Assembly: GCA_017506865.1 (NCBI GenBank)
Contig: JAFCMP010000246.1
Location: forward strand, 62,001 to 126,000
Direction of reading: 5' to 3'
Source of the DNA: Tribonema minus
Lineage: Eukaryota > Sar > Xanthophyceae > Tribonematales > Tribonemataceae
DNA length: 64,000 nt
The position numbers and the translations under genes were made by a program. Shown here piece by piece: positions 1 through 64,000 of the stretch (positions are counted from its first letter, which is position 1; the number at the start of each line of letters is the position of its first letter). Under the pieces are notes generated by a model, which saw nothing but the letters and a program-made list of their open reading frames with translations, ran no database searches and was not told the origin of the DNA.

Positions 1-3000
1 GCGCCCCCTGCCGCCGGAGCGCGTGCGCAGCAGCAGCGGGTGGCCGCCGCTGGACGCCTCCTTGAAGGTCTCCACGGCGACGGCGTCCGCGTACGTTTTT
101 GTTTTCTTGAAGGAGGCCAGCAGGTTCTGAGGGTGTGGGGGGCGGGGGGGCGGGGGGGCGGGAGGGGGGGGGTCAGTAGATTCGACACGACCGACGCTGG
201 GCGTTGCAGGGGGGTCTGACATTGGAGCTGCAGGGCTCTCGTCAGTGTTGCCATTGCATGTCCATTGCGGCGCGCGCGCATGGCAAGGCGCGAGTTGCAG
301 ATATGGATGCAGAACGCGCCAGAACGCGACGGCGCTCGCAGCGGCTCTGCTGGTGGAGCTGCGCAGAGAATGCGGCGCTGTGTTGCCCTACGCATCCTCT
401 ATGTACTCATGGACTTGGACGTGCCATATACTTTACTTGTGAAGTACATCCTGCATTGCGCAGCGCTGCACTTGCAAAGAAAAAGCTGCTGATTCTGTAG
501 CTGAGCGCTGCCGCACGCACGTCCTCTACTAGCATATACACGTGGACTTGTACTAACATACATGCTGTACCGCCTATCAAAGCTACTGTCCACAATGTAG
601 CTGAGCGCTGCTACATACACGCACCTGGTCGAGCATGTGCGCAATCTCGTTGGCGTGCGGCTTGAGCGCATTCCTGCGCTCCTCCGGCGAGAGCTCCTTG
701 AACGCGTCCAGCAAGCGCAGCGCGAGCGCCTGGGGACAGCGCCGGGCAAGGGTAGGTATAGGTATGCATTGAGGAACCGGTGGCCCCCTCCCGCCCTCCC
801 CCCCCCGGGCGCCTCACTCGCAGTATGATTAGGGGTCAGGGTGCGGCGGCGCCGAAGTTCAAGTTGTGCAACTCCACGACCACAAAGAATGGGCGATGCA
901 GCTTGCATAAACCTTCCTGAACCCAACCCAACCCTAGAAATGTACGGGGGCGTGCGCCAGCACAGAGAAGCTGCTTGACCCTGCCTGCTATGGATGGCGG
1001 CGCGCCGTTGCCGGCCGCTGCTTTGAGGGCTAGGCTTCCGGTTAGCTGCAGCATCTGCAGCCCACGCAGCCGTGGACCCCCCGCATGCGTGCGCATGGTC
1101 TCTTTGTACGGTGCTGTCCCTGCGTGACGCGCGTAGCATCACTTGCGCATGTTAATGCCACTGGTTGCGGCAGCCGTGACGTTCGCGCTTGCATTCACAA
1201 GCACGCGTGACTTTGACCGCTGCGTTACCTGTGACATGTTTACCACTGGCATTCATTCATTTGTTCATTCATTCATTCACTCATTCATTTACGTGTGTCT
1301 GTGCTCGCCGCTGCAGGTGGACGATGTCTACCCGACCGAGAAGGCCATGTGGGAGAACTGCCACGGTCTGGCGCGGTGAGTCACCAGCAACAACTTCAAG
1401 AAGCACTAAGTGGGTGCATTGAAGCTGGCATAGTAGGCCTGTTGGCATGCACGAAACCAGGATGCAGCACACCTCATGATTCTCAGCCGTAAACCTAGCC
1501 CAAATCCTAACTCCAACCTGGTGCTTCAGCCGGGAGCTGATACTCCTCATGTTATCCGACCCCAAACCTAGTACTTCAAGCAGCTGTTTTCCCGCCTCAT
1601 ACCTGATGTTTTAGCCGGGAGCTGATGTTGACCTCCCACCGACTGCTCGGCAGTATGAAGTCCTGGAGCAGGTCGTCCAGCGCCGCGTGCTGCGCGTGGG
1701 CAGGAGGAGCGTCGCACGGTCACAGATCTGTAGTTGAACTTGAAGTATGAGCACGCAGTGCTGGACCGGGGAGTGTACGCTCCGCCAGTGCACGAGGCTG
1801 GCCCAGCTGCTTCGCACGACTACAGCAAACAGCGCTCGAGGGGTAGCGAAGTGGCACTTCAACACTGCACCGCCAACTTCAACAGGGGGTGACGCACCTG
1901 CTCCTCCACCGTCTTGAAGTCGGCGTCCATGTAGTCGGTGACCTCCATCAGGAACTTGTAGCTCTCGAAGCACATGCTGCGGCGGCGCGGCGAGAGATTA
2001 CGGCGGCAATTGGCGCGTATATAAGGGGTGTGCCTACATGCAGGGGGCATGCGGTGCATGGCGTAAACGCTGGGGTGCAGGGGCATAGTCTGGGGGTCGC
2101 TGACCCTGATGCAGTTTTTGACGTGACTCGCTTCAGACCCTGACTCTGACCCTGACTCTGACCATCATCTCGCCCAGAACTTCAATACCGCCCTCATGAT
2201 GCCTGCGGCATATTAGGTTGCTGAAGCTAGTTGTTTTTGACTGTTCAAATCGTGCTTCCCGTAGAAATTGAATCCGCGTTCAAGGCCTTATGGTTAGGGT
2301 TATCGCCCAGAACCTTTAACGCCGCCCTCGTGATGCCTGCGGCATACCTCATTCCAGTGTGAACCGCAAAAGCCAGCACTCATGATGCAGGCCATACCTG
2401 CATGCCTGCATTCAGCGCCCTCCGCAGCGCGGATGACGGGGCGCTCCCATACGTACATAGAGCCTCATTCAACTCACGACGGCGCTCTTCCGCGCTCGCG
2501 CGCCTTCGTTCAACGCCCTGGGCGCAAAGGCCCCCATACCTACGTACATTCGTTCTCGAGGTGGTCCGCAAAGGCAGCGCTCATCACGGGGCTCTCCATG
2601 ATCTGATTCAACGACCTGATTAGATGAAGCGCCGCATCCCTACATACCTTCGTTCGACGTGTTCCGCAAAGGCAGCGCTCATCACAGGACTCTCCATGAT
2701 CTCCTTCAGCGACCTGAAATGAAGGCGCCGATACCTACATACCTTCGTTCAACAAGTTCCGCGAAGGCTGCGCTCATCACGGGGCTCACCACGATCTCCT
2801 TCAACAACCTGAAATGAAGGCCGCCATGCCTACGTACCTTCGTTCGACGTGCTCCGCGAAGGCAGCGCTCATCACGGGGCTCTCCATGATCTCCTTCGAC
2901 GACCTTGCGCAGACGCGCAATACCTACATACCCCTACATACCTTCGCTCGACATGTTCCGCGAAGGCAGCGCTCATCACGGGGCTCTCCATGATCTCCTG

Positions 3001-5888
3001 CGAGGAGCACCAGCGCTCCTTCTGTTTGTACTTCTCGCGCAGGAACGCCGCGCCGGGGCCGCTGCCCTCCTCCAGGGCCGTGCTCGACGTCCCGATGCGT
3101 ATGCTGCGGCGACGCAGGGCGACCAGTGGGTGTGTGTTACGCGCCGATAGTGACTAATTGGGTGGGGCAGGTTGGCGCACACGATACGCCGGGCTGAAGT
3201 GAAATGGGCAGCTTGCAGGAGGGGCATCTGTGCTGGGGCCGCTGCCCTCCTCCAGGGCAGTGCTCGACGTCCCGATGCGTATGCTGCGGCGACGCACGGC
3301 AACAAGGCGGTGGGTGGGTGTTGCAAGGTCAACACACATGGCTTCCTGGCGCAATACAGGGGCCAACCCCAGTGGTCTGCATTGATGAATGCTGCAATTA
3401 TAGGTACAGCTGGTGTTATTCGCTCAAAAGGATGTTCTCCACTGTCAGAGATTCGCCCCTGTCTATTGGTGTGTGACTGTCAGTCCATGGCTACGTGTGA
3501 AGCCGTGTTGAGTGAATGAAAGGCCGCAGTGAGTGGCTGTTCTTCAAAGCTGGTCGCACTGTGGCAGCGCTCAACATACCAGCCACTGGATGGTGTTGAC
3601 ATCATAGTAGATTGGCAGATTGCGTCAGCACATCCATCGATGGCACCATTGCATACATGAGACATCACGTACTACAAAAGGTGATCTGAAGTTGCATATC
3701 GACTGGTGTTACCATGGCAGCGCTTCTCCGCACAGTTCTGGCGCTGGTGAGGTCTTCAATCAGGGTCACCGCAACAGCAGTCTGGTGTGCTGCAGTGCGA
3801 AAGATGAAATGTGGTGATGTGAACTGGTTATCGTCACACATGGATGAGCTGACGTCTGAGACCACTGCAGCGCCCGTCGCATCCTCATGCGGCCCCAACA
3901 ACCACAACTGAGGTCTGCGGTCACCAGGACACATCTGACGGGGACCGTGCTGAGCATTGCTGTCATGGCCGAAAAACACCGCAATAGACGCTCACAAAAG
4001 GCGCGCGCGCCGACCCTGCCGAGGCGTACCCCCCTCACCTCCTCAGCAGCCGCTGCGAGACGTGCATGCGCGCGCTGCCGGCCGCCTTCTGCCCCCTCCC
4101 CCCCGCCGCCCCCCCCCGCCCCCCCCCCCCCCACGACGACGACGCGGCGGTGGAGGACCACGCCTTGCCCCACATGCGCCGCGACCGCACGAACGTGTCC
4201 CACATGCCGTGCACATGCATACACGCCAGGAGGTAGTGCGCGCGCGTGTCGAGCGCGAGCGCGCCGCCCTGCGCTGCGGCCACCAGAATAAAGTACTGCA
4301 GCGGCACAAGGCCAGGGAACGGGGGGGGGGGGGGGGGCGGCGGCCATGGTCAGTGTTACCAACGGCTTGGGGCTGCGCCGCGGCCACCAGAATAAAGTAC
4401 TGCAGCCGCAAGAGCGCAGGAATGGGGGGGGGGTTACAGTCAGTGTCGCCAACAGCTTGGGGCTGCGCCGCGGCCACCAGGATGAAGCACTGCGGCAGGG
4501 GTTGCGGAAAGCAGGGGGGGGGGGGGGGGGGGAGGTCAGTGTGCCGAGGGAACGGGGGGGGGGGGGCTGCGGTCAGTGGTGCTGACAGGTTCGGGGCTGG
4601 CATGGCCGCGGCCACCAGGATGAAGTACTGCGGCGGGAGCGCAGGGGGAGGGGGGGGGGGGGGGCTACGGTATGCGGTGCTGACAGGTTGGGGGTGGCAT
4701 GGCCGCGGCCGCCAGGATGAGGTTCTGGGGCAGGAGCGCAGGGAACAGGGGGGGGGGGGTGCGGTCACTGATGCAGTGTTGCCCATAGGTGGGGGCTGGC
4801 ATACGGTGCGTTCTCGGCAGCGGCAGCGTGCACGAGACTGCGGGCGGAGGGCGGCGCTGCGGCGCGGCCACCGGGATGAAGTGCTGCAGAACTGGGCGGT
4901 GGGACGACGCGGCGGCCGGGCGCGCAGCCCAACTTCAACTTGAAGAGCATTTCAGGAGCGTGGCCACGCACTGGTATGGCGAAACCGTAGTTGACGCCCA
5001 TGACGCGAACAAGTTTCGTCTACAAAGTTTTTTTTTTTGAAAGCGGATCTACTTCAAAAACAACTTAAAGTTGAGGAGCGTCGCCGCGTACTGGTATCGC
5101 GAACGCGTAGTTGACGCCCATGACGCGCACGAGCTCGCCGCCAATGTCGAGCGTGTCCTTGGCGTCGCGCAGCAGCAACCTACGTCAATCACAACTTCAA
5201 CTTAGAGAGCGCCGTCGCCCACGCACCGGTATTTCGAACGCGTAGTTGACGCCCATGACGCGCACGAGCTCGCCGCCGATGTCGAGCGTGTATTTGGCGT
5301 GTCGCGCAGCAGCAATGTACTTCAATTACAACTTCAACTTTGAGAGCGCCGTCGCCACGCACCGGTATCGCGAATGCGTAGTTGACGCCCATCACGATCA
5401 CGAGCTCGCCGCCGATATCGAGCGTGTCCTTGGCGTGTCGCGCAGCAGCAAACTACTTCAACTACAACTTCAACTTAGAGAGCGTCATCCTTGAGAGCGT
5501 TGTCGCCACGCACCGGTATGGCGAACGCGTAGTTGACGCCCATGACGCGCACGAGCTCGCCGCCGATGTCGAGCGTGTCCTTGGCGTCGCGCAGCAGCTT
5601 GAAGAGCGCCGCCGACGCGAACGCCGTCGCGACGAGCACCGAGAACCAGAACTGCCACGGCATGTACGCGAGGCAGTAGTCCTGCGACTCCGTGGTGGCG
5701 CCGGCCAGCTGCGACGGTGGAGGAGCGACGGCACGACAGTGCGGCTTGTGAAGCAAGAAGTTGAACCTGCAGCCAAGGAGTGGGGTTTTGGCTATGAGTG
5801 ACGGCGCGACAGCACCGAGAACGAGAACTGTCACATATACGCGAGGCAGTAGTCCTGCGACTCCGTGGTGACGCCCGCCAGCTGCGGC

Positions 5889-5919
<31 letters not shown>

Positions 5920-8114
5920 GCGGCGGATGAGCAAGGGCGCGGCAGCGTTGTGCCTGTGAGGCGAGGAGTTGAAGTCGCAGCCGGGATTGGGGGCACTTGC
6001 TGGGTCACCGCATGCCCCGGCATGTGCCATGTCATCCGAAGTCGATCGATTCACTCACGCTTTATGACCTCGCAATCGCTGGACTCTGGCGTGCGATCCC
6101 CACTGCCACCACACCCGCCAAGCCTGCGATCATCGTTCTCCATTCGCGCACTCTATCACTCTTCAGTCACGTGTTCATGCTCAAGTAGCACTCTTAAGGT
6201 TGCAACGCACCGTCCGGCAACAGCGCCGTGCGAATGGTATACCCCCCCCCCCCCCCCCAATCCCTCATGCAGCACACGCACTTCGAGCATCGTCATTCAC
6301 TCATGAAATTCACACACACATGAATTCATGTCCATTCGTCCACCCGCGCACCTGCAGGCCCAGCGCGATGCACAGAAACAGCGCCGTGCTGCCGGCGATG
6401 ACCGCGGCCTGCCCGCGCCAATCCACGTACCGCAGGTATTTCGCGCGCCAATCCTGCCGCGTCAGCGTGATCACGCGCAGCGCGCGGATCGGCATGGGCA
6501 TCTGTGCGCGAGGCGGAGCGCTGCTGTGTCAGCACGGGGTAGGCTGGTATGCTTTCATGGAGTGCACGATGGCACGAGGCTGGGCAGAGGGGGAGACGGC
6601 ACGCGCGAGGGGCAGCGGCGGCGCTGCTGCGCCGAGGCGGAGCGCTGCTGCATCATCGGGGGTACGTATGTATGCATGGTGCGCCGCCGGTGGACACACC
6701 GCGGTGACCGCGCTGCTGAATTCGTGTGCACGATCGACGTGCAGCGGAAATGCGACCAGGGTTGGGCTGAGTCGCGCCAGCGACGGAAGCTCAGTCACGG
6801 GCACCGAAGGCGTCAATGGAGCATGGCAACCGTGCCACATTCTGTGTGCGAGCTGTCGCCTGCGTTGAGCGTTGCTGCGCAGCGGGCCGTGCGCACACGC
6901 GCAGGCGCGCCGCGCTGCTGCTCTTTGTCGCTGAGCGCACCGCCGCTTACGTCGTGCGCGCACTGGCCGCACAAGCTCTGACACAGCATCGGTGCTGAGG
7001 GCTTGGGAGCGCGATACGCATGGCAACGTCGTGCATCTTCCCAGGTCTGTTGTGCCCGGCCTCGTGCATTTGTTGAAGAGCACAAGCATAGGGGACAATG
7101 CCGGTCGGCGTCAGGGGCACTTGATCTCTCGGGACACTGCGTGTCGATTGGCGGGAAGTCGCTGCACACATGTGACAGTTGAAGTCACATGATCAAGTTT
7201 ATCAGCACCTGTAGGCGAGATGTGAGAGTGCACCAGTTGGCTTCCTCTGCTGCCTTGGCATGAGAAGATCGCCGTGCATTTGACAACCATGACGGGGCAA
7301 TCCTGCCAGCTAGCGATGAAATTCAAACGGGCGCCTTCATGTACTAGTAGCTGCTACTGTACACAGTACAAGTAGTTTAGATGTGCCGTGTGCTCGAGGA
7401 GTTGGCTGTGGGCAGCGGCCACTGCGGAGCACAGGCTGCCAGACAGTGCTTTTCAACTGTAACGGCTACTTACATACATACCAGCATGGGAAGCAGTGCT
7501 TTGCAACTATAACGGTTACATACATACATACATACCAGCATGATGGGGAGCAGGCAGTAGCACCCCCACATCATCACCCAGCATGGGAAGTCTAGCTCCA
7601 GCTGTCGCATGCACTCCTGCACCGCAAACACCGCCAAATAGGCCATGTTCGCCACCCCCGAGGCGAAGCACAGCGGCGGCGACCGGGCCCTGACCAGCAT
7701 GTCGTTGCGCCTCTGCCACATGGCAGCCATCCATACACAGAAGGCAATTTCCAGTGCACTAAAGCACACCAGGAAGACCACGAAGCCCTGCGCAGCACGA
7801 GCACAGAGATGGGGCGATGCATGAGCGGTCCGCCATGACTGGAGTGCACAGCATGTCTAGATATGCACACATCGTGTGTAGTACTACGGGCTTCGACGGC
7901 ATCATGTACAGCGTCGCGAGTATGGCGGCGGTCGCAGTGGGTATCATGAAGAGGCCACAAGTGGCGGCAACGGAGTCGCCCGCTTTACATGATGCAAACA
8001 TGGCTTTAATGAGGAGGGCCGTGCTTAAACGCCAGACAAGGTGTGATCGTTGACCGCGTCGTATCAACACTAGGTAGGTGGATGAAGAAGAATACTCACT
8101 GAGGTCACCGCCAT
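1..8114 (-). CDS. Seven-transmembrane receptor fused to an RGS domain (3' end off window)
   Basis: Likely a plasma-membrane protein that stimulates G-alpha GTP hydrolysis, built like plant RGS1 and protist GPCR-RGS fusions. Minus-strand exons: 8114-8100 (MAVTS), 7787-7536, 6501-6352, 5708-5514, 4295-4039, 3103-2942, 1976-1898, 1689-1603, 729-625, and 126 to the edge. Phase is continuous through the 1603 exon. Residues 6-89 hold about three hydrophobic helices, the next two exons one each (IAGSTALFLCIALGLQ; WFSVLVATAFASAALF), and the 4295 exon starts with YFILVAAA and continues to the last helix. The RGS domain starts near SSQEIMESPVMSAAF and continues through CFESYKFLMEVTDYM and WEVNISSRLKHQ, which match the family core. 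The last RGS helix, expected between 1603 and 729, was not found. The two last exons (LLDAFKELSPEERRNALKP; LLASFKKTKTYADAVAVETF) are placed by splice sites and codon use only. Six of its introns carry splice-edge copies, listed separately. Confidence 0.82.
1317..1375 (+). other. Unassigned candidate plus-strand exon
   Basis: A 59-nt stretch preceded by ctgcag and followed by gtgagt reads VDDVYPTEKAMWENCHGLAR with GC-rich third positions. It lies inside the intron between the 1689-1603 and 729-625 exons of the minus-strand RGS gene, where the end of the RGS domain is missing. I found no partner exons on the plus strand, and the minus-strand reading meets a stop. It may be chance, a nested gene fragment, or a locally inverted piece. 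Confidence 0.25.
1505..1560 (-). repeat. Donor-edge copy of RGS-gene exon 1689-1603
   Basis: About 100 bp into the intron, the last codons of the exon (ISSRLKHQ) and its donor are repeated in diverged form. The copy keeps CACCAG followed by GTTGGAG. Confidence 0.7.
2164..2355. repeat. Two-copy intronic repeat, period about 135 bp
   Basis: Two copies of a stretch with tcgcccagaacttcaat and gatgcctgcggcat lie at about 2168-2217 and 2302-2355, between the 3103-2942 and 1976-1898 exons. I could not match the unit to a neighbouring exon edge, so it may be an older array or an independent minisatellite. Confidence 0.5.
2380..2935 (-). repeat. Donor-edge array of RGS-gene exon 3103-2942
   Basis: Four clear tandem copies (about 2545, 2643, 2738 and 2840) and about two decayed ones repeat the last 50-60 bp of the exon plus its donor, with a period near 100 bp. 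The real donor is CGAAG|GTATGTAG. Three of the four clear copies keep GAAG|GTAYGTAG, and one has lost it. Confidence 0.85.
3230..3300 (-). repeat. Acceptor-edge copy of RGS-gene exon 3103-2942
   Basis: Bases 3239-3299 repeat 3059-3119 almost exactly, covering the acceptor (CGCCGCAG) and the first 45 or so exon bases. The near identity suggests a recent duplication. It lies just upstream of the real acceptor in transcript orientation. Confidence 0.85.
4375..4895 (-). repeat. Acceptor-edge array of RGS-gene exon 4295-4039
   Basis: Five diverged copies (about 4385, 4475, 4610, 4705 and 4868) of the acceptor and first exon codons (YFILVAAA) lie upstream of the real acceptor. All five keep CAG immediately before the exon-like start. 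The units are separated by long G runs on the plus strand, which become C-rich pyrimidine tracts in the transcript. Confidence 0.88.
4930..5460 (-). repeat. Donor-edge array of RGS-gene exon 5708-5514
   Basis: Three full copies and one partial copy, with a period of about 145 bp, repeat the coding edge LDIGGELVRVMGVNYAFAIP and its donor. Each carries a spacer with aacttcaactt. The real donor is ACCG|GTGCGTGG; every copy still has GT at that place (GTGCGTGG, GTGCGTGGG, GTACGCGG, GTGCGTGG). Confidence 0.9.
5815..5905 (-). repeat. Acceptor-edge copy of RGS-gene exon 5708-5514
   Basis: The first codons of the exon (LAGATTESQDYCLAYM) are repeated upstream as LAGVTTESQDYCLAYM, followed by a stop codon, behind an intact CCGCCGCAG. 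The exon therefore has copies of its left edge on one side and of its right edge on the other. Confidence 0.88.
7470..7500 (-). repeat. Donor-edge copy of RGS-gene exon 7787-7536
   Basis: A short copy of the exon end keeps CATGCTG|GTATGTATG, about 50 bp into the intron, and a neighbouring stretch (aactgtaacggctac) is also duplicated. Confidence 0.6.
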
Positions 8115-9739
8115 TGCTGCTCAGCTATAGCTAGTATCGCCGGGCTGGCGGCACTCCCCGGCCTTAGTGCCCTTGACGCTCCTTGCCCTCGTAATGATTG
8201 ACGCGCATCTCGTCGCGTCTGCGGATCGGCGAGCAAGCACTTGGCGACGCCAGCAACACCAGTTTGGCGATTAGAGCGTTACAAAAAGTAACGGTGAACC
8301 GAGATACTTTTGCTGTCAAGAGCCCGTTGTATGCAATCGTACATGTTGTCACTAGCTCAGAGGGAAGAGGTCATCTCATCTCAGACTGTACACATTGCGC
8401 ACGACTCGGGTATACAGACACCATAGCCCTGGCCATGAGCCAGCTACAAGCCAACACTGGGCTGCATCATTTGGAGACAGTGAACTGCATGACATGCGGT
8501 AGCAGTGTATTGAGAATTCATTCAATCCGTCTCTGATTGCTGCTACTGCGCAAAAACATTGCGCCGCTGCTATACATTCTGATTGTGGGCCGAGGCCCGC
8601 CCAATTACAGGCGCTACTGAGGCAACGAGGCTCGCGCATGGCTTTAGCGCCTGTTCCTTCCTCGTGCGCCCAATATTTACCTGCTGTCATGTACTTTTAT
8701 TATATTCCACTTGTGGCTGTGGAAATGCCATGTTGTAGGTGTGTCGCCTTGTTCTCACTCTTGAATGTAGCATGCAAAGCTTGCACGCCACACCCCGCCC
8801 CCCACATCACCCCCAACAAAGCACCCGCAAGCGACTGTCCCCCACATACTAGCAGGGATACCAAACAAAGCTACAAGACTCTCCCCCCACAGACAGACCC
8901 GTCTTAGGGCCACCCAGCTCCACGCAGACTCCATCTCAAAGTTTTCATGCAGGCCAAGGTCACCATAATGGGCCCTGAACTGGAGATTGTGGCTATCTAC
9001 GTGAACCTGTCATGCAAAAACTATCATGTACTTTGACGTATTTGCGATTGTTGAGACACGTACCAACTGATGCCGGCTGTGACTACCAAAATTTAGCGCC
9101 CCCCCGGGCAGTTCTGTACAAGCCATCCTCGCCGACGCGGCGGTGAGCCTGCTGCGACAGAGCAGCTGGCAGGAGATTGCACTGCGCCGCTGCCGTCGCC
9201 GCAGAACACGCCGCGCAGAGCGCGCCGCACCACCACCGGAGCGCTGGCAGCCGTTGCCGCCTACAAACCTGGCGTCAGACCTGTCTCTCAGAAGGCGATG
9301 TTGCATTGCCGAGAGCGTCGTTGTCCGCTCAGCGCCGCCGAGCGTTGAAGCGGCCACCAGTGCCAGAGGACACATGCAGTGCGTCGCCGCAGTGCGTAGG
9401 TGTTGTCTCCGTGCTTTCCAGCCCAAGTCGCCTTCGAGGATTGGCAGCGCATGACACACTGCAGGACTGCCACTGCCGCCGCTGCCGCCAGTGCTGCCCG
9501 CGAGGAGCAGTGTCGTGCCCACGAGGTCGCCAGCGCCGCGGCACAACCAAGTGCGGTCCGCCATCGCCCACTGACGCCAAAGCACTTGTGCCGCTATGAC
9601 ACGCAGCAGCTGCCCCACCTGCTACCTCCTCAAGCCCCAGCAGGCACGCGACCAATGGGCGCGTAAAACGCAAACCTCACAAGGCCAGGCGCCGCCACAT
9701 GATCCGACCCTGGGCAGCGCCGCTCCCGAAGCGCGCATG
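8115..9739. other. Intergenic DNA between the phosphatase 3' side and the RGS gene start
   Basis: Both flanking genes are on the minus strand, so this should hold the RGS-gene promoter on its left side. Open frames of up to about 200 codons at 9010-9618 are Arg/Ser/Ala-rich, overlap on both strands and match nothing I know. No TATA box or RNA gene was seen. Confidence 0.5.
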
Positions 9740-10181
9740 TGCAGCGCGCTGCATTGGCGACCGTCCCGCCGCCGCAGCCGCCGCCAGCGCCACCAGAGCA
9801 CCCGCCAATGGCACGCGCCTCAGCTAGCGCCCAGGCGCTGCGCGGACAGCTGCTGCCGCTGCCGCCGCCGCCGCTGCCGCCGCCGCCACGACCGCCAGCG
9901 TCGCCACTGCTGCCGCCGCCGCCACGGCTGCCAGCGCCCCCACCAGAGCTCCCACCTACGGCATGCGCCAATGCGATCGCCCAGGCACGGCGCGGACGGC
10001 CGCTGCCACCGCCGCCGCTGCCGCCGCCGCCGCCACCATGGCCACCAGCGCCGCCAGAGCACCCACGTACGGCATGCGCCTCTACAAGCGCCTGGGCGCG
10101 GCGCAGACGGCCGCTGCCACCGCTGCTGCCGCCGCCGCAGCCGCGGTCAGAGCACCAGCCCGCGGCACGCGCGCGCCGCCG
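9740..10181. repeat. GC-rich minisatellite copying the phosphatase stop-codon end
   Basis: About four units of roughly 110-140 bp contain cacgcgcctcagctagcgcc-like blocks and GCC runs. The first unit overlaps the end of the last phosphatase exon, including its stop (GCGCTAGC), so the array looks like repeated copies of the 3' exon edge. It opens Pro/Ala- and Arg-rich frames on both strands that are probably not genes. Confidence 0.65.
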
Positions 10182-13100
10182 CTAGCGCGCCCCCGGCGCG
10201 TACGGGTTGACGATCCACGAGGCATCGCCGAGCTGCGCGGCGCCGTCGCGGTTGCGGCGCCACTCCCAGCGCGCGTGCGTCGCGTTGGCGACGGCGAGGC
10301 GGCCGTGGCCGAACGCGCCGTCGTCGCGCGCGGCGCTCCAGTGCGGCGGCGCGTAGAGGCCGCGCGCGTGCCCCTCGCGGTTGCCGCCGTCGCCGATCTG
10401 GCGGCGGCAGCGCGCGTGCGTGTGCGTTTGGGGCCGGGGTTAGGGAGGCTATGATGGCGCGCGCAGTTTGGTCTGACGCTCTGCAGCAGCCGACGCGGCG
10501 GTGCGAATGACGTGCGCAGGTGTGTCCGCATTGCCCCGCGCAAGGCGCTCCCCTGAAGAGGTGCGCTCGCCGGCGGCGTACACTGGGCGCATCGCATGGG
10601 TGCTGCAGATGACATGCTCTTGCTCTCGGAAGTGCTACTTCTACAACATGCGTGTGCATGGCCCTCGCCGCGGTTGTCGCCGTCGCCGATCTGGTGCGGA
10701 TGCGTTTGAGGTTGGCGTCAGGGCGGCGGTGATGGGTGTGCCGCGCAGCGCAGCGCTTCGTGTCGCGGCATGACACACCAAGGAGCGTCGCCAGGTGAAG
10801 TGCAGCGTTTGCACATCACGGCGCGACACACGCCGCAGCGTTGCGGGGGAGCCGTCGCGGCGGTGCGCATGAGACGCGCAGAGATGATGGCGGCGCTGTT
10901 GTGCGCATGCCGCCCCTCTGAGGAGGTGCGGTCATGCCGCCCCTCTGAGGAGGTGCGGTCGCCGCCAGCGTACACTGGACGCGTGGGTGCTGCAAACGGC
11001 ATGCCCTTGCGGTGAAATACTATTTAAAATACAGCAAACGCGAAGGGGCCTCGCATGTGGCCCTTGCAGTTGCCGTCGTCGCCGATCTGGCGGCGCGTGT
11101 GCAAGGGAGTTGTTGAAGTTGGTCATTGAAGTTGGTGTCAGCGCGGCGGTGATGAGGCGTGCGGCAAAGTTGTGTGCCGGCGCAGCGCATACAGACATGA
11201 CAAGCGCCCAAACACCCATATCAATCGCCGCGCGCCGTGCCGCCACGTGCGCACTCACCACAGTGTGAGTGAGCGAGCGCATGTGGGGCGCCTCCTTCGC
11301 GTCAGGCGCACGACCCACGCGCATACTTGCATACATACATACATACCCTGTGCACATGCGTGAGCAAGTGGCAGCCCTCACCACAATGTACACGGGCGCG
11401 CCGTCGCGCCGCGCCCAGCCGCGCACGGGGTGCGTGCGCTCGTAGGCGTGCACGTGGCCGCTGATGACCAGCGCCGCGCGCGCGTCCGCGATCATGCCCT
11501 CCATGGACTCCTGCGCAGGCGAGATGTAGTTGTCAAGACAGGTCAGTGAGTCTATAGCGCATTTGACACCCAGTCGATGCGGACAAGCAAAGACGACTGA
11601 GTGAGGTCTACAGCACGATTCAGACCCAGTCAAAGCGAACGACGTGGTTGCAGGAGTTAGGTGGCGGGAGCGGCAGCGGCTGATGCTGCGTCGCGCAATT
11701 GCCTGCGCCTTCCACCAGTGCATCAGCTCCCCGCGCCGGCAGCGCATAAGCAGCGATCCGCGCCTACGGCATGTGAGTGGAGCTGCGCGCAGCAAGGCAA
11801 TGGGCGGCCTGCACGCAATGACACGGGCGGCGCTCGGCAGCGCTGCAATGGGGGCGATGGGGGGGCGAGCAGATGCCCGCATGCGCAGCAGGGTGGTGGC
11901 GGAGGCAGCGGCGCCGCGCGCGCATCAGCGCTCCGTGACACCGAAAACCCCGGCGGACCGGCGGAGGAGCGACGCGGTCGCTCAATCACCTTCACCCCTG
12001 ACTCTAACCTCAGACGCTGGCTCTGAGCGCGTGCCAACGGCGCCACGCGTCAGTGACTGGGCATTTCACGCGCGGTACACTGGACATAGGGTTTGAGCTA
12101 AGGTTGGTTGGGGCTAGGCTGCGCTCGCAGGCGGCCGCTGCGCCGCGGCGGCGCGCTCTGCGACAGCAAGCAAGCGGCGCAGCACCCACGGCAGGCCTAT
12201 GCGCTCAAGAAACCCTGCCGCGTACTACCAGCATGGTACTTCAACTGTGACTTGCCGGACTGGCCCGAGCGCTGCCTCACCTTCATGGCCACCGCCTGCG
12301 ACTCCAGCTGGTGCGCAAAGTTGCTGTTGTACCTGCGCGGCCGGCACAACAACAGCGCCACATCGCGTTGCACGCATCAGCAGTGCGGAACACCTGGCAG
12401 TATGTACGGCTGGCCGTCCGACGCAGCGATGCGCGGTTCGCACTCGCGACCTACACGCGAATAGCGACCATCGCACGCTCAGCGCAGAACGACCAACGAT
12501 ACCAACCGCAGTCACTGCAGGGCGTGACGCGCGCCGTACGTGCTGTGCCGCCCTTTGTGACATTGACACCTGCGTGCCGTATGCATGTGTACGCAGCGAC
12601 ATGTAGGTATGTATACGGGTGCTCGACTCACAGCGCCCCCGCGTGCGATGCCCACGAGCTTCGCTGCCGCTGCCCTCCCCGCGGCTCTCACCAGGGGCAG
12701 TGCATGACAGCGACATACAGTGCGATCAGCCAGGGCGTCACGCTCCTGTCGAGCACCAGCGGGCCACTCACTGTACTGCAACCACAGCCCCTAGCCCCCG
12801 TGCGCAACGCGAGCAACATACAGCGCAGGAGCCAACGACACAAGCCGCAGCCGGCGTCGCCGCGCTCACCAGGGGCAGTGCGTGACGACGATCAGCCACG
12901 GGGTGACGCTCCTGTCGAGCGCCAGCGAGCCCCTCACTGTACTGCAATCACAGCCCCTAGCGCCCGTGCGCCCCGCCAGCGACACACAGTGCAGGAGACA
13001 ACGACACAAGCTCCCGCCGGCGGCGCAAACTCTCACCAGGGGCAGTGCGTGATGACGATCAGCCAGGGGGTGACGCTCCTGTCGAGCGCGGCGAGGTCCG

Positions 13101-16100
13101 CGGCGAGCCAGCGCTGCTGCGGCGACCCGGCGCGCGCCGGCGTGTACGGGTTGAGTACCACCACGTGCGCCGTCGCGACGTCGAAGCTGTAGAACGAGTT
13201 GCCAAAGTCGTAGCGGCCGAGCCACTCGGAGGGGGTGCACGCGTAACCGCCGGCCTGCCGCGCTGGGGTGCGCGCGCCGCCGCCGCCGCCGCCGCCGCCG
13301 CTGCTGCTGCCGCCGAAGAGCGCGCGCGCGACGTGCGCCGCCCACGCGACGCCTGCAAATCGCGGGAGAACGCGGCGCATGCACGCAGCGCTCTCCGTGT
13401 GAGACCGCAGGCGATGTCTGCAATGCGTGGCGGCACGCGGCGCCGATGCGCACACACCAGCTGCAATGCTCGCGCTTGACACGCGTACAAGTCGCCGCGC
13501 GAAGTCGCATGGACGCGTTGCGTGCACGGTGTGTGTGAATGTGGAGGCGTGCAGCACGTCACCCTGACCTCATGGCTGCGCCCTGCTCCTCACCTCAACC
13601 CTAAGATGAGGGCAGCACTGCATGGCTCGAACGCCAAGCGCTGCGCGCACGCACGAAGCGACGCGCACTCTGCGCAGTCGTCGCGCGCGAGTGGCCGCAC
13701 TTGAAGTGCGCACGCGCGGCGCTCGGATGAGGTCGACAGCCCGCGCGTACGCACCGCAGGCTCCGCTCCGCTCATTCGAGTGCGGTCGAGGCACAGCGAA
13801 CCCTAACCCTAACCCTAACCCTAACCCTAAGGTTTCCTCAGAGCCGTGCGCGCGGCACCAATCCTAACCTTATTCCTAAACCTAACCCTGAACCCTGACC
13901 CTGACCCTGACCACAAACCTAATCCTGACCCTAATCCTAACCCTAAACTTAACTCTACCCCTGACCTGACCTCAACCCCCTAGCCCTAACCCTACCCCTA
14001 CTCCTAACCCTAGCCACAACGCAAACGCTTCCACATCATTACCTTTGATTTGCTTCTTGTCAACAAAGTTGGAACCTTCGTGGCCTACGGGAGAGTCGCC
14101 TCCCTCACCTGTCGCGGCAGCGCTCATTGACGGCGGCGCGCGCACCACCGGCGGCCGCGCCGCCGGCATCGCGTAGCGCGCCTCGTATGCCGTAAATGCG
14201 AGCCCCGTGCTCGGCTCCAGCTCTATCTCGTGGTTGCCGGCGGCGGTCATCCAGGGCACGCGCGCCGCCGCCGCCTCCGCTAGGCGGCCATACGAGTCCC
14301 ATCTGCGCACGTCCGTGGCGGGGGGGGGGGGGGGGGGATGAGGTCTCAGGCGCCCATACCGTGCTCATCGGCGACTTCTCAGGCATGCGCAGTGAAAGAA
14401 ATCTTCAGCGCGGTTTGACGCACACGCGGCGAAACCCACATGCTTGCCGCGCTCCATACCCTAACCCCCACCTGTCAGCAGCAGCGGGCACGTACTACGC
14501 GCACGCCTGAAACGCAGGCTCTGACGCATACGTGCAGCGAGTACCTGTATACATACATACCTGTCCTGCTCGCAGTCCACGTACGCCAGGTCCCCCGCGC
14601 GTCAGCAGCAGCGGGCATGTACACCTGAAACGCGATCTCCGATGCATGCGCGCAGCGCACGCCCACACACACCTAACTGCAAGCCAGACCCGTCAGCAGC
14701 AGTAGCAGCGGCCACGTACGAGTACGCCTGGTGTCTCTGACGCATACGTGCAGCATGTACCTGTATACCTACATACCTGTCCTGTTCGCAGTCCGCGTAC
14801 GCCAGGTCCCCCGCGTGCAGCACCACAAGTGGCAGCGGCTCCTCCTGGATGTGCATAAGCGTGGCCGCGCTGTCGGCCGTCTGGCCCAGGTCCCCCACCA
14901 CGCCGAGCACGAACGGAGCGCTGCCGTCGCCGCGCGCCGGCGGCACGCGGAAGGAGCGCTGAGCGCTGCGGTCACGCGCCGAATCTCCGCAGGACTGCGA
15001 CACCGGTGTTGATGGTCGCGTTCAATGAGGGCGTACGTACGTGCGTGAGTGCTTTCAAATGCGCTGTCGTGTGCTGGTGAGTGAGGTGGCGAGCGCTGCG
15101 TGGCCTAGGCGCGGTGGTATGGCTGGGCGTCATGCTGCAGCTAGCCTGCACTGGACCGGCGGCACGCGGAAGGGGCGCGCGGCGATGCGGCCGCGCGCCG
15201 CGTCGCCGCAGGACTGCGACACCGGTGTTTGATTAGATTTTTCAACAAGAGTACATGTGCGTGAGTCCTTGCAGGCACACCATGTGCTGATGAACACAAC
15301 AGCGAGCGTTGTCAGGCCGCTGACACAGCACGATGCGCGAGATGCGGGCTGCGGGCCCGGTGAACTATCACGCCTCTCATTTGCGGGCCCACACAAGCCA
15401 GTGCGAGGTATGCGGCGCAGCATATACTTGGAGTCTCGATAGACTCAGAAACACGTTTAATGGCTTTCAAAAGGTACATCTACTTCGCAGCATCATACTT
15501 GGTTGCGAAGCGGAGACGTGTAGCACATGCGTCTGCGATGCCACTCCCGGCGCCGGTGGAGGCGCTCTGAGCGCTGCTGCGCACTCACGCAAGCGTACGT
15601 GTAGCGCATGTGTTTGCGATACCGCGGCGCCGGTAAGGCGCTCTGCGCGCTGCGCACTCACGTAGGCGTACGTCTCGCCCGGAGCGAGCCCCGTGAGGGT
15701 GGCCCTGTGCAGCAGCGGGCTCGTGTACGCGTCGTCAAAGGTGTAGCGGCTGCTGGTCCCTTCCACCCGCGTCGCGTCGTCCCCCTCACGCCCGTACCAC
15801 ACAAAGCTGTCCGCATCCTCGTGCGTGACTGCAGCGGGCGAAGGGCAGCAGAGGATGCGGTTCCTTGAAGTTATGGCTTGAAGTGGTGTTTTATGGCCCG
15901 GTTCTATGTTGCATTGGTCTTGAGGCTTTGCCAGACCATCACTTTGGCAGGGCGCGGCTGATGTGGCAGCAGCGTAGTGGCCGGGCTGTAAGCTTTGTGT
16001 AGCATCACCAAGGGACCCAGGCCGTGCTGTGCAAGTGAGCTGATAAGTTGGCGGTTGTCTCGCACAATAACCGGTCTGCGATAACTAGGGTTTTGCCGGT

Positions 16101-16464
16101 TGCAAACGTGGAACAGTGCATCAGCGTCTCTCTAGCAACGGGCATAGGGTGCAATGTTGTGCAGTGTGATGAGCGTAGGGGTCGGGACTCGCAAGACTGG
16201 CAACTCTGCCAACAAGCACTTTCCTTGCCTGCCGCAATGTGCCAGCCGCCGTGCTATTTGCAGCACAATCTTCGACGAGAGACACAGTGACTCCAACTCA
16301 CCCCAACTGACGGTGATGGCGTGCGTGCCCGGCGCTGTGAGGGATGGCGATGCCAAGCTGATGTGTAGCTGCTCAGGGGCAGTACCATTCACCATGCCAC
16401 GCGCGACGCCAAGCCAGCTCGTCAAGTACGACAGAGCTCCCAGCATGTTGCGCATGGTCCACAA
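10182..16464 (-). CDS. Purple acid phosphatase (metallophosphatase)
   Basis: A secreted or vacuolar-type metallophosphatase with an N-terminal fibronectin-like domain, about 484 aa. Exons: 16464-16302, 15828-15662, 14994-14777, 14302-14109, 13352-13037, 12332-12281, 11510-11382, 10397-10182; phases join without a break. The N-terminus is hydrophobic (MLGALSYLTSWLGVARG), a possible signal. Then come PEQLHISLAS, VSWVTHEDADSFVWYG and LTGLAPGETYAY. All five metal-binding motifs are present: GDLG (about residue 144), GDLAYAD (172), GNHE (205), VITHCPW (His about 350) and GHVHAYERT (388). The end, IGDGGNREGH and WEWRRN, is typical of plant and algal PAPs. The 16455 ATG is an alternative start. Substrate cannot be read from sequence. 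Donor or acceptor copies flank most exons. Confidence 0.95.
10560..11110 (-). repeat. Acceptor-edge array of phosphatase exon 10397-10182
   Basis: Two copies (about 10690 and 11085) of the acceptor and first codons (IGDGGNREGH, read as IGDGDNRGEGH and IGDDGNCKGH) lie upstream of the real acceptor. Both keep CCAG before ATCGGCGACG. Unit length is near 390 bp and includes a smaller direct repeat around 10905-10960 (gccgcccctctgaggaggtg twice). Confidence 0.85.
12690..12935 (-). repeat. Donor-edge array of phosphatase exon 13352-13037
   Basis: Two copies (about 12693 and 12865) of the exon end VTPWLIVITHCPW plus donor. Both keep GCCCCTG|GTGAG, as good a donor as the real GTGAGAG. Longer frames have stops or shifts. 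Confidence 0.85.
13800..13832. repeat. Interstitial telomere-like tract (AACCCT)n
   Basis: About five perfect AACCCT units, followed to about 14010 by degenerate CCCTAA/CCTGAC variants, in the phosphatase intron between exons 14302-14109 and 13352-13037. Confidence 0.9.
14470..14605 (-). repeat. Donor-edge copy of phosphatase exon 14994-14777
   Basis: One clear copy (14550-14600) repeats GDLAYADCEQD with its donor GGACAG|GTATGTATG. A decayed copy with cagcagcagcgggcacgta lies just left of it. Confidence 0.75.
15135..15235 (-). repeat. Acceptor-edge copy of phosphatase exon 14994-14777
   Basis: The upstream copy begins with the same GGTGTCGCAG|TCCTGCGG and reads SCGDAARGRIAARPFRVPP against SCGDSARDRSAQRSFRVPP in the real exon, then diverges. 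I chose 14994 because only that copy continues into the GDLG motif. Confidence 0.88.
15495..15640 (-). repeat. Donor-edge array of phosphatase exon 15828-15662
   Basis: Two diverged units repeat the exon end ETYAY and donor. The nearer one keeps GTGAGTGCGCAGC; the farther one is decayed. Confidence 0.65.
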
Positions 16465-18410
16465 GGCGCTGCCGCCACCGTGATGGCTTGGCCACTATGA
16501 AGTAAAGATTCGCTCAAGACTACTGCGAGGTCTCGAGGCCACAGGTCAAGGCCTCGGCGTCAGATCTCCGCGGGTGAAGTTGAATGTGTGAACTGACCGG
16601 GTTTCGAGAAACTATGCAGCCTGGCGTCCACCTGTCTCCAACCGCTGCTTCTTCTATATGGCCTGTAGTCGCTTGCGGTTTTCCAGGGGTGAGACTTGAG
16701 CTGATAACCTGCGCGCGAGGCAAGGGCCCCATCACGAGCGTTTAGGAAGTAGAAGTTGAGGTTAACGCCTCGTTCAACTCTGCATTGTGTGACCTGAAAA
16801 TATGCAGCTGCATGGCTCAGCACAATGCCATCCCACCTGCTGAAGTGAGCCAGAAGTAAGCAGGACAGTCAAAGCAGAATGGGGGGCTGACATAGGGGTT
16901 GGGACAAGATGTGGCTGAACTAAGCAGACACATTGACATAATGATCAGAGTTTGTGAAAGCCATATATTCCCATCATTTCTGCAATGAGGACATACCTCC
17001 CTCGAATGTAATACTCGCCATGTGTGGCTTGACTGTGCATTATGCATCAGCCATGCATTTGCAATGATTGCTGGCGAATTTGCAAGTACTTAAGTCCAGT
17101 GCAATCGTGTATACGTGGCATGTGTCACAAGCAAATAAACTGGGTCGCATCTTGGCGACCACGCAGAGCATAGAGCATAAGGCATCAACGACTGAGGTCA
17201 CACGTTTCACAACCGTCTGGCACAGCAAGCATGACGGTCAGGAAGCAGACAGACACACACAGGCGACGAAAGCAAACGTAGCCCCCCTGTACAGTTGTAT
17301 TTGTGTGTCACACAGATGACAAGTGAAAAGTGGACCACTGCCGGTACCACCCACGAGCACTCCCACGAGTCACCACGACATACAAGCACGCGCGCTCGCC
17401 CCTCCCCCCCCCCCCCTCCCGCGAGAGCCACGCGCACATGACGACGGTTAATGCACTATCACTACTTCTGGGCGCACCCTACGACCTCTACCCATGTGTA
17501 AAGCATAAACTGTGCTCAACACAACAAACGTTTGCTGCTGACGCAAACCGAGCCTGCGCTCCGCCATAGAACGGCATGGAAATACGTGGACACGGGCGGT
17601 GCGGCTCTGACGTAACCCCCTGGTGACAGGTAAGGTCCACCATCAATGCACGCCCCCTCCCCCCTCGTCACATGAAGATGGTGTAAACAGCCTGAGACGG
17701 CACAGATAAGTGCTGTGTGCGCAGCGCACTACAGCCGGTGCGGACGCGTGGCGCGCGCGCGCGCGTGTGTGTGCACATGTGTGTATGCGTGCGTGTGTGT
17801 ATGCTGTACATACGTAACCCCCGTCTGGCCCTACAGCCTCTGCACGCGCGCGACACCGCTGGTGTGTGTGATGACGTGCAATTGCTGCAGCATCCCTGGA
17901 CGACTGTTGCGCCGCGCCGCCGGGGCAGCAGTTGCTCTGCTGCCTTTGCCGCTGCGAGAGCGGCAATGCACAGCGCGACTGCGCCGGAGGGTGCCGCCGC
18001 TGCCGCCGCCGCTGCCGCCGCTGCTGCTGCCGCAGGGGCGCATGGAGCCGGCACGGCTGTTGTGCTGCGCATATATGCAGTAAGGGGGTCCGCTCGCATG
18101 TGAGCGCTGCTCCCTGCGGTGTCAGAATAAAGTACGGTCCACGCAGGCGGCGCGCGTTGGCGCCGGTGCGGCACGTGTAGCGCGCCAAGCACATTCAGCG
18201 CGCCCCGGACGCGTGGCGGCGCTGACCAACATGCAAGCCCCTCAGTCCCATTTCATGTGTGCCATGCTCACACAGCTCTCCCACCCTCACGTGCATGCGC
18301 GGACGCAGCGGCTCCTGCGCCGCCGCGCCGCCGCCAGCGCTGCTGCTGCGCGATCGCGCAATCGCTCGCGTCCTCAACGCACCCTGTTCCAGGAGCCCCT
18401 GCCGCCGGCG
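16465..18410. other. Intergenic DNA between carboxylesterase 3' end and phosphatase start
   Basis: Roughly 1.9 kb. It holds dinucleotide-rich DNA (17750-17810), a poly-C stretch (17404-17418) and a GC-rich block at 17900-18100 with overlapping Arg- and Ala-rich frames. A candidate splice-bounded segment at about 18290-18350 has no recognisable coding. No RNA gene was seen. Confidence 0.45.
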
Positions 18411-21400
18411 CTACGCGGCCATCATGGTCACCACCGCATCGAGCTCAACGGGCGCTTCCTCATCGCCGCCGCTGCCGCCGCCGCCACCTTTGCTGCCGCC
18501 AGCGTGAGCGCCTTGCCATGCGCCCGCTCCGGCAAAGAGCGGCTCTGCCGCCGCGTCTGCGTGGCACGCCTCGACGACAGCCTTCGCGTAGCGCGGGTCA
18601 ATCGCTGTGGCAGCAGCCGCCGCTGCAGCCTCATCGTCAGCACCCCTCCCCCACGCCGCACCGCCGCCGCCGCCGCCGCCGCCGCCACCGCCCTCGCTCG
18701 CCGCGTAGCACGGCGACGGCGAGTTGCTCTCCGACGCCGTGTCGCCACCGCTGTGGTCGCGAGCGCGGCGGTGCGCCTTGAGCGGCAGCAGCAGCGCGTC
18801 CGCGCCGCCGCCGCTGCTGGCGCTGCCGTCGCGCGCCGCCGCCGCCGCCGCCACCGGCACCGCCAGCAGGTTCGACGGCGGCGCGGCGGGGGGGTCAGGG
18901 ACCATGTGGCCGAGGGAGCGGCACCGCTTGAGGTTTTGGAGGGGGGGCGGGGGGGCGGAGCTGCGGCGCTCCTGCGCCTCCGAGATCCACGCGCGCACGT
19001 GCTTGTGCATGATGGCGAAGCGCTCGTGGCGGTCGAGGGGGAGGCACTGCGTGGCGGGGGGGGGGATGAGTGGGGAGGCCGGGGCGGAGGGGACGGGGGG
19101 CTGAGGTGAGGCGGAAGCTGACGCAAGGTGGTGATCTGAGGGGTGCGCCATGCGCGCGTTTGCAAGGAGCCCCTGATACTCGCTCAGGTGTGGCGCTGCG
19201 AGCACGCGCGCCGACGCACCACCCCGCGCCGCGCCGCGGACGCTCGCCCCGTCATGCAGCGCACGCACGCGTACACACACGCCCCCTCCACACGCATGCG
19301 CGCGCACACCACGCACCTCAATCTCGTGGTCCAGCACGATGCGGCGGCGCGCGGCGGGGTCGAACGCGGGCCAGTCCGGGCGCCGCCGCCGCGTGAGGTT
19401 CGGGTTGCCCGCGCGCGCGAAGGCGGCCCAGTAGTCCACCATGGCAGCGCTCAGCGCGACATCCTTGGGGCCGCCGCCCGCGAACCACGGCTTGCCGCCG
19501 AAGATGAAGGGGACCTCGGCGCCGTGGAACGCGCCCACGGTCTGCAGGGGGGGCGGGGGGGGGGGGGGGGGGGGGGGGTTAGCGACCGGTGTTGCCAGGG
19601 GGGTGGCCATCAATGCTCCGTGGTTTTATACAAAGACAGGACTTGGGCCAAAGATGAAGGGGACCTCGGCGCCGTGGAATGCGCCCACGGTCTGCGGCGC
19701 GTGGGGGGGGGCAGGGGTTGGGGGGGCGTTAGCGACCGTTGTTGCTGAGGGGGGTGGCCATCGATGCTCTGTGGATCAAGACAGGACTTCTCGAGCCAGG
19801 ATGGCATAAAGTTGACACAGCCAGTGCTCGTTACGGAACCGCCGGAGTATGCGTTGCGTGCAGAGACGGGAAGGCGGGCGAGAGCACGCCGTATTTTAAA
19901 CTCTGTCGGTGAATAGCGTCAGGCGGATGAGATACTTTGTTCGCTCATGCAGCGTCTGTGGAGTTGCGCACGAGCTGGCGCCCAACACGAGCAAAGCGTA
20001 CACCAATCCTGAAACTGTGCGTTGCACGCCGCGAGCCGTACCTGGCCGGGGGTGGGCGGCTTGACATGGAACGTGTAGCAGTACACGGGGACGCCCATTT
20101 GGGCGTGCGCGCGGTGGTGATGCTCTGCCAGCCAAAACACCTGCACATTCAAGGCAGGGGGGGGGGGGGGGGGGGGTCTGCTGAGTACTTGATTTGAAGC
20201 ACATCATTTGGGTGGGGAGGGGGGGGGGGTCATGGAGCAGGTCATCAGGTGCAATGTGGGTTCTTGAAGCTAAATGCGGAGCACAGTCTTCAAAAGTATG
20301 TAAGCTCACCGCCGTTGGCGTGTTCGCTGCCTGCGCGCAGCAAGTACAGGCGGCCGCCGCTCGCACTGGATGTAACCTTGTGCCTGTCGAGGCCGCACGG
20401 GGAGCTACGGTTACCATTCAGTGTACAGAGCTAGGGTTAGAGCTAGGGTTAGAGCTAGGGTTAGAGATCGGCATGTAGGTTCAGGATAGGGCTCGATGTG
20501 CGGAGCTAGGGTGCGGTTTGGAGCGCAGATTTGAGGTGAAAAGGGCGTCGAGCATGACTGGGGTTGGGGCTTGGTGTGCACAACTAGGGTTAGGGCTCAG
20601 CGTGCTGCAGCGCTCACCTTCTGCCCAAACACCCTGTCGCAGAGGTACGCCTGGTCCGCCGCACAGCCCGTCTCGCCCCTGCGTTGCGCCACACACACGC
20701 ACGCAAGCACGCAAACAGCGCAGCATCCGTCAGCGACAGGGGTGCGAAGGCGCCACCGGCCGCGCACGTGTTACGTGCGAAATGCGCGCAAGTACACGGC
20801 AATGTTCGCTGCGCCCACTGACAAAAAGGAAGCACGGCGGTGTTTACACTCATCGAGGCACTATGCTCCCGGGGATGTGCACAACTTCAAATTCAACCTT
20901 CACATACCTCTTGGCCCACCCGCCCTCCGGGTCGTAGAGCTTCATCAGCTGCTCCGCGTCATCCCCGTACACCTCCTTGCCGACCGGACGCACAGGACTG
21001 GGGTAGAGGTGGTCCCGTAGCAGCGTGCGGTCCCTGGTTACTGGGAAGCAGAGGGACCCCTCGTCCCAGTTGAACCCTATCAGGAAGGGGACTGGTGCCT
21101 GCAGGGGGGGGGGGCGGGGGCGAGGGGGGGGTGGTCGTTGAGCAGTTCATCATGGGTGCAATCTGGGGTCTTGAAGTTAAGAACAAGCAGAGGGCACCAG
21201 AGGATCGAGAGAAAGGGTCAGACCCTGAACCCTAAAGCATATACTCAAATACATACATACATACCTGCTCGCCCGCCCAGAACGCCCCCATGGGCGGCTT
21301 GGGCAGCACGACGCCTAACCCTTTATGTGTGATATGTGCTTGCCCTAGCCCTAACCCTATCCCTGAACCCTAAAGCATATACTCAAACAACATACATACA

Positions 21401-24400
21401 TACATACCTGCTCGCCCGCCCAGAACGCCTCGATGGGCGGCTTGGGCAGCACGACGCCGTCCACGACAGGGTAGAAGAGCTGGCGTGGCTGCGGCTCCGC
21501 GGTCGCGTCCGCCAGGTACAGCTGCTGCAGCTCCGCCACGTCCATCTCGCGCATGCGCGCCACCTGACGCGGCGGCGACGACGCGGGCGGCGCGTGTTAT
21601 TTTTATTGTTATTCTCCCTTCGGGGCGCTTAAAAAGCGCATCTACTTCAAATGTCATTGAAACGTGAAGAACGCTGTCAAGCCCTATCTGTGGCCCTCAA
21701 AGGCGTAAGTCGATGCCATGGCGCCGCAGCCACGCACTAGATTTAACCATATGTGCGCGGAGGTGCTGCTGCAGCAGCTTCGCCACGTCTATCTCGCGCA
21801 TGCGCGCCACCTGACGCGGCGACGATGCGGGTGCGCAGACTTCAAGTGTGAACTTGTACATCACCTGTGAAGGCGAACACGTCTGCGCCCTGGAAGCTCT
21901 CGGAGATACTAGAGAGACCTGAACAGGCACATTTCGTAGGGTTACTGTCAGAGTTACCCTAACCGTAGTAACCCTAAACCTTATCCTGTGTACTGCCTGG
22001 GCAACTTTTATTTTTAGTGTCGCCCCATTTCAACTCCAGGACAAGACAGGTTCTGAGGTGACTTTTTACAGCATTCGATCGCGAGATGTGGATAACTCAG
22101 CGTGCTCAAAACGGTTGCGAGTCGGCAGATGGTATGTCAAGCCTCACAAACTTGGAGTTGGTGCGACTCCTCACATCTCGAGCCCGTGCGGTTATGTCAA
22201 GGCAGCGTGCCCCAGCCACTGCAGCCGCAGGCGCAATACTTACATGCTGTCTGGTGACTGGCAATGATTCTTCTATGCAGTCTCACAGTCATCAACTGTA
22301 GAGGTCAGTGGAGTGTGCGTCATCCTCAACTTGAAGTTGAGCACCGGAGTGCCCTCTTCTACCACCACCACCAACACCGCTGCGCGACTGACAGTTAGCG
22401 GCAGGGAAGGGAGCGTCGCCACATGAACCAACCTCACATCTTCACTACTGACTCAAGGGTAAGGATGTGATGAATGCAAGCCGGACCTGCCCCGGGGGAG
22501 TGTCACCGCTTGAAGCAACCTCATATCTTCACTTCTGGCTCAACGGGTAGGTATATGATGAACGCAAGCCGTACCTGCCCCGGCACGGCTCGCACTGGAA
22601 GGTAGTGTCACCGCTTGAACCGACCTCATATCTTCACTTCTGACTCAATGGGTGAGTGTCCCCGCTCGAACCGACTTCATATTTTCACTTCTGACTCAAT
22701 GGGTAGGTATATGATGAACGCAAGCCGTACCTGCCCCGGCACAGCTCCCACCGCCCGCTCTGCAAACTCCGCTCCGTTTTCCTCCGACGGCTTGAAGCAC
22801 GCAAACGGGTGCTTGAGGTGTATCAGCGAGTTGGTCGCCGTCCCCGGGCTCTGCGCAATCGCCCTGAACAATGACAGCAAAAACACGCAACGGAAGGGTG
22901 TGTAAAGGTAGGTATACGTGTGTGTATGCACAAATATATGCACGCATGCATGCATGTGCGTACAGGCGCTTACGTGTGCTTGAGGCCTGTACTGCAAAGT
23001 TGAAGTATGAATGTGCGCCATGGCTCTGAGCAGTGCGGCATCGCATCAAGTGGTGCTTCGCAGCTGTGATCACAGTTCAGGGCTATCAGCACAGGAAGCA
23101 CCACTCAAGCGCTGCTGCCAGCTTGAGAGCGCCATTTGCACACCTCGGCAGGTGGGTAATTCGCGCAGCGTCGCTGGGCAAGCTGCAGTGGTACCTACAG
23201 TATGTCAGTGTGGTCTGAGCCCATGCCATCAGAAAGCCATCAGACACTTGCGTCAAAAACCAAATATATGATACCACTTTTGGTATTGCTACTGCACTGA
23301 TGCACGAATTTTCACCCAAGTCGACAACTGGACAATCATATCCATAAGATGCACGAATTTTCACCCAAGTCGACAACTGGACAATCATATCCATAAGATG
23401 TCGAAATCTTGCAGCATACTCCCAAGTATGAGTAGTTGCAGCATACGTTTAAGACACCCATCAGCAGTACTTTTCAAAGTAAAAACCATTAGGGTTAGAG
23501 TTAGTATTAGGCAAGATGCATGTTGAGGCTATGCCTGCTTGCTCAGTGACCATTGTCTCGAGGCAATCACAACACTTCTTTCTTTGATGACTACTTCAAC
23601 TTCTGTACCATTAACAGGGTCCGCCATGCGCACTGGTAACCCAGTGAGAAAGCGCATTTGCATGGCCTGTGTGCACCACATATTCAAGTATAGAGTAAGG
23701 GGTTAGGGTGAGAAATAGGGTGAGGCAAGGCGTGACCCTCGCCTTCCTTCACTTGCTGCAGACAGAGTGACCACGTGCTTGCATCTTAGGGTTTAGGATT
23801 GCGGTTACGGTTAGTGTTCAGGTTAGAGTTAGGTTGCAAGGCCCATGCAGGTGTAAGTCTGATGGCAAACAGAGCACCAGAAGTAGGTAGCTGCGACGTA
23901 AAAGAACCCATATTCTGCCGTTTTGAGCATACAACTATGTAACCAACGGTACCGCTATGAAGGATCAAGTGTCACAGACAACGCACTTGAAGTACAACCT
24001 ACAAAAGTTCAACGGGCAATTACATATCACTGAGGGCCTCTCTCACCTGCCGATCCAACTGCGACATCATCACGAAAGCGCCGAGGTTTCCAACAGTTAG
24101 CTTGTTATTATCACGGGTGGGAGCAACGAAAGGCACACTTGAAGTACGTGGCCGCCACAGGGCGGGGGCTCATATGTGGAACGGCCCGCGTGCCAGCAGC
24201 AACACTACCATGAAAGCGCCAAGGCTTCTCAAAGCTTCTGTAGTGATATTATGAGTGTGAGCTACAAAAGCAATAGGAGGCATACCTGAAGTACGTGCAT
24301 GCATGCCGCACGGCGGCTCGTTCACCTGTGCAACGGCCCGCGCGCCACTGACGACACCACCATGAAAGCGCCAAGGCTTCCCAGTGTCATAAAATTAATA

Positions 24401-26820
24401 TCATGAGTGCTACAAATATAAGGCATACTTGAAGTACATGCATGCCGCACGGCGGCTCGCTCACCTGTGGAATGGCCCGCGCGCCAGCGGCGACATCAAT
24501 GCCGTGGCTTCCAAGAGTTACTCTGCCTATGAATCATACGACACATGAAATGAACATGAGCTACGGAAGTAATAAATGGATACTTGAAGTACGTAGGGGG
24601 CTCGCTCACCTGTGAAACAGCCCCCGCGCCAGCGGCGAAGCCATCATGAAAGCGCCAAGGCTTCCCAATCTTACTGAATTGATTTCATGAGTGTGAGCTA
24701 CGAATAAAATGCGTACTTGAAGTACATGCATGCCGCAATGGGGCTGCCTCTCACCTGTGGAACAGCCCGCGCGCCAGCGGCGACACTAATGCCGTGGCTT
24801 CCAAGAGTTACTCTGACTATGAATCATACGACACCATGAGCACGAGCTACGGAAACAATAGAAGGGATACTTCAATGATGTGAATGAAAAGTATACTTGA
24901 AGTACGAGCTCACCTGTGGAACAACCCGCGCGCCAGCGGCGACGCAATCATGAAAGCGCCAAGGCTTCCCAAACTTACTGTATTGATATCATAAGTGTGA
25001 GTTTTACGAATAATATGCATACTTGAAGTACATGCATGCTGCATTGGGGCTGCCTATCACCTGTGGAACAGCCCGCGCGCCAGCGGCGACGCCATCATGA
25101 ATGCGCCAAGGTTTCCCAAACTTACTGTATTGATATCATGAGTGTGAGTTACAAATACAATGCATACTTGAAGTACATGCATGCCGCAGTGGGGCTGGCT
25201 CCCACCTGTGGAACAGCCCGCGCGCCAGCGGCGACACCATCATGTACGTCACGCTCTCCCCCCCCGCGCTCGTCCCGCATATCGTCACGCACTCCGGGTC
25301 GCCGCCAAACGCCGCGATGTTCGCCTTCACCCATTTGAGCGCTGCCACCTGGCCGAGCGAAGTTTCACTTGAGTTTAGCTCTTCAAGTTGTATTTGTCAT
25401 GCAGAACGAACGCGGTGGGAGCTGCATGAATGTTATGACGTCATAGCTTCATGGCGAGCGCAGAACAGCGTGTGAGTCGCCGCCAAGTGCTTGACCATTT
25501 GAGCGCTGCCACCTGCCCGAACAATCGTGGAGGTTGCTCTTGAAGTTTCAATCTTGAAGTTTAATTGCTGGCGGCTTGAAAGCTGCATTTGTCAGGTCCA
25601 CTTGGCAGTTACACATACTTTTTTAGATGGGTGCTTGTGCTGATTCATTCGGAGGATGACAAGGTCATGTGACGTTAGGATTGGGGGGCACGCAAGAGTG
25701 TTGGCGATTGTTGAAATTAGAAGGAACGCCAGTTAGAGCTGACAGCCGATATGTGCTGAGCCCATCAAAGCAACATGCGGACAGCATGTCAGTGGTTGAC
25801 AGTTGAAAAAAATCTATGATCTGCACAACAATAGAAGAACGTTTCAAAGTACATGACAGAAGTTCTGCAAAGCTCAAAGCTGCTAAGTGACATGCAGCTG
25901 CGAAGCGTTGCGCTGGTTGCAGCGGCCAGTTCATTGCTCGTAAGCAGCTGCGCAAACCGCCAGAGGCACGGCAGTTGCGACAGGCACTGCTCGCGCTGTG
26001 CTGAATAACAAATCTCCCAATGAGCTGACAGCACATCAATCTGGCACGTGATGCACACATTCCGTCAATAGAGTCAACATATGAATATACGCAGATTGCA
26101 CAGTATGGGCAACTAAACCCGCGCAGCGTGGGCAGCACCATCCCTTCCCGGGAACACTCCTCTCACCTGGTCCAGAATGCTGTAGTTTCCGCTAACTCCC
26201 GCGCCCCCTGCAGCTGCATCCTCCTCATTCAGCTCCGGGTGCGTGAAATGGCCAAAGAGACCCAGCCTGTAGTTGAACGTGACAAGCACCACGCCTCCTA
26301 TGGTGCACAGGTTGTGGGGCTTGTAATAAGGCCGACTGCCCCCCGCTCCGTCATGGTGGTCGCCTCCGTGGATGTACACTAGGACAGGCAGGGGGCGCCT
26401 GGGCGGGGCAGCCTCGGGGTCCCACAAGCTGTCCACAGGCGTCCGGACATTGATGTAGAGGCAGTCCTCGCTCTGAGGGGGGGCAATGTGAGGCCGCACG
26501 TACTTCACTCCTTTCAGGAGGGCCAGCGTCTTGAGCTTGCCGAAGCCGTGGCCGACGACGATGTGCTCGAAAAAGCGCATGAAGTCCGCCCCCAGCTGCG
26601 GGGCCTCGGGACCATAGCTTACGCAGGTCCTGACCCCCTCCCATGAGTCAGCAGGCTGGGGTGGGCACCAGCGGAGCTGACCAATTGGAGGCTTGGCGTA
26701 GGGAATGCCCCTGAAGGCGGCGACGTATTTGCCGCTGGCAGCGCAGTACTCCACCTGTCCGGCCACTGCTCCCGCGCCCGTGGCCACCACCACTGGCTGC
26801 TTCCTCCACCGCCACAGCAT
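18411..26820 (-). CDS. Type-B carboxylesterase (alpha/beta hydrolase)
   Basis: A serine hydrolase of carboxylic esters, cholinesterase/carboxylesterase family, about 765 aa. Exons: 26820-26167, 25348-25206, 22863-22731, 21563-21408, 21098-20908, 20678-20618, 20140-20042, 19541-19317, 19046-18411, all in phase. Family blocks: [36 protein letters not shown] (oxyanion side), [21 protein letters not shown]. The triad reads Ser245 in GTSAGGES, Glu375 in [11 protein letters not shown] and His485 in [28 protein letters not shown] and DWPAFDP end the catalytic domain. The last exon adds about 190 residues of Ala/Gly/Ser-rich sequence, unusual for the family. No obvious signal peptide, so it may be cytosolic. 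Substrate unknown. Confidence 0.95.
19640..19770 (-). repeat. Acceptor-edge copy of carboxylesterase exon 19541-19317
   Basis: The first codons [15 protein letters not shown] are repeated upstream, behind an intact CGCCGCAG|ACCGTGGGC. The copy ends within about 45 bp. G runs separate it from the exon. Confidence 0.85.
21240..21320 (-). repeat. Donor-edge copy of carboxylesterase exon 21563-21408
   Basis: The copy repeats [16 protein letters not shown] (with Met replacing Ile-Glu) and the donor GAGCAG|GTATGTATG exactly. Confidence 0.85.
21765..21835 (-). repeat. Acceptor-edge copy of carboxylesterase exon 21563-21408
   Basis: The copy reads [16 protein letters not shown] behind CGCGTCAG, against [16 protein letters not shown] in the real exon, and diverges after about 50 bp. 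Confidence 0.85.
22420..22715 (-). repeat. Donor-edge array of carboxylesterase exon 22863-22731
   Basis: Three or four units contain cctcatatcttcacttctga and ggtaggtatatgatgaacg, found also just inside the real intron. Two of them (about 22485 and 22575) retain the exon end CCGGGGCAG with its donor GTACGGC or GTCCGGC. Confidence 0.75.
23300..23397. repeat. Perfect 49-bp direct tandem duplication
   Basis: Bases 23300-23348 and 23349-23397 are identical (each begins atgcacgaattttcaccc). It lies in the carboxylesterase intron between exons 25348-25206 and 22863-22731 and has no exon homology. Confidence 0.9.
24020..25110 (-). repeat. Eight-copy donor-edge array of carboxylesterase exon 25348-25206
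   Basis: Units of about 145-155 bp start near 24045, 24170, 24322, 24462, 24607, 24752, 24911 and 25058. Each repeats the exon end [12 protein letters not shown] (about 45 bp), the donor and about 80 bp of intron with cttgaagtacatgcatgccg. Six copies keep CAG|GTGA (one preceded by a changed base). One has lost the GT (24170) and the farthest is decayed. The real donor is CACAG|GTGGGAG, a weaker match to the consensus than most copies. Confidence 0.93.
25475..25520 (-). repeat. Acceptor-edge copy of carboxylesterase exon 25348-25206
   Basis: The sequence GGCAG|GTGGCAGCGCTCAAATGG repeats the real acceptor and first seven codons (VAALKW), then diverges. The catalytic-serine exon thus has copies on both sides. 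Confidence 0.8.
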
Positions 26821-29328
26821 GCGGCCTGTTTGCTGGCTCCACGCCTCTCCACCGTCGTGTTCCGGCGCTCTTGAGTTGTGCTGGAAATATCCCCTGCTGC
26901 GACTGCTGCTGTCTGCACAGCTGCCAGTTGCAGTGTGCTAACGCCCCAGACGCCGCTGGGACCTCAATAGGTAGTGTGCTGGCTAGCTGCTTAAATGTAC
27001 TTGTGAAATTCTAGAGGCTCGAGCCGTGTTCTGCCAGCACACGAACTGTCACACCCTGTCGGTCAGATAGTAACTGTCGGTATCACCGGTACGGTACCGG
27101 GGACAACTTTATCTTGAAGATGCATTTCAAGTTCATCACGAGGTTGAAGTTGAAGTTGTGAGGTGAACCCTGGGGATAAGGTGCCCTGCGGATGCATGTT
27201 GCATATGTCTTCAGCTGCAGTCAGCCCAAGGCAGTCACCATCGAAACAGGTGGCAAGGACCGCCCATGGCAGTTCAATGCTCATGAGTCGCCAATTCAAC
27301 CGACCGCAACCTGATGCGTGCTCACTGCATGCAGGCTCAGTGTGACAGCATGCACTGGCAGCTCTGCAAGGCTCGCAACTTGAAGACAGCAAGTTCACCT
27401 TGAACTTGAGCGGGCCAGTTTCGTCCATTGAAGTTGAAGTTGTGGAGGAGAAGTCATTTTTTTTTTAAAGTAAGCAAATTTGTGCAGTTTGCAGTGGAAC
27501 ACCTGCCATTGACATTGACATGACAGGCAGTCTCCCCGGAACCTATCGCAGACACAACCAACCGAAGCCTCACCATGCAAAGCTGCATAGGTTTTGAAGA
27601 CTTCAATGGTTAGGCACACACAGTGTAAAAGTGACTAATGCAAAATTCCCATGACACAGTGCAAAACTGTACATAGTCATCTCTGCTCGTTAGCACCGAG
27701 AGGTGCGGCAGCGCTCGCGGTGGCGCTGATGGTGGCGAGGGTGCATCAGGCAGCAAGGAGATGGGAGATGCTGGCTGTGAGCAGGAGCTGCGGAGTCGCG
27801 TGTGGTGAGGATACGGCTTTGGGCAGCAGCAGGGGATACTGGAACATGGGGATACGGATAGCATCAGGGCACACTGTAGATCGTTTGCTTGAACACGCAA
27901 GAAAGAGAACCTCGGCCAGGCACGTCAGCGGCGTGCTTAGGCAAGGAATCGAGGACCGGGCGCCTCTGGCCCAAATGTATACTAGAGGCATAACCGCGGT
28001 CCTCCGGCGTTTTCGCTCAAGAGATGGAGACATCGGCTACGATAGGTGTGGCTCAGACTGGGTGCCGCTGTGTCTGCCCCCCATGAGTCTAGTACAAGCC
28101 AACGCAGGGCTCTAAGGGCCCGTCCGATTTTAGTTTTTTGCAATCTTATCCAACGCATCAAGCCCACCTTGGGGCTGCTATAAATACAAGATCATAAGTG
28201 CAAAACTCCCAGACACGAGTAGTGCGTACTCATAGCAGACGCAGATGAACAACTGCGAGCCGGTGAGGAGCAAATGTACACCCTTGAAAAAGCATCAACC
28301 CTGCCAGCGCCCAAGTTATTCATGGCGAAGCGAGGACAAGGGGGTGGTGCACTGATGAGGCACGATGGGTCAGTCAACGATTGTGAAGCTGGTATCCAAG
28401 CTCATCATGCATTCACAGCTGGTTTTGTGTACCCTGGGGCAGTTGTGTGCAGCAATGCGCCCAGGTCAGCAACGCTGAAGGCAGCAGCATGGCTCGTCAT
28501 TGTGCATGGCACACAGCAGCGCTCAAGGCAGTGTGCAGCGGCGCCGCTGCTGCTGTCACAGCCAGTAAGCCCAATGGCATGGAATCCTGGCCATGAAGTA
28601 TTGACTGTGGCGCGCGTTGCCACCTCAGCTCTGCGGCGCTGCTGCACTGCTGACAGCGAATGCGCCACTGGTGAATGTGGCGACAGGGGGGGGCGCTTAA
28701 GCTCAGCATGAGTGCGTCGACATCAACACTGCATCCGGCGCAGCGCTCGCGGATCTGCAGGTGCTGCTGCCGCTGCGTCACCGCGCTGCGGCCACTGCCA
28801 TTGCATGCGCCACCACCGTTATGCCGCTGCCGCTAGATAAGCCACCACCACGGGCTGCTGCTTGTTCTGGCGTGGCTGCCACCCCTCGCTGCCATCACCG
28901 CCATGACTATCACCCGTGCTGACAGCATCGCTGCTGCCTCTGCCGCTACTGCCACCACTGCCTGCGCCACCTCTGCTGCCGCCACCGCTTTATTGGTGCC
29001 GTGCGGCTGCATGGCCCTCGTCCGTGTGCTGCTGTGCTGCTGCTCGTGTCCCCACTGCCGATCCACTGCAGGGCCCAGGCTGTTGATGTTGTTACAACTC
29101 AGCAGCTGTAGCGGTGGCTGCTTGCCCGCTGCCGCTCATGATTTTTGCCTACCGCATATCAGCATCAGCCTGATGCAGGCGCGCAACCTTGGAGATTGTT
29201 GGCAGCAGCAGCAGCACCAGCAGCATCTGCTGCAGTAGCGTGAGGACTCGGAGGGTTGAGGGCGAAGTCACGTTGCTTGCTGGCGTTCCGAGCGCCCGCT
29301 GCCCATGCGCTGACGCCGATGCAAACTG
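26821..29328. other. Intergenic DNA upstream of the carboxylesterase
   Basis: About 2.5 kb between the unrecognised gene's stop and the carboxylesterase start. Plus-strand open frames at 27651-28115 (154 aa) and 28274-28711 (145 aa) match no family I recognise and show no splice context. TTGAAGTT motifs cluster at 27110-27160 and 27375-27445. 28730-29230 is rich in GCC and CTG runs. No clear promoter element was seen. Confidence 0.45.
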
Positions 29329-29875
29329 TCAAGTTGCTGTGGGCAATGCATCGATCATGGTATGAACGTGCTGCGCAGTGCCACTGTGCGCTGCATCAGC
29401 AGCGGCGGCAGCGTCAGCAGATGGCTGGCAGCTGCCTCCAGTGCTCACTGCCAGCGCGCTGATACTTGCGCAACTGCCAGTCACGATGGGCAACAGTGCT
29501 GCGAGCTCACGAGCGGCGACCGTCTGCAAAGAAGCAGCAGCGGCGGCGCCACCGGCAGCAGTTGCAGCAACGGCGCCGCTGCTGGCATCACTCAAGCCCG
29601 TCACGTACTGAGCACTGCCGATGCGCATTGCACAAGCAACAGCAGCAGGTTGCTCGCTGCCGTCCGTGACTTTTGTTGCCGTCGCGCTCTGCAAGATGGG
29701 TAGGGGTGATGCGAGCTCGCGGACGGCGGCGATCCGCCAATCAGCAGCAGCCGCAGCAGATGTGGTGGCAGCCACAGGTTGCTCGCTAAAGCCAGTGGGC
29801 CAGACGTGTGCGCTGCGCCAGGCAGCTGCGGGATCGGTCGCGGCATCAACCTGCTGAGCATGGCTGCAGCAGGAT

Positions 29876-29908
<33 letters not shown>

Positions 29909-32900
29909 GCAGCCACAGCCGCCGCCATAGGTTGCTCGCTGCTGCCCCCGGTAGTCGCCGCCAGCGCGCCAACGTCGGCGTGACCGCCGTTCAAGTCGGG
30001 CAGGGGCGCTGCGAGCGCGGCGGCCGCCGCACGCCACCCGGGAGCGGGAGCAGCAGCGCTAGCGGTGGTGCCACCGGCAGCAGTATCAGCGGCGGTGCCG
30101 CCTCCGGCAGCAGCACCAGCAGCAGCAGCGAAACCAGCAGCCGAGAAAGCAGCACCCGCCGCTTGTGCAGCAAGCGGCGACAGCGCTGCACTCGGCGGCG
30201 CCAAGAGCGTGTCATCTCCAGCAGCGGCTGCCGTCACTGCCACCCCTGCTGCCGCTGCGGGCGCGCAGGGCATGACGTCAGTGCGCGCGGCGGCGGCGCT
30301 GGCGGCGGCAGCGGCGGCCAGGCCTGAGCAGAGGAGCCCTGACTGCGCAGCCGTCGGCGCGGCGCAAGCGGCAGCGCAATGGCGGTCTGGTACCGCGGCC
30401 GGCGTGTCTGCGTCGCTGTCATCGGCTCTCTCCTGTTCGGGGGGGCGCGGCGGCGGGCGGGCGATGTCAGCTCCTTGCGAGCCGCCACGAGAGGCTCACC
30501 TTGAGCGTTTCAAAGGCAGCATGTTCGGTATGGTAGCGCAATATGGCTGTCTGTGCCACCAGAGCATCGAAAAGGGGGCATTGGCGGGGGGAGGGGGGGG
30601 CATGTGCCATTCCCTGCCCCCCCCGCCAAGTTACAAGCAGCACCCAGCAGCGGCACAGCGGTGGTGGCGTTACTGACTTGAGCTGATTCAAAGTATTAAA
30701 TGCGGTGCTGGGGGTAGGTAGCTGCAGAAAGAGGAAGTGCCAGATGAGCGCAACTGTCACCCCAACTTGCAACACCAGATGCCATTTCGGCTTCACAATG
30801 CGATTTGAAAGACATGACCTGCTCATACTATAGACGCTCCCAGCAACCTTCAAGCCACCAGTGCGCCAAGTGCTTGTTGGCCCTGTAACGCCAATTCAGC
30901 TCGACCACACTGCATGCACAATGATAGAGGACTACGCTTGCTTGAAAGCTGCACAGGCACTTGGCGGGCGCTCTGCGCGTGACAGTCAATGCCACACCGC
31001 GCCAACACATTGCGATGCTATTGGCTTGCAGCAATAATGTGGCGCTGTACCCTGAGCACTGTCGCGCTGCTGATTGACCATGTGCACTCCGCGCCAGCAT
31101 CGACCACGCCTGCTTGAGCAACAGTGGCCGCTGATGGCCACATGACAACTGATCATATGACAGTCGTGCAGATGCCGCGCTTTGCACCCCGCTAGATGTG
31201 ACACCATCCACTTCATGGCACGGTCCTCATAATGACTCACAAATATCGGCATTTCCTCCTCTTCGTCAACCCAAATGATGTCCTCCTCCGCGCCGCCCCC
31301 GGCGCCCGCCTGCTGCTGCGCCGTCGCCGCCGCTGCTGCGTGGCTGCTGCAATGCGCGGACGGCGCGTGCGCTGTGAGTGCGGGGCGCTGCAGAAGCGTC
31401 TCTCCAAGGCAAACAAGGTGAAGACGCGCAGCAGGAACAATAGGTGTGCTGCGGCTGCTGCTGCTGCTGCTGCACGCGCCGCAGCAAACTGCGTCTTGGC
31501 CACCAGCGTGGCGCCGCCGGCGATGCAGATCGGCGGCCCCCGCCTTTCCCTTTGGCACATGCGACGACAGCAGCGGCAGCAGCTCGCGAATCATGCGAGC
31601 CAGTCCGATGCGTTCAATTAGCGTGCCGCCTATGCGGTTGCTAAGGAAGCGATCGGTGACGTGCCAGTGTGCGCGGTGGCCTGTACGTGGCCTATCAGCA
31701 TAAAAGGACGCACGCGGCGGCGCGTACGCGGCCTATCGGAATGGCAGGCTGCGCGTGCGTGTGAGTGATCTGCACGCAGTCGTTGGTGCCATCGCATAGC
31801 AATCAACCCGGTTCTGGGCACAGCCAACTTGCGTAGGAAACGCGCAACTAACAACGTGAAATTGCACCCTCAGCGGGCAGTGAACTGACACTACCGGCGC
31901 GCGCCGTGCGCGACCGCCCACTGCGCGCCTGCTGTCGTGCAAGGTGGCCAGACACACCTCTGCGGCACCGCGCGTACGAGGTCACTGCCGCAACAGTCAG
32001 AGCAGTTGCGATGCGCGCGCTGAGCGCTGCAGACGAAAGCGCCAGCGCTCAGCCCATCGCCGACACCCGCCTGCCACTCAGCAGGTGCTGAACGACCAGC
32101 GCCTGCAAGTCAACGGCAATGGCTGATGGTCCGAGCTCAGCGTCAGCAGTGCTGAACTTGCCACTGCGGCAGCGAGCCGCCGGCAGCGCAGACGGCATGT
32201 GCCGAGCGGCAGGGCGACCACCCTTTACGCAGATGCTGGTGCTGCTGTAGCACTTTTTGCTGCTGCGCCACTAGCTCATATAAAGTGTCCCCTGAAGCTG
32301 CCCCCTGGCCCAATTTCATCCAGTAGTCGGCGCATGACGCGCAGCAGCAGCAGCAGCAGCGATCAACCCAACGCTCATAGACCTGAGGTGCAGCACTCTA
32401 CCACAGCACTACACACGTGTTCCAGTCGCGACAACACCAATTCCTCGCTGCCACCGCTCACCTGCTGCTCTGCCACGGCGCACTGCCTGCGCCGCTGCTG
32501 CCGCCGCCGCCACCGCCAGCGCCGTCGCCGCCGCCGCACGTCCTGCGCATGTCCCTGGACAGTGCCTGGAGCGTCTCCACCAGCGCCGCGACGCCGGAGC
32601 ACAGCAGGCTCAGCTCCATGCGCGGTGCTGCGCCCTCCAGCTCGCCGACGCCCTTGCGGCAGCCGCCGAGCTGCAGCGGCGAGGTCGTACGGCACGGGAT
32701 GCGTGGTGACGAAGCGTACTGGGTTCTGATGTTGCTGACAGTGCATGGTGTGTTACTTCTGCAATTCTGGCAGCGGCACGCCAGGCTCACTCCTGCGCGG
32801 GAGCATTGCCCCCCCCCCGCCCCCTCCCCCGCCGCCATCGAGCTGCGCGATGGCAAGCCATGCTGTTGAGCCATGATCCCGTCCCTAAGGTAGGTATGGT

Positions 32901-35202
32901 GCAGCGCATCAGCCGCTTAGTCACTAGTGGGCGCTATCAATAGGACGACTTTGTAGCATGAGGAGCACTGACGCGTCTCGTTAGCAACGTATTGTCGCAG
33001 CAGCCATCCTGTAGCGTGGTGAGGGGACTTCCGCATTGATGGGGCCCTGCAACCGTCACACGCGTTCACGGGCTGGCCTGCGAACTTCAACAGGACCCAT
33101 AAATAAGAGACGTTGTTCCCAAGCCTGCAACTGAGCCTCTGGAAATCAGCAGCATGCTGGCGCGTGCAACAGCTGCTTCAGCATCCAATCTGCAGGCGCC
33201 CGAAGAGCTGCATGTGTTCAAGCATCATGATGCAGTGCTGCGGACATGCGCAACTGCAGCGCTGCGGAGAGTCACATGTGCAGTGCTTCCGCCGCCTCGT
33301 GGCCCGCAGCGCTGCAGTTACATGTGCAGTGCTTCCGCCGCCTCGTGGCCCGCAGCGGCTGCCGCGCACTGCAGCATTTGGTACGACACCAAAGTGGGAA
33401 TAGAAGAAGCACCACGAGCGCCGACTATGACTCATTGCCAGACCTCTCTTGCCGAGCAGTGGCTGGCCTGGCAGCCGCGGAGCTGGGCTCAGACAGGCAT
33501 GATGAAGAGCCACGGACAATTTCGACTGCAGCTGCGGAGAGTCACATGTGCCACTAGTGCTTCTGCCACATTACGCAGCGCAGCGGCTGCAGTGCACAGC
33601 AGCGATTGCGACGACAATAAATGGGTGGCACCTGCATTGCCATCGCCAACTTCAAGCCATCGCCAAGAATCATTCTCCCACAGCAGTGGCTGACCTGCGA
33701 CTGCTGCCCCTGCATGCCCCCCCCATGGGGGTACTAGTTCCGACGCAGGCTGCAGCTACGCAAGCGCATAGCTGAACCGGCATCAACGGTCTTGCTGCCT
33801 GTGTGTTCTGCTCTGGAGCGCGGCGACCGCTGAGAGACGTAGTGTTTACGCAGCAATGGCAGCGCTCACCTGCAGCTGCAGCAGCGAGCCGCGCGCCGCC
33901 AGCACGCTGTGCTGCGCGCGCGCCACCGCCGCCGCCGCCACGCGCGCCACGTCCAGGTCCCGCAGGTCAATGCCCTCCGTCTTCGCCATGGCGCTCAGCA
34001 GCAACAGCGCCGCATTGTCCGCGCTGCTGCTGCCGCCGCCGTCGCTGTCGCAGCGCTGCCGCTTGCCGCCGGCTGCGTCCGCCTCTAGCTGCGCCGCCGC
34101 GTGCGCGACCGCCGTCGCCAGCGCCGCGTCCGCCGCCTCGCACTTGCGCTTGGCGGTGATGTACCGCGACGGCGGCGGGGGCCGCGCTGCCGCCGCCGCC
34201 GCCGCTGCTGCTGGTGCGACCGGCCGCGGCGCCGGTGCTGCTCGTTTCAGCACCGCCGCCGCCGCCTTTGCAGCGGCGCGTGAAGCTCGCCTGGCACTGG
34301 CGCCTGCGCTTTGGCCGGTTCTTCTAGAAGCTCTAAGCGGTGCTGATGGCGCAGCTACCGCACCTGCTGGTGCTGCTGCTGCTGGTGGTGCTGCTGCTGG
34401 TGGTGCTGCTACAGCAGTGCTGCTGGGCTGCTGCGACGCAGGCGTATTGGACATGAGGAGGCAGTGGACAGGCATCATCGGGGGCTCTGCCGGCGCCTGC
34501 GGCGGCACAACGGCCCCGAGCTGTCGGGTCAGGCTGCTGCGCTCCGCGCAGATCCACCTGCGCAACAAAAACGGGGGCGGTGGGCCGACGGCAAAGTATG
34601 AGTAAGTTTGTAGCTCACGGTCTGCTGATTATGTGAACCTTGCAACATGCAGCACGTTGGTGCCATGTCAAAACGTCAGTCGTCGCCGAGGGAACGTTGC
34701 AAGACAGAGCTGAGGCAGTGCTCAGCGCGAATAAGCAGTTGCGGGCACAGCCAAATTTGGAGCTGTCTGGCGAGTGAGCCACTTGCCTGCCGGTGCCATT
34801 GTCCCAGTCCGACTGCCACACGCACGAAAGCTGCCAGAACAAGCGCGTGTTGTTGACGTTGAGAGCCTTGGCAATGACGCTCACCGAGCCTGTCATCCTT
34901 CTGGGCTGCAGCAGAGTGCACTGCTTCTGCTGGCTTGAGTTCATGTAGACGTCGAGGTCCATCATCGCATAGCCATGAGACCTCACGGTCCTGGTGCTTT
35001 TCTTCGTCGCCGTGCATATGGGAACCCTCAGGATGACCTGCTTCTTGCCGCGGAAAACGGCGCATCTGTCGATCGAGAAGACGGCCTTGCCGGCGGTGCT
35101 GAGGCACTCCCAGCTCTTTGCGAAGGTGGTGCCATTGACTTTGGCGCCGGCATCTGCACTTGCAGGCGCCACGGCTGGTGCTGCGGCAACAGGCTCCGCC
35201 AT
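29329..35202 (-). CDS. Unrecognised Ala-rich protein with a possible N-terminal C2-like domain
   Basis: Model of about 925 aa; exons 35202-34787, 34557-33870, 32670-32462, 31640-31241, 30550-30500, 30342-29329, all phases consistent. The first donor is GC (CAG|GCAAGT). The N-terminus (FAKSWECLSTAGKAVFSI, CAVFRGKKQVILRVPI, GYAMMDLDVYM, GSVSVIAKAL) has a strand pattern resembling the NT-C2 domain of EEIG1/EHBP1-type proteins; this is a tentative inference. The second exon encodes a Pro/Ala-rich segment, a basic cluster (ITAKRKC, GGKRQRCD) that could be a nuclear signal, and GIDLRDLDVARVAAAAVA. Later parts: MELSLLCSGVAALVETLQAL and an acidic end IIWVDEEEEMPIF. The last exon is Ala-rich with three imperfect internal repeats around ARELAxxLPI. 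Exon 31640-31241 may hide another intron. Confidence 0.55.
29450..30150 (-). repeat. Three imperfect in-frame repeats in the last exon of the unrecognised gene
   Basis: Units of about 220-230 bp each carry an Ala-rich stretch followed by AAPLPDLN, ASPLPILQ or AALLPIVT, and then a Ser/Gly/Gln segment (GGSSEQPM, DGSEQPAA, GGSCQPSA). The frame stays open across all three, unlike the splice-edge arrays, so they may be translated. Confidence 0.55.
33240..33600. repeat. Intronic tandem repeat in the unrecognised gene
   Basis: Two near-identical 50-bp units (about 33267-33310 and 33317-33360, each with gtgcagtgcttccgccgcct) and a diverged third at about 33535-33590. They lie in the intron between exons 34557-33870 and 32670-32462. 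Similarity to the exon donor edge is too weak to call. Confidence 0.6.
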
Positions 35203-36606
35203 CGCTTCGTGGAGTAGGGGTCAACCAGCTTCGCGGCTCGCCATGTTTCCAGCAGACCCAAAACGCGTCACCTGAACCCGAATGTGATTGTGCTTGCCAG
35301 ACGTGGAGAGCGTTAAGCAACGACCACTATCCCGGCCAGGCGATCCAAAGCGTCGCAAGCCGCAGCAGGGACAGCCGCACTGCGAACAATCCTGTGTAAA
35401 AAGTTTGTTAACAATGCTTCCCCAAGTTGAAGTTCCATCTTTGAAGTTGCATCCAGTTTGAAAAAAGACAAACGCACAAGGTTACTGTTACTGCCTGCTG
35501 TGCCTGCCACTGTGCCTGGGCCCGGGGGTGTGCCGGTCGTCAGCCAAGCTTTGGGTTCGGCAGGATGCTGAACGCGACTCAGGTCAGATCCGGGCTTCAT
35601 TGCACTTCAAGATCTGCATCTCGCTTGATCTAGTTCCTCCATGGCTTTTGTGAGTCCTTCTGTGTCGCATCCAGTGCAACAAAGCTCGTCCAAAGCTCGT
35701 CAGGGTGGCTTGAGGACACGAACCCAATGCACCCGCGGCATTTGCGCATTGACCGCTGCAGGCGCTTTGACGTTAGAAGCATTTCTGTCATCTGAAACGT
35801 CGAGTTGCACTGGCCCTGTGCCTGCAGGCAGCCAAGGAGGAGCGGCGAGCCTCTGCTGAGAGGCTCTACGAGCACCATGAGGAGCACAACTCAATGGGCG
35901 CAACCGCGGTGGCTGCCTCAGCTGCTGTACAGCTACAGGCGACGCCAGAGATGTGCGCTCACTGCTTTGGTGAGTGCCTGCTGGAGCGCTTGCATAGGAG
36001 CAAGACCGCTCATCATTCGGCATAATACATTATACGGAAGGCCGGGCATGCCACGGCCTGTGCCGCCTGTCGCGTCCGCAGTTCATGGCATTTTGCAGTA
36101 GTGCCTGAACGCACCAGAGTGACATGGGTGACCAGGACCGAGCTGCACTTGCCTACGCTTCTGCATGCGCGATCGGCAGCGACAGCATCCTTTGCCGCTC
36201 AGGAAGTGGCAGCGTAGCCCACATCTACTGCTGTATTGCTGGTGGCGCAGCGCTGATGGCAGCCGTGTTTTCCTGTTGCAACGTGCAGCAGCGCGGACAT
36301 GTGCGCAGTGGCAAGTGCTACGATCCTAGTGCATATTGCCATCAGCAGTTCATGTTGCGGTCAGGTTGGAGCTAAGCTGGGTGTGTTTGCCGTGTAAGCA
36401 ACACGTTGCCTCTGACGCTGCCACGTTTCTGCGACCCGTTGTGCCGAGCCGCAAGCGCGCCTGCACGGCACTCCATGCGGCACGTCGTCTCGTGCTCTGC
36501 GCACCAGAGCCCACCGCCCTCACCTTCACAACAGCCTTCGCCGCGTGTACACTCCCTGCGGCTCCGAGCCGAGTTTCTGTTACCACGCAGCCTGCCATCT
36601 CACCCC
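35203..36606. promoter_or_regulatory. Divergent intergenic region, presumed bidirectional promoter
   Basis: The unrecognised gene reads leftward from 35202 and AMMECR1 rightward from 36607, so their promoters share this 1.4 kb. TTGAAGTT-type motifs occur at 35424-35450. I see no TATA box. Open frames here are short and unconvincing. Promoter assignment is by gene arrangement only. Confidence 0.4.
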
Positions 36607-39600
36607 ATGCACGCAATGTTCGCCGCCACCGCAGACGTGATCCTCGCTCGCTTGGAGGGGCGCGCGCCCCCCCCGCCCCCCTTCCCCGCCGCCGTCGCCT
36701 GCCCCTTCTTCGTGACGTGGGAGAAGGCAGGGGCGGGCGGCGGCACTAAGCGGCTGCTCGGCGGCGGCGCGCAGCAGCAGCGCCCCCCGGGCTACGCGCT
36801 GCGTGGCTGCATCGGCACGCTCTCGCCGCAGCCGCTCGCGCGCCTCGCGGACTACGCGTGCAGCAGCGCCTTCGGCGACCGCAGGTTCAGGTCCGTGCCG
36901 CCGCCGATTCAACCGTCCGCCGTGCTCGTGACGCTCGTGATTTCGCGGCCGGGGTCTGCATAGCCGTCGCAAGGCGCCGGGCCTGTGTGGTTGGCGGTGT
37001 GCGCGGGCGCAGCGGTGCAGAGCTGTTGGCAGCGCGCTGCCCCGGCGCCTCGCGGATTGGCGCTCGCAGCAACGCCTTCTGATACTGCTGTTTCAGGTCG
37101 ATGTTGCAGTCCGCTCAAAGGGGCATGCTCCGATCTGCCTGTGGGGCCAATCTTGATCGATGCTGACTTTGCAAGACTGACTGTGTGAAGTTGGCATCCG
37201 GGGGGGGGTGCGACTAGTGTGCCTGCCGCTGAATTCAGCAGTATGTTGAGGAGTAGGACGGGGGGGAGGGAGGGAGGAGGGGAATCTCCAGCACGCAGCT
37301 GACGTGCCTGGCAGGCTTTGCGTGCAACGGCGGCGCCAACTATAGCCTCCGCTGCAGGTCAGTGCCTTCGGCTGTTGGCAGGAACAGCGACAGCGTCGCA
37401 GGCGTAACCGCGCTGAGCCGTGTGGTGTGGCTACACCGCAGCGGGCCTTGAAGGCGTGCTCGGGGCCGCAGCGGCAGCAGCTGCGCGCGGCCTTGTGCAA
37501 TTGCCTGCGAGCGCCTCCGCTGCGCGCCGCCTCCGGGCGCTGCTGCTGCTGCTGCGCGTTGCTCATCACTCTGTGCGCTGCGCGCCGCGTGTCTCGCCGT
37601 TGCCGCAGCCCCATAGAGGAGAGGGAGGTCGCGCGCCTCAAGTGCTCCGTGTCGCTGCTGGTGGAGTACGAGGACGCACAGGTCAGCGCTTGAACCCTAG
37701 ACCGCCCTACCTTCTAGCTCTACTGTGAGCGCACACACCCTAGCCAGCCCTGACTCCGCGCAGCGTCCGCATCCCGTTTCTAGCCTTGATTGACTGTTCG
37801 AAAACGCTCAGAATGGGGGTCTAGATCAGGTACAGCGCAGACCCGTAGCTGCTTCGTGCTTTGGCACGCTGAAGTTTCTACTGTGATCATCTTACCCAAG
37901 ATAACCTTTGCTGCGCGACGTCTGTGCGCATGACTTGGTGATGTCAAACTGCATAGGCTTGCTGCCGCAGCCGCGCGCAACGCACACTATGCGAATGAAG
38001 GGCCGCGTCACGCTGTTCTGGTCCATGCGCGTTGCCAGTGTCCTTGCAGAGCGCTGCCGCTGGCTTGGCTTCAGCTACATATGGCTATCTTGCGCAGAAC
38101 CTCGATGCGATGAATCCCCTTTACCCCGTTTACTGGCTACTTGCTGTGGTTTTTGATGTGCTTGTGTGGCAGCATGACTCTCTGTTGTGACTCTCCCTCA
38201 GGGCGTCGACGACTGGGAGGTGGGCAAGCACGGCATCGTGATCAGCTTTGCCGACCGGCACGGTACGCGCTACAGCGCGACGTACCTGCCTGAGGTGGCC
38301 AGTGCCGAAGGCAAGTCACATCTGGAAGCTGCCCTGGTGTTGAAGTTATCATGGGTGACTCTCTTGTCGTTAGTGTTCTGAGCCGGCCCCACCGACCGGC
38401 TATCCGGCTTGAGTGAGGGCTCACCGCCCAGCTTTTCACCGGCTTAGCCGGTGGAGACAAGGCAACCGGCTTACCGGCTTTATTGCCGGCTTTGTGCCAT
38501 ACCGGCTTTGGTTCTGATTATGCGAGGCACAGGATCTTTGCTTTTCTCGGAAGCTCACTCCTGGGAGGTGGCAAGCTGCCAGCTTGTGTCAGCCAAGCAT
38601 AGTGATACAGTTATGCGTCCGCTCTACTTGCCAGATCGTTGAACGCGACACACACAAACACACACGCACAGTGCCTCGAGTTCAACTTCCGAGAGTTCAA
38701 CTTTTGTCACGAAATGCGCGCAACAAAGCTCTCGCCGTGAGCACAGAACAGTAGCTGGGCTTTCAAGGCTCTTGTGACATTCATCTGGCAGGTATCAGCC
38801 TGCAAAGCATAGCAGCACAGTCGCCTTCACACCCTCACAACTCAGCCGAAGAAGTTCAAGTTCCCTTTCGCGTTAACTTCCAAATGTGCAGAGCCAGCCT
38901 CAAAAGAGCTGCTACTGCCTGCACCTCCCTGTTCTGAGAGTGCCATGTGCTAGCACTCATGTTGAAGGCCATCTCCGCGCATGCAGAGGCCGAGAACTAT
39001 GAAAAATGAAAAAAGCCGAAGTTCGGTTGGCCTGACCGACCGGCTTCACCGGCTTGCCGGCTTAGCCGAAGCCGGTCGGCTGAGCCGGTTCCGGCTCAGA
39101 ACACTACTTGTCGTGCTGCGGCCACCAACGCAGATGCCTGCCCGCCAGCGCTTCCAGAAAGTGCGTTTGAGGCAGTCGCAGCTTTGATATGCACATTGTG
39201 CTGATGACCATGGCACTCGCTGCAGCGCCGCCAACACTTGCGCGTGCCACGGCGCGCGCAGAGGTCAAGCCCACCGGCATGCCCGCATGAGTTTGATTCA
39301 CGCAGAGCAGCTATATACCCTCTCGTATCCTGCCCCTGCATCGACCGGCGCGGCACCCCCGCTCAGGCCCCTTCGCCGCCGAGCGAACCCTGAGACATGC
39401 CGTCTCGCCCCAGAGGCCCCGCAACCGGCAGCGCGCCGCCGCTGCTCCCTCCATGCACATGCCTCTGCCCCGCGCGAATCGGCCTTTGAGGCTCAGGCCC
39501 TGCACTGACGCCACACTGCGCACCGCAACGCCCCTCCGCGTCGCGCGCACACACAGGCTGGACAAAGCCGCAGGCCATCGAGTCCCTTGTGCGCAAAGCG

Positions 39601-39738
39601 GGGTTCAGGGGCCCCGTAACCGCCGTGCTGCTCGCCGCCATCGACGTCACGCGCTACCAGAGCTCCAAGTGCGGCCTGGCGTACGCCTCGTACGCCGGCA
39701 TGCGCGGCGCCGGCGGCGGCGGCGATGCCTCCGCGTAG
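36607..39738 (+). CDS. AMMECR1: AMMECR1 domain protein
   Basis: Conserved eukaryotic single-domain protein of unknown biochemical role, linked in humans to growth and bone phenotypes. Exons 36607-36890, 37609-37681, 38202-38310, 39557-39738 give 215 aa in phase. Diagnostic blocks: YALRGCIGTLSPQPL (the LRGCIGT hallmark), [75 protein letters not shown] and VTRYQSSKCGLAYASYAG. Length fits the bare domain, with Gly/Gln and Pro inserts in exon 1. Intron 3 has a GC donor (GAAG|GCAAGT) and contains a 736-bp transposon. It is the only recognised plus-strand gene. ATG at 36616 is an alternative start. Confidence 0.95.
37045..37105 (+). repeat. Donor-edge copy of AMMECR1 exon 36607-36890
   Basis: A diverged copy of the exon end (cgcctcgcgga, agcgccttc-like, gtttcag) keeps TTCAG|GTCGATG against the real TTCAG|GTCCGTG. 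It shows that the splice-edge pattern is not limited to minus-strand genes. Confidence 0.75.
38363..38370. repeat. Left target-site duplication (CTTGTCGT)
   Basis: An 8-bp direct repeat flanking the transposon at 38371-39106; its partner is 39107-39114. Confidence 0.9.
38371..39106. mobile_element. Non-autonomous hAT-like transposon (MITE), 736 bp
   Basis: Perfect 16-bp terminal inverted repeats, TAGTGTTCTGAGCCGG at the left and its reverse complement at the right, are flanked by the exact 8-bp duplication CTTGTCGT. The TAGNG-like start and 8-bp duplication fit the hAT superfamily. Both ends have subterminal runs of CCGGCTT/AAGCCGG units (38393-38510 and 39038-39100), like hAT transposase-binding repeats. 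No transposase is encoded, so it would need one in trans. It lies wholly within AMMECR1 intron 3 and should be spliced out. Confidence 0.92.
39107..39114. repeat. Right target-site duplication (CTTGTCGT)
   Basis: Matches 38363-38370 exactly and marks the right insertion boundary. Confidence 0.9.
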
Positions 39739-39744
39739 CAGCGT

Positions 39745-39925
39745 GTGCGGCGGCGCGCCACCTGCGCTTTCCAAGCGCGGGCTGGCGGCGGAGCGTGTTG
39801 CCAGCGGCAGCGACGGCGGTGGCTGAGGCGGCGGCATCGGCGGTACCCCATCTGCGCTGCAAGCAAGGGCTGGCGGCGGCGCGTGGTGGCAGCGGCGGCA
39901 GGGCAGTGGCGGCGGCAGCAGCGCG
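39745..39925 (+). repeat. Two-copy GC-rich repeat just after the AMMECR1 stop
   Basis: Units with catctgcgct/cacctgcgct, aagcg/aagca and gggctggcggcggcg follow the stop codon at 39738, with a period of about 95 bp. Probably 3' UTR or downstream DNA. Confidence 0.6.
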
Positions 39926-39929
39926 GCGG

Positions 39930-41285
39930 CAGCGGCAGCGTCTCTCGCACTCCGCAGCCGCCGTTTGAGCGGCGCGCCCGTGTGTCGGCTTCGTTGCCCC
40001 CGCTGCTACCCTTCAGTGTGTCAGTGCTCGACTGTGGTACTTGCGCATAGCGGCATGATCCGTTGGCTGATATCGCTGATGATGTGACATGCGTGTTCAT
40101 TCAGTTTTCTGAGCCATGTAGGGGTTCTTTGGGCGGAGCGCGGCAGACGCTGCGGTCCGCTGACCCAGCATTTGAAGTTGGGATGTCAACTTGAAGAATC
40201 AGTCCAGTGCTTGTGCGCGCCCATGACATCGGCGGAGGCACCAGTGCCATTAACACAGCGACCGCCCGCCGCGTTTCCTCACACGAGTGGAATCAGGCCA
40301 GCATGGGTACACATTCTCTTGTCAACTTTGTTGCAGTATGCAACATGTACATAAGCTACTTCGTGCACGTCAACGCACCGGCACAAATCGCCTTACTTTG
40401 AAGCTTTTTGAAAGCAATCAGTTGTGCCACACACAAGTGTGGAGTGCCCCCGGTACGGGCCGAGTCGTTGCAGCCAGCAATTTCTGATACACCTGTTGTG
40501 CTTGTGTTTTTTTCAAATGACAAGAGGTTTCATGACACCCGGTGATGGCGTATGTTCCTTCTGATTGTGCTGCTCTGCTCTTTTTGTTTTGTTTTATGCA
40601 GTGTTTGGCCCGCTTGACCAAGCGCTATCTCATGCTCTCGCTCTTCAGCAGGCACCCTTGTGGTGCTCCAGGAATAGTGGTGAGAGGTTTGTTTGTTTCA
40701 ATTACTTTTGATGCGTGAAGAAATCTCAGCGCAGCACATGTCAACACTGACAGTATCAGGACGCCCCCGCCCCCCCCCGTATTCATGGATGGTTTTTAAA
40801 TAAAAAAAATCAGCTGGAACCTGAGCTCAAACCAAACAGTTGAAGTCTACAATCACTTTGAATGCTTACGAAACACATCCATTTTAGAATATTTCAGAAG
40901 TGTACAGATCAGATTCAGAGCTCAGGTGCAGTTGCTGGCTGCGATGTACATCCACACACACAAGTACCACGCAGGCGTTTGCTGGGTTCAATGGCTCAAG
41001 GCAGCGCAGAAAGGTGCGCTGATAAGCATTCTTCAGATTATATGCAGCACAGCAAGTTGATTGAGCAGAGTGGCGAAGTGAGGCTGCTACATCACCAGAG
41101 TCACTGGAGCCATTTTGCGTTTAGACTTGTCAATCACCAAGAGCGCAGATTGAGCACGAGATGTGTGCTGAAGCAGACACAACATGTTCAGCAAGTATGT
41201 GGTGAATGTTCTGTATGCCGTGTGGCATAGTGTGCAAATAGCATTGCATGCTGTCAAAGACAGAGTCCCATCAATGACGACGAAA
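39930..41285. other. Downstream of AMMECR1: no clear gene
   Basis: AT-richer than the rest of the window. A splice-bounded plus-strand segment at about 40602-40675 (after ttttatgcag) can be read FGPLDQALSHALALQQAPLW, but has no recognised homology and no partner exons. Nothing else could be supported. Confidence 0.35.
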
Positions 41286-41289
41286 CCGC

Positions 41290-43651
41290 AAGCGCAGGCG
41301 CTCACGGCAGGGCGCCGAGAGGCCGAGACATGGTCATCACCACCATTGATGCTGAGGTCAGAGGGGAATAACATACAGCAGTGCTCCAACCTGCATAAGC
41401 ACAAGCAGCAGCGGCGGCAGGCGCAGCAGTAGCAGCTGAGTTCAGCTGCGTTTCAATTGCATGAAGTGCGTATGCACAAGCAGCCGCGGCAACCGCAGCA
41501 GTATCAGCTGAGTCGAGTGCGTTTCAAACAGCACAGCTCACTAAGAGGGTCGGCCACACCCATGGATGGTCTCGCTTTGTTACTGCACCAGCTTGAAGGT
41601 GCAAGGCCCTCACACCGCAGCAAAGTGGAGACCGAGTGAAGGAAAAAAGCCAGTGCACTATCAGCACAAAGAGCACGCTATGGATCTGAGGACAGGCCCG
41701 GGAAGGAAGAAGGGAGCAACCCTCAACCCCCCAGGGCAAAGGCACACACAGGTGCGCGCCTTCCCGCAAAGCGTACTACATTATATATTGCCAGCCCCCG
41801 TCAGAGCCCCACCATAAGAGCCATAGGCAGTGACTTATGGAGCTCAAGCCTCTTTGCAAAGCAGAAAGTGAGACAACCACACTGTAACAAATTGATCGTC
41901 CCACTCTCAGAACTGCAGAGGCGAACCAGCCAGGGGGCGATGCCCCGTGACTGCCGGTTCTCAGATCCATGGAATGCGTCTCAAATGCTGCAGCACTCAC
42001 TTGCTGTGTTGCTGCCTGGGCCAAAAAGCTACCCAAAGGGCAGCGCATGGTGGTGCCTCCAAGCGTGAGCAACGTCGCTGTTGTGATTAAACAAGGTGCT
42101 CAAACCAGAGCGGGTGCACCAGACACGCCTGCACCCGCACTGTTGTCACCACCACCGATGCTGCGGAGGCCGTCCGGTACTGCGGTGCGGCTGCTGTGCC
42201 GTCCGACTCCACGCTGATTACACCTCGGTGCTCGGAAGGCACACGCGAGGTCGCTGGTACTCACAAAACAAGGGAAAGTTCCCATGCGATGTCAAGCACC
42301 CAACACTCCATTATCTGCACGCGCCGGACGCTGAAGTGTCAGGTACACCAGAGACCCCCCATCCCAGGCGTTGTGGCGGCAGTCCCAGCAGCCCAAGAGG
42401 CTGGAGACAAGCTCCCTGCAGGTTGTTCGCTCGGCAAAGAGCTGGATGCTCTGTGTGTTGCGTCTGGTCTGAGGGGAGCAACAGCGCTAGCTGCGTCATT
42501 GCTCTTGCTCGAGTGAGCTCAACCTTTCCACGGGAACTTCAATAGTGAGAACTTCGAGTTCGTTACTAAAAATAAGTGCTGGCTGTACGCAGACAACAGC
42601 TTGCACGTCAACAGCCAAGTACGGCCACGGAAAGAGGAGCTGTAGCCATGCCACCAATAACCGCAAAGACTGCGGCGCGAAGTCAGTGAGAGCATACAAG
42701 CCTGCTGGCTTAGCGTCGGCAACAGCAGCTGATTGCCATCGCTCGTCATGTGCTGACTTCAGCTGTTGGGGTGAAAGCAGCTAGGGGGTCCCGGACTTTC
42801 CCGCATGATTGGGGTCTCTCAAGCCCCCCAGCGGCCTTGCCTGGGGAGGTGTTTATGGGCGGTGCCGGCGGTGAGCTGTTCAGCAAGAACGCACGGTCTC
42901 ACGGCGTTGGTGGGAGAAACAAGCAGCAGCGTATGAGTGCAGGGCATTGCACCTCTTCCTCTGTTTGGTGCATCTGCTGTGGCTTCAAAAAAGCGACGTT
43001 GCTCATGCTTGGAGGTACCATTTGCAGCCCTTTGGGTAGCCCTTGGCCCAAGCAGCAACAACAGCAAGTGAGTGCCGTAGCAAGTGAGACGCATTGTCAT
43101 GGATCTGAGAAAAAACCACGACTCAGGGGCATTGCGTCCTGGCTGGTTCGCCTCTGCAGTTCCGAGAGTGGGTTGACCAATACGTGACAGTGTGGTTGTC
43201 TCACTTTCTGCATTGCAAAGAGGATTGAGCTCCATAAGTCACTGCCTATGGCTCTTATGGTGGGGCTCTGACGAGGGCTGGCAATATGTAATGTAGTACG
43301 CTTTGCGGGAAGGCACGCACCTGTGTGTGCCTTTGCCCTGGGGGGTTGAGGGTTCGCTCCCCTCTTCCTTCCCGGGCCTGTCCTCAGATCCATGGGGCGC
43401 TCTTTGTGCTGATAGTGCTCTGGCTTTTTTCCTTCACTCGGTCTCCACCTTGCTGCGGTGTGAGGGCTTTGCACCTTCAAGCTGGTGCTGTAACTAAGCG
43501 AGACCATCCATGGGTGTAGCCGACCCTCTTGGCGGTATGTGCTGTGTGAAACGCAGCTGACTGTCCTGATATTGCTGTGCTTGCCGCAGCTGCTGATGCT
43601 CATGCACTTCGTACCGTTCGAAACGTAGCTGACTAAGCACACACTGCTATG

Positions 43652-43721
<70 letters not shown>

Positions 43722-43835
43722 GTGCAGTTTGGAGCACTCCTGACAAGCTCTTATCCTCTGCACTTAGGATTGATGGTGGCGATGATCGTGTGGCAGCTTC
43801 TCTGTGTCCTGTCATACGCGCCTGTGCTCGCCTTG
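41290..43835. mobile_element. Large fold-back (inverted-repeat) element
   Basis: The left arm at about 41290-42100 is repeated in reverse orientation at about 42960-43835, with roughly 0.85 kb between. Matching blocks include the atggatctgaggacaggccc region (41680-41700) against the reverse complement near 43375-43395, and the gagccccaccataagagcc block (41804-41822) against 43250-43268. Arms are diverged but align along most of their length. No transposase frame was recognised and I could not identify a target duplication. It could be a fold-back transposon, a long-TIR MITE or a local inverted duplication. Confidence 0.8.
43653..43720 (+). repeat. (CTG)n microsatellite, about 22 units
   Basis: An uninterrupted CTG run of 68 bp within the right arm of the fold-back element. 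The matching place in the left arm (about 41405-41440) has only a short, interrupted CAG/CGG stretch, so the run expanded after the arms formed. Confidence 0.95.
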
Positions 43836-43918
43836 AGAACTGGCTTGTGGCAGCGCAAAACTTTTTGTTGCGATGATGCCACATGGCGTACAAAAGAATT
43901 GTGCTCGGGCGGGGGGGC

Positions 43919-43941
43919 TAACCCTAACCCTAACCCTAAAG
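43919..43941. repeat. Interstitial telomere-like tract (CTAACC)n
   Basis: Three to four CCCTAA-type units just outside the fold-back element. Similar tracts occur near 13800-13832, 54426-54450, 58225-58245 and 60345-60362. Confidence 0.85.
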
Positions 43942-44011
43942 CGGACGCACAGCGCAAGGCTGGGTTTGCCATGCATCACATCCTCACTCAATGAGCATGT
44001 CGCTGGCGCAG

Positions 44012-44836
44012 GAGCTGGCGGAGCGCGTCATTGGTGTACACGTGCGGAGCGCGAATGCCGGGCTGTGTTGCAGTACCAAGTGTCTAAGCTGTTCAGACGC
44101 AGTGCCGACTCTGCACCGGATGAAATACTCAGACACACACGGAATATTTGGCCCCCCTTGGAGCCTTCATACGTTTAGGTCCACGAGTACAATAGAATGT
44201 GCTGTCTACATTCTGATTTTTGTTGGGATATGCTACATGTGCTGTCTACATCCCCGATTGTTTTAACTGTCTTGTTTTGGCGAGCATTCCATTTGCACTG
44301 TTGATGGACCAATGATGGTTGTTGTATGTGAATTAGATGCATCTTTGGTCTGGTCCGACAACAAGCTCGCTTTGCTTTCCAGCCCCACAATGACATGCTG
44401 TGCTGCAAAGTCTAGTTACTGTGAAACATGCTCGTCAGTAAAGTTTTCGAGCCAGGGCAAACGCCAACAGAGATTGCACGGCCTGAGCAAGGCTGCTTCT
44501 CCACTTGACGCCTTGCTGCGCGCGGCGGACGACGGCGATGATCGCCGCCCGCGCGTGCATAACTTGTTGAATATCTGCTTGTGTGCAGCAGCACGCTCGG
44601 TCTTCAGGCGCCCTGATACGGCGCAAGACACCTCGCCTCAGCGCGCAGAGGAGGGCGCCACGTAGAGATGGGTCAAAAAATGGTTGCGCGGCGCCCCCAA
44701 TGACCGCTGCATCCCCTCTTCGTAATTTTTCAGCGCAATGCGCCTAGAGTGCTCCGCTATGTAAGTGTAACTTCGAGGCGTGGTCAGCGCTGCGTTCCTT
44801 GTAGGCTACTCGGGCACCATCATCAGCATGCTGGAG
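44012..44836 (+). other. Two short candidate plus-strand exons
   Basis: 44012-44033 (after cgctggcgcag, before gtgtac) and 44805-44836 (after ccttgtag, before gtgaac) join in phase to read ELAERVIGYSGTIISMLE. The resemblance to the LAxxxxGYSG region after AAA+ modules is weak. A possible continuation at 45189 onward (AAAAINAQICVTRL) would overlap the dynein gene's end. No start, stop or family assignment can be supported. Confidence 0.2.
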
Positions 44837-45279
44837 GTGAACTTGAAGTTTGAAACTTGGGCCACGTCCTGTCCCCCCCCCGTATCATAGCACATGCCGC
44901 AATGAGGCGTGAAGGCAACATGTGTGAGGGGCATGACCCTTGTAGTGCACAAGGCATACTGGCATGTATACTGAGGAAAATTCATGAATGTGCTCGAATT
45001 GGCAACTCCACTCTGCGTCAGTACCACCCTAGCAATGCAATGCCTGTGCAGCAGGCATGCACAGCACACACAACAGGCAGTGGTCAAATCACGCTCCTTG
45101 TACGCATACGATCACTGTTACTTTTGAGTCCGTGGGAAGCTGTCCGGTCGTGCAGCAGACCTGCTTCGACACCAGTGCTCAGAGGCGGCCGCCGCCATCA
45201 ACGCTCAGATCTGCGTGACACGCCTATGCCCTCATGATCCCTCAAAATCGCCACACGGAGGCACCATCGCCAGCGCCGC

Positions 45280-48200
45280 TCACTGCGGGGACTGCGCAGC
45301 AGAGCCCACGCCGCCGCCGCCGCCGCCGCTGCCGACGGACGCGCCGCCGTCGCTGCCCGCCGCCGCCGCCGCCGCCGCTGCCGCCGCGTCGCCGCCGCGC
45401 GCCGCCGCCAGCAGCCGCCGCGCCTGCTCCGCAAAGTCGCACCCCGCCGCCGCCGCCGCCACGCCGCCGATCTTGAAGACGGTGATGCCGCCCGCGGCGT
45501 CGCCGGCGGCGACGACGGGCGCCGCCGCCGCGAACGCGACGCTCGTGAGGCTGAGGCCGGGGAGCAGCGCGGCGGCGGGGGACCCCGGCGCGTCCGCGCT
45601 CAGCGAGCCCGTGGCGGCGGCGGCGGCGGCGGCAGCAGCGGCGCCGCCGCGGCCGCCCCTGCTGGGGGCGCTGGAGGGGGCGGTGCGGCGGGAGCGGTTG
45701 GTGGGGGGGCGCGTCTGGGCGGCAGTGGCGGCGCCGGCGCCGGCGGCGGTGGCGCCGGCGGCAGCAGCGTCGAGCCCGAAGATGTCGTCGTCCTCCGCAT
45801 CGGACGCGCTGTCCGCGCCGCCTGGGGGTGTGCGTGCGACGCAGCGGGGTTAGACGTGGAGAGCGGGGGATGGCGTGAGGGAACGTATTGAAAATAGAGC
45901 AGGGGGGGTGCATGGGGGGCGGCAGGCGGTTGAGCAGAGCAGAGCTGCGCATCAGATGTGCTGTCGGTGCAGGCCGCCGGGGGCGGGGGGGTGCAGACAT
46001 GCGCAGGAGATGCATGCACGCTGAAGAGTTAGAGTACCATTGGCAAGCTACATGTGTGCAATGACATGCGTCAAAGGCACCAGAGGTGGCTGCATTGCAT
46101 ACATACTTTTGCAGGTGTGGGCGTGCCGCAGATGGCGCTTATGACAGCAAGAGCTCTCACACGGTGGTAGGAGCACTCATGCAGTCACAGCGTCTACACA
46201 GCGTGCAATATGCTCAGGCGCTTGCGCGCATAGTGTTTTTCATCAGCACTTTCAACGTACTTCAGAAGTAGAGTTTTGTAAATGTTTCCACTCTCATGTT
46301 TTTGCAACAGCACATGTTGACTCGTGCAATTTGCAGCTGCGTTGTCGCTTGTCATTGCCGATGAAACAATTAGGCTTGCTACATCACATCACACAAAGTT
46401 GTGAATTTGCAGCACGCACGCGACTCACGACCCGGTGCGACCAAAACTAACAGACATCGCAGGTCGCACCGTTGCACGGACATCCCTTCTCACCGACATG
46501 CGCTGTGTGCATCACGCACAACATCAGAGGGTATGTATACAGCACAACACACAGGCATACTAAACCTACCCCTCGGCGACGTCGGCTCCGGCGCGTCGGT
46601 GCCGTCCTGCGAGGCGGACGCGCACCCCCACCTCTTGCGGCAGAGGGTATGTATAAGACACAACACACAGGCATACTAAACATACCCCTCGGCGACGTCG
46701 TCTCCGGCGCGTCGGTGCCGTCCTGCGAGGCGGACGCGCCGCCGCCCCCCGCGGCAGGGGGCTCCGCCCTCACCGTCACCCTGACAGCGGGGTCTATCAC
46801 GGACTGCGCCAGGTCCCAGAGTTCCAGACGGCCGTTGTCTGCGTGCAACGCGAGGGCTCGCGCGCGTCAGCGATCAGCGGCGTGGTGAGTGAGCAACTCA
46901 CCTTGATACAAGGCGCTTTGGTGTTCAAAATGCTGCGGCTGGTCTCAAATGCTTATGTGCAGTGAGGTACTGATGGATGTCTACATCGTGAAAATGAGCT
47001 CAAACATACATCATGGTTCAGATTATGACGTTTTCTGGTGCAAGCGCAGCGACTTACGCACAAATGCTGCAAGCCCCACGGCACACCATGTGGCCGGCAT
47101 GGGTGTTCCGGTGCATGCTCTGAAGAAGTAGCTTCATTCCGCCACTGAAACTTCAAGAAGTGGTGCACAGTATACATACACTTCACAAAGTGTGCGATAT
47201 GCGCGCGCAGGTCACCTGCGATGGACACAAGCAGCATGCTGCTGATGAGCAACGAGCAGACGCCGCTGACAGGCGACAGACAAACAGGCCAGTGTCATAC
47301 TTCACCCCACAAGCACTTTACAGATACATACAAACGGTATGTCACCTGCGGCCGACGCGAGCAGCGTGCTGCTGGTGGGCGACCAGCAGACGTCACGGAT
47401 ATGATAAGCTGGCCAGCGCCCTCTCAAACCACATTTTGCAAGCACTGATACATACATAAGGTATGTCATTTGCGGCTGACGCGAGCAGCATGCTGCTGGT
47501 GAGCAGCGAGCAGACATCGCTAACAGGCGACACACAGGCCAGTGCCCTGCCATACTTCACCCCGCAAGCACGTTACAGATACATACATACGGTATGTCAC
47601 CTGCGGCCGACGCAAGCAGCGTGCTGCTGGTGGGCGACCAGCAGACGTCGTTGACGGCGGCAAACAAGTCAGCGCTCCGCAGGTTCTTGAGGCACTGCGG
47701 CGCCCTCTGGTCCCACAGCTTGACCTGCGCGGCGTGACACAGGGGGCGAAAGGACGATTAGGGTTTAGCGTCACGGTCTAGGACTAGGGGTTGTCCAGGG
47801 TTAGGGTTACAAAAACTGCCCAGCGCCGGCTACAATGGTGCTGCGCTTGACGCGTGCGGCTGCGGTCGGCATTGGCGCAGACCGCGCAGCTGCGTTGCCG
47901 CGGCGTGTCACCGCACGGAACACAACAATGATGATGACGACGCCAATCGCGTCAGTGCTCCACAGCCGTGTGCGATCAGGACATGCGAGGGCGGTGGTCT
48001 CGCTGTACGCAGACAGCGCCACGCCAGCGGCGGCAGCGATGCGGATGTTCCTGCGTAACCCGGTGTTGAGCCCTTAGGCCAGGGCGATGGAAAAGTTCGC
48101 CCTCACTCAGCGCTCCACAGCGGCAGGCGCCTACTCACAACGTGTACATGCTTCGAGATCACCGCGGCATCCCGCTAGTGGCGCGCTCCGCAGCAGCGGG

Positions 48201-51200
48201 CGCCTATTGACAACATGCGCATGCTTCGCCAAGATCACCTTGGCCGCCTTGAGCAGCCTGCCGATGGTGCACCACACAGGCACAGGTCACACCACAAGTC
48301 TTAATAGTTGCCGCCGCCCAAACCTCAACAACCAATTTGAAGGTATCGTGGCGCTAATACCCTATATACCTACTCCGCAAACCGCAGCGGCTCACCGTCC
48401 AGTCGGCGCTGCAGGAGAGGAAGAGCTTGTCGCAGAACGGCGAGCAGCGGATACGGTACACCGGGCCGGTGTGGCCGCTGAGGAGAGCAGCAGTGCACAG
48501 CAAGGGGGGAGGGTATTAGAGGTGGTACATACTGCAGCGAGGCAGATGCGGAGGCCTTGGCATTGAGGTACTGCTGCTTCAGCCTTTTGAGGACACGGTC
48601 ACAGCTGCTGGCTTCAGAGCCGCCAATGCACTTCAGACATCGCGTATCAGCAAGCGCGCATGCAGCACCCCAGTCTGCCGATCTGTACATCGCGAGAAAG
48701 CGCTGCTTGCACCAAGGCAGCGCTCAACGCACACGTGGCGCTCCTGTCTACCCACCTACCACTACAATGAACTGCTCTACTCCAGCAGTGTTCAGCATAA
48801 ACATGGCGCCCCTACCTACCAGTACCCACTGCGATTCAGGGCCCTGCTCGCCGCACCCCAGCACCGCTCAGCGCGCACACACGCCCCCCTACCTACCTAC
48901 CCGCATGTCTCGGGCCACCGCTAACCACAGCACCCAGCACACACATGCAGCGCCCCTACACACGCACAAGCACACCTGTACGTCTCGAGGTACTGCTCGC
49001 TGTAGCTGACGCTGCACTTGTGGATGAGGCCGTCCTCGGTGCCGACGAGGTAGTGCGTGCTGTCGCGCGGCGGGAAGTCCAGCGCGAGGCCGCTCGCCTG
49101 GCGCGAGATCACGCCCTCCGCGGCGCCGACGCGCCGCAGAACCATCAGCGGCGCGTGCACGCAGCCCTGTCGCCGCGGGGGAGTCATGAGTTGGGGGGGG
49201 GGATTAGGGGGGGGGTGGTCAGCATCGTCAGCGACGTGTGCATGCAGCCCTATTGCCGCAAGGAGTCATGAAGGGGGGGGGGGGGGGGGGGGGTCTAAGG
49301 GGCTAGGGGGGTGATGGTCAGCGCCGTCGGCGGCGCGTGCACGCAGCCCTGTTGCTGCGGGGTGTCGTGAAAAAGGGGGGGGGGGGGGGGAGTTCTAGGG
49401 GGGTTAGGGGGGTGACAGTCAGCATCATCAGCGGCGCGTTCATGCAGCCCTGTTGCCGCGGGAAGCCATGAATGGGGGGGGGATTACTAGGGTGGTTAGG
49501 CGGGTGATGGTCCATCAGCGGCGCGTGCAAACAGCCCTGGCGTGGGAGGGTCGTGGTGAGGGCCAGCATCATGCATGTGGCGCTTCCGTGAGAGGCAAGG
49601 AGAGTTGGTGTTGAGGGAGGTGATGATAAATCAGCCACTTTTCAATGCATATGTGCACAGAGATATCAATACGTGGTACTACACTGTACTTTAAAATGTT
49701 GCGATACTGTGTGTGGCGCGTCCCGTGCCTTCTTGATGGACAAACGGCAGACACGGTCTGACTATATAATGTAGTCACATCGAGGTAAATGGCCTATATA
49801 CAATGCCCTAACTATGCATGGAGCGCGCACAAATGCGGCCGGACTGCTCACCTACATGGAGATAACTGGTGCAGACAATGCATGAAACTAGAACAAGTTC
49901 ACACTTTAGAGACGTACATCGGAAGTGTAGAGTCAGTGGTGTGCACAGTGGTTTCTTGGTGGGCCACTCACAGACGCTCCCTGACTAAGAGTTACTTTTG
50001 CATGCAGATAGAGCTGTGCGCAAAATGTTTGAAAACTGTGTTATATTTCGAAGTACGACTTACCACTTGCGTACGCAGCCTGACTTTGTAACCCGCACAA
50101 ACTAGTCAGTGCTTCGGGTATTAGAAGACTGCTTTATTTCAAGAACACACATTGAAGTATACGTACAATAACTTCGCGAATTCGGTACCTTCTTGATGGA
50201 CCACTCGCAGACGCGCCCGTCGGTGCTGATGCTCACCAGCACCTCCGCGTCCCCCCTCTCCGCCCCCTTGCCGACCCACTTGACCTGCAACGGGCACACG
50301 CGCGCGCAAGAGGGGGCGAAGCGGGCGAGGCCATTCCACGTTAGCGCACACCGCGCGGCCGCATACGACAAGAGGACTGCGCCTCCAGCAAGTCTGGGCG
50401 ACGCGCTGAGCCTCCGCAAGTGAGTGAGTAAGTCAGCGAGTGAGCGAGTGAACAAAACAGGAAAGGTGAAACGGCGGCCCAAGAATACTCACAACAGGCA
50501 TACGGATGTGAGCACGGCGTCCTCTTTCTAACCCTAACGCTGAGGCACGCTATGTACATGCATACGGCGCTGCCCCGTCCACAGACGAAGGCGGCGTGCT
50601 GACCCTCCGTGGGGCACTCGCAACAGAGTGTTTGGATGAGAAATACCACCATATGTTTGCACAATAGGCAGCGCATAACAGCATCAAGAGCAGACAGGGT
50701 GGCCAGACCTGCCACTGGGCGCCACCGTTCATGGCAGCCGGCAGTCAGCGGCATGTACGCCGCACCTGCAGCGGCGGCCGCCGCCGTGCCGCCGCCGCCC
50801 CTCACGGCAGAGCTCAAAAGCGGCCGCCTCAAACAGCGTGACACGCCGTTCCAATGCGCAAATGCGCGGCAACCGTGGCAGAAAGGCATGCAAGTGGGCA
50901 CACACATACCTGCCAGACCGGCTCGTTGTGCTTGCCCGCGGACGTGCTGCTCTCGGCGATGGGCGTGCCGTAGCCGCTGCCGTCGCCGCCGCCATCATGG
51001 CCATCACTGCCGCTGTTGCCGCCGCCACCGTGGCCCCTGTCGCGCGCAATGTCGTACACGGCGATCGCGCCGCTGTAGAGGCCGATTGCGAGGAGGTTCG
51101 GGTGTCGGTCGGAGAACGCCAGGCACGTGACGCCGCTCGGCGTTCTGCGGGGTGGGTCGCCGGGAGGTAGGTAGGTAGATGCGGGGCATGAACATGGGGC

Positions 51201-54200
51201 AGTGTATTGCGTGTGCGTGCGGTTGGTAGTGGGCGTTGTGTGTGCGCCTAGCAGGCAAAGCATGCACAAGCTCCCTAGATGCATACTTGTGGTAGGTAGT
51301 GCAGAATAGGGGTTCTGCCCCTCGAGCGGAAGTAAACAAAGCACGCTGCAAAGCATACCCTTCTGCGTGTCACGTTCCAATACAATCACTGGACGCATCT
51401 GAAGTACCAGCATACCGTTACATGATCAGCCCGAGATATCCGATGAAACACTGCAGCAGGCGCAGCGGAGGGGGGGGGGCACGGGAGCTCCCAAGCCCTC
51501 ATCGTTGCGACCTTCTGAGTCCGTGCTGCTATCGGATGGATTGCATGCGCTCGCTGGCGGCTACAACCCATCAGTTACATCAGTTACCTCCGCTGAGCAC
51601 CCCGTTCACACAGTCACTCACCGGATAATGCGCTCTGGCCACCCCGGGTTCCGAACACTCCAGAACAGGATGCAGCCCGCCTGCGCCGGCGCCGGCGCCG
51701 TTCTCTGCAGCAGAGAACTCGCGCCGGACTGGTCCTGAGCGCCATTGGCGCCCAGCGTCTGCAGCATGTTCGCGCGCGCGGGCCTGTCAGCGGCAGCGGC
51801 GGCGGCGCGCGTGTCGCCGGCGGCGGTGCACGTCAGCGCTCCGTAGCCGGCCGCCAGCAGATCCTGGGGGGGTCACGCGGCGGCGTGGGGGGGGGGGCGG
51901 GATGGGTCGATGTGTGAGGGTGATTGCGGTCCTACTGAGAGGGTAAAGTATGATGCTGTGGGTGGGTGCCTTGGGGCTGCTGCAGAAGGGGGAGTCAGTG
52001 CTGCGTAGCCGGCCGCTAGCTCAGTTCGTGTGACCAGCGGGGCAGGGGGCGAGAGCCTGTTAGCTGAGCGCTGTGACGGCGGGCGCCCTGACCTCAACCC
52101 CTACCCTAACTTCGGCGCGCACCTTCCGTCCCCCTCGCGGAGGATACGGAAAATGAGATATGCGTCGCGCGGGTAGCGTTTCCTGGCGCATGCCATGCTG
52201 AAGCGACACGCCGCTCATCATCAGTCGAAGCGGCATGCAGCCAATCACCAGTAAAGGCCCATCGTGGTCAAGTTGCGCGCACCATCCTCGCAGAGAGTGA
52301 CCTTTCAAGCAACCGGCAGTCTGACTGCGCAAGCCCACCGTGCATCGCTCGCATGTAACCCCGCGGCAGCACAAGCGGCAGTACGCCGCCCGCAGGGCGC
52401 TGACACACGTCAAGCGCGCGCGCCGTGTCTTCGCACCGGAGGTACGGTAGGTACTTGGTTCTGATTCTGAAAGCTGAGCGCTGTGACGGCGCGCGCCACG
52501 GGCGGCCCGCCGCGCGCCTAGAGCGCCGACGCGGTTGCCGCTGACTATCACTAGAAGCCATGCAGCCGACCGTCAACTTAAGCCCATCTTGATCAAATTG
52601 CACGCTCAGTGCGACGCTCCATCCCCGCAGAGAGAGAGAGACCCCTGAAAGTACCTGATTCTGGTTCTGGAAGCTGAGCGCTGTGACGGCGCGCGCCACG
52701 GGCGGCCCCCCACGCGCCTCGAGCGCTGACGCGGGAAACAAGTGCGTCCAAAGCTTCTCCAGGGACAGCTGCGCCCCCCGCCCCTCCCCGCCCTCCCCGC
52801 GCGTGCTGCTGCCGCCGACGCTGACGGAGGCGTCGAGGGGGGTCGGGGAGGAGGGGCGAGAGGGCGCGGGGGGCTCGTCCAGGGGGGGCAGGTTCCGGTA
52901 CTGCAGCTGCTTGTCTGCGGGATGGGGGGTAGAGGGGGGGGGTCAGGGTGTGTGTCTGTAAGTTTTCATGGGTATGTGTGGAATTGATCATGTGATCATT
53001 GTCCTAAAGTGCACCTAGTGGAGCGATGCCATCAGAAGCACGGACCGGGGTTGGCGCGAGGGACAACGGCACTGCGGACAGAGGCGCTTTGTACCATCTG
53101 CAGTTTCACAGGGGCAGGGCCGGACTAAGGGCTGAGGTCAGGGTTGGCCAATCCCATCACCCTCAGCGCCTGACGCAAGCGTATCACCACGTACCACAAG
53201 CGCAAGCATAGGCCGTGCATGTCACAACACACCTCGCACTGGATCTCCATGCATGCAAGGATCTGACCAAGACATGGTGCTCTCTATTCCCCCCGCCCCC
53301 CTACCCCGCCTGCCCCCCTTCTGATGTCAGCATCAGGGATGCAGAGGCAAAGAGGGCCAAGGAAACAGTAATGGGTTGTGCTTGATATGATCCCGACTTG
53401 AAGGAGTTGGTGATGAACGGGGAAGGGGGGGGGGGGGGGGGGGCAACTCACCGAGGAACGCGTTCTGAAAGAGGCTGCGCTCCACCAGCTCCAATGCCGC
53501 GAGCAGCTGCGGAGACGTCAGGAGCTTTTGCGCCCTGTGCGAGGAGCGGTGGTAACAGGACATGTGGCCGGCTTAGTCATGTAGACGAAGCACACACCTA
53601 CAAATCCTAAATTGCATTTTTATCGTCTATCATGTGTGGCCCTGCATATACCATACCCTGAGCGAAGAGCGGCGCCAGGTGGCGGGCTGAGTCATGCTGA
53701 CAGAGTATGCCTACAAATCCTATGTTGTATATACGTACCCTTTGGCAATTTCGTGGGTCTGCCTACCAAGCTGAGCGTGGATAGGTACGTGCCAGGAAGA
53801 CAGGGTGGTGGGCTGCTGACGGAGCATACCTACATGCCCTATATTGTGTGTGCCTACGGACCATGCCCTGAGCTTGGAGCGATGCCAAGAGGACAGAATG
53901 GCAGATTTGGTAATGTCGATGATAAACGACTCAATTAAGCGTACAGCATGATTGCGAAGCAACAATGAAAAAGGCTGCTGAAGGCATAATTAGTGCCATC
54001 ACGCAGTCACCGCGCAGCTGCACTGTTGTCGCGGCAGCGATCGTGGCAGAGCCTGATGCTGAGGGGGTGCCAGTGAAACGCGCTGCATCGCTTTAGAAGC
54101 AACACTGCGCATGACGAACTGATGAAACATGTCGCTCTGCTCTCTACACATCATGGCCTGTTCGACCTCATGTCATGAGCCTCCCTAATTAATATATTCT

Positions 54201-57200
54201 TGCCCTACCCTTCACCCCCCCCATACCCTCGCCCTAAGTGGCAAATACGACGGCCTGACCCTAGCTCTAACCTAACCCTGACAGGATGGCGAGAGGTTGG
54301 CTGCATAGGCCAAAACCCTACACCAGCTCTGAGCGCTGACGCGAATCCTGATTGCATGCCTGACCCTGGTGTCTGCGTACGCGCATACGAACGAGCATCT
54401 GTGGATAGCTAGGGTTGGGGTTAGCTAACCCTAACCCTAACCCTAACCGTACGGTTTGTGACAGCTGAGCCTGCTCTTGGGGGGCAGGACAGCGGGTTGC
54501 ACTGAGGTTGGGATCAGAGCCAAAGCACGACCTACTATGCAGCAGGATGTGGGGCAACCGCATGCAGCATTCGCTCCCTGCTGCGTAACGCAACAAGCCG
54601 TGCACCAGCGCTCCGGACCTCTTTTTCTTCGCGAAAGGGGTGTCAACAAGAGGATGCATCGTCACACGCGGCACAAAGCGCGGGCAAGCGCACCCGTGCT
54701 CGCTCCAGAATGCACTTGTTTTCTCCACTGGTCGCCAGCCTGATGCCTTGCAATGTCCCTCCTAATCCTTCAATTCATCATCGCCAGCGTCGATGCGGGG
54801 CCGCCGCGTGGCATGGCTCAGTGCACCTATGCTTGCGAAGCTCCAGGATGCACCTTATCCTCTTGTCTCATCGCCAGTGTCCACTATTCACCAGTCTAAT
54901 GCATCGCGACGCGCTTGTATCATTCGCAACTGATCATCACCAATGTCAACGAGCTGCAGCGTGGCGCGCCTCGGCGTACCTGTGCTTGGCGAGCAGCGCG
55001 GCCGCCGCCTCTGGGCTGCTGTCGTCGTCGTCCATCACGCCGGGTCCTGTGCATGCACAGAGAAGAGCCGCCGCGCACGTGATTGCGATGTACGTATTAC
55101 TGTGGCCGCTGACCGGTGAATAGGTATTGCGAGTCAAACAGAGCACTCGTCCATTGCTGGGGCCTGCGGGGGCGCATTGAGTTGAGCCGCTGCACCTCAT
55201 GACTTAAGATGACGACGGCAGCGCGGCGGTGCATGTGCCAGCTGCGTTCTCGCCGCACAGGCGCTGTGATTGACGTCGTCAGATACGCACAAGAGTACGG
55301 CGCTCATGCGAATTGCGCGCAGCAAGCAGGCGGGCGGGCAGGTGCTTTCGGCACGCCGATGCTGGCACTCGCTGTAGTGCCGGCACTGCTGCTACCACGG
55401 CACGGCTGGCAATGGCACTGCGGCACTTCTGTCCCGTGTGTTCCGTGCAGCGTGGAAACGTGCCCGCCACGTACCATGCACCACAAGCTGCGCCCTAAGT
55501 AGGTACCTCAAGACACAACTTCAACTTCTGCCTTGGGGACAACGGCCTCAGCGCAGGCTCACCTCCGCCGCCGTTGTGGTCCGTGCTGCTGGCGTTGGCG
55601 GCGTCGCCGGCGGCGGCGCCGCCGCTCGTGTGCGTGCCCGTTCCAGAGGTGTTGTTGCTGCTGCGGCGCCGCTGCGAGGGGGCGGGTTTGGCTGGCGCCT
55701 GTGGCAGCGCACAGCATATGTGTATGAGCGGTGCCTCAACATCGTTGAACATGAACCAGGGGGATTGGACATTGTGCTCTGGTACAGACAGCACCGGTGC
55801 GAGGGTGGAGATGGCCGATCGCTGAGCTGTGTGGTGTTTGATCATGAATGAGTCTGAATTGTGAGTTGGCGTCAGCAGCAGCGATCAGTATGGCCATGGC
55901 GACTTGAGGGGCCGGAATTTCGCGTATATGGTTCACGTGCCTGCAGAGCTGTGCGCGTATGCCTGGGCACAGATAACAAAACGCCGCCAGAGTGTGGACG
56001 ACCAACCGTCGCGTGTGAATGCTCAGCACTGGAGCAATTTCTGCATTGGCGCTCTCCGTCCGGGCCAGCGCTAAGGCTCGAGTTAGATCAGGGTCAGTGC
56101 GACACATCACACAAAGAGAGTCAACATTGACACACGCGCGCTCGCCGCTGCCGGGCGCCAACTTTTGCTGCTGTCCACTGCGCGTCCGCACGAGGCGCCA
56201 CAGGCGAGCACTGCTGCGCCCGTGCTAGGATTAGGGTCAGAGCGTTGGGCAGCGTCAGCAAAAACCACAGCAGCCAAGCGCTGCTTGTCCCGGCGACGAC
56301 GCGGCCACTCAGCGCGACAGCCCGCCTCTCTCCGCTCTCGAGCAGCACAACACAGCGGAGCGCTGACATGGACCACGGCAGCAGCATCGCTCAGCAGCAA
56401 GCAGCAGCGCTCACCGCCGCCAGGGCTGTGGTCGACCATCGCGGGTAAGTGCTCAGCACTGATGCGGATTCCGCGTTGGCGCTCTCGGGCTGCACTAGCG
56501 CCGCCGCTCGGGCTGAACAAGGGTCAGCGCAACGCATCGCGGAGAAAAATGGCAGCAGCACGCAGCAGCGCTCACCGCCGCGAGGGTCTTGGACTTGACG
56601 CCGCCGACGTGCGCGCCGGAGCCGGACCCTCCCCCCCCGCTGTGCACGCCGCCGCTGACCCTGAGCGCGCTGCTGTGCCCGCCGCCGCCGCCGCTGCCGC
56701 CGCCGTCGCCGCCGCCGGACGAGTGCTGCACAGGCGGCGCAAGGTCGGCGAGCACAGCGTCGCTTGAGCGGTGGACGCAGCGTGAGAGTGCAGGCGGCAG
56801 CATTGGATGGCAGCGCTCAGCGGGTGTGAGCACGCGCGGCGCAGGCGGTGCTGCGTCGACGCCGCCAGCAGGCGTGAGCGCAGACGCCGCGGTGAGGCAT
56901 GAGAAGTGGCCTCAGTGCGATGGGATGCTTACGTCACGGGTCGCACGTGAAAAATAGCACGCGATGATGCAGGGTGCAGCAGCGCTCCACCGTTCCTGTC
57001 GTGGGTGACGGGCCGCATGCTGAGCGCTGCTGATGCGTGGAGGCCACGGCTCTCTGTCGCAACGGAGGCCATGCCTACATCACGCTGAGTCTCGTCGAAG
57101 AGTGCGACACAACCTGCGGCACGCCCACGGAACAGGTAGCCTAGTGGCAAAAGGCCTTTACTAGCAACAGGTGGCACGTACCTGCGGCAGCGGCGGCGGT

Positions 57201-60200
57201 GCAACAGTGTGCTCCGTCTCGAGCAGGCACCCCGGCGCGGCCAGCGCGCGCGCGACCATGTCGGCGACTTGCGCGGACACGCCGACGCTGGCCAGGGCTC
57301 CGCCTGCCAAAGATTGTTGCAGTTGAAGTTGAGGTTAAAGATGAAGTTAAAGTGGAGATTGATGTTGAAGTTGGAGATGAAGTGAGACAATAGAGTCACA
57401 CACGTAGGCATAGTGACTTCAAAAGTGAGCTTACACAACGGAGCATCACTGCTGTGCAGCGAGCGCGAGCGCGACCATGTCGGCGACCTGCGCGGACACG
57501 CCAGTGCTGGCCAGGGCGCCGCCTGCCGCACACAGGGTGAAGTTGAAGTTAGACAATGGAGCGTCACTATGCGGTGGGCGTGAGCACGGCTTTGACAAGC
57601 AATCTGCGCAGACACGGCGGCGCTGGCCAGGGCGCCGCCTGGTCGAAGACATTGAAGTTGAAGTTGAGGTTAGACAACAGAGTTACATCATGTCGCATAA
57701 TGTGACAGTTAGACAACGGAGCATCTCTGCTGTGCGGCCGGCACGGGCGTGTCCCTGTCAGCAACCCGCGCTGGCACGCCTGCGCTGGGTAGGGTGCCAC
57801 CTGGCGCGTGCGCGCGTGCAGACAAAAGTTTTTATGTTGATCGGAGAGGCTGAGGTGAGGCCAGCGTTGAACCGTCACACCGGTGGCGTGACAGCGGCGG
57901 CGTGACGCACACGATAGCCGTAGATAGGCCGCAAATACGAGTGTACGGTCAGCATTGAACGCATCCCCTCGGTTGCCTGGGGGTCACAGCTGGGGGTATG
58001 GGGGTGTGGTCCGCAAATGCTGGACCACGCATGGCCAAGCAGCAGGTATATTGCCGTCGCCAATGCTGGTGCTTTGAGCTCAATGCAGGTCACGGTCAAG
58101 AGCCTGGCACCGACCCCTGGTCACAATCTTGCTCCCAACCTTGACCATAGCCCTGACCCTGAGCCTGACCCTGACTGTCGACCATGTCGCAATGCTGCTC
58201 TTAACTAGGTCCACAGCCCTGACCTTAGGGTTAGGGTTAGGGCCACGGTTAGGGTTGGGGATAGGTCTGCCCCTCACCCCATCCTTCACCGCAATTATGA
58301 AGCTATAATTCTTTACGACTAGGCCTCCCGCTGCACTGCAGCGTCGCCCGCAACGCAACGCACAAGCGTGCGACTCCTGGTTCTCCTGCAGGACGAAACC
58401 GCAACCCTAGTTGTTCATGATGTAAATGTGACGCACCAGCGGCAGCTCCCCCTCTGCCGGCATCCCCCCCTTGCGCCCCCTTCCCAACCCCCCGCTTCTC
58501 CCCCCCAAATGCGCCGTCCTCGCCCGCTGCTGCCTCCGCGAGCGCCGCCTGCCGTGCAGCGCAATCACATTGTTGGGTTGGTACGCGATACTGCTTTGTG
58601 TGCATGCATACCCCCAGACCAGGGTGCATGCCCTACATATGCGTGCTGCCCGAATGACAACCTCAACTCCAGGGGGGGGGCTGGTATGTATGCATAAGTA
58701 TCCCCCCCGGCCTGGTGTTGCAGATGCACACCAGACACATGCATAGTACTGCATTACATGGTGCCAAAAGAACGACCTCCTGCGCGGCAGCGGCATCGTG
58801 CATCTACCACAGCATCATGACGAGTGTGTGTTGATGTGTCTTACGCAACGGCACGAGGGGAGCGTCACCTGCGTGGCGGCGGCGTCGTTGACCTACAACC
58901 GTAGCACAGCAACGCTCAACTATGTTGAGCTCGTGCTGACCTATTGAGGTAACCTCAATAGCCTATACAGCATGAGGAGGAGCGTCACCTGCGTGGCAGG
59001 CGGCGTAGATCTCCCACGGCAGCACAGCAATGCTCAGCTATGACGAGTACATGTTGACCCACTGGAGAACAGCATCATAGGCATATGTGTTGACGTATTG
59101 AAGTACCTATAACGCAACAGCATGAGGGGAGCGTCACCTGCGTGGCAGCGGCGTCGTAGATCTCCCACGGCAGCACCGACGCCGCGGCGTCCTTAGTTGG
59201 CGCCGGCACCGCCATCGCCTCCTTGTGCTTGGGCGGCCAGTTGAGAGTCTGCGTGTGACGCTCCTGCGCCGTCTCGCTGCCCTGCAATGACGTTCCGTCG
59301 TGGTGGTGACTCAACGTGAGCCTACAGCGGCATGTACAACATATCTCGGCACCAGATGCTACCCTTCACCCTACCCCTCGCCTGAACTCTGGTCGAAAAC
59401 CCTGACTCTGAGTTCTAGTGCCTGCGTGTGACGCTCCTGCGCCGTCTCGCTGCCCTGCAATACGCACCGCCATCGCGACACAGCATGATCGTGACTCAGC
59501 GTGATTGCGCAGTGGCATGCATGACCCCCACCGCAGCCCTAGCCCAAGCTGTAGTCGAAAAAACTTAACGTAGTTCACTTAAAAGACTAGAATGATATCA
59601 ATGAAGTCTGCGTGTGACGCTCCTGCGCCGTCTCGCTGCCCTGCGATACGTGCGCCATTGCAATGCAGCACAACCAAGACTCAGCACGATGGGACAGTGG
59701 GATGTACGCCGCAATATGACTCCCACGCCACCAAGCTGTAGTTCAACATCCTAGTGTGACGCTCCAGCGCTGTCTCGCTGCACGGCGTCCGCCGTCGCAA
59801 TGCAGCGTCACTGTGACTCAGCGTGGTTGTGAATCAGTGTGAACGCACCGCAGGGTCTACTATACTTCAGAAGTATACTGCAACACCAGATGCTTACGCT
59901 TACTTCCCTAGCCCAGGATATAGTCGACAGCCCTACCTCTCACCTTAACCCTAATCCTAGGCCTAATAACCCTGACCCATGTGCGTAACCCCAATCCTAC
60001 CCCCTAAATCCTAATTGCGAGCAGCCCCCAACCGAACTTTATCCTGCATGCTGAATGACCCCCCCCCCCCCCCCCGACACGACCAAACCCCAACAACCCT
60101 CAAATATAAAACCTTGACACTGACCCCCAATTTTTGCAGGGGCGTCGTGTACGCATATATTTCATGTAGACAGAGCTGCAGATATGACCGAGACAAGGGG

Positions 60201-63200
60201 ATGGCGGCACCGGTTTCCGTATTTCTAGACAGCAGGTCTGACATATCAGCAGCTGCTGAGCACCAGCATTCAACGCTGCCGCTGCCTACAATGGAACGCA
60301 TGGCGCGGCGCAAGTCAAGGTGCCATGAGCGGGGGTCGAGTACTCCTAACCCTAACCCTAATCCTAGTTCCAACCCCAACCCTTACCCTAATTTCAATCT
60401 AACTTAACCGAAAGGCGCTGAGCGCTGCGGCACCGCACTTGCTTGGCCGTACTCCCTAGACCTAACCCTAACCCTGCTCCTAGCCCAAACCCTAGTTTCA
60501 ATCCTGAACAGGTTAGGCGCTGAGCGCTGCGGCACTGCACCTGCTTGGCCGCCACGCGCCTGTCGTACTCCTGCTTCTCGCGCTGGTACTTGTCGTAGTC
60601 GCGGAAGTCCGTCGCAACGGCGGACCCCCTGCGCGCGCCGATAACAGTGAGAGACGGAGACAGATCGCGATGAGCTTGTGTCATATGCGCAGCAGCGCTC
60701 AAACCGTTTGGAGTACGGGGGGGGATGGGGGGGGTCTGAGCGATCGCGACGGTGGACCCCTGCGCGCGCCGAGGACAGTGAGAGAGGGAGACGGGTTGCG
60801 GTGAGCGTTGACAGGTGCGCCAATCGTGTGCGCGGCAGTGCTCAGCCATTTTTGGAGTAATGGGGGAGACGGGGGGGGGGGTCTGACCGCTACAACTAAT
60901 TACAACGGCAGAGCCCCTGCGCGCGCGGAGGACAGAGCCGCCGCGCCAGAACCGGAGACAGGTCACGGTGAGCGTGTGTCACATGCGCAGCAGTGCTCCA
61001 CCATTTTCATCACGGATAGGGGGGGAGGGGAGGGGGGCCTGAGTGTCGCGACAGCAGACTCCCTGCGCGCCGAGGACAGAGCCCCCACATAAGAGACGGA
61101 GACAGATCGCGGTGAGCGTATGTCACATGCGCAGCAGTGCTCAGCAATATCAGAGGGGAGGGGGGGTCTGAGTGCTGCAACCGATTGCGATGGCGGACCC
61201 CGTGCTCAGCCATTTTGGGAGTACAGCAGCGGGGGGGAGGGGGGCGGCGGGGGTCTGAGCAGCCAATTGCAACAGCGGACATCCTGCACGCCGAGTGCAA
61301 CCCCCCCATGAGGGACAGAGGCAGGTTGCGGTGAGCTGGCTAGGCGCACGTGTCACATGCGCAGCAGTGCTGAACCACTGGGAGTACAGCAATGAACTTG
61401 GCCGTACCTGATCTCCAGCAGCATGATGGTGGGGGTCTCTTGCAGTAGGAGCGTCACCGGCGCGGCCAGCTTGTCCTCCGTCAGCGCTCCGCCCTCCCCT
61501 GTGACGAAGACGATTGCACCACGGTGTTGTGGTCATGTTGTGGGAGTTCCTAATTCGGTGGCATCAGTCTCTGAAGCTATTAGGGGTGCTTGAACATGAA
61601 GTTGGGACATGCGTGTATGTACAACCAATCCGCTTTGGGCGATCATGAGAGACGGAGGCGTGGGGAGCGACAACGCTGGCAGTAGGCATGTATCTACTGA
61701 CAGTATTCACAATGGCAGTAGGTGACATTCGGGTAAGGTTTGGGTTAGGATTGGGGTGTGACGCTTGGGGTGGGGGGCGAGAGCATATCATGCACTTAAG
61801 TTGGGTTGGGGTTAGAGTCAGGGTCAGGGGCATAGTGACATCACGAGCTGCAAGTGCACGGGCCGCCTCAGCCAGACGTGCGCGAGTGGCGCCTCGTAGG
61901 TCGTGTAAAGACACCGCACACACAGAGACGCATGCGGCGCATCACTGACATGGCCCCGTGGTTCCAGCCGTATTTGAAGGGCTGATGGCGTGGTACCATC
62001 GCCACGTAAAAAGCTGGATGCAGTCATGATGACGCTATGTAGACGCGCATCTGGACTACCTGCTTGGGCATGCGCCATGTGCTTACACATGTCGTGACCC
62101 AATTCTCGCAGCAGGATCTCACGACGGCGCTTCGCTGCGGGCAGTTACGCAACAGTTACATGACAGTTACGTTCAAGTACGCACCTTCGCGCTTCGCCCT
62201 GGCCTTGGCGGGCTTGCTCTTGGGCGACATCGCGTACATTGCGGCCGCGGCGCCGCCCGCCGAGGACGCACGCGGCGGCCGCTCATCTGCACGCGGCAGA
62301 TACACACATTGCTGAGCACTACAGCAGTGTGTGCGTGCGTGGTTATGTGTTTCTGAGCACTGTGATTGCCTGCCACACCGCGAACAGCAGACACAATTGG
62401 CGCTGTGCACTGCGGCAAGGTGCTGGCGCCGTCAAGCGTGGTGATCGTGAGCTGAGGACGCGCGCGCCGCGTCCGCTCGTCTGCACGCGGCGGAGACGTA
62501 CTTCGCTGAGCACTGTGACAGAGTGTGCTTCTGAGCACTGAGATCGAAAACAGAGGCCGCGTGCGGCGGCCGGTCCTCTGCGCAGCAACGCATCTTCTCA
62601 CGAGCGCTGCGGCAGATTCTGCTTCTGAGCACTGTGGTCGTCAACCGAGGACGCGCGCTGCGGCCGCTCATCCGCGCGCGCAGCGGACGCATGCGCTGCT
62701 GAGCCTTCGGCACGGCTATGCTGCTGAGCGCTGTGATTGCGGCCGGCCGGCCGCGCAGATGGCACACGTTGCGGAGCAGTGCGACGACGTCTGCCGCAGA
62801 GCGCTGCGCTAGCGACACATGCGGCAGCCGTCGCTGCCTGCGCCGCCGCAGCCTCCGATGACCGTGGCAGGTTGTGCTGCGGAGCGCTGCAGCCGTCTAC
62901 TCAGAGGGCGCCGTAGGAGTCGTGGGCGGCCGCTCGTGCGCCGCGAGGCTGCTCCTGTGCGCAATTTGACATTTTGAACATGCGCCGCTGAGCACTGCGG
63001 CACGGTCTGCATCTGCGGATGCGCGCTGTGATCTCGTGGCGGTTGAGCGCGCGTTGGCGCAGCGGCGGCGGCGCGCCACGGCCTTGTGAGAGAGAGAGCC
63101 CTCGTGCAATGCGAACGTGTAACATCGTCAGGCTCGACCACGACCGAGGCACCAAATCCCACAACGGGACAGAGAGAGGCTGTACGCACTGAAGACGTGT

Positions 63201-63714
63201 AGCGCTGCCAGGCTCGATCGCGAATCGAGACACCAACATCCCACCGCGCTGACGCTGCCGGAGGCCAGTCGAGTGCGCCCTCACAGTCGGCGTAGACGCT
63301 CTTTGACTGAATTCAGTTTTACACCCCAGAAATGGTCACGTATCAGGTTCATCACCTGGGGATACCCCTTGATTCAATTTTATACCCCAGAAATGGTCAT
63401 GCATCAGGTTCATCACCTGGGGATACCCCCTGCTTCACTGCGGTCCCCCGGCGCGACCCCCCCTCCCCTGCCGCCGCCGCCGCTGCCGTCGCCGCTGGGC
63501 CCTTCCCTGCCGCTTGCTCATCTGTCCCCGCTTGCCCTATGGACCCGCTGCGTCGCTTTGCCGTCTGCAGCAGGCTCTGTGCTCGGGGAGGGGGGGGGGA
63601 GTTGAACAGTTTACAATAGGAGAGGTGGGGCACGCGGGGTGGGGGGGTGGGGCGGTACACGAACCGCTTGCAAGTATGAGGCGCTGCTGTCTGCATTCTT
63701 GTGCTTGGGGCCAT
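45280..63714 (-). CDS. DNAI4: Axonemal dynein intermediate chain, IC138/DNAI4 (WDR78) type
   Basis: WD-repeat intermediate chain; IC138-type chains belong to inner-arm dynein I1/f and regulate ciliary beating. Exons: 63714-63417 (tentative), 62286-62185, 61498-61408, 60628-60541, 59281-59138, 58548-58437, 57303-57182, 56725-56576, 55698-55563, 55046-54980, 53534-53452, 52914-52655, 51863-51622, 51144-50910, 50284-50189, 49166-48976, 48477-48396, 47724-47601, 46838-46686, 45821-45280. All phases join (about 1105 aa; about 990 if it starts at 62239, MYAMSPKSK). Family blocks: LQETPTIMLLEI, HTQTLNWPPKHKEA, ALELVERSLFQNAF, DLLAAGYG, FWSVRNPGWPERII, TPSGVTCLAFSDRHPNLLAIG, SAGKHNEPVWQ, LVSISTDGRVCEWSIKK, SRQASGLALDFPP, GTEDGLIHKC, YSEQYLETY, CSADWTVKLWD, NGRLELWDL. 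IC138-type rather than DNAI1 rests on the N-terminal and SRQASG/GTEDG blocks. A long Ala/Gly-rich tail ends it. Confidence 0.93.
46545..46640 (-). repeat. Donor-edge copy of dynein exon 46838-46686
   Basis: One copy repeats SQDGTDAPE and the GAGGG|GTA donor with the adjacent acacacaggcatactaaac intron stretch. The copy donor is GTAGGTTTAG against the real GTATGTTTAG. Confidence 0.85.
47205..47580 (-). repeat. Donor-edge array of dynein exon 47724-47601
   Basis: Three units (about 47213, 47336 and 47463), period about 125 bp, repeat DVCWSPTSSTLLASAA and the donor. The first two keep CAG|GTGAC; the 47463 copy has an AT in place of GT. Confidence 0.88.
49225..49545 (-). repeat. Acceptor-edge array of dynein exon 49166-48976
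   Basis: Four units (about 49242, 49338, 49437 and 49518) repeat the acceptor and first codons GCVHAPLM. All four keep AG before GGCTG. G-run spacers of 10-20 bases become pyrimidine tracts in the transcript. Confidence 0.88.
49725..49975 (-). repeat. Donor-edge copies of dynein exon 50284-50189 (decayed)
   Basis: Two copies (about 49729 and 49949) repeat RVCEWSIKK. Both have lost the donor GT (one reads GCACGG, the other CCACTG), a contrast with most arrays in the window. Confidence 0.7.
51995..52022 (-). repeat. Acceptor-edge copy of dynein exon 51863-51622
   Basis: A short copy of the exon start (AAGYAALT for AAGYGALT) lies about 130 bp upstream of the real acceptor. The AG itself has changed. 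Confidence 0.55.
52060..52530 (-). repeat. Donor-edge copies of dynein exon 52914-52655
   Basis: A clear copy at 52450-52530 repeats ARAVTALSFQNQNQ and keeps a GT (GTACCTACC). A shorter remnant (gagcgctgtgacggcgggcg) is at 52066-52085. Confidence 0.75.
53635..53905 (-). repeat. Acceptor-edge copies of dynein exon 53534-53452
   Basis: Two or three diverged units carry CTCAG|GG at the place of CACAG|GG, plus a shared block with cctacaaatcctaa. Copies are near 53655 and 53867; a central unit near 53770 is weaker. Confidence 0.6.
54421..54450. repeat. Interstitial telomere-like tract (CTAACC)n
   Basis: Four to five units in a dynein intron. Confidence 0.9.
54780..54960 (-). repeat. Donor-edge copy of dynein exon 55046-54980
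   Basis: The copy at about 54790-54845 repeats the LLAKH end and keeps CATAG|GTGCAC. Confidence 0.6.
56020..56440 (-). repeat. Donor-edge copies of dynein exon 56725-56576
   Basis: Units with gtgctcagcact and ttggcgctctc recur at about 56020 and 56450. Copies of the exon end are at 56400-56425, with GGCGGCG|GTGAGCG intact, and, decayed, at 56135-56160. Confidence 0.65.
57410..57860 (-). repeat. Acceptor-edge array of dynein exon 57303-57182
   Basis: Three units (about 57500, 57620 and 57775) repeat the acceptor and GALASVGVSAQVADMV. All keep CAG before the exon-like start. Spacers contain gaagttgaagttg-type motifs. Confidence 0.85.
58223..58255. repeat. Interstitial telomere-like tract (TTAGGG)n
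   Basis: Three TTAGGG units plus degenerate flanks, in the opposite orientation to the tracts at 13800 and 54421, in a dynein intron. Confidence 0.85.
58845..59045 (-). repeat. Donor-edge array of dynein exon 59281-59138
   Basis: Two copies (about 58860 and 58985) keep CCACGCAG|GTGACGCTCC, identical to the real donor. Confidence 0.85.
59400..59800 (-). repeat. Acceptor-edge array of dynein exon 59281-59138
   Basis: Three copies (about 59420, 59607 and 59756) of GSETAQERHTQT. The first two keep the AG (TTGCAG and TCGCAG before GGCAGCG); the third is changed. Confidence 0.88.
60405..60465 (-). repeat. Donor-edge copy of dynein exon 60628-60541
   Basis: One copy with GGCCAAGCAA|GTGCGGTG and the adjacent ggcgctgagcgctgcgg intron block. 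Confidence 0.8.
60690..61345 (-). repeat. Acceptor-edge array of dynein exon 60628-60541
   Basis: Five units (about 60740, 60900, 61045, 61188 and 61270), period about 120-155 bp, repeat the CGCGCAG acceptor and first codons, with G-run spacers and a gcagcagtgctca block. Four keep the AG; the 61188 copy does not. Confidence 0.85.
62305..63080 (-). repeat. Acceptor-edge array of dynein exon 62286-62185
   Basis: Roughly seven to nine units of about 90-110 bp contain gaggacgcgcg, ccgctcatctgc or ccgctcgtctgc, and gctgagcactgtg. The gctcatctgc block corresponds to GCAG|ATGAGC at the real acceptor. The array is why I extend the gene past the 62239 ATG: an acceptor there implies an upstream exon. 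Confidence 0.75.
63320..63366 (-). repeat. Donor-edge copy of the tentative first dynein exon
   Basis: A unit repeated with a 61-bp period holds TATCCCCAG|GTGATGAACC, identical at the real donor (63417) and at the copy (63356). This supports a donor here, and hence the exon at 63714-63417. Confidence 0.7.
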
Positions 63715-64000
63715 TGGCGTTTCTGCTTGCTGAGGTGCTTAATATCCCATGCAGATGGAGCGATGCCTGTGCCTCGCCGCTGTCAAAGCGTCGAGCACTG
63801 CTGCTTCTGTTGCAGAAAAAGATTCAAAAACGCTTGTGCATAAGAAGCGCAGTGGATGACCCAGTCTGAGCCGCAAGTGTCCCTCACGCCGCACCACATG
63901 CACGTGGGCTGTATGCGGCCTCGCGTCCGCTGAATCGCTGAGCACTGCACCTACCACGTACGTATGTACGTAAGTATACATACAGTGCCACAACCATCGC
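63715..64000. other. Right edge, upstream of the dynein gene
   Basis: No supported coding. This should include its promoter if the 63714 start is right. An acatacgtacg-rich stretch ends the window. Confidence 0.4.

Follow-up and report, generated by a model that had tools for sequence, protein, structure and literature searches.

Exon edges of the yellow-green alga Tribonema minus are copied into the introns that adjoin them, and the stacks of copies are probably what short tandem duplications, arising again and again at splice junctions, have left behind; these duplications would be tolerated and biased about two-fold to exon edges. The results suggest that T. minus introns lengthen partly through small duplications that recur across functional splice sites. 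The window, the whole stretch of 64,000 nucleotides that was analysed, is nuclear DNA of this xanthophyte.

The strict test was performed with 12 gene models (67 introns), of which seven are located in the window and five are kinesin genes on five other contigs. The five kinesin genes were chosen from about a dozen with several exons, on fitting size and with their DNA not yet seen, and 24 of their 32 exons are based on Pfam matches. The exon edges of the carboxylesterase gene were set by four related proteins (P0242, P0243, P0244 and P0247). The purple acid phosphatase-like model matches PF00149 (E = 1.9e-16) and PF16656 (E = 1.9e-12), the WD40 model matches PF00400 (E = 5.3e-9), and the RGS-like model matches RGS PF00615 with E = 0.00016, just under its cut-off. 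Two low-complexity acceptor probes were left out before counting, as were mini-exons made by the gene finder on weak scores or from edge copies, which it mistook for mini-exons. In the case of two acceptors with conflicting models, the option lowering the straddling count was taken. Copy identity, decay, GT/AG retention, the telomere-hexamer test and exon overhang were counted with an earlier, looser exon list. Among the edges with copies in that list, 5 of 24 donors have no GT and 6 of 24 acceptors have no AG at the assigned place, and thus the exact junctions are slightly off there. The DNA-level search against the genome covered one 2-kb piece of the window. The C90/C179 region (L011–L030) was dropped as a haplotype control: it contains genes resembling those for DNA polymerase and cytosine methylase as well as single-exon kinase genes, and seems to originate from a large DNA virus.

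Under the strict test, 43 of the 132 exon edges have a copy in their own adjoining intron (donors 23/67, acceptors 20/65; in the window only, 14/40 and 8/39). By the same test, no match was detected with foreign edges (0/1555; donors 0/794, acceptors 0/761), with reverse-complemented edges (0/132; donors 0/67, acceptors 0/65) or in the intron on the wrong side (0/110, that is 0/55 and 0/55), and a copy was found for 1 of 21 mid-exon probes. The original prediction stated that donor edges are copied downstream and acceptor edges upstream in the adjoining intron, and this placement is borne out. With the earlier list, 24/81 donors and 22/80 acceptors are copied, and the wrong-side control gives 1/73 for each. 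A gapped search detected 81 copies at 42 of 134 edges, with 0/402 for foreign edges. Inspection of the sequence by eye concurs, for both edges of the minus-strand exon 2942–3103 and for five aligned edges. The features in the window are listed in Table 1.

Table 1. Exons, edge copies and repeat arrays in the window
Position	Strand	Feature	Basis
2506..2895	-	four copies of donor edge 2942, period ~95	repeat, gapped search
2942..3103	-	RGS-like gene exon, both edges copied; donor 2942, acceptor 3103	reading frame, gene model
3232..3322	-	copy of acceptor edge 3103, 180 bp upstream	alignment, gapped search
4269..4889	-	cluster beside acceptor of exon 4039-4268 or 4295	models disagree; counted non-straddling
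4930..5422	-	four copies of donor edge 5514	self-comparison, gapped search
5514..5708	-	RGS-like gene exon, both edges copied	gene models, clusters
5825..5935	-	copy of acceptor edge 5708	alignment, gapped search
6596..6675	-	copy of acceptor edge 6501, RGS-like gene	gapped search only, in no cluster
12685..12929	-	two copies of donor edge 13037; pieces called mini-exons by gene finder	
13037..13352	-	purple acid phosphatase-like exon; donor edge (ending THCPW) copied	gene model, clusters
14777..14965	-	purple acid phosphatase-like exon, both edges copied (14496-14610, 15156-15233)	acceptor copy aligned
15516..15673	-	tandem pair straddling donor 15599	self-comparison, clusters
19497..19789	-	tandem pair straddling acceptor 19541, carboxylesterase	related proteins, gapped search
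21408..21563	-	carboxylesterase exon, both edges copied (21223-21315, 21753-21836)	related proteins, gapped search
22405..22751	-	array straddling donor 22731, carboxylesterase	clusters, gapped search
24130..25117	-	seven copies of donor edge 25206, shift ~139-147	clusters, gapped search
25206..25348	-	carboxylesterase exon; donor 25206 heads largest array, acceptor 25348 one copy (25478-25567)	related proteins
37036..37118	+	weak copy of donor edge 36890, AMMECR1	gapped search; absent from strict test
46525..46761	-	tandem pair straddling donor 46686, WD40 gene	clusters, gapped search
47211..47675	-	array straddling donor 47601, WD40 gene	clusters, gapped search
49137..49542	-	cluster beside acceptor of exon 48976-49115 or 49166	models disagree; counted non-straddling
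52459..52534	-	copy of donor edge 52718, WD40 gene	gapped search only
56392..56586	-	short direct repeat straddling donor 56576, WD40 gene	clusters
59246..59829	-	array straddling acceptor 59263	ab initio gene model only
60340..60551	-	tandem pair straddling donor 60541	ab initio gene model only
60611..61377	-	array straddling acceptor 60628	ab initio gene model only

The extent of the copying is smaller than first described. Copies had been claimed for every recognised gene; by the strict test they are present in 10 of the 12 models, including the kinesin genes on the five other contigs. AMMECR1, the one model on the plus strand of the window, has 0/8 edges copied in this test, and a two-exon fragment has 0/2. 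Where one to about nine copies with periods of about 60–390 bp had been described, the gapped search gives one copy at 22 of 42 edges and seven at most, and the units of straddling clusters are 56–280 bp. The copies had also been said to account for much of the intron length. The recognised edge copies occupy 7,168 of 57,944 intron bases (gapped search), and all detected local repeats occupy 17,184 of 70,300 (earlier exon list, with some intergenic spans included).

The repeats are direct and local. According to the self-comparison of the window, which the original prediction had proposed as a check, 64 of 67 repeat pairs are direct with a spacing below 3 kb, two are inverted (41.3–43.8k) and one is distant. 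Among pairs at most 1500 bp apart in the window, 67 are direct and none is inverted; a 697-bp inverted pair at 41.4–43.7k falls just outside this limit. In the window and the kinesin loci together, redundant matches are 318 direct versus 4 inverted. Random insertion of DNA or cDNA is rejected on the lack of reverse-oriented edge copies, and dispersed elements are rejected on the foreign-edge result within the loci read.

The clusters are located at splice junctions more often than placement by chance predicts. One splice junction is straddled by 42 of the 57 intronic repeat clusters, about three quarters and not nearly all local repeats as had been claimed, and both junctions are straddled by 0/57. 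In the carboxylesterase gene, 6/6 clusters straddle a junction; the cluster 52062–52700, near donor 52718, is non-straddling. The intron array 23299–23400 (period 49) is also non-straddling; it falls outside the clusters, since shifts below 50 are discarded by BLAST. Uniform placement predicts 21.3 straddling clusters of 57 (~37%), and the observed 42 was reached in 0 of 200,000 draws. Thus, straddling is about twice the uniform expectation, which agrees with the proposal of a tandem-duplication by-product at splice junctions.

A reading without edge bias has to be considered here. Short tandem duplications would be placed uniformly, and the straddling ones would be tolerated and stay recognisable longer since the real exon is held by selection. 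Uniform placement alone already yields over a third of the clusters at junctions, and the identity between the real edge and its copy is 0.88 in the exon part versus 0.83 in the intron part, as decay against a frozen side predicts. When exons were masked during detection, however, 32 of 47 clusters in all loci still straddle a junction, versus 17.8 expected (P = 1.5e-5). In the window only, the unmasked excess is 20/31 versus 12.6 (P = 0.004), and the exon-masked one, 14/25 versus 10.6, is not significant on its own (P = 0.1). This indicates that the evidence for an edge bias depends on the kinesin loci. The position of intron-only sequence also argues against uniform placement. In introns of at least 900 bp, 104 of 491 40-mers within 400 bp of an exon have a copy versus 32 of 309 deeper ones, twice the frequency in the same long introns. 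In 25 such introns, copies closer than 300 bp outnumber those beyond 400 bp in 19, and the reverse holds in 2 (P = 0.005). We therefore regard uniform duplication as rather unlikely. The greater frequency of repeats near exons than deep in introns also favours the proposed contribution to intron growth.

The shapes of the repeats are mixed. In some clusters, for example those at 19497, 15516, 46525 and 60340, the aligned length is about equal to the shift (head-to-tail). Several other pairs are spaced, with 74–135 bases aligned at shifts of 138–247; these are unlike clean tandem duplication, unless the intron part has decayed. The exon overhang is below the prediction from uniform breakpoints (mean 0.36 of the possible length, KS P = 5e-4, 45 edges, earlier list). 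Telomere-like hexamers show no association with breakpoints (43/437 versus 417/3600 random intron positions). Duplications with both copies inside coding exons were looked for as a possible sign of a hot zone centred on exons; none was detected at shifts of at least 50 bp, in a comparison that mostly misses shorter shifts. By TRF, one 33-bp pair is present within exon 13037–13352, at 13232–13292.

The edge copies look non-functional, and the splice sites within them have decayed to roughly the same degree as the adjoining sequence. Copies differ from the real edge by mostly ~5–30%, and for 15 of 22 stacks the adjacent copy is the most similar one, versus 8.2 expected. In the exon-derived part, 56 of 61 indels shift the reading frame, and substitutions at the three codon positions are 135/141/205, a third-position share of 0.43. 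Spare coding exons are rejected on these frameshifts and the codon-position pattern. Exon duplication with mutually exclusive exons is likewise rejected by the absence of clusters spanning both junctions, the partial overhang and the frameshifting indels. At some copies of donor edge 25206, the related proteins match over short (F)[13 protein letters not shown] pieces only.

The copies had also been proposed as spare splice sites, and selection might keep them as alternative or decoy sites or as tuners of splicing. Where the real donor is canonical, GT is retained in 34 of 38 copies (0.895), slightly above the neighbouring exon-derived dinucleotides (0.816). Copies also resemble one another more closely in the exon-derived than in the intron-derived part (0.82 versus 0.74; 14/20 stacks); free drift of both parts would not predict this, although an alignment effect could produce it. 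However, where the real acceptor is canonical, a copied AG survives no more often than the dinucleotides around it (25/33, 0.758, versus 0.727). These canonical-edge counts are fairer than those for all edges (GT or GC 37/43, AG 25/45). The indels and the low third-position share described above also speak against selection on the copies, and none of the copies is present in the public carboxylesterase protein of T. minus. A role as spare sites is thus very unlikely.

Two further readings are highly improbable. The copies might be relics of intron gain by the Rogers model, in which an exon piece around AGGT is tandemly duplicated and an intron forms between the copies (PMC3443670 and PMC4974935, in the passages on the model). 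This model likewise puts exon pieces into introns in direct orientation, as do the short direct duplications touching exon sequence in T. minus. However, it predicts a copied upstream exon end at the acceptor and a copied downstream exon start at the donor, and 0 of 92 copies are located within 15 bp of the opposite edge, whereas 85 of 92 are closer to their own edge. In T. minus, existing introns are lengthened, with the copies near their own edge. An artefact of assembly or of gene models is equally hard to credit. A single assembly was used, and some edges come only from a self-trained ab initio gene finder, but the divergence of the copies is not produced by collapsed or mis-joined reads, and exons were also obtained from Pfam matches (kinesin) and related proteins (carboxylesterase). 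Moreover, predicted exons show an excess of third-codon-position substitutions between two copies of another region (0.012–0.017, 0.009–0.014 and 0.054–0.064 at positions 1, 2 and 3 over eight training rounds).

Intronic minisatellites consist of tandem units, each tens to hundreds of bases long, within introns, and the T. minus arrays are alike in this respect. In the T. minus arrays, the first unit includes the exon edge, whereas the array described in the TERT passages of PMC3948165 is more than 1 kb away from junctions. Introners, according to the relevant passages of PMC9860276, are dispersed copies of one element; both they and the T. minus stacks feed intron sequence, but, within the loci read, each stack is private to its own exon. 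The nearest likeness is the potato RdRp gene, in which, as the passages on it in PMC4974935 describe, a single tandem duplication crosses an intron-exon boundary and a new intron arose from a cryptic donor. As at the T. minus acceptor edges, the duplication spans the intron end and the exon start, and 42/57 T. minus clusters likewise cross exactly one junction. The statement that no described class fits was therefore too strong. The potato case is one event in one gene that gained an intron, whereas in T. minus tens of donor and acceptor edges carry up to seven copies, and no gained intron was recognised from the DNA alone. Stacks of boundary-crossing copies at many junctions were not found described in the open-access literature searched.

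Direct orientation, straddling of one junction, concentration near the edge and non-coding decay of the copies are directly supported. Under recurrent tandem duplication, the stacks may form as follows. A short tandem duplication (unit ~90–220 bp) would straddle a splice junction. The outermost splice site would still join the intact exon, leaving the message unchanged, so that selection on the protein would not see the duplication. The added copy would turn into intron and then decay, presumably neutrally. A new duplication at the working edge would come to lie between the exon and the copies already present; the stack would thus grow at the edge and older copies would shift inward. The one-sidedness of the stacks follows because a donor-straddling tandem duplication leaves its extra copy downstream, and an acceptor-straddling one leaves it upstream. 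The mutational step may be any of the candidate duplication pathways, that is, slippage, unequal exchange, or fill-in of staggered nicks. In a further-reaching form, which we consider possible but hold tentatively, exon edges would be hot spots of duplication and introns would grow from the ends inward like a conveyor, with the junctions or exon-proximal chromatin directing the lengthening.

Intron lengthening is usually ascribed to mobile elements. Here, a large and measurable share of the intron repeats consists of small duplications across splice junctions, and copies of differing age lie along the intron. The edge copies are also a warning for annotation, as they can pass for mini-exons; splice-aware aligners are described, in the passages of PMC10632439 on this point, as creating false introns between repeated sequences. 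If the pattern is genome-wide, T. minus would allow direct measurement of how often, at what size and where duplications lengthen introns, and could be used to examine whether they are drawn to splice junctions or to exon chromatin.

The window lies at C246:62001-126000 of an assembly of 158.2 Mb in 554 contigs. A public T. minus AMMECR1 protein aligned to the window as six segments; identity was 96-100% in four of them, and 91% and 67% in the two where the exon limits differ. The alignment of a public T. minus alpha/beta hydrolase to the carboxylesterase exons consisted of eight segments, with 97-100% identity in seven and 88% in the remaining one. Judged by these two protein matches, the window belongs to the nuclear genome of the xanthophyte T. 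minus, a relative of brown algae. Gene models were obtained with a small self-training gene finder written for this analysis. The assembly has two copies of a check region, which differ by 4.5% substitutions where they align; in its predicted exons, substitutions at the first, second and third codon positions were 0.012-0.017, 0.009-0.014 and 0.054-0.064 over eight training rounds. Substitution is thus low at positions 1 and 2 and high at position 3, which indicates that the models find coding sequence. The check region later appeared virus-like and was left out. The carboxylesterase edges were set by the related protein P0242 and by proteins of Chrysoparadoxa, Phaeothamnion and Ectocarpus. 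P0242 backs a different exon from one in the public model, where an annotation error is probable. For replication we read five kinesin genes, each from a separate contig other than that of the window, which had been chosen by size and number of exons without sight of their DNA. Pfam PF00225 matches anchored 24 of the 32 kinesin exons, and the remainder are ab initio.

Features of the window and of other contigs (contig named where outside the window)
Feature	Position	Remarks
RGS-like membrane protein		window model; RGS domain just below cut-off
Purple acid phosphatase-like gene		window model
Carboxylesterase	18.4-26.8k (exons)	window model; edges fixed by four related proteins
AMMECR1	35.8-39.97k	window model
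WD40 gene		window model
Small unnamed model		window
Two-exon fragment		window
Carboxylesterase exon, public model	20409-20311	probable annotation error
Carboxylesterase exon, backed by P0242	20680-20615	
184-bp sequence	27194-27377	39 other scored genomic places at 91-97% identity, many contigs
Telomere-type hexamers	13799-14012, 20427-20466, 60348-60397	also elsewhere in window
Inverted repeat	41398-42086 / 42985-43675	697 aligned bases, 86% identity, ~900 bases between
61-bp tandem pair	63311-63437	90% matches; outside modelled genes
Two related 100-kb stretches (L011-L030)	C90:760001-860000, C179:148001-248000	mostly 4-7% diverged where aligned
Plastid rbcL fragments	L009 (C334), L010 (C112)	nuclear contigs; one in-frame TGA each

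The original prediction held that exon edges are piled up in the adjoining introns of every recognised gene. Probes of 40 exon bases and 20 intron bases found a copy in the adjoining intron for 23 of the 67 donor edges in the 12 gene models and for 20 of the 65 acceptor edges. No match was found with foreign edges (0/1555 tests), with reverse-complement edges (0/132) or in the intron at the opposite end of the exon (0/110); mid-exon probes matched in 1/21 tests. When a less strict exon list, drawn up earlier, was used, the wrong-side control matched in 1/73 tests for donors and 1/73 for acceptors. A gapped search detected 81 copies at 42 of 134 edges (22 edges with one copy, one with seven), and none at 402 foreign edges. 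These results show that the edge copies are real, reproducible on other contigs and well above chance. Their extent was partly overstated, as ten of the 12 genes have at least one copied edge in the strict test and two have none. The stack at the carboxylesterase exon 25206-25348 is an example. The related proteins cover this exon, stop at its donor and restart at ~22863. In the intervening 2.3 kb the donor edge occurs in seven copies, and some of these align to the related proteins as short broken pieces.

By geometry, a tandem duplication of an exon end with the intron start has to put the additional copy within the intron, and the exon body is then joined by the outer copy alone. The one-sidedness of the stacks is a consequence of this geometry. 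In the 22 stacks with at least two copies, the copy adjoining the exon resembles it most closely in 15 cases (8.2 expected), as expected if the working edge spawns new copies. The exon overhang has a median of ~50 bp and does not exceed 85 bp in 95% of cases, which is less than uniform breakpoints would give. Substitutions in the copies are 135/141/205 by codon position, and 56 of 61 indels are frameshifting. This is decay of the kind seen in non-coding DNA. At edges with a canonical real site (19/24 donors and 18/24 acceptors in the list used), the copied GT is kept at 0.895 versus 0.816 for neighbouring exon-derived dinucleotides, and the copied AG at 0.758 versus 0.727. Protein continuity suggests that the outermost site is in use. 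Two observations do not fit this picture. Several repeat pairs are spaced and not head to tail, which decay of the intron part may explain. Between copies, exon-derived parts are 0.82 alike and intron-derived parts 0.74, with the exon part higher in 14 of 20 stacks; this could stem from the alignment or from weak constraint.

Under uniform placement, the chance that a duplicated unit of length u straddles an edge of an intron of length I is ~2u/(I+u). Of 57 mainly intronic clusters, 42 straddle one junction (21.3 expected) and none straddles both. Selection on the exon prolongs the time over which a straddling pair can be recognized, and detection was therefore rerun with all annotated exons masked. 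Then 32 of 47 clusters straddle at all loci (17.8 expected, P=1.5e-5) and 18 of 22 at the kinesin loci (7.3 expected). In the window alone the numbers are 20/31 unmasked (12.6 expected, P=0.004) and 14/25 masked (10.6 expected, P=0.1); on the masked count, the window alone does not prove the edge bias. The bias is about two-fold over uniform placement. In 25 introns of at least 900 bp, 104/491 intron-only 40-mers lying up to 400 bp from an exon have a copy, versus 32/309 deeper ones; comparing <300 with >400 bp, 19 introns are richer near the exon and two show the opposite. Straddling is found in 24/27 clusters that contain a match of 88% identity or more versus 18/30 others, but the exon part raises identity, and so these classes do not cleanly date clusters. 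A candidate explanation of the bias is that homology is lost faster deep in introns. Another candidate is a duplication-prone zone around exons, together with selection removing events inside them. Such a zone would predict in-frame duplications inside exons; none was found at shifts of at least 50 bp, and TRF detected one 33-bp pair inside an exon (13232-13292).

Other repeats are present. The 184-bp sequence, flanked elsewhere in the genome by partial tandem copies, is a dispersed satellite-like repeat, and the inverted repeat is possibly the terminal repeats of a mobile element. TTAGGG/CCCTAA occurs 52 times in the window versus 12.2 in shuffles, and never in its annotated exons. Hexamers obtained by rotating these letters occur 32 times on average, and thus part of the excess is repeat phase. 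No association of telomere-type hexamers with repeat breakpoints was found. The two 100-kb stretches carry DNA polymerase-like, cytosine methylase-like and single-exon kinase genes with a ~361 bp tandem satellite, and seem to have come from a large DNA virus. Few junction repeats occur in them. The rbcL fragments are probably plastid DNA insertions, and their sequence resembles the red-lineage form. Viral genes and phaeovirus-like recombinases are described in Xanthophyceae (PMC13236599).

No report of stacks of edge copies was found in searches of an open-access library that lacks most subscription papers, and the eukaryotic loci read here are all of T. minus. Tandem duplication as an intron source is a subject of the review PMC3443670, and in potato a single tandem duplication crossing an intron-exon boundary is described as having made a new intron (PMC4974935). 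The pattern seen here is not Rogers-type intron gain, as existing introns are lengthened and 0/92 copies lie within 15 bp of the opposite splice site. In contrast to the potato event as described, the T. minus duplications lengthen existing introns. The most likely reading is that the copies are neutral remains of recurrent tandem duplication across splice junctions, with a bias to exon edges.
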